Under the pieces are notes generated by a model. It saw nothing but the letters and a program-made list of their open reading frames with translations, was not told the origin of the DNA and searched no databases. Positions 1-64,000 of a DNA stretch of 64,000 bases are shown one piece after another; position 1 is the stretch's first letter, and each line of letters starts with the position of its first letter. Origin of the DNA: Seison nebaliae (lineage: Eukaryota > Rotifera > Pararotatoria > Seisonacea > Seisonidae); contig JALJEE010000561.1 in assembly GCA_023231475.1 (NCBI GenBank), positions 25,545 to 89,544 of the forward strand. The letters are read 5' to 3'. A program made the position numbers and the translations under genes.

Positions 1-4
1 GTGT

Positions 5-292
5 GTTTAAATGAATCTAGGACAGAACGGCACTCTTTAATATTTTTTTCTAAAAAATGAGAATTTGGACAAAACTGCACCCTTTTTTATACATACTTTT
101 TGAGTCTATTCTATTGATTGAAGGAGAGAGAAGTAGATAAGGAATTTCCTTTTCTTATATAAAGAAATGTAAAGAAGGATAGGGATATAGAACAATCAAG
201 TCTGTTTCCAAAAAGGGTGCAGTTTTGTCCAAATTTTCATTTTTTAGAAAAAAATATTAAAGGGTGCCGTTTTACCCGGCACTCGTTTAAAT
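5..292. mobile_element. Foldback MITE with 8-bp target-site duplication
   Basis: Positions 13-87 and 210-284 are 75-bp terminal inverted repeats with about 9 mismatches, and the inner 62 bp differ at only two positions. The same 8 bases, GTTTAAAT, lie at 5-12 and 285-292 and read as a target-site duplication. The 122-bp interior has no coding capacity. Family knowledge: an 8-bp duplication fits hAT-type transposition, and a decayed hAT transposase lies about 0.7 kb downstream, so a hAT-mobilised MITE is an inference. The duplication is nearly palindromic, so its exact limits are uncertain. Confidence 0.75.
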
Positions 293-359
293 AGACTATT
301 TATCAGATTGTGTCATTTTCTTAATGTCTACGTTTGAGGATTAACTACTATTCGATAAA

Positions 360-969
360 TTCCATAGCATTAGACAGTTTGTCCAATTCCATTTCGATTT
401 GCTCACCAGAGATGTAATTCTTCATCGTCCTATGTAATTTTATAGATCGATGAATTACGTAGGTCGTGATAAATTGTATCACAAAGAATAATGCTATAGA
501 AAGTAGACAGGAATCGAATGTCTTTCCAGATGATTTTCAGAGAAGATTTTCTTTTTATTTTTGAGCGATTAAAATGAGTTCAAATGGTATGGGAGAATAG
601 ATTGGAAGAATATTGGGAAATCATGGAATTATTTCGATTAGATCAAACAAAGAATTTTCGTTGGTAGTGCTGTTCACACGAACACGAACAAAAATGGACT
701 GTTCTCGAATATAATTGTGATGTCTGGTTATTGAAAATCAGTTGGACGAGAACGAAATACATTGTTCTTATGAATACCGCTCGAACGAATTTTCTCATTT
801 CGTTCGCGAACGCTTTCTATAAAAATTTTATAAAAATTTCCCAGACAAAATAAAAAATGAATCAAATGACATGTATACAGTGAGAATTTAGGCAGTTATG
901 AAAAAATTCTTATTTTCAAGATGAATGAAGAAAAATTTTAGTCCTAGAAAAATTTCAACGCTAGCGACT
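360..969. other. Non-coding, AT-rich stretch between MITE and hAT remnant
   Basis: I see no supported gene. Around 669-830 there is a cluster of related CGAAC/GTTCG words (for example GTTCGCGAACG at 803-813). These look like transposon subterminal repeats and may mark one end of the neighbouring hAT remnant. A short minus-strand open stretch at about 360-545 contains a hydrophobic segment but has no start, homology or splice signals that I trust. Confidence 0.4.
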
Positions 970-1477
970 TGTTAGCGTGAAGAAATGTTAAATTGGATAA
1001 GTTCTCATCTGTGAGACAATTTCTTTTCGGGATGTAAATATCCCCACCGATGAGAACATTTGTTCCGACTTTAAAAAATTTGTGGAGATGCAATTAATTT
1101 CCTTAGCAATTTTATAAAGAATGGGCAAAGTTTTTTGGTTTCTTAACCAATATTCTTCGAAACCTTCATGCTTCAAACGCTTACATTCGATGGAATACCT
1201 AGCCATATCATCCGATAAATCCTGATTCTCTTCAACCTTTTCTTGTATTGCGTTGAATTTTATTTGGCCCGTATCGGTATATTCCAATTCTTCGTCATCG
1301 TCATCGGGAATAAACTATTGTTTCAATTTTGAAAGATTCGCAAACGTTACTCAATATTGACGCCAGTTTATCTCCGACCAAATTCTTGTTCATTTTTTTC
1401 AATTCCCGTGGTCCGAACAAAGGATTAACGTATGCTGCGGCGATTAGGAATTTATTTTCCAAATAACAATCGAGCCG
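970..1477 (-). pseudogene. hAT-family transposase remnant (C-terminal part)
   Basis: The minus strand from about 1477 down reads a segment with the motif AAYVNPLFGPRELKK. After a frameshift near 1305 it continues into a 99-residue stretch ending at 988 with LPILYKIAKEIN followed by SEQMFSSVGIFTSRK. This order (a core segment, then W/LP..LA..I....SE+.FS..G) is characteristic of the hAT C-terminal dimerisation region. The reading frame is interrupted by a stop and a frameshift. No N-terminal zinc finger or catalytic DDE region could be recognised nearby. It is therefore a decayed fragment of a DNA transposon, not an active gene. Confidence 0.7.
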
Positions 1478-4400
1478 AAATAATTATTTATTCCAACGAA
1501 TCGTTGGAATGATATACGAATTTGAATTGTGGAAATTTATTAGAAAGTAGACAAGTGGAGTAGTTGATGGATAGTAAGAATTGAATATTCATAGACACAA
1601 TCGTCAATTGAGCACTACCAGATGAGAGTAACATGTCGTCGAATTAACGATGTTTGTTTTAATTCAGCAAATTGATGGCGGAAATTTTCCTTTTACAAAT
1701 GTTCGTCTGTACCAACTGAAAAGACGATTCGTCGGACCTTAATCGACTTAATTATTATGATTCTGTTATTGTGTAGAATGGAATGATGATTGAGAGTTAG
1801 GACATTTCACTCTCTGACGAGAAAGCCGATAATGTTTTGAAGTTTTTTTTGGGAGAAGAATTGTTATAAATAAATTCATTGAATTCGATCAATACGAGCA
1901 GAATATAATAAGAGAGATGATAAAGATATGTAACATTGTTGAGGATGTTGATAAAGAACGATGTTCCGGAGTAATAATTGTTACTCTTCCATATATGTGC
2001 ACATGATATATGCATTTGTACCTTCTTCTTTCCTACACGTTTGAAAGAATTTGTTTGAAAAGATGTATTGAAATCGAAGACAGAAACATACAATAAAAAT
2101 AGATAGAATATTCAATAAACTTCTACATAGGAATCTAATATTTACATTCATCCCAATACATGATCATATTTCATGCAGATATGAAAATCGTCTAAATATA
2201 TTACATAAATTTTTCTATAGATCTCACTCGCTAACTAAATACGTCGTACGTATGTCAATCTTCAAAACATTTTCTCGATACCTTCATCAATGCACATGTG
2301 TGCGACATCTCGCTCCCTAATTCACGGGTGTTAGCAAGTATTACTTTTTTTTTTGAAACGAAAAAAAAACAGAAGAGAATTCATTCCGAATCGTCTCTAG
2401 TTAACAGGCAATTTGCTCATTTGCGTAGAATTAATAATAAAATCTCGTTTTCCAATAGTCTTCTTACCATTGAAATTTCCACTATTTTTATTATTATTAT
2501 TCCTATTTACCGAACGTAAAAAATGAGTGGAATCGAAAACATTTATTCGAACTAGCAAACATCGGCCACACAAAATCCCAACTCTACTACAAGTGAAGTA
2601 AAGAAAGTCTCAATGGGAAATATGGAAGAATCGGGAAGAAATTCACCTTTAGAGGTAGAGGATGGCAAATTAAAATTTTCCCTCAAAAATTCCTTTTCGA
2701 GTAATTTACTCGGAGTAAATTGGGAAGGAAAGGAGGGAGAGGCGGTTTTAAATGAATGAAAAGAAGGAGTTAATACTGAAGGGACATGTGAGAATGAGGA
2801 AAGGATCTAATTAATATTGTATAAATTAGGGACAATAATTTATGTATCTTCCCCGATGATGAAAGGAGGGGAAGCATCAGGATCAAAATAATAATGGATG
2901 AATATTGATCATTGTTGAATATCATTTACATCAAGTTGCTCTCTCATTCCTCTTGCGTCTTTCTCCTTCATCTCATCTGTCGCCAATATTTCCTTTCGAG
3001 TCATAAGTCATCGATTTCTTAAATTGGAAGTTTCGTTTTGATGCTCATCTAAAAGAAACAATAATGTACTCCATTTATCGCATAAAAAGGAATGGAATGA
3101 CAGTTCGGAAATGAACGTGAATAATTATTATTGTACGGAAGAAATAGGAAAAGTAATTACTTCTTCTTTTTTTTGATATGATGTAAAATGCGACTAACTA
3201 CAACGAAGATGTTGACTCTGCATTACATTCTGCTCATCAACCTCGTATTTAACTAATGTTAACATATCAACATTTTATTTCTTTCATGATTAACACATCA
3301 TCATCATCATCCACTAATGCATAGATGTGTCTCTAGAAATTAATGTCGGAGTGAGTCTATGACGACATTGAAACAAACGGAATGAACACGATTATTATTT
3401 GATCGGCAACAAAATTTTATTTATGACATCGAATTCTTCTTTCTTCAATTTAGGTCACTAATCAATGAGTCCATTACTCATTCGTCCATCCAAATTCTTT
3501 TAATAATTTCTCCCATACCTTTTCTCCAATTAGATACCACCATCAACAACAACACCACCACCATCATCATCATTTCTAACGAATTCTTCTTTAACACATT
3601 CTCGTCATTCCCAACAAGTTAATTCGCAGACTACAAATCGTAGTTTTCATCCAAACATGCACGTATTCTTCCCATATCAAATTCTCGCTGACGACATATC
3701 AGCTTCATCTTTTCTTTCATCCGATATCTTCCTCTCATTAATGTTCTGTGACTATCTATTCATGTTTTAATGGAATCCGTGAAATATTTTAAATGGATTT
3801 CATTTGAAAGAAGATTGGAAGAATGGTCGTTCGAATTTCCAAAAGATAACTCACATCATCATATCAAGCAGAAATGAGCGATCGATTAGAGAAACGACCA
3901 TAGTCGAGATATCATTTATAATAAAATTGGATAATTTTATGAGAAATTCACCATCCACCACATCGATCAATTGAGCACAGATAGATTTGGTTCATTCAGT
4001 TCTCATTTCTATCCAGAATTTATACCATATACCTACCTGTCTCTTACAATACGTTAGTAACCAAATTAGAATATTCGATTTTCCCGATTTGAATTGGGTG
4101 GAGTTGAAGAATGGTTTTCCACCATGATTTATCTCCTGTCATATGATTTTTATGTACTTCAATTACTAATCGTTGGGAATTGACGAATTACCTGTATTTC
4201 ATCATTTTATTCATTGCTGTCGTTCCGCTGCTGTTCTTATTAGGAGACGTAGTAGCAGTTCGTTGTAATAGTGGCCGTTTTAGTAGCGGTGTCACAATTT
4301 CTAATGAATTAGTCACCCGTCAATCAAATAGAAAGAACACATCGTTTCCAGTTAACTCATTGTAATAAATATTCAAAAATTTCATGCATTTCTCCTTTCT

Positions 4401-5155
4401 GTTCAAACAGATTGATATTCAATGGAAGTCGATGTGTAAATGAGATTTTATTCTTCATCTCCCTTCAAAGAACTGGGAAAGATAGAAAACATCATTCTGA
4501 GTCAACTCATTCATTTTCTCCATTCGAACCCGCCTAATAATTCACTTCCTCCTAATTCTTTCTTTTCACCTTATTTCATTTCAAACTTCAAATGTTCATT
4601 TGTAAAAAGTCTTCGTTTGTAAAAAATGTTTCGTTTGGAAATTGAATTATTTCTATTAATTAGCCAATATAAGTCCTAGTAACAATCGATAAAGTTGCTT
4701 TCATGTTCAATTAATTAGTTAGGAGAATACCTCCAAAGAAATTAATCAGAGGAAATAATTCGATTGATTCCTCTCATTTCTGAAAAAAAAACGAATATTC
4801 TACCTTCTTTTTTTTCCGATAAGGCAAATGCCAATTTGGTGTCAACGAATTGCTTCAGTTTTATTTCATTCAACTCTAAAATGAAATTCCTGTCGATTCT
4901 CCAGTGTTACCTTCCTCTTCTAAAGATAATGCGAACATAAAGTTGAGCGAAGAGTGAAATTGAGAAAAAAAAGAGAGAAATTATAATAACAATTTAGAAT
5001 CATCTGTCAATTGAACAAAATAGAGAAAGTTGACTGAATAACAAAATCATGAAACTAACTAGAATATAACTCTTGCACGAAAAAAATTTACATTTTTTAA
5101 AGATTATTCCTTCTAGAATCTAGATGTTATCCTTCCAACATCGCACTAATATTTA
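1478..5155. other. Non-coding region, no gene recognised
   Basis: Several short ORFs occur here on both strands, but their composition looks random and I recognise no domain. There are CAT/CAC-rich patches at about 3297-3315 and 3540-3575. An AG acceptor-like site (CTAAT branch-like word, then TTTAG) at 5138-5156 precedes the next exon candidate, so part of this stretch could be an upstream intron or 5' UTR of the coiled-coil gene. Confidence 0.4.
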
Positions 5156-5170
5156 GTGTATGGCGAACAA

Positions 5171-5974
5171 ATGTTTCGCTCATTCCAATCGTCAATTTCG
5201 AGTCTGTTGACTGGTAGCACATCGCCAGTAGTGAGTGAGGGAGAATCTACTAAAAAGAAATATCGACAAGACACGAGACAATATCGTCATCTTTCTACTT
5301 CAGTGAATGTTCTCGATGAAATTAATAAGGAATTCCTCCATCGTCAGGAGATGACGGAGGAAGATATCAGAAATATGGATTCCAATCCTCCAAAACTCAT
5401 CGATAAACATAGTTCGTTGAACGACTGCAGTTCTGATATGGTGAGAAAAAATAGTCATCGATCGAATCAGCAACAAATTTGTGACAAACTGGATGTTGTT
5501 CCTTCTTCCGGTTCAACAATGAAAACAGGAACGACATCGTCTCTCTTACCGTCAGATGTCAACATTGTTAATTATGCTAATAGTGATTATGGTACAATCT
5601 CATTATCGTCATCATCAGCCATCACAAACCATACAGATAAGATGGTTGAAGGAAGAGATCGAGCTAATAGTCATCATCAGAATAATAACGATGAGAATGA
5701 TGATAGGAAAATTGATAATAATTTAATAAATCAATTTAATACGGAACGACAAGATATTGAGCAACCAGAAAACGAACGATCCTTCAATGAACTTAAACAA
5801 CATGCTGATAATATATCGGACGAATTATTCATTATCGAACAACAAACACAGTATGAAATGAAAAGTTTCGACATAGAAAATATGTCGGAAATTCGTCACA
5901 GTTTCATCGACATTGCACAAAATGACGAGACAAGTGAAACTCAAGAAAAACAATCAACGTCAATTATTACTAAA
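5171..5974 (+). CDS. Candidate 5' exon of the large coiled-coil gene (disordered N-terminus)
   Basis: The open frame runs from the first in-frame ATG at 5171 (the frame opens at 5156 after a TAA) and encodes about 268 residues rich in Ser, Asn, Asp, Glu and Gln, with no recognised domain. The frame continues past 5974 into a hydrophobic, T-rich translation that looks intronic. GTTCTT at 5975 falls exactly on a codon boundary, and the same hexamer is used as a donor at 44649. The exon at 10094 also starts at phase 0 and lacks a nearby ATG, so joining the two across a 4.1-kb intron keeps the frame. That joining is inference. A separate short gene or more upstream exons are also possible. Confidence 0.45.
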
Positions 5975-8900
5975 GTTCTTTTTTTATTTCTATTCATTTC
6001 GTCTTTTCCCTCAATATCTCTTACGCTCCAACCTAAATTTTTTGTTGATAACTTTCTATTTTTACTCATAATAATCGTCATTCGAATAAACAACATCATT
6101 CACAATGATGCACAATGGAACTTGTATGTCATAAGATTCCTTTCAATTATTCTTATCTTCTTTCTTTCCCGTACGATCAAACTAATTATCATAAAAACAG
6201 TTGTTGTTATCGAGAAGATGTTTATGAGGAATAGATTTACTATTTTTTTTATCCACAAACCAATTTGTTTGTTTGTTGAGAAGTCGGTCGTATTTTTGAT
6301 AAAGTCACGACAATTATATTCCCAAAATGCTGGAATTGTAGCGTGCACATACAATTGGAAGATATATATTATTTATAACTGTTTATAATTTATCACTGGT
6401 GATGATGACGATGAGGATGACACTTACTCGTTTTGTATCTCTGACATGCAATATCGTTGTCGTAAGGAAAAAACGAGATAATTAATGGTGAAATTCGAAT
6501 AAAAAACATCGATGAAACTTTCCGTCGAGAATTTCGTTGATTGTTACAGGGAATTATTGACGGAATTAATGATAAATTGTTATTTGATTACAGAACAAGC
6601 CTATGAGTTGCTCCAATTAAGTTTAACCGCTGAATTTTTTTTTGAAGAAGATAAATATGGGCTGTTGCGAGAAGGAAAAGTCGTCGCATTATCTATCAAT
6701 TTCTCCCGTTCATTCGCCTTAGAGAGCGAAAGTTAGATGAATAATCAATTATTATTCAACAAAATGCCTCAGCAAAGAATTCGAATGAGAGTAGAGGAAG
6801 GACATTATTCCCTGCCTATTCCTCATTTATCGATTTTCTTTTTTTTATTTTTCATTCTGAGAAGATTTTTCACTGCGAAAATGTAATTTTTCTATGTCGC
6901 TAAATCGAATAATTCCGATTTGGCATCTTATTACTATACACATTATTCCTCAATATGACCATGATTTTTATTAATATGCCATTATGTTGGGAAAGTGATT
7001 CCTTGTATTATCTTTCCATTAATCCATTCTTACTCAACCATATCCAACAAAAGCATCCACTCATCCTCTCTCATCCCGTCCCGTCGGAGAAGGAAGGAAA
7101 TCTAATATACTTTTTTCTTTATTCAGATTGGAAATCATAATCATTCGACTTCTAATTTTCTAATGCACACCATACCATGTATGGCATCGATCGATTCAAA
7201 CATAATTGTTACCGATTTGGTTAGTTTCAAACTTGTTCAACTCAACAACCATCATCTTTCCTTGCATAAAGTGTGCGTAGGGAATTTAGTAGAAAGTATA
7301 ATATAAATTTTTTTAATTTTTATTTCTTCTTATTATTTCATTCATGTCTTCCTGCCAATAAAACGAAGTTAATGAATTTCCGTGAATCCATTACACTCAC
7401 AATTATTATAATTCATGTAATTTAAAATTGCTATATCATCATACTTAATTGTTATTTTGTTTACTAAAAGAAATTACTAATTTTAGATATGTTAGTCGAT
7501 CAATTTCATGTATATTATCATTTAGAGTGATATAATGGAAAGATTAATAGAATTGGTGTGAAGATTAGTGCATTTGGGAAGCGAGGAATGACATAACATT
7601 ATTTTTCCAGTAATAATTACTAATTTTCTGTTTTCTGATTTTCGCTAATAATTATATTTCTCCATAATCTTTCTTCATGCTGTTATTGTTATTATTCATC
7701 TGATGTTAAGTAGAATGAGTCGATTTGTGGAATGGAAGACGAGTAAGGAAAATAAATATAAATAATTTTTATAACATAAATGCATTTCCAGTTGACATGC
7801 GAATTAATTTACTAAAGAATTGTATAGATTCGGCGATATTCGGATGAAAAGAAAAGGAGGAACGAATATCATCCATATATACGTTCGATTTGAATAGAAA
7901 AAAATAAAAGAAGGAGAATTGGATGAGAGAAAGAATGATAAACATTCGAGAAATAATATGGAATGGAGGAGCATATACGTATATATATATATAATCAGAG
8001 TTTGCTTGCATTTCTTGCATATTTATTCTCTTTGACAATTTTGTTCTTTTATTATTAGTCGTTATCGCCGATTATTTATTTCTTCCTTTCATAATTCCTT
8101 TATGAAACTATCGAGAATGTCATATATAATTGTTTTTCTTTCACATTACGTCTTCTCCATTAAATTTCCAGCGAATAGACAAATCTGGGAGAAAAGAGAA
8201 GCAATTCCCATGTCTTTCCGCTCATTTTTCTTCCAACCATTGTTTGGTGAAGTATCATCGTTTGACGATATCAAATGAAAAAATTGGTTAATGTTAGTTA
8301 ATAAAATGAAAATAATTCTCTTCTCGAATTAATTACTGGAATGATCGTGTCGAATGAGGATGAAGATTTCCTTAATAAGGTTAAGTAGTTGGAGAAGAGA
8401 TGATTGGGATAAGTTAAATATTTTCCTTAAACAAACAATCACACAGTCCGATTTTGGATAAGAAGAACGGATTTGCTTAACTTTGTAAGTAGAACTGTGC
8501 ACAGTATGAGTGATTATTTAAACTACAGTTTCTAAGAAATGTTTGGGCAGAATAGAGAAATACGGGTCCTTAGTAATAGGTTTCGAGGGAAATTATGAAA
8601 ATGTAGAGATAAGTTTCTTTTAGTGCCTCCATTATTTCCCCATCGAGAATTTTACGTCATTCGTTCAATTTCTTTATTTACTAAGAAATTTATGTATGGA
8701 TGACACAACAAACAAATATATAATAATTATGAATGTAATGCATAGATGAGATGAGGTATGGCAGTCGGATGTTGATATGTGCGCCCCAATACTAATATTG
8801 TGCACGATATATGCACACCTGTAGGTGTCAGTGCTAATATTGAGATTCGAATGAGAAACGAAGCAGGAAGAATGAATGATCTGTCTTATTATTTGATGAC

Positions 8901-10093
8901 AGATTTATTCCTATTTTATTTTCATTATTAATCGTCGAATAATAAGAAAGATTATTAAGAAGCATATCGTCATATCAAATGATTACATTCCAAATAGAAA
9001 TTGGAAATGTTTCCTTCCAATCCGTCATTCCACACACAAACACACAAACACACACACTCTCACACACATACACACACACACACATTGAAATGTGACGGAG
9101 AACTCACACGATTGATATTTATTAGAAAGATGTTTATTATAAATAAATTTATTGTTCAATAACGTAATAATGAAATATGTAGATAAGAATATGTGCAGAA
9201 GAACACGAACAGAAAGCCAAGAGTAAGTAACTCCATTTCAACAAACGATTAAGATATAAAGAGATATTGTTCTTATTATTATTATTGTCTAATATTATGT
9301 AAATAATTATTTTTATGCACTTTCGATACTTCTCTATCGACTTGCGCTCGATGACTGTGTATCTAACATCTCCTATTGTCTCTTTCATAACTATGACAAT
9401 AAAGAAATAAAAGTTGAAATACATTTCCAGTGAGAGAATGACAGAAACCTTTCCATCCATCAAAGACACACGACTAGTCAATTTGTTACTCATTTATGGG
9501 TTGGTCGTAGAAACTTCGGAAGAAACTTCTTCAAGTCCTTTGTAAGATATAAAAAATAAATTTACGTGTAAATCTCTTATCGTACAGATTAGAAAGGGAA
9601 ACAATACTCTCGAAAAATTCTCGTCTCCAATTCGTCTTCGACATGAAAACTATAAAGTTTATATTGGAGAATATTTAGACTATAAATGTACATAATAGAT
9701 ATAGAGAATATGAATATGGATAAGTATTGAAGAATAATTAAATCATGCATTCTCTTATGGGTAATTAATTGAAAGAAATGAAAATGTCAAAATGTTAATT
9801 GGAAGAACTTTCGATTTTCAACTGCCACATCGACTGGTGGTCGGGGAACGTCATAGGAATATTATTAATCTACCGAATTGTTCAACGGAAATTTCATTAT
9901 CTCATTTCATATTTTTCATTTAATATATCTTCGCCTTTCGTTTTCACAGGATTCCTTTAAGGTATTATATATATTATATAAACGAAGTTTATTTATAAAT
10001 TATAATTATTTTGAGAAATTGAAAGAATTATAAAAAAAATTAAAGGAATTTAAACGAAATTATAAAATTTCCTTTTATTTTCTCAATTTATAG
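5975..10093 (+). other. Probable long intron or intergenic region
   Basis: No exon is convincing here. An ORF at 6512-6736 shows no recognisable family. Features seen: a cluster of small inverted repeats at 8790-8842, a CA-rich microsatellite at about 9031-9084, and a typical TTTATAG acceptor at the end, at 10087-10093. If it is an intron it is over fifty times longer than most others in this window. Confidence 0.35.
9031..9084. repeat. CA/CACA microsatellite
   Basis: Imperfect (CA)n tract with interspersed AAA and CTCT variants. A second, similar tract lies at about 17164-17198, downstream of the coiled-coil gene. Confidence 0.85.
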
Positions 10094-13000
10094 ACATTGG
10101 ATAATATCGATAGTGATCGTAAATTGAATAGTGATGTTGTATCGATCGCGTCAACGAAATTGATTGACGAGAATAATTTGAGGAATAATCTGTCTAGTTC
10201 GTATAATTGTTTCTTTGAATATTGGATGAATGTTTCGTTTTGTCAAACAGATGATGGTTTAATTGAGACATCGTCGAGTAACAAATCGAATTATTCGGAA
10301 CAAGAGAATACGAGTGAAGATATGTCGATCGATCCTTTGCAATTCAATGCGTTAGTCGACACTAATGAAGCATTACGTACCGAGTTGAAACGATTAGCGC
10401 CACTTGAGGTCGATTATCAGAAATTGGAAGTTGAATATAAGAAATGTATATTGAAGTCGGAGGAATTGCAACAAGAAGTCGATAACGAACGAGGAACTAC
10501 GAAGATTCTCGAGCAGCAACTGAAGGAGTTGGAGAGAACGTGCGATAATTTGAAGGAAATCACGACGACAGCTACGTCGGATGACGAGAAATTGAACATT
10601 ATCCAAAACGAATTACGTCGAGCGCAACATGAGAATGATCAATTACGGACAGTAGCGAACGATTTCGCCAAAGAGAATGAGATGTTGGAGCAACAATTGA
10701 CAGTCAATCGACAAATGATTGAAAGTTTAGAAGACGAATTGAAGAATGTCAAGAGTGATGTCGATCAGGAGAAGAAGAAGAAAATAGAGGAGAAGGAACA
10801 TCTTCATCAATCCACTTCCTCCACCTCACTCATTCAGACGAATGAAAAGGAGATGAATGAACGAATATCGATGTATGAGGAGGAGAATATTCGTATGCAA
10901 AAAGACTACGGTGACAAATTCCATGAAATGACGAGAGAGATGAATGAATTGAAACAACAGAATGACCACTTCCATCAAACAACTATTGAGTTAAATGATG
11001 AGAAATCGAAACATAATTCTCAAATGGAAGACTTGAAAAGGAATCATGAGAATCGTTTAATGGAAATTGAGAATGATCATAAAGAGAAATTAGATAATTT
11101 ACAAAGAATAAACGATTCGATTATCAATGAATTGAATGAGCAATTGACAGATAATCGGAAAGAGATTCAACATATCGATCAAGAGTCGAAGAGGAGAATT
11201 GAAAATTATGAAATTCAATTCAAACAATTAAATGAGGAGATGAGAAGATTGGTGGAAGAACGTGATGAATTGAGATATCATATCGAACAAAATCAATGTA
11301 AAACGGAAGTGAATGAAGATCTCATTCAACGATATTCCACCATCCAGAATGAAGTGGAAACGACGCAACAAACGTGCAATTTGGAACGAGAAGAGAAAGA
11401 AGAATGTCAAAAATTATTGAAAGATCTCAACAATCAATATGCAACGTTGACGGAGAAGAATGAGGAACTGATTGACGAATTGAATGAATCGGAGAAGAGG
11501 AATGAGATTCTAAAAAAAGAAATATTGGAAGAAGAAAAAAAAATCGATGAAATGAGAAGAGAATTCGATGAACGAACGAAATTGCAGGAAGAAGAAAGAT
11601 CGACAATCCATCAGCAAATGAATATTTATTGTCAGAACTTTGAAGAATTACAAGAGAAATATGACGAGATGGAATCGCATCAAAAACAAATCGATCGACA
11701 ACATCAGAATGAAATTGAGACGTGTATGATGGAATTGCAAAGTTTGAGAAGTCAAAATGAAATTCTGTCGAACGATAAATGTTCGTTGCAACAACGTGTG
11801 AGTTGTTTGTCGACGGACGGCGAAGAATTGAGAGAACAACAAAAATATAACGATGGTTTAGAAGAGGAATTGAGAAAGGAGGAAGAAAAAGTGACTGATC
11901 TAATTGAATTGTTTAAGAAGAAGGAAGATGAATTGGAGAAAGAGTTCAATGGACAACGAGAATGTTTGATGAAAGAGAATGAGATGGTCGTAATGGAACA
12001 CAATCAGAAATATGATGAATTACAAGAACAATTATTTATGGAGAAACAGACGTTCCAACTTCAAATTCAAGAAGCAAAAAATGAAATTAAAATGATGATG
12101 GACGAAAAAAATGATTATCAAATGGAAGTACAATCGATGAAGAAAGTGTGTAATGATCAGGAGATGAGATTGGAAGATCTGATGGAGAAGAACGAAGCTC
12201 TACTCTCAGGAAATGAGGATTTGGAATGTCAAGTAAAAGAATTACATTCCACCATCCACCAATTAGATAATCAACTATTAATCAAGAACAACACCAAGAA
12301 CGAGGAGAAGGAGAAAGAAGATGAAAAAGAATTATTTGATGTATCGATGCAAACTGATGAGATGTTGTCAATTCATGACGATCATCAAACGATGTTAAAT
12401 GGAGAAGATAATGAATATGATGAGGATGAAGAGGAGGAGAAGAAAGAGAAGTGTGACGTGGGAATTCTAACAAATATTTATGGAAATTCCGATTACTTGT
12501 CGGATGAGGATAGTACTGAACTCATTGAACTACGCTCGAACAATGCCACGTTGACGAGAGAGTTGAGACAACTAATTGCCGAATATCAAGAACTGCAGAA
12601 TCAGTATGATACCATACGATTATCATTGGAGACAAGCGAACAAGAACGAACATTATTAGCAGAGAAGTTGGAAGATCTACCAGACATTGCTGAACTGCAA
12701 CAGGAAGTTAGTGAGAATAATCGAATTATCTTAACTAAATTATCTGGTAACTTTTCCTATTCCCTTTTGAGGGAATTGTCGAACTAGAAAAGAAATTTTG
12801 TTTTCGTAGGAAAATGTCGAGGGAAAAAAAGATTACTGTCATTCGAACTAACAATATCCTTCTTTCCTTTTCTCTTATTTGTACTCATCGGAGTATCCTA
12901 ATCGATTTCCTCTTTCAACATTTTGTCTAGTTACACAAATATCAAAAGAAATGCGATGAACAAGAATCGGAAATTAAGGAACAAAGAAATCAAATGAATA

Positions 13001-13941
13001 TATTAGAGAGTCAGATCAATGTGCTGGAAGAGAGTCAATTAACTAGTTTCAATGAGAAGAAATTGGAAGATGAATCGTTCAAATGTGAAATGGAGAAGTT
13101 AAAGAAGGAGCTAATGGAATTAAGAGAAGAAAAGGATGAATTGGAATATAATCAGTCGCTATTGAAAACACAATTAATTAATTCAGAAGATAATTCGAAG
13201 AATTTGCAGAAACAATTCGAGGAACAAGAAATCAACTCGAAACGAAACATGCCAACCATCAACAATACACCTGTTAGTGTCTCTTCTGATTATCGGGAAT
13301 GGTTGAAATTAAATGTTTTTTAGAATCTCAATAATGATTTGGAAGTAATTCGATCGACTATCAAAAGCTTGGAGAATAATTTATTGGGAAATTTAAAAGA
13401 CAAATGCTCATATCAAATGATCGATCAATCAGCATTAGTATCGACGTTGCAGCAGGTCGAGAACCGTTTACATTACATCGAACAATCACAACAAAATCAG
13501 GAAGTCGTTCTAAATCAGACGGCGAAGATCGCGACAGAACAAATGGAAATCTTATCTCGGAATCGAAGTCCATCCATTTTGAAGGAGACGAAGGGAATGA
13601 ATACTTCCGATTCGTTTATGTCTCTCAAGAATCCGTTTGAGGCACCTCGCAGTCATAGTCATATGAATGTGAACAATAATTTTTTGAATAGTGATCTCCA
13701 AAAATGGAATTATGACGAGAAAGAAGATACGATTAAACTCAAACATTTCCTTTCAATGTCATCCTTACATCCATTAAATGATCTTCAATCGATTTTGAAG
13801 GATCGACAAGAATTGGAGAATTTCCTCCTTACCAAATGTCAACAACAACATCTGGTGACATCGCCACTTAATAACACCAATAATAGTTGTAGTAGTAGTA
13901 GTGGTGGTAGTATGGGTGGTGGGAGTTCGAATAAAAAGATA

Positions 13942-14009
<68 letters not shown>

Positions 14010-15511
14010 TATTATTAATTTTCCGATAGGAATGACAAGATCGACCGCCATCACTCCAATAACTACCACAACATTGACTGATCATGCAAATGAAGAAAAT
14101 TATTATTATTCTCAAAAAATATCAAACCAACAACAACAATTACAGAAACAGCAACAACAACAACAACAACAGCAACAACAGCAACAACAACAACAACAAT
14201 TTCAAATGGAAGATAATCGTGGTGTACATGATACGAAGATTTGTAATAAATTAGAGAAGATCGAATCTGAATTGCTGTGTTTGAAGGAGTCGATGACGAA
14301 TGAGAAGAACAATGAGATGGCTCGAATGACGAGTCGATCGACTGAAAGAAGAACTCGTGGTGTCCAAACACCTATTAGCCATATGATGACGGATGAAATC
14401 GAAGACACTGAGAAGAAAAATAACATGTCTCTCAATGATACGAATGATGCTTCCACATTTACGGACGATATCAATCCAAGTTCTTTCATTCACTATTCCA
14501 CATCCAATTCGATGTCAGGACATACTGGAACGATAACATCGACAACGAATATGGAGCAAATGATGGCGAAATCGAACGAAAACGAGAAGAATATGGAACG
14601 TAGTCAAGTGAATTCAATTAGTGGAACGACGAATCGTCATGAGGAACATAATGGGGATATGGAACGATTGAATGAATCACGAATGAAACTGAAACATCAG
14701 ATCTCGAATTTAGGCGACTTAAAATTGGAGACGAGAGCAGAAATAACTGCGTTGGAAGATAAGATAAGAAATTACAAACAGGAAATGGATCGATATCATT
14801 CGACGAAGACGAACAGAAATATTCCATCTTATCACTCACAATATGGTAATAGTCCTAGGCCGTATAGTTATTCGAAGAATTATGATGTTATCGATGTGCT
14901 ACAATCGAAATTGAAAGATTTGGAAAGGAAAGTGGAAATGCAGAATATAAAGAATGAAGAAATTCAATTAGATTTCGAGATACGTAATCGTCGTTCATGT
15001 TTCTCATTAAACAATGAATCAACGACACCATTCTATAATCAAACGAATAATTCGAATAATCAATTCAATCATCATCTCTTCAATCCATATCATCCAGGCA
15101 ATAACAACAACAACAACAACAACAGTTCGAATACGAATGAATATAATGAGAATTTTTTACCATCATATCTGACTGGTATCAATCATCATCCCACTAATAA
15201 TAGTAGTGGAAATTCTCAAAATTTATTTCGTGCTGCAAGTACACAACCATTTCGTCAAATAAATGACAATTATCCATCATTACCATTGGATTATTTGCAA
15301 TTGAATAATAATTTTAATTCGAATTCTAATACGAATTTAACAAATAATATCGATAACGAATTGAATGACATTCTCCAATCCAATAATAATTCATTCGATT
15401 CTTTCAACAATTCTACAAACTTCTTCAATAACAATCCTTTCTTCAATACGACATTATTCAATCGAAATCGAAACAATTATCATTATCCCAATAGTCATTA
15501 TACAACATCTC

Positions 15512-15548
<37 letters not shown>

Positions 15549-16905
15549 GCAGCAACAACAACAGCGACAAATGTTATCACAATTGCAACACTATAAGAAA
15601 TTTCAATCTCAATTCACTTCATTTCCATCCATTACATCCACCACAATTCCATCATTAACATCAACGATCTCATCAACATCATTGAATGATATGGATTATA
15701 ATCAATTGAATTTATCATCAATATCTAATCACTATCCATCATCTCAACAACAACAACAACAACAACAATTATCATCTAATTTGACAACGATGTCAATGAA
15801 CAATTATTATTATCCAACGATGAACACATCGACCAATTCTCATAAGATGTCCAATACTGTTATACGTGGAACTAATTCCACAATTTCTTCATCTCATCCT
15901 TCATCTGTTGGTAGATCATCGATATTACTCTCACCAACCGCTTCTTTAACAACAGTCACCACATCCCATACCAATAAGTCTATCAACTCATCAACATCTT
16001 TCCAATACAACAGTTCCACCTCAGCAACTTCCTTATTGTCATCAGTCACCTCATCATCATCCGTTCTCACTACACCCATACCATCAGTTCCACTTCCTAG
16101 CAACGCTGCTACAATTAACGGAACGACGACTTTAGGTCAATTGTATTTGAGTGGAAATGACATGAATGAAATGAAACAAAATGATTATAAACTATTGAAA
16201 TCGACTCCAATTTATCCTCCCTCATTACCACAACAACATCGATTAGCTGAATTACATTATTCACCGTTGCCTCTCAACACTCCATCCCATCATAATACTC
16301 AACAACAACAACAACAACAACAACAAAATTTATTGTTCAAACAACAACATCACATTCCTAACATGTTCCAGAAAGGTAGTGATATTTGGCAAACACAATC
16401 TACATCACTCCAATTAGCATCACTTACAAATAATTTATCCAATAACAATCACAACAATAACCACACAAATTTCCCATTACCATCAACAATAAATCAATAT
16501 AATAAGAATGATTTATATCAATTGACATCATCAAATAATCTCAATTCCTCTTTATCTAATCCACTCACATCATCATATTTCAACGATAATGGAGACATCT
16601 ATTCTCAACTACTTTCCTCAAAAGATATCTACACTACACTTGATCAGATTCCTAATCAATTATTCAACCCAGTTCCATCCCATTCAATGGCGAACGTTGC
16701 CCATCATTCTGCAGCCACCATCACATCCTCCTCCTCATTCCTCTACAAATCGTCCGCCATGAACTTCGATTTCCATCCAAACGAGCCCACCATTCATTCT
16801 CGTCGTCATCAATTAAATCAGAAATTCTCCTTTCTCAACAACTCAAATAATACAACTAATGGATTTCCTCGACATAACGATCATTTATCTTATCTTCATC
16901 TTTGA
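10094..16905 (+). CDS. Large coiled-coil protein with Gln/Asn-rich disordered C-terminus (function unknown)
   Basis: The exons I infer are 10094-12706, 12931-13272 and 13324-16905, giving about 2178 residues from this part alone. The first ~1000 residues are heptad-rich, highly charged coiled coil (long Glu/Lys/Gln/Leu runs). The rest is disordered, with poly-Asn (13942-14008), poly-Gln (about 14125-14199, 15511-15570, 15745-15770, 16300-16325) and Ser/Thr-rich stretches. The 51-nt intron 13273-13323 is firm. The earlier junction is less sure: GTTAGT at 12707 keeps phase, whereas GTAACT at 12747 would need an extra mini-exon ending before GTACTC at 12881. There is no start codon at 10094, so an upstream exon is required. 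A centrosomal or Golgi scaffold would fit the architecture, but I do not recognise a specific family. Confidence 0.75.
13942..14008 (+). repeat. (AAT)n trinucleotide repeat coding poly-Asn
   Basis: Uninterrupted AAT/ATA-phase repeat inside the coiled-coil gene, in frame and translated as about 22 Asn. It creates long artefactual poly-Ile and poly-Leu ORFs on the opposite strand. Confidence 0.9.
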
Positions 16906-17303
16906 ATCAATTCCAACACCACTACCACCACCACCACCATCACTACCAAAAACAACAACAATAAACAGTCCTAGTTACACAATTTCCTGAATTTTCTCAT
17001 TCATTTTCTAGTCATTTTTCACGTTTTTTAATTTTATATCTTTAGCTATTTTTTATTCTTTTCAACATTTTATTCTCCACTTCTCGTTGTCCTTCTTTGA
17101 CATCGATTTCCTTCTTTCTTTTCTTCACCGAAAAACTTTCTACTCAGAACAATCTTTCTCCAACACACACACACAAACACATACACACACACACACAATT
17201 TTTCGTTATTTTTGTGCAGTTTAACTTAAAATTTATCCATTACAAAATCATTGTAAATTCTAATAGTCAATTCTAAATGAAAATTTTTGATAAAAACAAA
17301 TAT
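16906..17303. other. Convergent intergenic region with poly(A) signal
   Basis: Lies between the ends of the coiled-coil gene (+) and NUDT16 (-). It contains an AATAAA at 16958-16963, about 55 bases after the stop and a plausible cleavage signal for the plus gene, plus CA-rich tracts at 17164-17198. No gene is seen. Confidence 0.5.
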
Positions 17304-17946
17304 TTAAATCAGGATAAATTTCATATAATTCTCCTCACTGATCAATTCCAAATATCTCAACGTTCTCAACAATTGATTTCGAGTACATCCAACAAACTTG
17401 TGTTGGAGGAAAGTGGGTAGTCCGCCCACTTCGTTCCTCATCGTATAAATTGGCGGGAAGATGAGACCGCAAACTTCCGTCCCGAAATCTTTCGCTTTCA
17501 TCGATTTCTCCACCAATTCTCTCATATCCTCCTCACTGATCTCTTTCACAAACAAATGGAGAATTAGTGAATTATTTAGATCCAGTAACGATTCGAAATG
17601 ATCCTTCTTCTCCACAAACAATTCCTCTTTCAAATTGATTTCTTCTTTACATTCCCGATTCACTCCATCAATCACCAATTCCTTCTCGTCAATGAATCCA
17701 CCGGTAAAGCCCAACGTTCCGTCGAACCTCAATTGCATCTTCCCAAAACCATTAAATTTCCACAGAAACAAATAGACTAACTAAAATTTTCGCACGATTC
17801 TCATAAACATTAAATGTTTTCTGTTTCGTCCCACACCAGAATAGGACATGTCCTGCCACTTTGCCACCCGTAGGAAGCGGATGATTGAACGGGATCGATC
17901 GATAATTTTTCGAATTCTCCAACAAATTACTCTTATTTTTATTCAT
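17304..17946 (-). CDS. NUDT16: NUDT16-type Nudix hydrolase (U8 snoRNA/nucleotide decapping)
   Basis: Exons 17782-17946 and 17304-17738 (intron 17739-17781, 43 nt, GTTAGT...AAG, phase 0) give 199 residues, close to the family's ~195. The Nudix box is complete at residues 69-91: Gly69, Glu75, Arg83-Glu84, Glu87-Glu88, matching GX5EX7REUXEEXGU. The block LMQLRFDGTLGFTGGF just before it and GGLPTFLQHKFVGCTRNQLL near the C-terminus are diagnostic for NUDT16 rather than for other Nudix enzymes. Known role: metal-dependent hydrolysis of m7G/trimethyl-G caps of U8 snoRNA and of (deoxy)inosine diphosphates in the nucleus. The start at 17946 is chosen because upstream in-frame residues are hydrophobic UTR-like translation. 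Confidence 0.92.
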
Positions 17947-18529
17947 TGTCAAAATAACGATGATAAGAGAAAATGAGAGGACATTGATGAATATATAACT
18001 TTTATTTCTCAAATAACAACAAAAAGAAATTCGAAAGAGACACGTATACAACAAATTAGAATTTGAATAAGGATAAAATTATTTGTATGAAAAAAAGGAA
18101 AACATTTTCTTCATTAAATTAAATTTAATTTAATATTTACTACAACCAACCACAGTTGTTTTTCGATAAACTTTTACTTAATCCATTAATGATTATGATA
18201 CATAATAAATTAGATTGCTTCTCACCAAATGTTTCTCATAAATTTTCTTTTCGAAACAGCTACAGATTGAAGAAAATTAAATTGAAGATTTTTAACATTA
18301 TTTTCATTATCGTTTTTTATTTTCATTAAAATGTTATTGGAATTTAAAAATTGAAATATTTTTATTTGAAATTCGAATATAGTGAATTGAAATTGGAATT
18401 GAAACTGAATTTGATTATATATTGTATGGAAATCTGAATAATTTGAATTGAAATATTTTGAATTAAAATTGGATTTGAAATAATTTTAAACAGTTTTCAA
18501 AAACTGATTTTGAGTATGAGATTGATTGA
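17947..18529. other. AT-rich intergenic region, no gene seen
   Basis: Lies between the 5' end of NUDT16 and the 3' end of the TopBP1-like gene, both on minus. It is strongly AT-rich with repeated AATTGAAAT/TTGAATT words at 18345-18480. It must hold the NUDT16 promoter and TopBP1 3' UTR. No individual site is convincing. Confidence 0.4.
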
Positions 18530-20665
18530 TTAATATGATTTCATTCGATTAATATTGGAATCGATATTAATCCGATAGAAATCAATATTTGCCAGTTGTC
18601 CATCTCTTATGGAATGATAGATCCATCTGAATAAAAGAGGAAAAAAATAGAGAAAAAAAGAAAGAAGAAAACTGAACATAATTGAAAGAACGGGAATGTT
18701 CCATTGAATGGCTGCTTGGAATTTGACGGTAGTTTTGTCATCACAAATCAAATAATCAGTTTTCAATAAATTCTCATCTTTCTTATTTCGAATGAGAGAT
18801 CCCTGAATGATTCCTTTCAAATCACCTATTTCTTGTTCAACCACACATCGTTTCACATATTCCATTCCACTTAAACAAAAAACGATATTTTTGAATATAT
18901 TACCACATCTCTCTCCATTCCGATCATATGAGAGATATATGGGAAAATGAAGTTGAAAAAGATAATTCTTATCTAATTTTGATTCTTCCCATCTCTCATT
19001 GCGATCATGAGAAAGAATCGGATCTTTCAATTTGTAGTTGGAGAATGAATGGAATAATTGTCGATGACGTACACAATCGACGATCCAATCGATGGTGAAA
19101 ATGAATTTATCTTGTCGTTTCTCTTTAGTGACAGCTTGTGATTTATCGACGACATTTGGAAGAATAACAATATCGGATTTTGAGAAGATTTCAACGAGTC
19201 CATCATCATTCTCGATCTTTTGTCGAATTAATGTGAGAATATTATCATAATTATTTCCGTTATCAATTTGAAAATTTTCGAATTTGGGATCAATGGTGAA
19301 AGTTAAAGAATCGAATATTTTCGGTGAAATGATCAACATCCTCCGACTCACTAAAAGAGAATTGAGACATTTGACCGTTTCTTTCATTTTCTCTCTCGAA
19401 TTCTCCTCATTGTTTTGACTGTTTGACAAATAATTTGCCAATAATTTATCTTTCACTAAATTCTTCGATTGATTCTTTTCCGATTTCTTTTTTGGTATAG
19501 TCGTAGTCTGTGTTTGAGGTAGATGAGTAGAAGAAATATGTTGAAATGATAAATTTTGATTGGATTTTAATAATAAATTAAAATCATTTTTTTTCATTCC
19601 AGAAATATTGTGATCCATTTCTACATTCGATTCATTAGTATTCTCATTTCCGTCAACGGATAAAAAGTTATTTGTGAGATTACTGTTACTATTGTCACTA
19701 TCAAATGATGAGAAAGTAGTTCGAATCAATCGATTTCCCAATTTCAGTTGACGACTAATGAGAAAGTTATCCTCCTCAACAAATCGATCTTTTAAACGAC
19801 ATTCTTCCAACCATTCGATGGTAATTATAGGTATCTTCCATGACATGGCTGCTTCATATTTTCCTCCATATGTTGCCATGGTTACAAGATGAGTATTTTG
19901 ATTACGGATTAATCCACCAGAAAACTTCCCACCTAAACTCACAATCAATTCCTTCAATCGATTTGTTGTTGAAAGAGAAAATTGACTGATGGAAATGACG
20001 AGACCATGTAATGGTGGACATTTATGTTTTTTCTGTATCTCACTCAGATTTACATCGTTCGAAATGGATCGACGGTAGATGTCATCGATCATATGCTTCA
20101 AAATCAATTTGGGTTTGTTTTTCAAACGAACTGCACTCCGATATTTCTGACTGGCCACCTGACCAACGATTAAATGAGTCACATCTTCCGTCAACGGTCT
20201 CGATACGATTCCGCCCAATATCATAATTTTCTCATATAATTTATTTCGCTCCTCCGCGTCAATATTCGTTATACAAATAATACAATTCTTCAGAACGTAT
20301 GAATAAAGCGGGAAATTGGTGTAAGGAAACGGTTCATCTTTCTTCATAAAATCGATTAGAATTTTCGATCCATAAATTCGACATTTCAACTTCTTCAAAT
20401 GTTCATACACTTTCGTTCCGAACGGTTCCATGACAAACATAAAATTACCTCTACTCGTCACTGTCCAACAATCATTTTCGCTAATATATTCGACGTTAAT
20501 GCCGAAAGTTGATTGAAAAATTTCATAAATTTCTTGTAATTGCTCTTTCTGTCTCTCACTTATCATACGGAGAACATTATCGTCAAACACAATACGGACA
20601 TAAGGATAATAAACACTCTCGTCTCGAGAAGGAGTCATCCCGAAGTCAACCTCATCTCCATCCAT
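18530..20665 (-). CDS. TOPBP1: TopBP1/Mus101-like multi-BRCT checkpoint scaffold, short form
   Basis: Exons 18678-20665 and 18530-18626, separated by a 51-nt intron (18627-18677, GTTCAG...CAG, phase 2), give about 694 residues. The N-terminus is BRCT0 (about 20-110, with EPFGTKVYEHLKKLKCRIYG), followed by BRCT1 (about 118-205, GGIVSRPLTEDVTHLIVG) and BRCT2 (about 218-300, LGGKFSGGLIRNQNTHLV, IPIITIEWLEEC). After a Ser/Asn-rich linker come a divergent BRCT-like region (about 430-560) and a last BRCT ending in WIYHSIRDGQL, which the intron splits. TopBP1 binds phosphorylated RAD9/Treslin and activates ATR at replication forks and breaks. Vertebrate and fly proteins have about 1400-1520 residues, so this copy is half-length and lacks recognisable C-terminal BRCT6-8. 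Confidence 0.88.
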   Translation of the reverse strand: MDGDEVDFGMTPSRDESVYYPYVRIVFDDNVLRMISERQKEQLQEIYEIFQSTFGINVEYISENDCWTVTSRGNFMFVMEPFGTKVYEHLKKLKCRIYGSKILIDFMKKDEPFPYTNFPLYSYVLKNCIICITNIDAEERNKLYEKIMILGGIVSRPLTEDVTHLIVGQVASQKYRSAVRLKNKPKLILKHMIDDIYRRSISNDVNLSEIQKKHKCPPLHGLVISISQFSLSTTNRLKELIVSLGGKFSGGLIRNQNTHLVTMATYGGKYEAAMSWKIPIITIEWLEECRLKDRFVEEDNFLISRQLKLGNRLIRTTFSSFDSDNSNSNLTNNFLSVDGNENTNESNVEMDHNISGMKKNDFNLLLKSNQNLSFQHISSTHLPQTQTTTIPKKKSEKNQSKNLVKDKLLANYLSNSQNNEENSREKMKETVKCLNSLLVSRRMLIISPKIFDSLTFTIDPKFENFQIDNGNNYDNILTLIRQKIENDDGLVEIFSKSDIVILPNVVDKSQAVTKEKRQDKFIFTIDWIVDCVRHRQLFHSFSNYKLKDPILSHDRNERWEESKLDKNYLFQLHFPIYLSYDRNGERCGNIFKNIVFCLSGMEYVKRCVVEQEIGDLKGIIQGSLIRNKKDENLLKTDYLICDDKTTVKFQAAIQWNIPVLSIMFSFLLSFFLYFFPLLFRWIYHSIRDGQLANIDFYRINIDSNINRMKSY

Positions 20666-21164
20666 TCACTCTGGAAATAGGATGAATGAAACAAATGAAA
20701 CTTTCACAAATGATGAAGTTTGTTGAGCTTCCTTTTTTGAACGATTGGAAAATGAATTTGTCATTTTACATCTAATTTCTTTTATTTAATTATTTATTTA
20801 GTTATTTATTAGACTATTGTATAAGTTAAACGAATGTTGATGGTAATTTAAATTTGAAAAAATATTGAAGTTTTTCAGCAATTGAAAAGGAATGAATAGG
20901 CTTAGAATTTAAATTTGTTATAATTGTTTTTAAAAAAAATTAATCAAAAAAAAAATTTTAATTTATTTACATAAAGATATATTTTATGAAGATTTATGTG
21001 TGTAGGGAGGGATGATAATGGAAAGCTTATAATTTGAGTTTATGAAAGTTAATTCATACGTATAAATTAATAATACGTTCATTGGGGGGAATATATGATG
21101 TCCACAGCGACTATATCCATGACATTCTCATTTGCACGCTATACAAAATATTTAGTTGCCATGT

Positions 21165-21173
21165 ATCCTGTTT
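21165..21173 (+). promoter_or_regulatory. X-box half-site
   Basis: GTTGCCATG matches the left half and centre of the X-box consensus GTHNYYATRRNAAC. The right half (TATCC) does not match. It is one of three such motifs upstream of the RFX gene. Confidence 0.3.
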
Positions 21174-21584
21174 GAGAAAAGGAGGAAAGAAGGATTTAAC
21201 TCTGCGTACTCGAATGTAATGAAATAATGTTATTGTTTATTTTGTCTGCTTTGTCCAGTTGAGCTCCGCCGAACAACCTCCGCAGAGAGATAAATGAAAA
21301 ACAGAGACGGATTAGATGATATAACAGGATGGAGAGTAAAAGGTTTTTTCAATGAGAATTTTTCTGAAATATTCAACTGATAATCTAGATATTTAGAAAG
21401 AAATATTTGGTTTTGTCGGGGGAGACGGCATTAGTATTAGAGATGAACATATTAATTTCTTATGTAGATATTGAGAATTATATAAATTTCAATTGTTCAT
21501 ATGACGAATGGTTGAGAATGGGGGTGGTGTGGACGATTCTTGTTCTATGTAATAGTGCAGATGGGAGATGGCTTTTCCTCCCTT

Positions 21585-21598
21585 ATTATCATGGCAAC
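21585..21598 (+). promoter_or_regulatory. X-box-like site (13 of 14)
   Basis: ATTATCATGGCAAC fits the RFX-binding consensus GTHNYYATRRNAAC at every position except the first. It lies about 1.8 kb upstream of the RFX start codon. Confidence 0.4.
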
Positions 21599-22211
21599 AG
21601 TCGATGTTGTTGTTGTTCAAATGTCACATATATAACACATTTGCATGTACATACGCACCACTTATTTATCTATGAATATATGGTATACACTACGAATTTG
21701 CAACAATTGTAATAAGAATCTTTTTCTTCATTCACTTTTTCTCTCTTAACAACCAAATTTTTGTTTTCGTTATCGTCTTCGTAACCGAATTCCCTTTTCT
21801 TATCATCGTCTGCATTCGATTACTATCATCTTGTCATCATTTCAATCGTCCAACTACATTGTACATACACATACACACATAAACAATCCGATGGGACTAA
21901 TCGCTCTTCTCATACATGCAGTCTTGTTCTTCTTCTCTTTCTCTCTCTCTCTCTCTCTCTGTTTCTCTCTCCTTCTTTCTATTCCTCCTCATCCCACCTT
22001 GCACTCATTACACTATTCATTAAGTAGCAAGATAGGGCAAGAAGATGATTAGTGAATAAGCATTCCTCTTCCACAGACAAATAATATGAAGTTCTCATTT
22101 AATGCGAGATAAGATGGAAAACGAATAAATGAAGTTCTCCTTTATTGTCCATTAGAGAAAGAGACGAATGTTGTCATAGTTATCAAGAGATGTAGCTAAG
22201 GTAAACGAACA

Positions 22212-22225
22212 GTTTCCATAGCAAC
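22212..22225 (+). promoter_or_regulatory. X-box matching the full RFX consensus
   Basis: GTTTCCATAGCAAC satisfies all fixed and degenerate positions of the X-box GTHNYYATRRNAAC. It lies about 1.2 kb upstream of the gene encoding the RFX factor itself. RFX proteins bind such imperfect palindromes as dimers, and human RFX1 is known to repress its own promoter, so autoregulation is a reasonable inference. A chance match cannot be excluded in an AT-rich genome. Confidence 0.5.
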
Positions 22226-23395
22226 GACTATAAACAAAACATTGGAGAAATCGCATCAATGCTATTGGTACATTCTCCCTATTTTCGTTTCATAGAAACA
22301 TCGTCATTTGTACTTTTTCATTCCACATTCTTCCTCACAATGTTCTTATGGTGATAGTCGCTACGGCAATCAAAAGGGCGAGTTATGATCGAATTAATTG
22401 TCATTGGAAATGAGAGTAATCCGACGTCGATGATTTTCATTATGACTATTATTCTTAATCATCAAATTAATTATCATCATATGATGACAATTCCACTTAC
22501 ATAATGCCATTTTCATTACGAATTCTCTCATTGTACAAGGAAAAATTTAACGAAATTAATGTAATTCATATTTCAGCTCAACTCATAATTTCTCAACGAA
22601 ATTTTAAAAAAAAATAAAACTTTTCGAAATAATTCCAAAATAATTCGTGTCTGATGGAAATATTATATTCGATGATAAGATAGATATTACTTGTTGAATT
22701 TAGAAGATCTTGTCGTTATTTGTTGTGGACTCGTAGGAAGGAAAGAAGAATATGATGATGATGAATAATTTCGTTGGAGATGAGAATGATGATGAAGTTT
22801 TATGGAATGAGAAAAAATGAAAAGAATTTTTCTGTTGGCCGTCAAAAGTATTATGGAGGGGGAAGGGAGCATAATATAAAAGAATAATAATATTTCTTCA
22901 TCACCACCGTCGCCGCCACCATCATCATTCGTCAAACAATTTGCCCTATAGATTTCCATATCAGCATGGAGTATTAGTATACGGGGAGATGTGTATATAT
23001 GCGTAAGTAAGTAACTGTCTCTATGTATCTATCCCCTCTCCCTCTCTCCTTTTCACCATGACATCCGATGTTTAAACGGTTGTCAGGTCGCTGCATTTGC
23101 AGTCGAGGAAACGTATGTATCTCCCATGTATTGTCACCATAACGCTGATACCATTAGCAACATAATAATTAATTGTCATCAATTAATGAATTGAATTAAA
23201 ATTAAAAATTTTAATTGATTGATTGATTGATTGATTGATCGATCAAATCGATCATTGATTAAGTCAATCAATATTGATTTCTATTTTTGTTGATATATTG
23301 TTTAATAGAAATTTTTAATTGGTTCAATCTTGATCCGTGGTGTCAGGAGGAAGATTTAGTTGAGAAGATAAATCGAATTGAGAACGACAAGTCAA

Positions 23396-24435
23396 ATGAT
23401 AATGGCAAATGGACAAGGCTCATCGGGGCCACCTCCGATTAATTATCATTTGGAATATGTGAAAAAAGAAGGAAATATGATTGGCAGTTCATCTTCTCAA
23501 AACAACAACAACAACAACAACAACAACAGCAATAATTTGATGAATTTGCAGAATTCTCATAATAATAATAATGGTGGATCGTCGATGTACAAATATTGTA
23601 TGAATGACAGATCACAAACAACTGGAATGAGTAATAGTCATGCTAACGATATTTTTCATGATGCATCGAACAAAAATGAAATAGAAATTCGTCAGGAATA
23701 TCCCACGACTCAACCCGTCAAAAATTCACCAGCTGCTGTTTTTATTTTTTCTTCTGTTTTTCTTTTGGATGATTTCTCTTTCATTCTTCCCTCTTTCTCG
23801 TGTTTCTGTAGACGGCTTGGTTAATTGAGAATTTCGAACCATGTGACGGTTCCAGTGTGAAGCGAGCGGAAATTTATTATAATTATTGTCAGTATTGTGA
23901 AGAGATGAGTGTGAGTAAAGTGAATGCAGCATCGTTCGGTAAACTGATACGAGCCGTATTCGTCGGATTGAAGACACGTCGATTAGGGACGAGAGGAAAT
24001 TCAAAATATCATTATTATGGTATACGAATTAAACCTGGTTCGGCCTTGAATCGACAATCAGGAAATTATCCAAACCATCACTCTCATCATCATCATCATC
24101 ATCATCATCACATGAAAACGAAATTGGAATATATGAGAGCGTCAGATTATAATATTGGAGGAAATGATTATCAATGTATGACGACGAACAGTAATACGAA
24201 CAACAACAACAACAACAGTAATGAGAATAATGAGAATCATTCATCGAATGGAAATAGATCATGTGAAAATGATTATGGTTTGAGCATGTACACGAATAAC
24301 AACTCTTCTCAACAACATTTACGACAACATACAAATAACAGTAATACGAATAACAATAACAACAATCAAATTTTTGATAGTCAGATGTCCGACAATATTT
24401 CGACATCAGCTGTCGATGGAAATCAATTGGATTCA

Positions 24436-24466
<31 letters not shown>

Positions 24467-26514
24467 TATCGATGATTTCACATCCATCTAACGGTAACAA
24501 TACCAATAATATTGGCGTATCATCATCATCAACATTAATTTTATCATCTGTTTCTTCTCTTACATCAACGACGAAAACTACCATCATCTCCAACAACAAC
24601 AACACTAATAACAACAACAGTAATTGTTTGAATTATAATTCTCATTCTGATCATATCTCATCTCCAACTCCTACGCAACAACAACAACAATTGAATAATC
24701 ATCAATCACAATATAATAATCATGGAAATGAGACAGGAGGAACGCCACAATCGAATATGTTTCCGATGTCATCATCAGCTCATCATCAACAATCAAATCA
24801 GTATGGTGATGAAACGAATTTGCATATACAAGATCATTCATGTCTTGATCATCATCCAATGACGATTAATGATCCAACGGATCCTAGCAGTTATCTACCT
24901 GATTTTGGACATGTCGATCTCACTGATTCCACTTTACCTGATGGTTGTACACTTACTCATTTGAACACGTTCGAGAAGTTGTATCGAGAACATTGCGAAC
25001 AATTGGCGGAGACGATCGTCCAAACGAAATTAGATGAAGTAAATAATATTTGGAATGTTTTTTGGCATTCACCTAAAGCTGATCGGACAGCTGTAGAAAA
25101 TTCGATGAAAACAGGATTATCTACTCTCACTCTTTACGCTCTCTGTGAAATGAATGCCGTAAGAAATTATATTCTAAAATGTGATTACGTCTTCTATCAG
25201 GCTGTGGTAGAAATACTCATTCCTGATGTGGCATCCGCTCTCCAAAACGATCTGATGCCACGAATACGATTATTCGCTAAACAATTGGAACCGTCACTTC
25301 GTAGTGCATTGGACTTAGCACCGGAGAAATTTAAACAAGCAAAATTGAATGCAGTGAATGCATTCGCTCTCACATTACGACGATATACGGCACTCAATCA
25401 TATGGCCCAAGCATCGGGTAGTGTCCTCTACAACTCGTCACAAGTCAATCAGATGATGACGGATCTGTCGAAAGTGGAATTCAAACATATTCAGGTTTTC
25501 TTTTTTATTAAAATTTTCTTATTTAAATTTCAATATTGTTATGATAGGAACAAGCGGTATGGAGTACAGGATGTTCGGATCAGATTGTTCACAAAATCGA
25601 GAAATCGTTCAAGACGAAACTTCAAGGACATACGAACATTCAAGGCTGGATTGAATGGATCGATGAAGTCATTGAATTGGTGTGTGCAAATGTTTTGCAC
25701 GATGTCAAATTGTTTGAAGATCGTGCATGTAGTTTACCGATGCATTGGGCTTGTTACTGGAATCTGGTGATAAGAGACTTGACATTAAGAGGAGCGAGAT
25801 CATTTGGTAGTTTCCATCTTATTGGTCTACTCTTCAGCGAATGTGTATATTATGTGGTGGAGAGGAAGATTGCTCGAATGAAGAATTTACCACCAATAGC
25901 TGTAGTAGCTGAACGGAATGGAGAATGGAGATTGAATGCTAATAAAGAAATTTCTTCTGATACTCTTTGTCATCCTAACTCCCATTCACACTCACAACAA
26001 CAACAACAACAACATCGTTATCTTCATTCACAAAATTCCCAAAGTCAACATTCTTCAATTCATTTACATTCTCTCCATCTCCCACTACAACAGGTACATA
26101 ATAATAATAATAATAATAATAATAATCATGCACAACAACAACCACCACAACCATTAGCCCAACAACAGCAACAACATTTACATCATTTACATTCACCACC
26201 AATCTCTCAACAACAATCACATCTCCATCATTCACAACAACAACAACAACAATGTCATCAAAATATCTATTCATCTGATCGTCATCACCAACAACCAACA
26301 CAACAACAACAACAACCACCTCAACAACAATCTCAAAATAATAACAGAAATCAAACCATCACCATTCAACAATTGAGTTCCACTCAACAACAACAACAAC
26401 AACAGCAACATCACGATATGTATCCTCCACATTCTCTCCAAATCACAACGACTCAATATACACCGGTTTCAAGAAAACCATATTTACAACATATAACAAT
26501 CTCATCAAATCATC

Positions 26515-26552
<38 letters not shown>

Positions 26553-27269
26553 ATACATCGTCAACAACATCCGAATACACATTGGAATAATAATCCTGTA
26601 CAACATTCTGAATGGAAATCACCAAATACAACAAACAACAACAACAATAACAACAACAGAAGTATTAGTAATACGAGATGTGATACATTGACCATTCGTC
26701 AATTGCATCATACTGGAACGAATGAATTGTTGATAACAACTAAAAACGATTCGATGTCGATGCGGAATAACGACAGGAATTCCATAAATAGTTCCACGTC
26801 TAATCTTCAAACTGATTCTCCTCTAACTGCAATGGATCTGGAGGATTTGAAGCAAGACGATTCAGAAATTGATGATTCGCCTAATAACGATCAAGAGAAT
26901 ATGTCGGATTTATCATCAGGAAAAACATTAATTCCTATTACGACGATGACCATCACAAATAAATCATCATCTCCATCAACAGGAACGATCACTTCCTATT
27001 CCATATCGACACCGATACTAAAAGAGAATGTTACTACCAATACCAGTACTTCCGTCAATACCACAGCAACCATAACCACCACCGATACTAAAATCGAACA
27101 TTCCACCAATATGGAAGTGGGAAGAAGCACACGGGAAGATGAGGAGGAGGAGGAAGAAGAAGAAGAAGATGATGATGATGACGAAGAAGATGATTCACTC
27201 CTATTCAATCAGAATAAGAGAAGGAAGGTAATGAAGCCCACCGTCGTCACCATATCATCATCATTATAA
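23396..27269 (+). CDS. RFX: RFX-family winged-helix transcription factor
   Basis: Exons 23396-23737, 23812-25494 and 25548-27269 (introns of 74 and 53 nt, both phase 0, GTTTTT...TAG and GTTTTC...TAG) give about 1248 residues. The RFX DNA-binding domain starts at the exon 2 boundary (residue ~115: TAWLIENFEPC...VNAASFGKLIRAVF...TRRLGTRGNSKYHYYGIR). The dimerisation half follows at about residues 480-765, ending in the hallmark NLVIRDLTLRGARSFGSFHLIGLL. This makes it an RFX1/2/3 (DAF-19)-type protein, the class that switches on ciliary genes through X-boxes. Between and after the domains lie long Asn, Gln and His tracts, and an acidic Glu/Asp run sits near the C-terminus. The start at 23396 is the first ATG after an in-frame TAA at 23369. 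An upstream non-coding exon is possible. Confidence 0.93.
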
Positions 27270-28519
27270 TTCAACAACATAACTCAATATTAACTATCTC
27301 CAATTTGAAAATTATTGGTAAATTTATCAAACTTCGTCTAATTCTAATTGATTATCGTCTTAATTTCTTGAATGGTTCACACGTCTCTAATGAAGAAATT
27401 TGTCATCCAATTCAAATTCAGATATATCATCTCGTCCATAAGATCCAATGGAAAATCATCATGAAAATAACGTTGATTCTTTTCCTGGAATATCAGTATT
27501 CCTTTCGCAAATCTTCGACTATCGTCGCTTTTTATAGTTTTATTTTATTACGATGACTCGATTTATTCTCATCAATTTATTTATATCATTTTCTCATATT
27601 TCATTTTAAGACGATTTTCTTATTTATTTTATTGACGCAATTTCTTGATATCTTCCCTCCTAATCCTCACAAATCGTCAATCCCAAAGGCAGCATGTGTT
27701 CTTTTTTCTTCTACTTCTTTTGTCCAACGCCAAAGAGAACTTATTTCTCCACTTATTTTTCACATGTCAAACAGTTGGGAACTTTCACCCACTTCACACT
27801 TCAGATATCTGAGTATTCTTTTCATTTCTCTAAGGAAAACATTTGAAAAACGTTCCACATTTATATAATTTCAAAGATGATTTCTGCTATTTATACAATT
27901 TTACTTATATACATATCTTTATTTTATCTTTTCTCTTTTATATTTCGCGAAAAATGAATTTTATTGACTATTTCTTCCACGTTCTTTGTGTAAATTTTCA
28001 AGTTTAAGAACGTAACAACTTTTCTCAAACAAAAGACAAACAATTCGGAGATTAGACAATTTGGAGACAGACGATTCCGGGATTATTTTAAATTGATATG
28101 AAGTTCACTTCACTCTTATCAGATATCAAATATTAAATATTAGGAATGAGAAAGTTCTTCTCTAACGACCAACAACTTTTTTCCAATCAAAATTACGAGT
28201 ATGATAATAATCATATTTTATTCATTTCATCCATTTCACTTTTCTTCATTTTAATTGTTATATCCTACAATATATTCCTTAACAGTTTGATGTGTGAACT
28301 TTCAAACTATTTCCAACTATCTATTATGTATAAAAGGTTTTTTTTAATGTACTAGTTGTAATATTTGACTCTGATAATCATGATGTTCTTACTTTTTACT
28401 CAACTAAATAACAATATATACTAAATTTTACATAATACTTTAATTTTGGCATAAGTTTTAGAATAATTAGTTAAAACTAGTTCAACAATTGTTGCCATTG
28501 ATTACTTCCTATTTGATTC
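27270..28519. other. RFX 3' flank, no gene recognised
   Basis: AT-rich DNA with several short plus-strand ORFs that show no family resemblance. Probably 3' UTR followed by intergenic sequence leading into the retroelement remnant. Confidence 0.4.
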
Positions 28520-29200
28520 ATTACGACTGTAGTAATTCATTCGACATCAATTCTGACGTTCGTCAAGGCATTCTTGGGCCTGGGCTTTTAGTCTGGTTAT
28601 TGATGCGGTTCTACGTCATTTGAATGAGAACAACCATATCACCATGGGAGATACTCCTTTTCCACTTGTTCTCGTATACACTGACGACATAAGCATCCTT
28701 CACCGTTCTCTACGAGAGATGAAATTTCCAAAAATTTCACATCTCCTCGCAGAAAGAGGAATTTCTATCAACGCATCGAAGAGCCGGTTCCCTTCAATCA
28801 TATTTCTCTGTTCATTGATTAACATGCGTTCACTCTCTTCAATCACTATGGATCATAATCCCAATAAGTTTTGTCGAAAATATTTTTCCTTCTCTCCAGA
28901 ATCCAAATTTATTTCTTTAAAAATTCGTTTATCAATTCTCAAAAGTATAGTTCGTTTCTGTCAATGGATCAGACCAACAATCGACTCATTAGGAGGATGG
29001 TCTGTTGCTTCAACAGATATAATCGTTCTCTGCTTTTCGATACTGTTGGTTTAGTTCCGGTCCCAATTCTCTTATGTCGTAGAGCTTTCTCTCTTATTGA
29101 TAAAACTTCCGCGGTCAGTATTGTTTGCAATTTCGATATATTTAATTGGAGGTCGTATTTAGTTTGGACTATTTCAAATCACATAATATTTATCCAGATA
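28520..29200 (+). pseudogene. Non-LTR retrotransposon reverse-transcriptase fragment, frameshifted
   Basis: One frame reads SFDINSDVRQG (RT block with VRQG). A shift near 28588 leads to FSLVIDAVLRHLNE and then LVLVYTDDISIL, the catalytic [Y/F]xDD block, followed by RGISINASKSRF, the typical next block. Further decayed pieces (RRMVCCFNRYNRSLLFDTVGL) occur in another frame up to about 29110. The spacing is that of a LINE RT palm, but at least two frame changes and stops make it non-functional. No endonuclease region, 5' part or poly(A) tail is seen. It appears to be a different family from the LINE at 56.1-57.1 kb. Confidence 0.75.
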
Positions 29201-29433
29201 ATTAGACTTTAATTTTTCCTTAATTTAGTGCACTTAAAGCGTCCAAAATGTTTAACGGTAAATAACTTTCTTATCAGAAATATCAGCACCATAATCAGCG
29301 TCAAATTCAACATATAATGCATTAAGAAAAAGGTTTGTAATAAGACAGTTTATTTTTTTTGAAGCACTGTGTAATTGTTAGAATCTGATTAGAATAATTG
29401 TGATAAACTGGAAAAAATATTATTAAAAGTTTT

Positions 29434-29515
29434 CGACGAGGATGGGATTCGAACCCACGCGGGCAGAGCCCATTGGATTAGCAGTCCAACGCCTTAACCA
29501 CTCGGCCACCTCGTC
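29434..29515 (-). tRNA. tRNA-Ser(GCT)
   Basis: The 82-nt cloverleaf reads on minus from GACGAGG to CCTCGTC plus discriminator G (acceptor stem fully paired). The D arm contains GGCCGAGTGGTTAAGGC, the anticodon loop reads CTGCTAA (anticodon GCT, codons AGY), and the long variable arm GGGCTCTGCCC and T-loop GGTTCGAATCC are typical of serine tRNAs. No CCA is encoded, as expected in a eukaryote. A short T-run (TTTT at about 29427-29430 on the complementary strand) just downstream would serve as a Pol III terminator. Confidence 0.97.
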
Positions 29516-29982
29516 CATATGACAATATTGAATTTTCCCATTTTGTCTTTCGTCAAACGATTTTTCAACTTGACAAAATCTTTCTTTTCTTTAAAAGTTC
29601 TTTTTATCTACGTTAGGCAGAGTGTAAATTTAAAAAATTAGCTGATTTTTGTACGAATTAGTATATTGAAAAAGGAATTTAAGTTCGTACGTATAAAATT
29701 AAGAAACGAAGAAGAATAATGTAATGTTGTTAGTAGTAGTAGCGATGGGTAAAAAGTTTCAGGGCTAGTCTTGTAAATAGGAAAACGATATTCATTTTAT
29801 CATGATAATGGAACTGATTAGACTAATTTTTAACATGATTCTTTTCTGCTTCGACTAAATTAATCATTAGCACTCTTACATTATTCATCTGTTTTTCATC
29901 GACCAACAACTTTTTGAAAGGAAAATGTAATTTGTTCAGTCGAACATTAGTAGAAGAATAACTTAAACTAAATTTCTCATCA
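29516..29982. other. tRNA 5' flank / upstream of Gag-like ORF, nothing recognised
   Basis: AT-rich, with no gene, LTR or promoter motif that I can support. Confidence 0.4.
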
Positions 29983-30828
29983 ATGGAACATGCGTTTACG
30001 TTTGCGGATAAAATATCTGGATATACAAATATTAGTGCGATTCTTTCGAAGAAGTTTCGACAGAAAGATCGAGATCGAGATATATTACGACGACTTATGG
30101 AACTTGAGGAAGAATTCGCCAATCATGAATCGGAAACTGTCAACAATGAAACTAAACCAAATTTGATAACAGCGAAGGGAGTTGTTGACAAGTATGTAGA
30201 CAAATACGCCCGCCAAGAATTGGGTGTCGATTTATCGGTGCAGAAAATAGGGAAATTCAAAGGACAGCAACCATTCGATGAATGGTACAGTGAACTAATG
30301 AAGAATATTATTAATAAATCAGATGATGAAAGGAATTCAATAATCATACAGTTACTCGATGATACAGTTGGTAGAGATTTCTTCTTGACATTAGGTTCTC
30401 ATCCGTCTCTGACACAAACGTTAAATTATTTACGGAAAAATTATAATAAGAAGAATGAATTAGTTCGAAGAAAAGAGAAAATATTTCATGAAGTATCCAA
30501 ATCACAATATATAACATATAACGAATATTTTATATCTCTCCTCACTCTCGGACGATACGTTTATTTGACGAAGAATAGTGGAGAAATTGCAGCAAAGAAA
30601 AAATTTCTAAATGACATTACTGATTCTTCATTACTGAAACAATTCAAGAAGAATGGAGTGACAATTCATTCATCAATTGAAGACATTCTTCAGAGTTTGA
30701 AAGATCATGACCTACTCCTCAATGACAGTAATTTGTGCTCTGCACGAATCAAAGGGAAAAAGTCAACACCTGATGACAATAAATCGAAAACATTCAAAAT
30801 GAAATTTGGAATTCCTACAATTCTTTAA
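29983..30828 (+). CDS. Orphan retrotransposon Gag-like ORF
   Basis: Uninterrupted 281-residue ORF with a good ATG. Residues about 85-190 (KIGKFKGQQPFDEWYSELMKNI through DDERNSIIIQLLDDTVGRDFFLTL and LNYLRKNYNKK) follow the pattern of Gag capsid N-terminal regions of LTR retrotransposons: an F.G...+.W....+ segment, then ...W.......L...L.G.A...+. There is no CCHC zinc knuckle, no protease or RT frame follows, and I see no LTRs. It lies about 0.5 kb from a tRNA gene. It is either a recent remnant that keeps only Gag, or a domesticated gag gene. The intact frame slightly favours recency or selection. Confidence 0.55.
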   Translation: MEHAFTFADKISGYTNISAILSKKFRQKDRDRDILRRLMELEEEFANHESETVNNETKPNLITAKGVVDKYVDKYARQELGVDLSVQKIGKFKGQQPFDEWYSELMKNIINKSDDERNSIIIQLLDDTVGRDFFLTLGSHPSLTQTLNYLRKNYNKKNELVRRKEKIFHEVSKSQYITYNEYFISLLTLGRYVYLTKNSGEIAAKKKFLNDITDSSLLKQFKKNGVTIHSSIEDILQSLKDHDLLLNDSNLCSARIKGKKSTPDDNKSKTFKMKFGIPTIL

Positions 30829-31177
30829 GCGATTTTTTTTTAGACAAAAGACCAATATAATATTTAATGTGAAATAGAAATTTTTAAGTTTTCCTATTTC
30901 TCACTCCTATGAAAATTACAAGAACAATCGTCAAAAATCTATAAGTATAGAAAGAAGTTTTTTTCCAGAATTTTTTGTAGTTTGTCAGTTTATTTTATTC
31001 TGTTAATCTGTATGGTCCAATGGAGAAAATGTCCTTCTTCAAATTTTATTGAGATTACAAGTTCGAGTTCTGAATTTGTGATCGATAAAAGTTGTTCATA
31101 ATTTTACTTTGGAGAATAACATAAAATAAACATTCGTTTATTGAAATCACGATAATACAGTATACAAATCATATTAA
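30829..31177. other. Short AT-rich spacer
   Basis: Between the Gag-like ORF (+) and the F-box gene end (-). AATAAA-type signals are present on the minus strand near 31140. No gene is seen. Confidence 0.4.
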
Positions 31178-31900
31178 TCAAAGAGGACAAATGAAATTTT
31201 TAATTTTTACTTGTTTGTGGAAATGAATACATTTCCTTTGAGATTCATCTACGATGTTCGTTAATATTCTCCGATGCACAGTAGATATTCCACAATTGTC
31301 AAAAATCAGTTGCGTGTTACTTAATGTTGTTCTATTCAACTTTAAATTGAAGATTATTGTGTCTAAATTGAAATTGCGAAATTCAATTCGTTCACATTGT
31401 CCCAATGATTCCAAACCGCTCGAAATGGTACAACAATTAAAAATCATCGATTTCAATGAACGACTCGGTTTTCCTATGGCCACTCCGTTGACGTTATTTA
31501 GTTGAATTTCTTCTACATTCCTTAAATGTCTAATGACCATACGGTTTCTAAGTAAATGTTTTTCGTTGTTTTTGGGTGAGATGTTCAATCTTTTCACACA
31601 TCGTGCTAAGTCTCTTGTCAACACTCGACGTAAAGCGTTGGGAGTGATACTTATCGATCTCCATAACAGTGGACTATTCACCAAATATTTCCATTTGGAA
31701 CAAACTCTTTTAAAGAGATTTATTTGGAAGACATGAGAAGAATAAAGATAAAAGTTAACTGTTCTACTACCAATTTATCGTCTAATAAGTAGGAGAAGAT
31801 CCTCATTAAAATTTCATTTGGTAAATTATTAATTGTTTTATGTTTTATCGGTTTCGCTTCCTCCATCTCCATTCGTCGACTTTTAGCACGAGTTGCCATT
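31178..31900 (-). pseudogene. F-box protein gene with a single-base frameshift in the F-box
   Basis: Exon 1 (31760-31900) begins MATRAKSRRMEMEE and enters an F-box (INNLPNEILM). An extra base near 31800-31801 then throws the frame into a stop. Dropping that base from the reading shows the rest of the F-box, which runs across a 53-nt intron (31707-31759, GTTAAC...AAG) into VCSKWKYLVNSPLLWRSI in exon 2 (31178-31706). Exon 2 stays fully open and looks like a short leucine-rich C-terminus. F-box proteins recruit substrates to SCF ubiquitin ligases. The break means either a very young pseudogene (everything else is intact) or a sequencing/assembly error. Confidence 0.7.
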
Positions 31901-32471
31901 TCCTCTAAAAATTAATGAGACAACAAAAACTAATTTGTCTGAATTCAATTCAATTTGAATAGTGATCGATGTTAGTTGGAAGATTCTTTCTTCAAGAAAT
32001 GTTTAAAAGTTCTTTGTTACAATGTTTTAATTAGAATGATTTCGCAACAACTTAAAATTAAATAACAAAATTTATTTTTTTCCCATTTCAGTTAATTGGC
32101 AGCTCTTCGTTTAACAAATAAATTTTGAGATATGAACAGAAGGAGTGAAAATAAGAGAACAGACAGATTGAAACAATTAGCCAAATAGGAAAATAAAAGA
32201 AATAATCGAATTAATTCGAATTAAATTCAATGAAAGCTTAAATGTGAATTTAATTTGAATTTTCTCGATTAAAACCAACAAACATCTCTCACAATTGAGA
32301 AGCGAATTGATAAATTAAAAAACTAGTCCTAATATTCTCTTTGACTGCAGCGATTAAATTTTCTACTATTTTTTCCGGTAAATTTCTCAATTTGGAATAA
32401 CAGAATAATCTGAAGTTTTTTTTAAATTTTCTATTTGAAATTCATCTCAACTTAACTTTCTTTATCTAGAA
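31901..32471. other. Divergent intergenic region (F-box / SDHD)
   Basis: Contains the promoters of the F-box gene (-) and SDHD (+). It is AT-rich with AATTCGAATT-type palindromic words at about 32205-32225. No specific site is supported. Confidence 0.4.
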
Positions 32472-32930
32472 ATGATTATTAATCGATTATTAAATTTGAA
32501 TGTTCGACGTCAATTAATTGATGTGAGTCGTCGTCGACTCATTTTACCGACAACAACTCTGAAATCGATCGCCCAACAGAATGCGGAACATGTGAGTGGA
32601 GGACAACAACATTCGGCGAATCATTGGACTGCTGAACGTGCATTGGCATCAACAATGGTCGTTCTCATTCCTACTTCCTTATATTTACAAAATCCATATT
32701 TGGATTGTGTATTCGTCTCAGGATTGATGTTACACGCACATTGGGGAATGCAATGTATTTTGACCGATTATGTCCATGGGAAGATGTTACCGAAAATGGC
32801 GAATGGAATTCTATTGACAGCGTCAATTCTGGCACTTTTGGGCTTACTCAGTTATTCGTATAAGAGTGACGGATTCTCGTCGTTGGTTGTGAATATGTGG
32901 AAAGCGGACACTTTCTTCCCGTTGAAATGA
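32472..32930 (+). CDS. SDHD: Succinate dehydrogenase cytochrome b small subunit, mitochondrial
   Basis: Single exon, 152 residues. An Arg-rich, Ser/Thr-containing N-terminus (MIINRLLNLNVRRQ...RRRLILPTTT) is a mitochondrial presequence. The mature part begins at NHWTAERALAS and has three membrane segments: about 60-78, LDCVFVSGLMLHAHWGMQCIL, and ILLTASILALLGLLSYSY. The LMLHAHWG...TDYVHG block is the SDHD signature, with the heme-ligand His and the Asp-Tyr of the ubiquinone pocket. It anchors complex II in the inner membrane. The length fits the family and no intron is needed. Confidence 0.94.
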   Translation: MIINRLLNLNVRRQLIDVSRRRLILPTTTLKSIAQQNAEHVSGGQQHSANHWTAERALASTMVVLIPTSLYLQNPYLDCVFVSGLMLHAHWGMQCILTDYVHGKMLPKMANGILLTASILALLGLLSYSYKSDGFSSLVVNMWKADTFFPLK

Positions 32931-33495
32931 AGAAATAAGATAAATGAATTGGAGGAGAAAAGTTTAGATGATTTCCTGAGAAGAAATTTCTTATCAGTTT
33001 CAGTAAAGAATTAAATTCAATTTTTTGTCTTTTAATCTTACGAGAATTTTTTTAATGACGTTAATGAAAACGGCTCTTGAATGAAAAAGAAAAAATAAAT
33101 GTTTCAGTATAATAAAGTAAAGACTTATAAGCTTAGAATTGATGAGACGGTTTAATTAGACGTGTGTGAACATGTCGAAGGAATTGAATAAGAAGAAATT
33201 AATAATAATTTATTGGAAGGTTGGTTGATTGTGTGTGGACATGTAAGATTCATTAATAAACATCGTCTAGTAAATTTATGGGGAAAGTTCAAATAAACAA
33301 CTAATGTTAGAAAGGAGGAAGGTAACTAGAAAGATGAATTATTTCACATAATCTCTTCTGTAATTATTACTCACAATAATTTCTCTCGTTCATAAGCAGT
33401 TCAATATTTGGAAGTAAAAAAGGAAAATTGTTGTAAAGAGAAGATTTGATTGATGTATCATTTGTACGACATTGACTTCAATCTCCAATAAGACA
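32931..33495. other. SDHD 3' flank and ATG2 5' region
   Basis: Contains AATAAA at about 33095 (likely SDHD cleavage signal) and the presumed ATG2 5' UTR. No other gene is seen. Confidence 0.4.
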
Positions 33496-36400
33496 ATGGG
33501 TAATCGATTATCAGATGAAGTGATGAAATCAGTGACTGCTCAACTGATTCGTCAATATCTGGGAAATATTTTCGAGACGAAGATTAAGAAGGAGCAATTA
33601 GATTTACATTTGAGGAAAGGACAGATCACATTGAAGAAGTTGAAATTGGATGTGAATTATTTGAATGAATTACTTCACAATCTCCTCCAGGAGAATGGTG
33701 AGATTGATGGTTTGGGAGATGATGATTGTGAAGATGAATCTTCTTCTTCCTCTTCGGACAGTGAAGACAGTAGTCGATCGGAATCAGATAGATCATCTGT
33801 GAATGATGGATCGTTAATAACGACGATAACGAAAACGGGAAGTGAGAGATTGCGAACGAAGAAGTTCTCTATTTCCGATCACACCAAAAAGAAGAAAAGG
33901 AAGAAGAAGAGGAGGAGATTGAAACGGATCGACGATTCCAAATTTCCGATATTGATCACAAGTGGATTTGTGGAGGAGTTGAATGTGAAATGTTCGATCT
34001 TTTCTTTTCAGGATATTTTCCGTTTACAAATTAAAGGAATTCGAATAAGTGTTAGTCTGAATGAGGAATATAGTCATCGATTGAAAGAGAAATCTTTCAC
34101 AACTGACGAATTAATCGGTTCCGTCATCAATCATATTCAAAATCAATCCACACGATTATATGATCGGATGGAATTGAGTATGAAACAATTAGAGCAATAT
34201 CAATCAGCTGATTCAGAGAATGAGAGTGAACTCCAATCGACGATGGATTCCAAATCGAACATCTCTTCCATCGCTTCTTCCTTATTATCAGCCAAATCGA
34301 ATTTTACAAATAATACTGTTCATTCATCAACGAATAAATCAGATACGTCTCACACTTCACAATTCTTCTTTGAAGAAAAACGGAAAAATGATCAATTATT
34401 AGAGAGTACGAAGAATATGCATGAGATGGTTGAATCGATTCTCAAAAATTTCATTTTCGTAGCAGAAGATATTGAAATTCTCATCGATGTTATTCCAATG
34501 AACGAACGAGATTCATCAGCTCGATTACCTTCAATAAATTTGAAATTCTCTCGAATCGAATTTTTCGATGCCGATATCGATTCACCATTTGATGAGACGA
34601 AGAATGAGAAATATATGAAAAAGAATGAGAATCGAGGCAATTTCGGACAGATAACAGATGGACGTTTAAGTAAGAAAATTAATCTCATCGATTTCACTGT
34701 GTCACTAGTGGAAGTGCTCGATTATAAATCGACATCTCAACTTCTCATTGATACATTGAAACAACGACGATCAGTTATACGTAATCGACATAATAGTAAA
34801 TTGAAGGAGTCGATAAGAAATCGAAAAAAGGAAACTAATAGAAAACGTCAAGAAACATTACGACCAACTGATACGGTTTATAATAACGACGATATTTTGA
34901 AAGAAAATTATCAGCGATATATGTATGGAATCGGTCCGGTTTTCGAGAAGAAAATCGATTCATCTGAATCATTTAGTGACGATTCGAATTCTAACGACAA
35001 AATTAATACTTCACTCTATTTCAATCAAGAGATCAACGACACAATCAAATCATACAGTGAAGATGATAACGACGATGATGATGATGATGATGATGATGAT
35101 GATAATGATGATGATGATGATGAAGTTCAACAACAATTTCTGACGAATGGAAAAGATTTATATTTGACGAAAGTTCCCATATTGAGAATAGGATCGGCGA
35201 TAAAATTGTTAATACATTTGGATGAGGAAAAAGTTCCGAGTCGTGTCAGAGATAAATTCCGTCGATCAGGAATTACAGAGAAAGTTATTCGAATAACTTC
35301 ATCAATTCCTAATATTAACATGCTCCTCTCTCCACGACAATTTTATCAATTGATCGATATTATTAATGTGTCGTCGAAAATTATTAATGATCTTGTCTCA
35401 TCGACCACGTCACATTCGAATCAAATTCCGTTGAATGATTTCCATCCGATGAGAATGAATTGTCGAGAAACGGAAGAAACTTTCATGGATTCTTTATATT
35501 TGGATGCACAGAATGAGATGGAAACGGGATCATTAATTTCTTCGTCTCATACGAAAAGTAGTCGGACGGATAAGAAATCGTCGATGAATTTCTCGACGAC
35601 TAATTCGACGAGACGGAGGAAGAAAAAATGTTTTCGACAAACGACCGAAATGTCGATGGAGGAACATTTACATAAACATATCGATCTCTATTTTAATTCG
35701 TCACCGACAAATTTGAATCAGTTGGAAGTGGGCATCGATATGAAATGTTTCACTTTCACTTTATTATCAAACGATTATCGATATGAATTATCGAATGAGA
35801 AATGTGTTCGATTATATGAATGTTTATTGAAGAATTTGAAGGATTATGAGAAGAATCAATCGAAATGTCGTCAATTTCGACATCATCCGAATTATTTGGC
35901 GAAATATCAGGCGAAATTCGTTACCATCAAATACGATATCGATAAATGTGTTGATGATTTGAAGAATTATTTGAGATCGATTGAAAATGACGAAGATAAA
36001 TTATTATATTCCATTCGTCATTATGAGATTGGGAAGAATTATTTCGAAGAATTGGAATCGATTCAAAATGATCATTTGAAAAAGATGGACGTATATGTCA
36101 ATCAACGGAATTCTAATGATTCTACATTATCCAATCTTAATCGATCACAATATCTCTTTAATGCTTATCAGAGTTTATGTAAAGGAATTAATCGATTTAT
36201 GATTATAGTGAATCATATTAATCTCAAATTAAATGATACATTGAAAACGATGAAGAGTGAATATGGTTCATTATTCCGATATCATCTCGTCATTCAATCG
36301 GCACCAATAATTTTGGAATTTGTCAATGATTATTATGGAAATAAATCAAAACGATCGAATTTGTATGTTCTAGACGAGAATGAGAAGAGAAAGTTAAAGA

Positions 36401-37697
36401 AAGAAATATTGGAAGATGGAAGAGAATCGACAATTGATAAAGATAATGGAGAAATGGATAAAATTCAAACGATAACTATTCCGATTTTGGTGGATGATTT
36501 GAAGAAACGTCAACGAACATTCGACCAACAAAAATATCAATCATCTGGTGCAGCGATTGAAATCAATGGATGGTTCTTCAGTCCTGACACGATTCGACAT
36601 ACGGTCAATTTCCGTTATCTCTCCCAATACCATTGGATGAAATGTACGTGTTTCATTAATCTATTCGTAGAATTGGATGTGAAGATAATGGATCGATGGA
36701 ATTATTTCTCTAATCATCCATTAATTCCATTCATTGAACAATCATCAAAGAAAGGAAATAATGAAGGTGATGATGATGATTATTATGATGATAATAATAA
36801 TAATACGTCGTTCAAAGAAAAAAAACCAGAAAATTGTTTATTTTGTTCGGTGGAAGAGAATTGGAATAATCAAATATCGACAGGAGGAATTAGTTGTCAA
36901 TTGAAATCGATATCAGTGAGAATTTTAGTACCATCATCATCGATCTCGTTGGATCGGTCGGGATGGTTGAATGAAGAAGAGAATGAGGAGAGAGGAGATG
37001 ATGAGAGGAAGAATAAGAAATTTGAGGAATTGAAAGAAATTATGAAATTCCAATCTAGATGTCCATGGTTATCATATGATGATAATTGTCAATCATATTT
37101 CCTTCTCTTCTTCCAACACATCAATTTGACAGTGAAATATAATTCAGAAGATAAAATTTTCATTTGTAAATCGAAGCAAATGGAGAAATGTTTAGAAAAG
37201 AATAAGTTGAATGATAAATACTATAAATTATTACCCATGAATGAGATGATTGTTGAGATGGAGAAAACTGAAGTTCATTATTATCAATTAAATAAATCAA
37301 ATAAATTTAAACGGACGACATCATCATCATTCTCATCGGAATTACAAGAGATTGAGAAGAAATTAATGAATGAAGGACGACATCTACTTTTGAAATTGGA
37401 TGGATTCGAAGAATTATTACCTACCGTTATCTTCCAATTCAATTCTCTTCCACAACATCAACTTTTCAATCAAAAATTCAATATTCATTCTCATAAACAT
37501 ATGACGATGACATTAATCGATTTTACGAAAGGAATTCGTCAACGACACAATTCATCGAATGATAATGATCATTATTTTCAACGACAAACATCATATACAA
37601 ACGGTCAATTGAAGAATACACTTCAATGTCATGAAACGAACGAATATTTACCATTCCAATTTGAATCAATGAACAACAACAACAATAATAATGGGAC

Positions 37698-37729
<32 letters not shown>

Positions 37730-40700
37730 GAATTAATAATCGTCAATTGAATGATAATGGAACATTTCCATTGCTCAATTCGTTTACATTTGATCAATTG
37801 TTGAATTGGAGAGAACGATCATCATCGATCTGGTTAAGAGATCCAACAGAGAAAATATCAAACAATCGTTATCGAACTCCATCAAAGAATATATCATTGA
37901 ACAATTATCATACCGGTTCATTATCCACATTAAATATCCAATTACCGATGTTGTTGTTATTTGTGGGGAATGGAGAGACGTTGAATAAATTACAAATTGA
38001 TTTTATTGATCGATTAATATCGTTTGAATTGAATGCTAATAGATTCGTATCGATTATTTTCGAGAAATCTCCTATAAAAAAACGACCACTAATCACTTCT
38101 GATTTTGATATGGAACGTTCATCTATGTTCTATTCGACTGTCGATACAATGGCACAATCATCCTCTTCCACTTCTCTAATGTCGACAACATCATCCAATT
38201 CTTCTCGATCGACAATGAGAAATATTTGTGATAATACATCATCATCTCCTATATCGTCCAAATCATTTCCACGTAACAATTTACCATCGAATTTTCAATT
38301 GAACATTTCCATCATGAAAAGTTGCGATATCATTCTCGATCTGTTCGATGAAGAGAAGAAGAAAAAGAATAAGGAATTCCTTTGGTTCGATTTCAAATCA
38401 TTAGAAATGACTTTAGTCGATTCATTCAGTTGTGATCCACGATTGTCATATATCGCCGTTTCGGCACTCCAACCGAGAATGAGAAAAATTTATCGACATC
38501 TGCCAAATCAACCTCATTTTACCACAACCGATTATTCATCGAAGAGACGACAATCGTCATATGATGATGAGATGTGTGAAAGTATGAAAGGATCATATCG
38601 ATCATCTCATGTGGATGGAAATGGTAAATTGATGGAAGAAATGAAATTATCAATAAATAAAAAATCATCGATGGTGATCGATGGACATAATCGATATCGG
38701 AAGAAAGATTCTCAATTTATTGAACTTATTTTAGAATCACATCGAGATTCACAAATTTCGGTGTCATTAAGAATCTTCTCCAATCTTCATACGACGTCAA
38801 TGGATGGAGAGAAATATTCATTGAAATTAGAGAAGAAAAATAAATTAAATTTGTTATTGGATGAAATGAGAATGGAAGAAAATGATGAATTCATTTCAAA
38901 AACAGGAATCGAAACGAGAAAGAAGGAATTGAATCGAATGAAGAATATCATTCATTTGGCTCTCAATCTCTCTTCTTTAAAATTCCATTTACATTTAACT
39001 CATATCGATTCGTTTTGGTTAATGGAAATTATCGATTATTTCTCTTGTCAAACCATCGACAGTAATAATAAGATAAATGAAGAGAATAATAATGATGAGA
39101 AAAAGAATAAAAGTAAAAGGATTGAAAAGAAGAAGAATGAAAATAATTCAGAGATTTATATGAATATAAATTCGACGAATTCGGTCGTTTATTACAAACC
39201 GTTATTTATCGAACCATCGATGGAAACGAAATTATATTGGAAATCCATTTCCTTCAAAGCACTTTTACATGACGATGATGAACCGATCAATTTTGATGCG
39301 TTTATTGATCGATTACAATTTCTCTTATCACTTAATGGAAGTGGATCGTATGTGAAGATGTTGGAATCAGTTGGATTATCATTCCATATGACGATTTGGA
39401 AGAATGAGGAGAAAATGAATGGAATGAATGAGAAATTGAAAGAGCATTTATTAAATCATCTCTTTCAACAAACATTCGATAATGATAAATTATTTTATGA
39501 TGATAATGAATTGGAGATGGAAAGAGAATTGATCGAATTACTTATTCGATCTTTCCTCCAATATCGATATCGATTATTAAACAATTCTCTTCAATCCTCT
39601 TCTAATTCATCCCTTCTCGGCATATCACTCAACGACTCACAAACCTCTTTTTATTGTTGTTGTGATTCGATGTATTATCTCATCCAATTCTTCGCCTATT
39701 CTTCACATTATGGAGATTTCCAATTTTGTCATCCATCATCACCAATACCATCACCAACACCACAAATCAAATCGCATTCGTCTGATATGTCAAATTCCAC
39801 CTTCTCCACCAACAGACAAGATAGAATTAATCTCTTATCATCTCTCCATCATAAAGACAGCAATCGAAATTTAACTGAATTGAATGAAGAGATTCGACGA
39901 GCAACTGACGATCATCCAATTTCATTCAATTCTCAATCAGATAATCAAATGACATCATCCTTTCAATCGACAATAACCACAGAAACGATGATTGATCTGC
40001 GAGAACGATCCATCGAAATCTCTTCCGAAATATATCATAATAATGATGTTGATGATAATGATGATGAAGATGATGTGATATTTGATGAAAGTAATTCAAT
40101 TTCTAATTTTAATGATCAAAATTTAATAATTGATAATCCAAACAAATTAATTGATTATTATGATTATTTGAAAGATAATAATGAGGATGATGAAGATAAT
40201 ATGAGTCAGTTCCAAGGTGATATCAGTGAAATTTTCGAACATAATTACGATCATAGTCAATCTCGAAAATCATCAATTTCACCATCATTATCATCGCCTA
40301 AGAGAATGAAGGAAGATATCGATATTAATTTATTGGAAGTAGATCCTCAATATTCGGCATATGATGATCATATAAATTATGAAGAGAATGATCTTAAATC
40401 TAATGAGAATAAGAGTCCTCTCATCGATGACGATTATAATTTTGTCGATTCCCAATGGATCCTTCCACATTTGAATGGCAGTGAACAATTAATTCATCGA
40501 CATGTCCAAATGATTCCATTGGTGATAGATGAGAATTATTTGGAAACATTCAAAAAAAGAACAACATCAACGACCATCACATCAGTATTGAATGATGGAA
40601 ATGAATCAAGAGATAAATGCAATTCTTTAAATACCATACAACAATATCATATGACGAATTTATTGACGAAATCGAGATTTCTAGAACGTCAGAAATTCAT

Positions 40701-42527
40701 GTTGAATCATTTAATGAATCATTTCAATTTTGAAGAATGGAAATTAAATAATTCCAATCAATTGAATGATGTGACTAATCTCCAATTGAGTAGTAATTGT
40801 GGGGAGAGAACAGTGTTAAAATTGGCATTAGCAGTTAAAGATTTCTCTTGTTCTTTCGTCATTTTCGATGGATATGATTTTGATATATCAGAAAAGATTT
40901 ATAATTGTAAGAAACGTTCCTCTATTCCATCTACTCGCGATATGAATAATTATTTTCGAATTCATCTATCTCGTTTTTATCTCTCATATCAACAATATGA
41001 TATTGATCGATATTATCGATTATTCTCCAATGATATCATGCAAAAATTTTCGAATCGATTAGGAAAATGTTCGAATGGAACATTGATTTCTGATAAGAAA
41101 TCGTTGGAAAAGATTGCAAAGAAATATTCTCACATAATCAAACATTTTCATGATATTGATCAGAATAATGATTTGGAGGAAGATGTTTATATTCATCAAA
41201 TCGATTCGAGTAATGTCCAATTATTGAAATATTTAATATTTCTCGATGAAATTTGTGAGTTGATGAAGGATATTCCATTCAAAGATTGGCAATGTCTCCA
41301 TATGAATTGTGGTGACATAAACATCACACATAATAAGAATCCATCATCTGGAAATGTTTCATCATCTGAATTTAATAATTGTAAGTCTTTATCTATTCTG
41401 TCCATGTTGACATCAGATAAGATACCATTCTCTCATCAAATGAATGCCATCCATTTCAAATTGGAAGCGACAACCATCAACGAACAATATAACGATAATG
41501 ATCGATCATCTGATTTGGATTCGAATTTGAGTCTCAATCAAAATCCATCTAATAATACTCAATCTGATACTTGTGAATTACAAATTCGTTTAAGTATTCG
41601 TCCACTTTATCTCGATTTGAATAAAGATATCATCGTTTTCATTCTAACACTCATCAACAATTTGAATCGATGTCATGCTCATTTTTCCAAATTCACGTCA
41701 TCTCTTAATCAACAATCATCTGAAAGAGAAAGAATCAATTCCACCACCACCACCACCACCACCACCTCATTCGGACGAACAATGAATGATCAATCTCAAT
41801 TACTCCAATCGATACCAATGGAAGTAAAGGAAAGAATTCCATCAAATACTTCATCTGGAGTAACTGCCACTTCATCAACTCTATTCATCAAACGAGTTAT
41901 CATCGCTCCTGCCATCTATTTACGAGTTGATTATTCGTCTAATATTCTCGAAACAGTTCAACGACATTCCGCTATCCTCACTAAATCATCAGGAAAAGTG
42001 GACGATCAAAATGACGATAATCGAGACAATTCAACCGATTCGACGATTCAGCGAATAAAAGACAATAATGACATTTTAGATGATCAGCCACTATTAATGA
42101 AGATTCTTCTCGATTTAGCGAGTGTACATGGACTCTATTTGGAATTGATACGAATCGATGACAGGTTTATTATTTTTTTCTTTCCATTTCTATTCAAATG
42201 AATTTTAGGAGTGGATTCAAATCATTCGATTTGATGTTAAATTCTATTCTAATGAAATGGAAAGATCACATTCAACAGAATCAAAGTGTAAAAATCGTTC
42301 AAAGTGTATCGGCCCTAAAACCATTTTTTCAAATCGCGTTCGGAATCCACGATCTTCTTGCCAAACCATTAAGAGACTCACAAACAAACGAGACAATTTT
42401 AGGTCAATTTATTCAGAATGTCCGATCAATGGCAGATCAGGCCGGTGTCGCTCTATATGGAGCAGGAAATTCTTCGTGTAATTCGGTGGCGGATCTGGTG
42501 GATAGTTTTCGACGAACGATGTTTTAA
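33496..42527 (+). CDS. ATG2: ATG2-like autophagy lipid-transfer protein, unusually large
   Basis: Exons 33496-42164 (8.7 kb) and 42209-42527, separated by a 44-nt intron (GTTTAT...TAG, phase 2), give 2995 residues. Residues 1-60 are the chorein-type N-terminus (TAQLIRQYLGNIFETKIKKEQLDLHL...ITLKKLKL) that extracts lipids at the ER end of bridge-like transfer proteins. The next conserved block (GFVEELNVKCSIF..., MVESILKNFIFVAEDIEILIDV) and the C-terminus (VSALKPFFQIAFGIHDLLAKPL...GQFIQNVRSMADQAG) match ATG2 rather than VPS13. ATG2 moves phospholipid from the ER into the growing autophagosome. Animal ATG2 is about 1900-2100 residues. The excess here is low-complexity insertions, including a poly-Asp run (35068-35124) and Asn runs at about 37675-37740. 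The start is the first ATG in frame. An upstream TTG-initiated extension is unlikely. Confidence 0.88.
35068..35124 (+). repeat. (GAT)n repeat coding poly-Asp in ATG2
   Basis: In-frame GAT run with a single AAT interruption. It makes a 16-18 residue acidic tract within the N-terminal third of the ATG2 protein. Confidence 0.9.
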
Positions 42528-43641
42528 TTCTTTCCAACATTTCAAAATCTTTCTAATCAAACTCTCTATAAACATTCATTCGGATCATCCGGTGTCCTAT
42601 CACAATATTCGTTTATCTTTATACGAAAAAATTTACTGCATTTCTTTCTCATACGAGAACAGGAGAAAAGAGCGTCAAAATCGTTCTAACATTCATAATA
42701 TCTTCCTTTTTATTTCTCTTTCAAATCCCTCCCGCCTCGGATACTCGTATTATAAGAATTTTATTATTATCATATTATTAGCACATATTCTTTCGCAATC
42801 AATATGTCTTTCTCTTTTATTCACTTGAATTTCTTTTTCCTTCTAAATTTTGATTCAAAATTAAAAAAAGATAAAAATTGAGAGAAAAATAAAATTTATT
42901 AAAATTATCATTAAACTTTTAAAAAAAATCTTATTGAGAAAGATCTCAAGATGGTTACTCATATGAATAGAATGATTGGAAATGAATGGCATGACTCATG
43001 ACAATTAGAAAGCGGAGAACATTAAGAAGAGAAATGGTTTCAATAAATAAAATTCGTCATAAGATTTAGAAAGAATTTGAAAGTGACATCGATAAATCAT
43101 TGAAGTGATGAACATATATAATAATTAGACTTCGAGGCAGGTATTAAAAACGGAGAAGATCAATAAAAAGAATGTTGTCGTCTTCATTTGTCGGAAATGA
43201 GAGAGAGAGGATTGATATAAGAGAGAAGAAATTTCTGATCATCACAATTGAAGTTTTGATTTAGTGAATAAACTTCTTAATAAAATTTCGATAAAGTCAA
43301 AACTTAGTCGAAACCTTCAAAAAACGATAAATGATGACGTCAGATGATAAAAGTAATTCTTCATAATCGATTGTGTCTTATCATTCGATAGATATCCTTC
43401 TTTCTCATCAGAATTAATTTTTCTTTTCTTTCATTTGTATTCAGGGCGAACTTCATTTCATCGTCGTTCGATGAGTTTTGAGAATGTTTGATCGATTCAT
43501 TCGTCATCGATCGAGTAAATAAATAAACAACAAAAAAATAAATTTAGTTTTGTTGTGAGAGAGTCTCATTTCTAATTTGTCTCCAGTAGAATTAGTTTTT
43601 TTCCTGAAAATCTTTTCATTTCCATCGAAAAAGAAGAAAAT
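42528..43641. other. Intergenic region, no gene recognised
   Basis: ATG2 3' UTR with AATAAA at about 42888, followed by AT-rich DNA and the 5' region of the next plus-strand gene. Short ORFs here do not resemble known proteins. Confidence 0.4.
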
Positions 43642-45543
43642 ATGTCTGATACAAAAGAGAAGAAAGGTCTGAAGAAATCGGATTCGAAAACACGTGTCAA
43701 ATCATCGTCGACTGCTCGACGATCGAGTAATTCTTCTCGTCGAAGTTCCGTCTCCAAATCGAAGGGAGGAGTCAAAGTAAAAGAGGATTTGCAACGGAAA
43801 GAATTGATTACATCGATGTTGAAGCAATTGGGCGAACTGGATTTCGAATCAAGAGTTTACACATTTCAACAATTCCTCACTTTCTTCCAAATGCCTCATT
43901 TGATTAAAGTGGAACAGAGTTGGAGTGATGTCGTACAACCGAAACAAAATATTTTCTTCGATTCATTCTTCGAACGATACGTCATTCTCGCCACTAATCA
44001 GAATGAGAAGAAAAGTGATACAAAATTCTTAATTCCCGATTGGTATCCGGGCGAATTTAAAATTCTTTCATCTAAGCCCAAATTGAGAAAACGATATTGG
44101 GTGTTCCAAGGAGCATTCGAATTATATCGATTCGAATCGATGTTTCCAAGAAAGATTCGTGTGCTTGATGACACAGTAGCACATATTCGATCGTCATCTG
44201 GAGGTAGTGGGAAAACGGAATGGAAGAAAGTTTTGTTGAGAAGGAATGCCTATTTGTATGCGACAAAGATCGATACGAGAGTTGATGAGAAGAATAATAA
44301 AGAAGATTCGTTTGTTCTTAAAGATAAACAAGGTAACTGTTTCATTGTACCACCATCCGTACCGATGAGATGGGCAACTGAAATTAAAGACGAAGAATTG
44401 TCTCCCGCTTATCAATCGAATGAAGGAACATTCACTTTACCTGAATTGTTGGTGAGATATGAATTCCCATTAGATCTCGAATTGACTTCTGGTCCACCAA
44501 TTACTGAAGTACCGAACTTTTCAAAAAAATTACGTTTCCATGCATATGCCATCGCTAAATCAATCATCTCAGTTGTCGTCAATGATAATGGTGATGGTGT
44601 TCTCACCGAATTAGCACCAAGTATCAAATTCTCTTTATTCTCTCCAAAGTTCTTCTATTTTCATTCATCTTGTAAATTATTAACAACTTTTCTCTTTCAA
44701 TAGATGTCTCACTGCTGGAGCTGCTCAACAACAACAACAACAACAACAATTAGAGAAAGATCATCAGAATAAAGATGAAGGAAAGAAGGGAAAGAATGGG
44801 AAAGAGAAGAAAGATAAAGATCCGAAAAAAGAAGAACAAGAATTGTTGGCACTCCAAAAGAAATTGTTCGAATACAATCAATTAAGATCGAAATTGTTAC
44901 AAGCTTATCATAACTGGATTGAGAATTATAAAATTCTCATCTTACCAGCAACTGAAGCTCAAGTTAGATATATTCTTCTAATTCTTTTCTTCTACTCATA
45001 TTTCCCCATAGTTAACGGCAGTAGAGATGTCGTTCCATGCCAGTGAGAAGTTGAGGAAGACGGAAGAGAAAGGAGTGGAGGATACATATTCAGTCAAGTT
45101 CAAACAACCAGAACAATCGAACATTTCTCTAAATCTTCCCAGAAATGATACGATGGAATTTGTTGCTTCGTTTCCAGGTTTAAACATTCTCTTTCAACAT
45201 TAATCGAAATATCTCTTTATCAGACGATTCATTCGGTGACGATGCTGATTATGATGATGATGATTTGGAGGAGAACGACAAATCGAAAGATCGTAAAGAT
45301 AAATCACGAGATCGATCAGCTCGAATTCGTTCTCGTAGTCGCAGTCGAACTGATCCGACACGTGTCAAATTGTCCACAGCCGCTTTACATGCAGCGTTAG
45401 TAAATTTGATTGATTATTTCATTTGAATTATGTTTGTGTATAGTGGTGGAACGCCGGCGACAAATGAGGAGATGTTCAATGCAGTTCCGGATAAAATATA
45501 CACGACGAAAGAGTCGAAAGAAAGTAAAGAATCGAAGAAATAA
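43642..45543 (+). CDS. Five-exon protein of unknown function with basic Ser/Arg N-terminus and RS tail
   Basis: Exons 43642-44648, 44704-44962, 45012-45177, 45224-45395 and 45444-45543 (introns 55, 49, 46 and 48 nt, all GTT...AG, phases 2, 0, 1, 2) give 567 residues. Residues 1-45 are Lys/Ser/Arg-rich. Residues ~50-330 look like a folded globular domain (FQQFLTFFQMPHLIKVEQSW, FLIPDWYPGEFKIL, KRYWVFQGAFELYRFESMFPRKIRVLD, PPSVPMRWATEI). A Gln/Lys-rich helical linker follows, then a second folded block (EMSFHASEKLRKTEEKGVEDTYSVKFKQPEQSNISLNLPRN), then an acidic patch and a short Arg-Ser-Arg-Ser tract. I do not recognise the family. A cytoskeletal or axonemal component would be a guess only. Confidence 0.8.
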
Positions 45544-45896
45544 AATGGAAAGATTAGAAGGAAATTAATTAACTAGATGATTTATTAGAAACAAAATTTA
45601 CCATCATCTATTGTCGTTATGAATTGTGTGGCGTGACAAGTAAAGATGTCGCGTGAACGATTTATAATGATGTCGTTGAGTTTATTTCATTGAGTTATCT
45701 CCAGTTTTATGGAATTTTTATTAGTTAAAATAAATTCAGTGAAAATTATTGGATGGAAAGAATGTCGAACCATAAAAATTAGTTAACTAATGGAAAAGGT
45801 GATTGAAGAGAGATGATTTCCTAAAAGAAAAGATTTCTAATAAAATTCCGCTGTAAGAATTAACTCGATGTTGTGATGGAAGTTTCAACTTTTCAA
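45544..45896. other. Convergent intergenic spacer
   Basis: Between the five-exon gene (+) and the basic disordered ORF (-). AATAAA-like signals are present near 45730. No gene is seen. Confidence 0.4.
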
Positions 45897-47348
45897 TTAT
45901 AAGAGATAATCGAATTCTGATAAAATATAAACATTATTTGATGACATATATCTTCTGGCATTTTTTGAATTTGGTTTCTCTTCGATCATCGATCGGATCT
46001 CATTCTCATTTGTAAATGAGGAGAAGGAAGCGACAGACGACGAATTATTTGACGAGTCGTCATCGGATAATGATGATGATGAATTGGTTGAATCATCATT
46101 CGAAGAATTATTAGAAAATTGTCTTTTATTTCTACGAATAGTGTTATTGTTATTATTGTTACTGTTATGGAATGAGAGTGTGGATGAATAAATACTTTTT
46201 TGTTTGTTCACAGGTATTCTTGTTGATTGTTTATAATTCTTTGTTAATTTCGGACTATTATATGATCGTTTTACATTTAACGAATGACTTCTCAATTCAT
46301 TATTTTTATTATCATTATTCTTCTTCATATACGTCCCACCCGACAATTGACTTCGGGATGATTGGATTTTATAAAGATATTGTTGTTTCGTTGGTGTTTG
46401 TTGAGGAGTTGGCGTTCTCGTATGAATGATGAGTGGTGGCAAATAATATTTTTGATCATCACATTTCTGACGTGCAACTTTCCCTCCTCCATGTCGACTT
46501 TCCTTTCTTCGTTGACTATTTCCTGTTTTTAAATATTTCTCATAATCATCTTTCGACGACTTCTTCATTTTCTTTTCATTTCTGCAAATTGAGCGATTGG
46601 AAGACGTTGTTGAATCAACATTACCACGATAATCTGAAGAAGATGATGAATACGAACATGGTGACGATGGAGACGAAATTAATTCTATCGTTTTCTCTTT
46701 CATTCGATTTGGCAACATCTGTTCGATGGAATTTAATCGTTGGAGAATTTTGTCATGCTTATTCGCCAAATTCTGCAGATGATTCCTCATACTATCTACT
46801 GGACGACTACTCGTTAAAGATCTCATTGTTTGGCTAGTTCGTATCGATAGATCAGAAGATGATGTTGACGTTATCGAATGTCGACGATATGAATCGGTCA
46901 CTTCCTTCTTCATTGTCGTAGTTAAGTATTGGTTGAAGGATTTGGATGGATTATTCATATAATTCCGCTCGCTATAATTTGAATTTAGAGAATCGTTCAT
47001 GGAAATTTGAGGAAGTAGAGAACGATCAGTTTTCGCCGAAGCTACGATTAATGTGCGTTGATGTATCAGTTGACGAATGTTTGAACTTTTCGAAGAATTC
47101 TTATGGGAATATCGATTCAATGGGGAAATTGAGTCATTTCCCAATTGTTCCGATTTCTTCAACATATTCTTCTTTTTCAATTCTGAAGTACTTTGTAAAT
47201 TCTTCCATTTCTCCTCTTCATGTTTCCGAAGTGATTTCGATAGACGAATTCGAGACTCTTCCGAATTATTTCTCTTCTTATTTCCAACCGCTTTTTTAGA
47301 ACGGTCTGTTGATCGATAAGTCGACGATTTCGTTTTCATGGTATTCAT
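45897..47348 (-). CDS. Basic, Ser/Asn-rich disordered protein (unknown)
   Basis: Single-exon ORF of 483 residues from an ATG at 47348. It has many Lys/Arg clusters early (KKAVGNKKRNN, RIRLSKSLRKHEEEKW) and a short predicted helix around residues 196-220 (MRNHLQNLANKHDKILQRLNSIEQML). Ser, Asn and Asp runs lie near the C-terminus, with a Thr-Pro-rich patch (TRTPTPQQTPTK). No domain is recognised. Codon use (CGA Arg, TTG/TTA Leu) resembles the neighbouring real genes, and the long frame free of stops supports it being coding. Confidence 0.65.
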   Translation of the reverse strand: MNTMKTKSSTYRSTDRSKKAVGNKKRNNSEESRIRLSKSLRKHEEEKWKNLQSTSELKKKNMLKKSEQLGNDSISPLNRYSHKNSSKSSNIRQLIHQRTLIVASAKTDRSLLPQISMNDSLNSNYSERNYMNNPSKSFNQYLTTTMKKEVTDSYRRHSITSTSSSDLSIRTSQTMRSLTSSRPVDSMRNHLQNLANKHDKILQRLNSIEQMLPNRMKEKTIELISSPSSPCSYSSSSSDYRGNVDSTTSSNRSICRNEKKMKKSSKDDYEKYLKTGNSQRRKESRHGGGKVARQKCDDQKYYLPPLIIHTRTPTPQQTPTKQQYLYKIQSSRSQLSGGTYMKKNNDNKNNELRSHSLNVKRSYNSPKLTKNYKQSTRIPVNKQKSIYSSTLSFHNSNNNNNNTIRRNKRQFSNNSSNDDSTNSSSSLSDDDSSNNSSSVASFSSFTNENEIRSMIEEKPNSKNARRYMSSNNVYILSEFDYLL

Positions 47349-48452
47349 TTCCTTCCACCAAATTAATTATCTATCTAAATTGTTACTGCTCGCTGGTCAA
47401 CACGAGAGTAGTTAACATCGGATAAGTATCGTCAAAAAGTTCATAAACATCTAAAGAAATTTTCTAATAATTTCCATCATTCGTACCCAAATTTTCCGTT
47501 AATTGTCATACGGGAAAGTGAGGGAAAATAGCGTAAAAATCGAAACATAAATAAATTGATATAATTGAACGTGAGGAGAAAGGTAATAACGATTTTCTTC
47601 CATAAACACATACTTACTTCCAATTCTCATGTAACATATACTTCTGTCGGACGAATGGAATTATTTCAAAAATCTTACATAATATTATTAATATGCAATT
47701 TTGATATGCACAGATAAATTAAAAATCATTAATTTCATTCTCCTCCCCGCTACAAAATACGAGACGACTTTTCTCTTATTTATTCTAATTTTCTTTCCTT
47801 TTCTTTTTTTGAACGATAAAACTTTTCACTTCGGAATAAGTCAATTCTTAAAAGTTTTATGCGCAGAAAATAGATTGGAGAAGAAAGTATGGAAGGTGTT
47901 TATTTATGCAGTGCGAAGGACTGCGCATAGGCCCTTCCAATGTTAAACATTGAACAAAGTTTCTCTAAAGGAAAATATCTGAAATTCATGCACTTCCCTA
48001 TTGTCATAATTAGAAGAGGAAGTTGATTAGCCACTAAATATTTTCATCTTTTGACTACCCTCCATTTGCAGTCATTTGGAGAAGGGAATAAACTGATATT
48101 CTCGGAAAATTCCGTTTTACCTTTAAGCATTTTCCGATCGAAACGTATATTTATCTACGTAAACAAATCAAAAGTTACGACGGGAAATTTTCAAGAAAGA
48201 ATCTCGAAAGAAAAATTCTCATTATTAACGAATCACTTGAACCTTTTTTTCCTATTGTCGTCATCTTATTTTATAAATACTCTATAAACATCGAATAAGA
48301 GAGACGAGTTTTTTCTTATCAGTCCAACGAAATATGACACGAAAAATTAAATGACGAATAAAATTTCAAATTTATATTTAATAATTTCATTGAATTTGTG
48401 ATAATTTAATAAAAATTTTTAATTTTAATCAAATATAAAAATAAAGACGGAA
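47349..48452. other. Intergenic region with a possible structured RNA
   Basis: Upstream of the basic ORF and downstream of TSEN34 (both minus). It is AT-rich except for a GC-richer hairpin cluster at 47858-47938, annotated separately. No protein gene is seen. Confidence 0.4.
47858..47938. other. GC-richer nested inverted repeats
   Basis: TATGCGCAG (47858-47866) and CTGCGCATA (47921-47929) are perfect inverted repeats. Alternatively GCAGT/ACTGC (47908-47912 / 47920-47924) forms a local stem closed by GGAAGG/CCTTCC (47891-47896 / 47933-47938). This could be a small structured RNA or a decayed repeat. No Pol III box is evident. Confidence 0.3.
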
Positions 48453-49493
48453 TCAATTGGATAATGTGAGAGGGGAAGGAAGCGATTGTGGATGTCTTGT
48501 CGATAGGAGTCCACTCCAAGTAATGGATAGGAGTTGAAGATCGGATGAATGTGAATTGTCGAAAAAAGATAAAACGAATTTCTTATGAACAGTTGTAGCT
48601 AATCTGCCGAATGCTGATAAGAAATTTGATCGTAGTTTTTTCATTTCATTCCGTTTGAGACATCGAACGATAGCATATGAGTGAGAAAATTTGGGCGATT
48701 GTTCATAAAGTAAGTAATCGCCACCGAATTTCATACCATCTGTCACATAGTTACCGAGATTGCGATAATGGAAATAAGTTGCCAATCGACATTGTTGTGT
48801 TTCGTCCGTTGGACGAGAGAATAAGAGATTTGTTCGATTACGACAAAGTTCCTGATTAGTCAAATATCGAAAGAGAACTGAATAATTCGCTTGTGTAATT
48901 TGTGATGGATGTTCAATGGAATCATTCAATTGTTTCGAGTTTTTTCGTTGATGGAAATCATCGGCGATGCGTCGATTTAACCAATTGGTTAAATTGTTCA
49001 TTTTTCCTCTCTCAATCTCTAATTGAGATTGAATTTGGAGGTCAGTTGTGTCGAAGGAATTGATGGAATAAAGTTGAATGTTCCATTTATGTTGATTTTC
49101 CATCAAATAATGGAATTCTTCAATCAACAGACAAATGGGTGAAATATTCGTTATGACTTGACTGGACGCTTTTGAAAAAACTCCGAGATAAGCTTGAGTA
49201 CTAATATGACATTTGTCTTCCAGATATCGAATAGAATTTCCATCGAAAATTAATGGGAGAAATTCTTCGATTTCTCCTTCTTTCTCCTTAATAATTGAGA
49301 GATGAATACGACAAATATTATCATTATTCTCTTCAATCAAATATTCAATTTTTTCTTCTTTTGAATTATCATTCTCTAACTCATTTGTAGTTTCTTCTAA
49401 CGAATTTCCATCTTTTATTTTTTCTATTTCAATATTCTTTTCTTCAACGGATTTATTCGATATCGTTTTCCCACTTTCCATCTCATTCTCCAT
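48453..49493 (-). CDS. TSEN34: tRNA-splicing endonuclease catalytic subunit Sen34
   Basis: Single exon, 346 residues. The C-terminal endonuclease fold is clear: LATYFHYRNLGNYVTDGMKFGGDYLLYEQSPKFSHSYAIV followed by GRLATTVHKKFVLSF and SITWSGL. The catalytic triad is present as Tyr263, His271 and Lys304. The GRL.T.V.K block is specific to Sen34 rather than Sen2. The N-terminal domain (about 60-125) precedes a poorly conserved linker, and the first 55 residues are an acidic extension. Sen34 cuts the 3' splice site of pre-tRNA introns within the TSEN complex. The start is the ATG at 49493. The gene is divergent from COG6 with a 291-bp gap. Confidence 0.9.
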   Translation of the reverse strand: MENEMESGKTISNKSVEEKNIEIEKIKDGNSLEETTNELENDNSKEEKIEYLIEENNDNICRIHLSIIKEKEGEIEEFLPLIFDGNSIRYLEDKCHISTQAYLGVFSKASSQVITNISPICLLIEEFHYLMENQHKWNIQLYSINSFDTTDLQIQSQLEIERGKMNNLTNWLNRRIADDFHQRKNSKQLNDSIEHPSQITQANYSVLFRYLTNQELCRNRTNLLFSRPTDETQQCRLATYFHYRNLGNYVTDGMKFGGDYLLYEQSPKFSHSYAIVRCLKRNEMKKLRSNFLSAFGRLATTVHKKFVLSFFDNSHSSDLQLLSITWSGLLSTRHPQSLPSPLTLSN

Positions 49494-49784
49494 TAGGTAT
49501 GTTGTGACGAATTAGTTGATTGGAAGGAGAAAGAAAGTGGAAAAATGGGAAATTGGAGAAAGATTTTGTAAGGGACATATTGATGGGGGGGGGGGAAGGA
49601 AAGCTAAACAATTTAAAAAGTGAAAGAGACGGAGATGATGAAGAGTAGAATGAAAGAAGAGAATTTAAAAAAAAGATGAATGTCATTGGAGTGTGATGAA
49701 TGGAGTGTGTAAATGTGAGTGGTGGGAAGGTTAAGCTTTTGTCCATCCGTCGTCATCATTTCAAATGAGAAATGTTGTGATAAA
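49494..49784. promoter_or_regulatory. Divergent TSEN34/COG6 promoter region with an 11-G run
   Basis: The two start codons are only 291 bp apart on opposite strands, so this segment must serve both genes. An uninterrupted run of 11 G (49585-49595) stands out in an otherwise AT-rich genome, next to purine-rich sequence (GGAAGGAAAG). Its role is unknown. Confidence 0.5.
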
Positions 49785-52217
49785 ATGAAAAATTCAGAAG
49801 AAATGAAGAATAGTGAGATGAAATTGTCGAATGTAAGATTGAAGGAGAATTTCGATGCGATTAATGATCGAATAATTCGAATTCTTGAAATGAATTTAAA
49901 TGACGATACATATCAGAATTTATTGGGATCGATTCATCATTGTTTAACGACAACGGATGAGAGGAAAGGAGCAGGAGATGAATTGACTGATCGAGAAATG
50001 AAATGTTCATATATGAAGAAATATTTCTGGCAGAATAATAATAAGATGGTGGAGAATTTATTGGAGAATGTGCAACCGTCGTTGGAGGTGATTGAAAGAT
50101 TGGAATTGAAGTTCGACGGATTATTAGAGAAAGTGGATGAAATGGAATTCAGTCTCACTAAATCTAAAGAGAATTCGAGAGAATTGATAAGTCAAACGAC
50201 TGAATTGCAGAAAAAATATAATGAGAAGTTGTTGGAGGATCAATTATTAACTTCATATCAACATCGTTTCTTGTTGAATGAGAAGGAGAAATTGATTTTG
50301 ACACAATTGAACGATAAGAATGAGAAGTTGTGTGAGGAATTCTTCCGAGTTTTCGAGAAGATTGAACGAATTCGGAAGAACTCGAAAATCCTGTTGCAAT
50401 GTAAAGAAACGGTAGCGGCCGTTCAAATCATGGAGGAGATATCACATCATTATGAATTGGCAAACGAAGAATTGTACAAATGGGTTCAGAATCGTGTAAC
50501 ACGATTATCACAAGAAGAGATTATTGATATTTCGAAAGATTTGGAGAATGCTCTCGAAATGATGTTGAATCGACCAATTCTATTCTATCATATCATCAAA
50601 GAATATGGTCGTACGAGAGGGAAAGAATTGTTAAATTGTTTCGTGAAACGATTAATCGATTCGAATCGACAACAAATCGATTCGTTCAATTCATCCAATC
50701 CAGATCATAAATTAGATATCGTTCGATTTACTTCCGACGTTTTCGCTTGGTTACATCAGACCATCGCTACGGAACGTGAGAATTCTCTCACTATTCTCAA
50801 ATCAGTTCGTTGTCGTGACAAGTTATTGAGCGATAATGAATTGACAAAGAATTTATTCTATTTCAATTCCATTTCTCAACATCATGAGAGAGAAGAAGAG
50901 AAGAAAGAAGGAAAAATAGAAGAGAAAGATTATTTCATTCAATTATCAATTCCATCAAATCAATTCGTTCTCTTAATTCTTGATACAGCAACGTCATATT
51001 TATCGAAAGTATTTAATGGGAAATTGAGTAAATTATTCATTTCTCCCATTTACTCTTTACCATCTATTCATTATCAATTAATTCAAATATTTTCCTTCTA
51101 CATTCAAACACTCACTAATCATTTACCTTATCATTCTCAATTGATGATTACCATTCGTGATCTCTATTTGTTTGTGAGGAATATTTTCAAGAATACCATC
51201 CATACGGAAGCCACTCGAATTATGGGCAATTTTTCTAATAAGAACATCAAATCGATGGTGACTGAACGAATTATTATTGATCTACAACCACCAGATGAAT
51301 ATCAGTCATTTTTAACATCATTCGGTCTCATGATTTATAAACCGACTATTGTCAAATATTCTCGTACTCTCTCCATCTTCAATGGAACGGAGGATGACGA
51401 GAAGAATGGCATCTTATATGATGCCAACAAAGAAATAATTTCAATTCTAAAGAATGTTACACAAACTCTACTTTCTGCCATCAATTTAGGAGCGACACAA
51501 TTAACTCGCAAATCCGATATCAATGTCTTCACACTCAATTGTCTCATTCCATTGAAGTATGCAATCTCGATGTACGAACGACATTCGTCCAAACATACTC
51601 AAGAGATTATGGATATGATGGAAGCGCGAATCTCAACTGAAATCGAAAGTTTAGCGAACGAACAAGTCTCTCAAATACTCATCATTTGTCAACTGTCTGA
51701 AATTTATAAATATGTTTTGGTTAATAGAAAAAAAAAAGGTTTAGACAAACAACAATTAGACGAAGAACAATTAGATGAAGAACAATCAAACGACATACCA
51801 AAAATGACTTACATTGATCAATTGTTTTCTGACGAGAAATATCGAAAACAACTTCGTATTACATTCTCGAAAATACGATCCTTCTTCATCACACCATCCA
51901 ACTTATTTCTTCCTTGTATTCTGAAGTTACGTGACGAACGAATCAGGTTTAATTTTTTTTTATTATAATTATTATTTGTTTATATTTCTCATATTTCTCT
52001 CCCGTCCAAATATTTTAGAACTGAAATTCTAGAGAAATCTTTGAAAATCTTCGAGAACGTTTATCGTCTAATTTATTCGTATTTAATGATGACAAAGGAT
52101 AATGATAATGGAGATGACGAATGTAAAACGATAAATCTTTTTATTGAGTATTTAAATGAGAATAATTTACGAATATTATCAATCGATGAAATGAGCGATT
52201 GGTTCAAAAGTAAATGA
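49785..52217 (+). CDS. COG6: Conserved oligomeric Golgi complex subunit 6
   Basis: Exons 49785-51946 and 52019-52217 (72-nt intron, GTTTAA...TAG, phase 2) give 786 residues against about 657 in human. An N-terminal coiled coil (about 85-190, containing QTTELQKKYNEKLLEDQLLTSYQHRFLLNEKEK) is followed by the COG6 core. Conserved landmarks are AVQIMEEISHHYELANEELYKWVQNRV, NRPILFYHIIKEYGRTRGKELLNCFVKRL and HKLDIVRFTSDVFAWLHQTIATERE. COG6 sits in lobe B of the COG tether, which guides retrograde vesicles within the Golgi. The start is the first ATG; a GTG at 49719 in frame is not a credible eukaryotic start. The gene converges on E-Syt. Confidence 0.92.
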
Positions 52218-52447
52218 TGAAGCGAAGTATATAAGGAAGAAGAAATTGAGAAGAATGTTGTTGCAAAAGAAAGACAAGAAATTATTAGAAAGATTTATGC
52301 GATGGAAAATATGACGATAATGAAAATTATTAAAATCTATTTAAAAACAAAAGAAAAGAAGAGACTGGATAAAAAAGCGGATGTTATTGTTGTTAAATGA
52401 TTGAAAAGAAAATAAATAATATTTCCATTAAACATCTTCTAATTATC

Positions 52448-55400
52448 TCATGTTTCAGATGATAATGTATACCATTCGGTAGTCATTTGATTCAGATCCA
52501 ATTTACTCAAATCAATAATCGTCTGTCCCAGAAACTTTTGTTCATTCGACATAAATGAACGATCATTATTTACTGTCACTTCCAACTGTTTCTTTGTCGC
52601 ATCCATCAATGACAATTGCCATTCAAATCTAAAAGGGGAATGGAATATTTAAAATTCTGAAATAAATTCTCTTTAAAAAATTTAACTGATCTTCGAATTC
52701 TGGATCGAGATTATTTCGAATAACAACCGATTTCCGTTTCTGAGTACGTTCAGGTAACAAATATAATTTGACATATGGATCAGATAAATTATCTTTATCT
52801 ACATTCCTCAAATTTCTACATTTATGAATGACTACTTTCAATTTACTTCGTTCCATAATATAACCGACACTAATTTGAATTTTGCCCCAACCTAAATCTT
52901 GATTAGAATTTGGTCGTTGTCTCAACGACGGATGTTCCTCTTCTAACAATCGATTATTTGGTGACACATCACCATTATTATTATCTATATCAACATTTTC
53001 TGGAAGAATGTGTTGATCATCAAAATTCTTCTTGTCTATCGAGTTTGATTCGTTAAAGGACAATCCTTCATCTTCCGTCAAAGATGATTGTGGAGATGAT
53101 GCTTCACTCTCCAACACCATAATCTTCAACCAAATCTTTAAGAATATTTTTGCATTACCAACAGAATTTCCTGAATCATTCGTTATATCAAATGGACGTT
53201 CCATCGTCATATTTGGTCGATTGAGGAGAACGTTAATGGGAATTTGGACGGATCCAATTCCTTCAGCTGGTTTATAATTCATTAAAGAGATTGTGAAATT
53301 TTGAGTTTCGCACGACATTACTAGAAATTGGAAGGTCTTATTCCAAGCCGGTTTCGTCGTTGACGCTTTAAACGATGTCTCTTCCGTTTTCTGTCCGACT
53401 TTCAGAAGACAATATGGACTTGGTTCCATTACATTATTATTTGCATCTGAAGTCATCTGAAGAAGAGTTTTTATGAAATAAACTTTCATAAATAAATCAA
53501 ACAGGAACGCCTTGAGCATAATCTACATGAACGAACAAGACTGCACTCGCTTTCGACAGTTGACCCGATTTGTCCTGGAAAAGTCATTTTAAGCGATTAA
53601 TAAGAAAAATTTATAGAAATTATCATTCACAATTCCAGAAAGTATAGCGACTAGCAAGAATGTTGAGAGATTAAAGAAGGTTGAAAGTTGCGAAGAGAAT
53701 AAAATTGGAACAAGAACAACAATCGAATTCTGATCAACTAAAAAGAAATGTGGAGGAGAACTCGATTATGATGGATTAGAAGAAGAGAATTAAATTCTGA
53801 TGATTCTCTGAAGAGAAATTAAATTGGAATGAATTGGAAGAAAGAGAATTGAACATCAGCAAAATTTAAAAAAGTTTAAGCACAGACGTATTGAAGAACG
53901 GATAGCGAAAGAAGAAGAGGGGCAAGAGCAGAAGAAACAATTCACATTTTCTAATTAAACATGGCCAGATGAAAGCGAAAGAGAAAAGGATAAATAATAA
54001 ATATTTGTTGAAATTCTTTAACCAATTGGTCAGATGCGTCGATCTAAAATATCAAGAGATAAATAAGATAATATATTAAGATTATTTAAAATGTGTTTGT
54101 ATATTAGGAGAATGGAAAGGACAAATGGAGGAAGGAAAACATAATTATTAATAGGACTCCAAATTCCCGTTAATAGGAACATTTAAAGATCAATTTAGCT
54201 GAATGAGGATCAGGAGAGAATTATTGAACCTTAGCATAGTCTAACGAATTAGACGATAAGTTGTACCAATACGATTTTAGATGTAACATTCCAGTCAACG
54301 TATTCTCCAAAGGAATCCACTTCGATAACATTAAATATTGGATAGAATTGAAGAGATAATTAAGAAAGTAACTGAATCGAAAACACCTTGATCTTTCAAT
54401 GTTTTCACTGAGAGACTGACATCACCTAAAGCGTCATCTTCATCAGCATCCTTGTCGTACATATTCAATTCGAGACGAGCACCATTCTCATCTTGAATGA
54501 TGGCTTCATAAATCGAATTCCAAACTGGTGACAATGTCCTCTTTTGTGTATGTGTTCGGAAATATTTATTTCCAACTAACAAATTCGAAAAAAAAAGTAT
54601 TCGAATACATTAATTCACAATACTTAATCATTACGAAAGACGTTAACATCGAATTTTAACATATGGATCCGATTTGGCTCCAAATCCAATATCTTGTTTC
54701 CTCAATTCTTTCGCTTCAACCACTTCGATACGTAACACTCCCTATCAAATTCGAATGAATATAATTAAAATCATCTCATAAATTTACTAACAGCACATAA
54801 ATGATATTCCAAATCGGAAAGATCGATATCTTTGAAAATTGGAATTGTGTATCGATTGGGCAAAACGAATAATGAATCGAATGTATCATTGACTTGTGTC
54901 AGAATCGTATCACTATTAGTTTAAATAAATATGTTATTTGAATGGAAATATGATAAATGGAAGTTTAAACGTTATGCCTGGTACGCTAAGTGCATTGGCA
55001 ACATCAGTAAAATCGAAATTGATATCCTTTCATAATTCAAATATGATTTTGAAGAAAACTTTTAATTTTCATGAAAAATTTAAATAGAACCGGTGATTGA
55101 AGGAAGAAAACGGTAATTCCACCAAACAACGGCATCCGTTTACATAACGGTTTCAATACAATACGAATATTACCATGTAATTGTAAGTTTTTTATACCAG
55201 CCGTTATTCCTTTCACTTTACATTTGATACGAGCGTCACCTGCATATCTGAAATGTGGATAAGAAAATAAAAAACTGAATAAAAACCATAAAAATTATGA
55301 AGAAATTTCTAACAGAATTTCTGTATCGATTAGAATTTCATTTCTTCGTACATTTTCTGTGTAGGTTTTGAATCCTCCAAATCTTGGTGGCTGAGAAGAA

Positions 55401-55951
55401 ATGAATGAAATGGAAATGATAAATATATCGAACAATGTCGCCCAAATCAATTTTTTCGAAAGAGAATTCTTGTAATTGTGCGTGAGCATTTTGGATGGCA
55501 CTCTCTACGAAATTCCTCATAATTTCTGTCATATAATCCCCGAAATATGGCCATGCTTGTTTAATGATATTATTAAACCATTCGGCACGTTCCTTGTCCG
55601 GAAAATAGACCCATGCAGGAACTTCATGTAAACGTGCAAGAATTGCATCCTTCTCATTCGTCATTAAATTCTGTGCCATAATTCGTTTCTCTTCATTATT
55701 CTTACTTCTCTTCTTCTCCCAGATATAGAGTAGTGATGCTATTAAAATCCATGCGACACTGAAATTGAAATATCCTGGAAAGGAATTAAATTCCATCAAA
55801 TTAAATCATTCAACTACCAACCTAACAACCAGACGACAAGAACGAGAATAGTTATTCGGAAGTAATTCTGGATAATTTTCATCACATAATTATTGTTCGA
55901 GCCTTTGCCTCGTATCGACGTCAGATAATTGCCTGGATTGGTTGAAGACAT
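52448..55951 (-). CDS. ESYT: Extended synaptotagmin (ER-plasma membrane tether, SMP + three C2)
   Basis: Twelve exons: 55822-55951, 55434-55774, 55314-55390, 55091-55247, 54971-55026, 54792-54912, 54648-54741, 54373-54575, 54230-54319, 53509-53574, 52687-53456, 52448-52628. They total 761 residues. A hydrophobic hairpin (about 33-58) anchors it in the ER. The SMP lipid-transfer domain (about 90-285) has the hallmark VYFPDKERAEWFNNIIKQAWPYF, KIDLGDIPPRFGGFKTYTENV and DTFDSLFVLPNRYTIPI. C2A starts at residue 295 (GVLRIEVVEAKELRKQD, with SDPYVKI and DKDADEDD calcium-loop Asp residues). C2B follows about 455, and C2C about 650 (KLKVVIHKCRNLRNVDKDNLSDPYVKLYLLP). Drosophila Esyt2 has about 816 residues. 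All eleven introns begin GTT; ten are 43-72 nt and one is 655 nt. Intron phases agree across all junctions. Confidence 0.93.
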
Positions 55952-56078
55952 AATTTTCTTCAAGAGAAAATTGTCCAAACACCAAAATTGTTTCGGAAGA
56001 GAATTTTCGAAAAAACCTAATTCTTTTCGATGAAAAAGTATAAACTTTATTTCTTTTTCTCTTCTACCTTTTAGATAT

Positions 56079-57115
56079 CTTTTTTTTTTTTTTTATTAAG
56101 ACGCGGAATCCCTATAGGTTAAAGCATAAAGAAAATCAATAAGAGAAGAATAATTGTTGCTGGAAATAAACTCACGACCACGAGACAACTCATCCCTCAG
56201 ATGAATAGGAATAAATGATTCGAGATTAAAATTGTTAACTAAAGCGTCCAAATCTTTCGTAGAGGTGGGATATAATAAAGCATAATATTGACAGAAATAT
56301 TTTGTAGGACTGTTGAATTGTTCACATTCTGCATATGTCGGATGAGGAAAAGAAGATATGTTAATATCGGAAACGATTGACAGATACCTGTTAGCGATTA
56401 GCAATAGGAAAGAAGAGATGCCCATTAGGCAGAACATAAATGCTCGATTAAAGGGACGTTTACATCCGAGTAAGATGTGGCAGCACCGATTGTATGCTCT
56501 ATCCATAGAGCTCATGGACTGTATGGAAAATGAAATAGATGTCTGAATTCCTTAAAAATCCGTGCAGAATGTACGAAATAGCTGGATTTTCATGTCGATT
56601 GAGAATAGTTTACACCGATGGTGAAAGGAATAAAACGCTCGGATAAATTTTGATCTGAGCTTGTCAATGGACGATGAAGACTTCAAACGATTATCGATTC
56701 TACATCCGAGGAAAATGAGATCATTGTAGACTATTTCACGAAGTTCCGAATAGCGAGGGAAAATGGTTCGATTAGTTATGACTTTGCACTTTCTGGCATT
56801 ACATTCAATTCCGCATTGGCTCATTCTTCTCACTACTACATCATAAACCGTTTTCAGGTTTTTTGATGATGTTTGCGAGGATGACTATATCATCAGCATA
56901 TGGAAGAACTGCGGGATAATTATAATTTTCCAATGAAAAAGAGAATCGGTTATTGCAAGGAATTATTACATCGTCAAGTATTTTCCCAAATATCCAAGGG
57001 GCGAGGATGGAACTTTGACGTACACCTTTATTGATTACATATTCCTTTCCAATTTGCCCATTTATTTTTATTCGATCAGTAGAATCTTTCGATAAATATC
57101 GTATATATCGTAATA
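56079..57115 (-). mobile_element. 5'-truncated LINE (non-LTR retrotransposon) with poly(A) tail
   Basis: The minus strand reads RT motif GVRQSSILAPWIFGKILDDVI, the catalytic LPYADDIVILANII, a stop after PENGL, then LGCRIDNRLKSSSSIDKLRSKFIRAFYSF and IQLFRTFCTDF. A further break leads to the C-terminal open frame 56096-56515 (MDRAYNRCCHILLGCKRPFNRAFMF...), which stops one base before a run of 15 A (56080-56094, T on plus). The tail directly after the ORF end and 5' truncation inside the RT domain near 57115 are typical of target-primed insertion. I could not identify a target-site duplication. It lies about 130 bp upstream of the E-Syt start codon, on the same strand. Confidence 0.8.
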
Positions 57116-57673
57116 AATAGAATGATTTAAGTTAGTAAATTATTTATTTTTATAGTTAATCACTCGATGGTATGTGTCGATGAGAGGTAGATATGTGAAC
57201 TCCCATATCTTTTCCCCCATACATACAACGAATAAGTTGATTACATAAGAAATTGCTAATAATCATCAACTCTCAATGTTTTTGTTCTTCGATTCATTCA
57301 CTGCATAACTTCCATCATTCAATAGCGAATAGATGAAGAGTTACATTTTCATCTTTTTCTTTTTTCAAATAAATATATTATTCAAATTGTTGGCAAATTA
57401 CATAATAACTGATAGAAAAATTTTTTTCTTTAATTTTCTTAAATTTGTTTTATTGAAATAAAAATCCAGATTATAAATAATTTCCATTGTAAAATGGGAA
57501 TTTAAATTGATGGAATTTAATAAATTTATTTTCATAATGATAATTCGATAATGAAACGAGAGAATGAATTCAATCACATTTTTTTCTTATTAGAATTTCT
57601 TTTCTTGTTTTTCAGTTCAGAAAGTTATGAATTCAGTTCTCATTCTCTAATTTGAGGAGGAAATGAGAAGAAA
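57116..57673. other. AT-rich intergenic region upstream of ISCA2
   Basis: Between the 5' end of the LINE and the ISCA2 start. No gene is seen. It must contain the ISCA2 promoter and possibly the original upstream region of E-Syt displaced by the LINE. Confidence 0.4.
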
Positions 57674-58123
57674 ATGGTATTGAATAGAATAAATAAAATT
57701 TATCCTTTTCTCTACAAATCATCTTCACTCTTCCATCGAACAATACATCTACAATCGTCATTGATGAAAGAACGATTGGCAAATTTGAAGATTAGTGAAT
57801 CGGCAAGAAATTATATTGAAAATGAATTGAAATTGACTAATAATGAATATTTACGAATTCTTATCGATAGTGGCGGTTGTTCAGGATTTCAATATAAATT
57901 TGAAATTATTAATGAAAACGAACGGAATGACGATGATCTCCTTTGCAAATTACATGATAATGATAAGAGAATATCGATAATTGTTGACGAGATTTCTCAT
58001 GATTTGATCAAGGGCTCTCTACTCGATTATCAAAAGGAAATTATTCGGAGCGGATTTGTCATCGACAAAAATCCACAAGGTGCCACTAACTGTTCATGTG
58101 GCGTGTCGTTCAGTTTGAAATAA
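57674..58123 (+). CDS. ISCA2: Iron-sulfur cluster assembly protein ISCA2-like, mitochondrial
   Basis: Single exon, 149 residues. Residues 1-30 are a hydrophobic, basic presequence (MVLNRINKIYPFLYKSSSLFHRT). The A-type scaffold fold follows (LKISESARNYIENELKL...YLRILIDSGGCSGFQYKFEI). All three cluster-binding cysteines are present: Cys69 in SGGCSGFQY and Cys140/Cys142 in NCSCGVSFSL. ISCA2 works with ISCA1 and IBA57 to build 4Fe-4S clusters for mitochondrial enzymes. The compact loop and SGSLLDYQKEIIRSGFVIDKNPQ-like block favour ISCA2 over ISCA1. Functionally it supports complex II, whose SDHD subunit is also in this window, but that is coincidence as far as the sequence shows. Confidence 0.93.
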   Translation: MVLNRINKIYPFLYKSSSLFHRTIHLQSSLMKERLANLKISESARNYIENELKLTNNEYLRILIDSGGCSGFQYKFEIINENERNDDDLLCKLHDNDKRISIIVDEISHDLIKGSLLDYQKEIIRSGFVIDKNPQGATNCSCGVSFSLK

Positions 58124-58333
58124 ATTCTTCAAAAAAAACTCTCTTAAATAGAAGAGAACAAATCGAATCAATCACTTCCACAATCAACAAATAAATATAA
58201 GATATTTAACTTCCCTAAGGATGTTTATTGGTGAAATTCGAAAGTTTTCTCTGTCAAAATATCTTCATGTCGATTTATTTAATTCTAATAAAAATTTTTA
58301 TTTCAAATTCCTATTTTTACTATTCACTGAAAA

Positions 58334-60412
58334 TTATCGCCGATCTCGAAAGTAACCACCATCTCCATTCCAGTATTTCGTCCAACCTGGTAAATTGAAT
58401 TTGGAATGTCGATTCCGAATCTCATGTTCATTTTCGATAGATTCATCTGTAAAATCTGTGAAGAGTATTAACATTTTAAAAGAGGAAAAATTCATTAACC
58501 TCCCAAATGGTTATGATAATTTGTTAGTTCATTCAAGTTCATCATCGACCCTTCTGGTGATCGGATATTAGTAAATTCTTTATGAATACTATTTTTCAAT
58601 GGAGGCGGTTCTAAAATGTACGTTGTCTGACGTATATGTTCCTCATGTTTTCTGGAAATGGAATTCTTTTCGATTAATTCTATTCCGTCTTCATTCTTCG
58701 GTAAGACAATTATCGGGGATTTTTGTATGTCGTTTAACTCTGTTGAATTGACATTTGATTCTAATAAAATCTTCTCGGGACGTAATCCGTTGTTGACGGA
58801 ACTATTGTCTGATTTTGGAGATGGTGGAGTCGTCGGTTTAGGAGGAGGTTGTGCAGTAACAGATTTGGATGGAATTTGTATTTTGATTTTTTCTTCTTTC
58901 CCATTATCTTTCGCTGCCAAAAGTAATCTTTTACTAATGTTATTCTTTGGAATTTTATCTTCTGGCATCTTCTCGAAATCTGAAAAATGAATGACACAAA
59001 TTAAACAAACCATAAAAAACGATAACTATTCAACGATGCATCATAACAAATTTTATTTGGCGCTATACGATTAAAACGATTAGCATGTTCCGGAGGCAAT
59101 AACGACATATCGAAATTTTTATATTTTCCCGTAGTTCCACCATAACATCCCAGACATGCACAACATGTGCCGCAACAACGTTGAGACGAGCAAGATCCTT
59201 TTTTAGAAAAATAAATAAATAAAAATTTAATGTAGGTAAAATTTTCTTTTTTCAAAAATATCGAACCATATGGTCCGATTAGACAATCATTTTGACTTCC
59301 ACATCGTCGGCAGAATGAATAGTTCCTGCATCTCGAACAATGCCAAACTAGCCAGCCAGGACGCCAACAACAATAATATAACAGAATAAGAAGTAGTAAA
59401 CCACCAATAATACCTGTGGGATGAATGAGAAGTAGAAGTTGGAAGAATTATGGAAAGAGTACCGCAAATTAGATAAATTAAGAAATAATTCGGTCTTGGT
59501 TTCAAATTCGGATCGACAGTACTGGTAGAAGTGGTAAAGAATTCCGTTACTTGTCCCACTACCAAGTGAGAAATTTTATCATTTTCATAGAACAATCAAG
59601 TGAACCTCGACAATTTCCTGGAAAAACACCGATCAAATCACCATATTGGTCATCACCACAATTGGGACTGAAAGCTGAGTCGCATCTCATTTGTGCATCG
59701 ATACATCGACGAGAAAATGGTTCGCAAGAAAATTGACTGAATAATGTTGTGTCACATTGTCCGATATGGTATGAGAATATATCGATAGCGAATGTTAATT
59801 TAGCATTGGAAGCACTTTCATGATCGATCGAGAATGAAATTAGAAAAAATTTAGTAATAATCATAAAAAAACCCCATATATACGATGATTCTGAATTTCC
59901 TGTTATTTCGTCCATCTCTAATTGGAGAAACATTGGGAGCACTACCACATACCTTCCCATAAACGCTAGCTGATAAATTGTTTCAAAGATGTTGATAAAT
60001 GAAATTAACTTGAGTCCGAGTTGAATGCAAGTGTGTCATCGTTCATTTGGAGAACTTCCACGTTGGCAACATCGCAATTATCATTGGGAGTGAGAACCAA
60101 ACTAAATTTATTTGGTAGTAACTCATCTTTACGAATGTTAATTTCCGTCAACTCATCATAATATCCTAGTGCCCATTCTCTTTTCAATTCAATATTTATT
60201 GTACAAATGGCTATTCGATTAATCGTACCAGAAATTGAGAAACCCCAATCAGCCTCATATGTCTCCTCGTTGTTATTGGCACAAAGTGTTGATAAATCGA
60301 CTAAGAATAATTATTAAAAATATGTAAATTATCGAATAGTAGAACTTATCTTAAGGGCATCAACTGAATAATGGACGAATACGAATAGGCAGATATAAAT
60401 TGAGATAATCAT
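58334..60412 (-). CDS. Single-pass receptor-like protein: signal peptide, CUB-like, LDLa, TM, Cys-rich cytosolic region
   Basis: Nine exons: 60346-60412, 60010-60300, 59873-59969, 59606-59814, 59463-59558, 59267-59413, 59027-59197, 58500-58979, 58334-58455, with consistent phases, encode 559 residues. A signal peptide (1-19, MIISIYICLFVFVHYSVDA) is followed by a CUB-like ectodomain (about 29-172) and one LDL-receptor class A module (Cys172, 182, 189, 196, 204, 220, with RCD and CGDD calcium residues). The TM helix is about 246-267. Just inside the membrane lies a region with many cysteines (CCWRP...CSRCRNYSFCRRC...SQRCCGTCCACLGC), then a Pro-rich disordered tail. CUB+LDLa ectodomains occur in auxiliary receptor subunits and sorting receptors. 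I cannot assign an orthologue. The paired CxxC motifs could bind zinc, or the cysteines could be palmitoylated. Confidence 0.85.
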
Positions 60413-61342
60413 TCCAAATCATGAAAGAAGGAATGTTTCAGGAAAAAGGTAGTTTGAAAGAAAAATTAATTTTCTACAATTATTCTCCCGTTCTAAAGTT
60501 CTAAACATTCAAAAATTTGCCTTCGTCAAAATAAAACACTTGAATTTATTAATTTTTAGGTAAATTACCTAATTGACTCATCTTAATAATGAGAAGAATG
60601 GACTTGAATTATTTTGATGGAAAGTATTAGGGGAGATGTGTAGAAAACAAAATTTGCCTCAAACAAATTTCATTTCTGAAAGTTATTCTTAAAGGAAAAT
60701 TTCTATTACGAAATTATTATTAGATTTCCTACTTTAAACTCTCAAAATTTTCAATTTCCAAATTTTGATGATTCTCTTTCGGATTGTTATCAATCATAAT
60801 AAGAACAATTTATTTGTTATATATCTTATTCCGTACACAGGAAATTATGTGACTCTATTAAATATTTCTTTCCAATATCAAAATTTGGAAGTTTCAAATA
60901 ACTTTTCAAATGTCATAAAACATAGAATTTACTCGTTCATTAACTCATTTGACTGGAGACAAAATGTCATGATATTTTTTATCGTGAATTATTCCATATT
61001 ATTCATGTTTATCCCGACGGGCATGTTACTTAAAACTTACAACTCTTACAACTTGTAAGACAGATAACAATTTCACAGTTCTATCAATCAACAATTTTCT
61101 ATTCCGGAAATTAAACAATTCCCGACATTGTTTGAATCAAATTATACTTTGTCATTTTTCGATAATGATTTTTATTGAAATTATGAGAAAAATAAATGTA
61201 ATTTTAAATTTATCGGAATAAAGTTAACTGTTAATTAATAAGTGGATGGAGGGATTATAATATTAGATCTTGTTCACATTATTATTGTGAATGCATTCAA
61301 AATTTATCTTCGTTCACATTTTATGTGGAGTGATTGGATTGT
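60413..61342. other. AT-rich intergenic region, no gene recognised
   Basis: Between the CUB/LDLa gene start and the NXPE gene end (both minus). The plus-strand open frame 60765-61058 lacks recognisable features. Confidence 0.4.
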
Positions 61343-63163
61343 TTACAAGGAGTGCAATATGAAGAAGAATTGTTGAATAACTATGTTGTCGCATGGATGA
61401 AGATCGGCTTTACAAAACAATTCAGTCATCTCATAAAAATTTAAGAATATGAATCTTCGTTTTACATCCTCATTTTCGTGCTGTAACAACAACCATAAAT
61501 AATAGAGAAATCGAGAGTTCATGAATTGCAGGTACTCCGTGCCCAATTCCAGAGCCTGTTTCATATAAGAACTATAAGGTGTATTTAGGTATTGAGCGCC
61601 TATATGTTTCCGTGGTTGCTTACCGGCACCTTTATACAGAACCTTAATGTGAGGTATCTCTTTAAGTAGTTGAACCACCATGGCGGTTAAAGATTGAAGA
61701 CGTTTCATGTAATATTGATAAGAGACGGCTGCTGGATGATTATCATAGTTTATAACGATAACATGTGGAATCGGTTGTTTGTTTCGATAATCTGTCATGA
61801 TATTTTTCAGATAATATTCAATATCTTTATGTATATCAAAATCTGTCGCATGACGAATTGGTGGTCCATGAAGTTGATAAGTTAAATTGAAATGTAAACC
61901 GAATATATCTCGCGCAACGATATTGGTGTGAGCTTTCGCATCTACCCATTGAATGATCTGCAATCTGAACAATTTGTAGAAAATGTGAATGAATTGTCGA
62001 AGGGTAGAGTCTCCAATGAACAAGATATTTCGACCTTTCACTTGGTCTCGAATGTATGGATTGAGAGCAATCGTCTTCACATTCTCCAAACTTTCCGCAC
62101 TATAATTTAAGATTACACGGGTGAAGTTCTCGTAGAATTCGTACCAGTTCTCAAATGTTGTTCCGTCATTCACGAAATAGGTACAATGTTTGAACATCCA
62201 CAAATTGTTAATATAGAATCCTTGGGAGAGTATGTCGTTCATAAAAATTCGATAAAGATTTCGAATCGAATCATTATGACTGATATTCGGATAGAAGTTC
62301 TCAATTCTCATTCCGCTATAAAACGTGTTACATAAAGGCACTTTAATACGTTTCTTCCTTTGAATGTTTCTCTCCGTCTGATTATCTTCTACGACCTTAA
62401 AATGTTTTTTAGAATTTTCAAAAAAATATTTATTGGTAAAATATCGTTGATATTGGTGAGTTTCTTTATTGGAAATCGGTCTCATATTTTGCACGTAAAC
62501 GAATTTTCGATTGGTATGACAATAACCATCCACTTTCTCACAATAGAATTGACTGTATTCCGTACTTCGATTACAGTACATGCTGTTCCATTTTGGGTAT
62601 ACTGTTACGCTACAGATTGCCTTCCTATCATTTTAAATTTTACTAATCTAATCGAATGGATTATCGAAGACAAACTTGCGGTTTCTTGAGGCTGGAATGT
62701 AAAATTCATATCGCTCTACCAAATACCATTTAAATATAATATCTAACACTTCATTGGGAAGCCAATTTGTTTGCTTTTCATAAACAGTTCTACGAAAACA
62801 ATTTTCGATATTTAAATACTTACAAACATAACACTCCTCCAAAGCAGACGCAGAAGAATGTAATTTTATGGAATAATTTTGCTTATTTGTTTCTTCCAAT
62901 AAATCAAAAGATTTTGGATAAATAATTTCTCTGGCGAGTTTGGAAGAATTGATAAGTTTAGTGTCTTGCATTGAAAATTGTTTGTCGTCAAATTTGGAAG
63001 AATTGATAAGTTTAATGTCTTGGATCGGAGATTGTTTATTATTAAGTTTGGAAGAGAAAATTGTAATATTCGAGTATGGAAACCAATTGGTAAAATAATA
63101 AAGAAGTATGATTAGTAGAATAATGACGATATATAGCCGCCTGTAACATTTGGGAAATTTCAT
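61343..63163 (-). CDS. NXPE-like type II membrane PC-esterase domain protein
   Basis: Exons 62676-63163 and 61343-62624 (51-nt intron, GTTTGT...TAG, phase 2) give 589 residues. A short basic cytosolic tail and a signal-anchor helix (about 10-27) indicate a Golgi type II protein. The stem holds two imperfect 18-residue repeats (SKLNNKQSPIQDIKLINS / SKFDDKQFSMQDTKLINS). The catalytic domain has the SGNH/GDSL nucleophile block ILFIGDSTLRQF (Gly367-Asp-Ser369) and the closing D-x-x-H block in CKADLHPCDNIVIQQ (about 570-580), as in NXPE and other PC-esterases. The family is thought to modify glycans by (de)acylation, with substrates mostly unknown. Several Asn-X-Ser/Thr sites are in the lumenal part. 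The N-terminal neurexophilin-like part is only weakly recognisable. Confidence 0.82.
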
Positions 63164-63869
63164 TTTCTTTGATAAAATAGGAAATTTCGTCAGAAATTTT
63201 ATAATATTTCATCTGTTGTTCCGTAGATCTCATTCAAAACTTGTTTGCAAGGTCGGTTAATTTCACTTACATCATTATAATGATGTAATCATCGGTTTTG
63301 AATGAATTCATTCAAAAAAAACAAATTACATATACGATGAATAGTAATCTCTATTGATACTGAATAATAGTCGTTAGAAAATGAACAGATATCCAGATTG
63401 AATGAACAATTGTCTTCAGTTGATGAAGTTTGTTAATTAATCGATTATTTGACGACGATTTTTAAATCTATTTTTCTCGTTAGAACTATGAGAAAGAGCT
63501 TGAATTGGGCTATCTAACGGTATGCTCCTTTAAGCGAATAGTCGAAATGTCGAATAGGGTGACCCTATAGTATAGGGTCTACTATTAGTCTATACTGAAA
63601 TAGGTAGGCAAGATGATTGTTATGGTTACGGGTTAACTACCGGGTTAAATATTGACATTATAATAATTATATAATATATAATATATATTATATATTATAC
63701 TATATTGTATACTATATATATGGTATGTATTTTCTATATACAATTCTGTATAAAAAATTATTAAATATATATAGAATTGTATATAAAAAATACATATCAT
63801 ACAATATATTGTATTAACGAGTTTTTTCGCTTTTCGACGACAATATAGAAGAAATACGACGAGGAAGAA
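63164..63869. other. Intergenic region with palindromes and a long AT hairpin
   Basis: Holds the shared region between NXPE (-) and the gene at the window edge (+). It contains a 19-bp palindrome at 63561-63579 (overlapping GGGTGACCC at 63557-63565), an alternating TA stretch at about 63660-63720, and a hairpin with ~33-bp arms (63720-63752 and 63766-63798). Confidence 0.6.
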
Positions 63870-64000
63870 ATGGCTTCTCGATTCTCTGAAATTCACAAAA
63901 CGCTTCGGGACATTATTGAATCGAAAAGTGTTTGTATTTCGAATGATCGTGAGGATGTAGTAATGAATACTTCTTCTAACGACATAGATCTTCCAAATCT
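63870..64000 (+). CDS. 5' end of a gene cut by the window edge (unknown)
   Basis: The ATG at 63870 opens a frame that stays open to the last base (43 codons: MASRFSEIHKTLRDIIESKSVCIS...). The codon use looks coding and a GAAGAA-rich leader precedes it. Too short to identify. Confidence 0.5.
   Translation, partial: MASRFSEIHKTLRDIIESKSVCISNDREDVVMNTSSNDIDLPN

Follow-up and report, generated by a model that had tools for sequence, protein, structure and literature searches.

A probable joint change of the 5' splice-site code and U1 RNA in the rotifer Seison nebaliae

The 5' splice-site code of the tiny marine rotifer Seison nebaliae very probably changed together with its U1 RNA, through three diverged U1 genes in which position 6 is A rather than U (A6). 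In this reading the A6 U1 snRNPs would read GUU in place of GUA/GUG, nearly all introns now having a U at +3 that would match A6, and the changed step would be the U1 stage, the first in donor recognition. We also consider it likely, with less confidence, that a whole animal genome has been recoded from a purine to U at +3 by duplicated A6 U1 genes, one copy having gained a U9 that matches an A at -1 and the old U1 being left as a minor relic.

The original observation that nearly all introns start with GTT had been built on 33 introns; in the 64-kb window, i.e. the whole stretch of DNA analysed, GTT opens 27 out of 27 introns when gene-finder calls are combined with the deposited E-Syt model. 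A gene finder trained in three rounds, which left introns longer than 400 nt and introns beside exons shorter than 45 nt uncounted, placed 22 window introns with GTT at all 22, a result biased to the learned signals because of this training. One of these (29169-29454, minus strand) was removed because its 5' end falls within a tRNA gene, and the 21 retained introns, five of them in E-Syt, were merged with 11 deposited E-Syt junctions. The deposited E-Syt protein (SNEBB_008442) maps exactly onto the window, and its 11 junctions all carry GTT.

All E-Syt introns lie on the minus strand, and the first nine are placed by both the deposited protein and alignment with Mactra E-Syt. With a slash marking the exon end, these are intron 1 (55775..55821, TAG/GTTGGT), intron 2 (55391..55433, ATT/GTTCGA), intron 3 (55248..55313, TCT/GTTAGA), intron 4 (55027..55090, CCG/GTTCTA), intron 5 (54913..54970, AAC/GTTTAA), intron 6 (54742..54791, GCT/GTTAGT, also read directly at its coordinate), intron 7 (54576..54647, GAT/GTTAAC), intron 8 (54320..54372, TCA/GTTACT) and the 655-nt intron 9 (53575..54229, AAG/GTTCAA), where the alignment has a margin of only 1. 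For intron 10 (53457..53502, CCT/GTTTGA) the deposited protein is the source, the Mactra alignment choosing a close-by GTTCCT at margin 0, and intron 11 (52629..52686, TCA/GTTAAA) is placed by the deposited protein alone.

The trained gene finder supplies the other window introns. On the plus strand these are 12707..12948 and 13273..13323 (both GTTAGT), two RFX introns at 23738..23811 (GTTTTT) and 25495..25547 (GTTTTC), 42165..42208 (GTTTAT), 44649..44703 (GTTCTT), 44963..45011 (GTTAGA), 45178..45223 (GTTTAA), 45396..45443 (GTTAGT) and a COG6 intron at 51947..52018 (GTTTAA). The minus strand holds introns of a NUDT16-like gene (17739..17781, GTTAGT), a TopBP1-like (BRCT) gene (18627..18677, GTTCAG) and an NXPE-like gene (62610..62675, GTTTGT), together with 31707..31759 (GTTAAC), 58447..58499 and 59942..60009 (both GTTAAT). 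The five GTTAGT donors assigned from the letters to 12707+, 13273+, 17781-, 45396+ and 54791- are all present at these coordinates, and for 13273, 17781 and 45396 the coordinate read adds to the gene finder. The call at 12707 is tentative: a subsequent gene-finder run favoured a GTAACT donor at 12747.

Across the genome, nine reference proteins were aligned with splicing allowed and without regard to the base at +3, which fixed 26 donors by homology: 24 GTT, one GTA and one GTC. E-Syt contributes 10 of 10 GTT and eight genes outside the window 14 of 16. All 26 introns start with GT, GC being permitted at a penalty of 4 and an AG end imposed, and the purine expected at +3 of U2-type introns occurs at a single donor of the 26. 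The non-GTT donors with good homology support are the GTC in U1-70K and the GTA in a peroxidase gene; the GTT rule is thus strong, not absolute. A gene finder given no donor preference beyond GT found T at +3 in 53 of 70 introns compared with 121 of 300 GTs nearby (p = 2e-9), and in 66 of 88 introns in another run. The proportion is 87/110 with a finder trained blind to +3 and 107/114 with the fully trained one; as the latter overstates GTT, we place weight on the +3-blind results. Once corrected for word frequency, GTT is the outlier among the 64 trinucleotides (z = 6.0). It is therefore extremely improbable that the rule was produced artificially by calling introns in AT-rich DNA: the trained finder is indeed biased and missed the homology-supported GTC intron of U1-70K, but the +3-blind homology, the deposited E-Syt model and both runs without a prior agree, and T follows other GTs in only 40% of cases.

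Other donor positions are less constrained. In the fully trained set +5G is present in just 29 of 114 introns, so that extended U1 pairing is weak, and A is the commonest base at -1 (53/114). A see-saw linkage of exon end or +4A with +5G was not detected (p = 1.0, 0.51, 0.38). An introner origin was rejected, since the ten matches inspected, out of 17 intron-intron blastn matches among 114 introns, all span 16-40 bases and show no repeated family.

Few RNA sequences are as conserved as the U1 5' end, and the U at position 6 is normally a pseudouridine. The Seison genome contains at least four U1 genes, all above the Rfam RF00003 cut-off (97.4 to 112.9 bits versus 69.5); the number is a lower bound, as the first look scored 41 of 293 U1 candidates. 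Three of these four have A in place of U at position 6, giving the 5' ends AUACUAACCUG or AUACUAACUUG, while one gene (L002) has the canonical 5' end AUACUUACCUG. Neither this retained canonical gene nor the existence of donors other than GTT had been foreseen from the window. One A6 gene, L004, additionally has C9 changed to U, and this U9 would pair with A, the commonest -1 base. A 5'-end pattern search returned the same four genes plus five matches at 3 mismatches, with 18 for the reversed control. The fold of the four paralogs comprises 41 pairs with 92% of cells paired. Sixteen of its pairs are changed on both sides compared with 6.5 in shuffles, the fold being taken from the same four-paralog alignment; judged by these compensatory changes the U1 structure looks to be kept under selection. 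An Sm-type site, AAUUU(N)U, is present in all four genes (AAUUUAU, AAUUUAU, AAUUUGU and AAUUUCU). The AUUGCAC loop, which we take to be the U1A site, is retained in the three A6 genes and lost from the canonical L002. Inspection by eye upstream of the U1 genes revealed no clear shared snRNA promoter element.

Of the 26 homology-fixed donors, 24 can pair with an A at position 6 of U1 and one with a U there. Over positions -3 to +8 of these donors, the canonical 5' end forms 5.50 pairs on average, L001/L003 6.38 and L004 6.69, with mean duplex energies of -1.90, -3.18 and -3.18, respectively. In these computations the best variant U1 outbinds the canonical one on 24 of 26 donors and equals it on two; with the register left free, L001/L003 alone are computed to be weaker than canonical U1 on 5 of 26. 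The idea that GTAGTA donors pair with a variant U1 through a bulge was discarded as not discriminating, canonical U1 being equally good. On another view the A6 genes would be silent or of minor importance and canonical U1 would do the work, the U-U mismatch at +3 being tolerated with the help of U1C. A canonical gene does exist in the genome, and in human U1 snRNP competition assays +3U oligonucleotides compete better with U1C present (PMC4383343). Yet A6 is the form of three of the four U1 genes found, and these have preserved the AUUGCAC loop that the canonical copy has lost; tolerance leaves unexplained why some nine in ten donors have U for A/G, which makes this view very unlikely.

Several observations run counter to the variant-U1 model, among them the weak +5G, the poorer binding of L001/L003 at some donors, the retained canonical U1 gene and the GTC and GTA exceptions. 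In addition, there is no enrichment of exact 11-base complements to U1, CAGGTNAGTAT occurring 16 times genome-wide compared with 64 for the reversed pattern; three of the 16 are the U1 genes themselves, and among all 16 GTG (6) exceeds GTT (5). This counts against a simple U1-donor model. It is in line with the alternative that U6, Prp8 or other proteins impose the GTT rule at a step later than U1, A6 being a passive follower or a coincidence. So is the fact that +3 is by far the strongest donor position and that the remaining positions paired by U1 are weak. For a U at +3, a G-U wobble with the ACAGAG box of U6 is conceivable. A review argues that donor commitment falls mainly at the U1-to-U6 handover (PMC11732430). 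However, the single U6 gene found has an ordinary ACAGAG box, a lower-bound count from a first look that scored 47 of 5404 candidates, and Prp8 (100% identical to SNEBB_004371) is ordinary, its top matches in insects and other animals being 82-83% identical. Furthermore, the best partner for the U6 G would be C, but at +3 U is more frequent than C by 24 to 1, and the sole change common to the three variant 5' ends is a Watson-Crick partner for U+3. We therefore regard a rule set after U1 as improbable.

The U5 genes found are likewise ordinary in appearance, and together with U6 and Prp8 this would place the change at the U1 step. The original prediction had named either a changed U1 with A6 or recognition dominated by U6/Prp8, and had proposed reading the U1 and U6 genes and checking the proteins U1-70K, U1C and Prp8 for lineage-specific changes. 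Its U1 half is supported. U1-70K and U1C are gap-free at splice junctions when aligned with solved proteins; U1C differs at R28 (K), K29 (N) and E32 (G). A search for U11 and U12 snRNAs gave no match, nor did its controls, and a bdelloid spliced leader, tried as a U1-free control donor, had none.

From these gene and donor sequences we infer that the variant U1s are expressed, incorporated in snRNPs and the cause of the GTT preference, A6 having the causal role. U1 duplication would have come first, with the donors following, and the gene with the canonical 5' end may act on a smaller set of donors or have a different U1 function.

With the canonical U1 and GURAGU donors of animals Seison shares GT-AG introns, the U1 fold, U1-70K, U1C and an ordinary U6 box, and differs by A6 in three of four U1 genes found and +3 U in 24 of 26 donors. 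A +3 U is also seen in Entamoeba histolytica, whose donors are GTTTGT. This organism is reported to be without any U1 snRNA (PMC13292270). Seison differs from such a U1-less spliceosome in having at least four U1 genes. In human, canonical U1 and canonical donors dominate. The human variant U1s (vU1.3/.4, vU1.8) are likewise paralogs alongside canonical U1, whereas in Seison the variant type forms the majority of U1 genes found and the genome's donors match it. The 5' recognition domain is altered in vU1.3/.4 (PMC13172311). Fritillaria borealis is another animal with unusual introns genome-wide; there, both versions of U1 share the same 5' end, and U2AF duplication and m6A are invoked (PMC13326754). 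The Saccharomycotina, with their +4 A/U switches, also show one donor position changed lineage-wide, with U1 ACUUACC invariant wherever U1 was found, U6 ACAGA in all 240 and compensatory snRNA change absent (PMC10581693). Where donors drifted elsewhere, U1 thus did not follow (Saccharomycotina) or its 5' ends stayed identical (Fritillaria), and our literature search turned up no precedent for a shift in donors across a genome that is mirrored in U1. If true, Seison would represent a natural compensatory-base-change experiment in which U1 pairing shaped donor evolution. It is a matter of debate whether the donors that a genome retains are determined by U1 or by U6 (PMC11732430); with U1 and donors changed at the same base pair and an ordinary U6 box, Seison makes this question directly testable.

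A custom gene finder supplied only with coding statistics, reading phase, GT and AG, and thus blind to the third intron base (+3), was run on the window, which lies on contig C197 of the 36,032,870-base, 846-contig assembly, and on 20 fetched regions (246.7 kb in all). Among introns of at most 400 nt with flanking exons no shorter than 36 or 45 nt, T occupies +3 in 53 of 70; the corresponding count for 300 other GTs no more than 60 bases away is 121 (p = 2e-9). Over 300.9 kb in 39 pieces the count is 66 of 88. Training on every position except +3 gives 87 of 110, and training on every position gives 107 of 114 (A 5, C 1, G 1) in a set from 26 pieces, some of which share one contig. In this fully trained set the other positions are far more mixed (-2 A 62; -1 A 53, G 28; +4 A 43, T 40; +5 G 29; +6 T 59), which bears out the original observation that +3 dominates an otherwise loose donor. 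When donors were limited to each of the 64 trinucleotides one by one and the fit compared, GTT gave the largest improvement relative to frequency (residual z = 6.0; second CAG, 2.7), and GTA, GTG and GTC fell outside the top ten of this frequency-corrected ranking. By raw gain TTT and ATT, both about 2.7 times commoner than GTT, rank ahead of it. One called donor, GTTCGA, was rejected as false since it lies inside a tRNA gene (window 29434-29515, minus strand; Rfam 67.2 bits). On both sides of this gene stand ORFs that by eye look like retroelement fragments, with a YTDD motif and a gag-like protein (28557-29054 and 29962-30828).

Because training favours whatever the gene finder has learned, we added spliced protein alignment with no +3 preference, GT being free and GC carrying a penalty of 4. 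Nine references (eight PDB sequence stretches and residues 1-520 of Mactra E-Syt) were aligned to DNA from seven contigs, where genes beyond the window had been selected for having solved relatives, and yielded 26 introns: 24 GTT, one GTA in a peroxidase gene (CCG/GTAGTA, region L020) and one GTC in U1-70K (GAA/GTCGAA, L041). Requiring the chosen donor to outscore its nearest competitor by 4 units or more leaves 21 introns, of which 19 are GTT, 1 GTA and 1 GTC. Mapping the deposited Seison E-Syt protein of the window (SNEBB_008442) gave GTT at 11 of 11 junctions. The CCG/GTAGTA donor recurs in region L016, the peroxidase copy being the homology-fixed one; both could pair with U1 through one bulged base, equally well with the canonical and the L001/L003 forms.

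The donor +3 base faces U1 position 6, according to PMC4383343. The genome holds at least four U1 genes (Rfam U1 model, 41 of 293 candidates scored), every one above cut-off. A 5'-end pattern search allowing up to 3 mismatches matches all four of these genes without any mismatch; at 3 mismatches it gives five hits, versus 18 for the reversed control. L002 on contig C208 has the canonical end AUACUUACCUGG. The A predicted at position 6 is present in the other three: L001, 1.5 kb from L002, and L003 on C647 (both AUACUAACCUGG), and L004 on C762 (AUACUAACUUGG), which also changes C9 to U. A consensus fold, predicted from and tested on these four sequences themselves, shows pairing in 92% of cells, with two-sided changes in 16 of 41 pairs (shuffle mean 6.5; 0 of 500 shuffles as high). 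The AUUGCAC loop is kept in the A6 genes and L002 has CAGAGCAC at that place. By their sequences the genes look like selected RNAs, decayed copies being disfavoured. The variant gene at L001 1501-1660 is flanked by predicted exons on the same strand and may lie in a host-gene intron.

Of the 26 homology-fixed donors, 24 pair with an A at U1 position 6 and one with a U; a G there would match 25, with 24 of those pairs being wobbles. Among the 33 possible single changes in 11 U1 bases, A6 alone gives a Watson-Crick pair with U at +3. In duplex energies calculated without pseudouridine in the model, the best variant U1 outdoes the canonical one on 24 of the 26 donors and equals it on the other 2; L001/L003 alone binds less well than canonical U1 for 5. 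The C9-to-U change of L004 allows a pair with A, the base most often seen at -1; this match is weaker evidence, because U5 loop 1 could also be the source of that preference.

Several observations do not fit a simple pairing model. Across the whole genome, full U1 complements show no enrichment; the +5 G signal is weak, some donors read GTC or GTA, and one U1 gene retains the canonical 5' end. The +3 pair thus matters, and recognition is not carried by extended pairing, so that U1C or later steps would have to help. Strong consensus donors may even be avoided, as CAGGTNAGTAT is much rarer than its reversed control (16 versus 64 occurrences). Of the proteins proposed for inspection, Prp8 is ordinary, and U1C and U1-70K are ordinary except in details. 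Over the 1767 residues compared (98% covered), this Prp8 shows 100% identity with the Seison nebaliae protein SNEBB_004371. U1C differs from the reference by R28K, K29N and E32G; in human U1C, R28 and K29 lie close to the RNA backbone and the protein makes no base-specific contacts.

Seison is described as an epizoic rotifer in a passage of PMC8351084. In term searches of two papers reporting Seison genome data, one mentions neither snRNA nor donor ('splic' once) and the other neither 'splic' nor 'intron'; the genome paper, as excerpted, covers RNA-seq and transcript mapping, not the annotation behind the deposited gene models. Among the open-licence literature matches, as excerpted, none describes a U1 change that accompanies a genome-wide shift of donors; the single paper matching a search that included the variant U1 5' end does not contain that sequence.

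The remaining snRNA genes found are conventional in what was read: one U6 with an ordinary ACAGAGA, one U5 with loop GCCUUUUAC, which we take to be the ordinary sequence, and three U2 genes, GUAGUA being kept in both of the two read. The third U2 (L037, contig C796) is more divergent, at 78.7 bits versus 139.1 and 135.4. The variant U1 end AUACUAACC (L001, L003, L004) includes UACUAAC, complementary to U2 GUAGUA, and U1-U2 pairing through this stretch is possible on paper; yeast branch points are likewise complementary to U2 GUAGUA.
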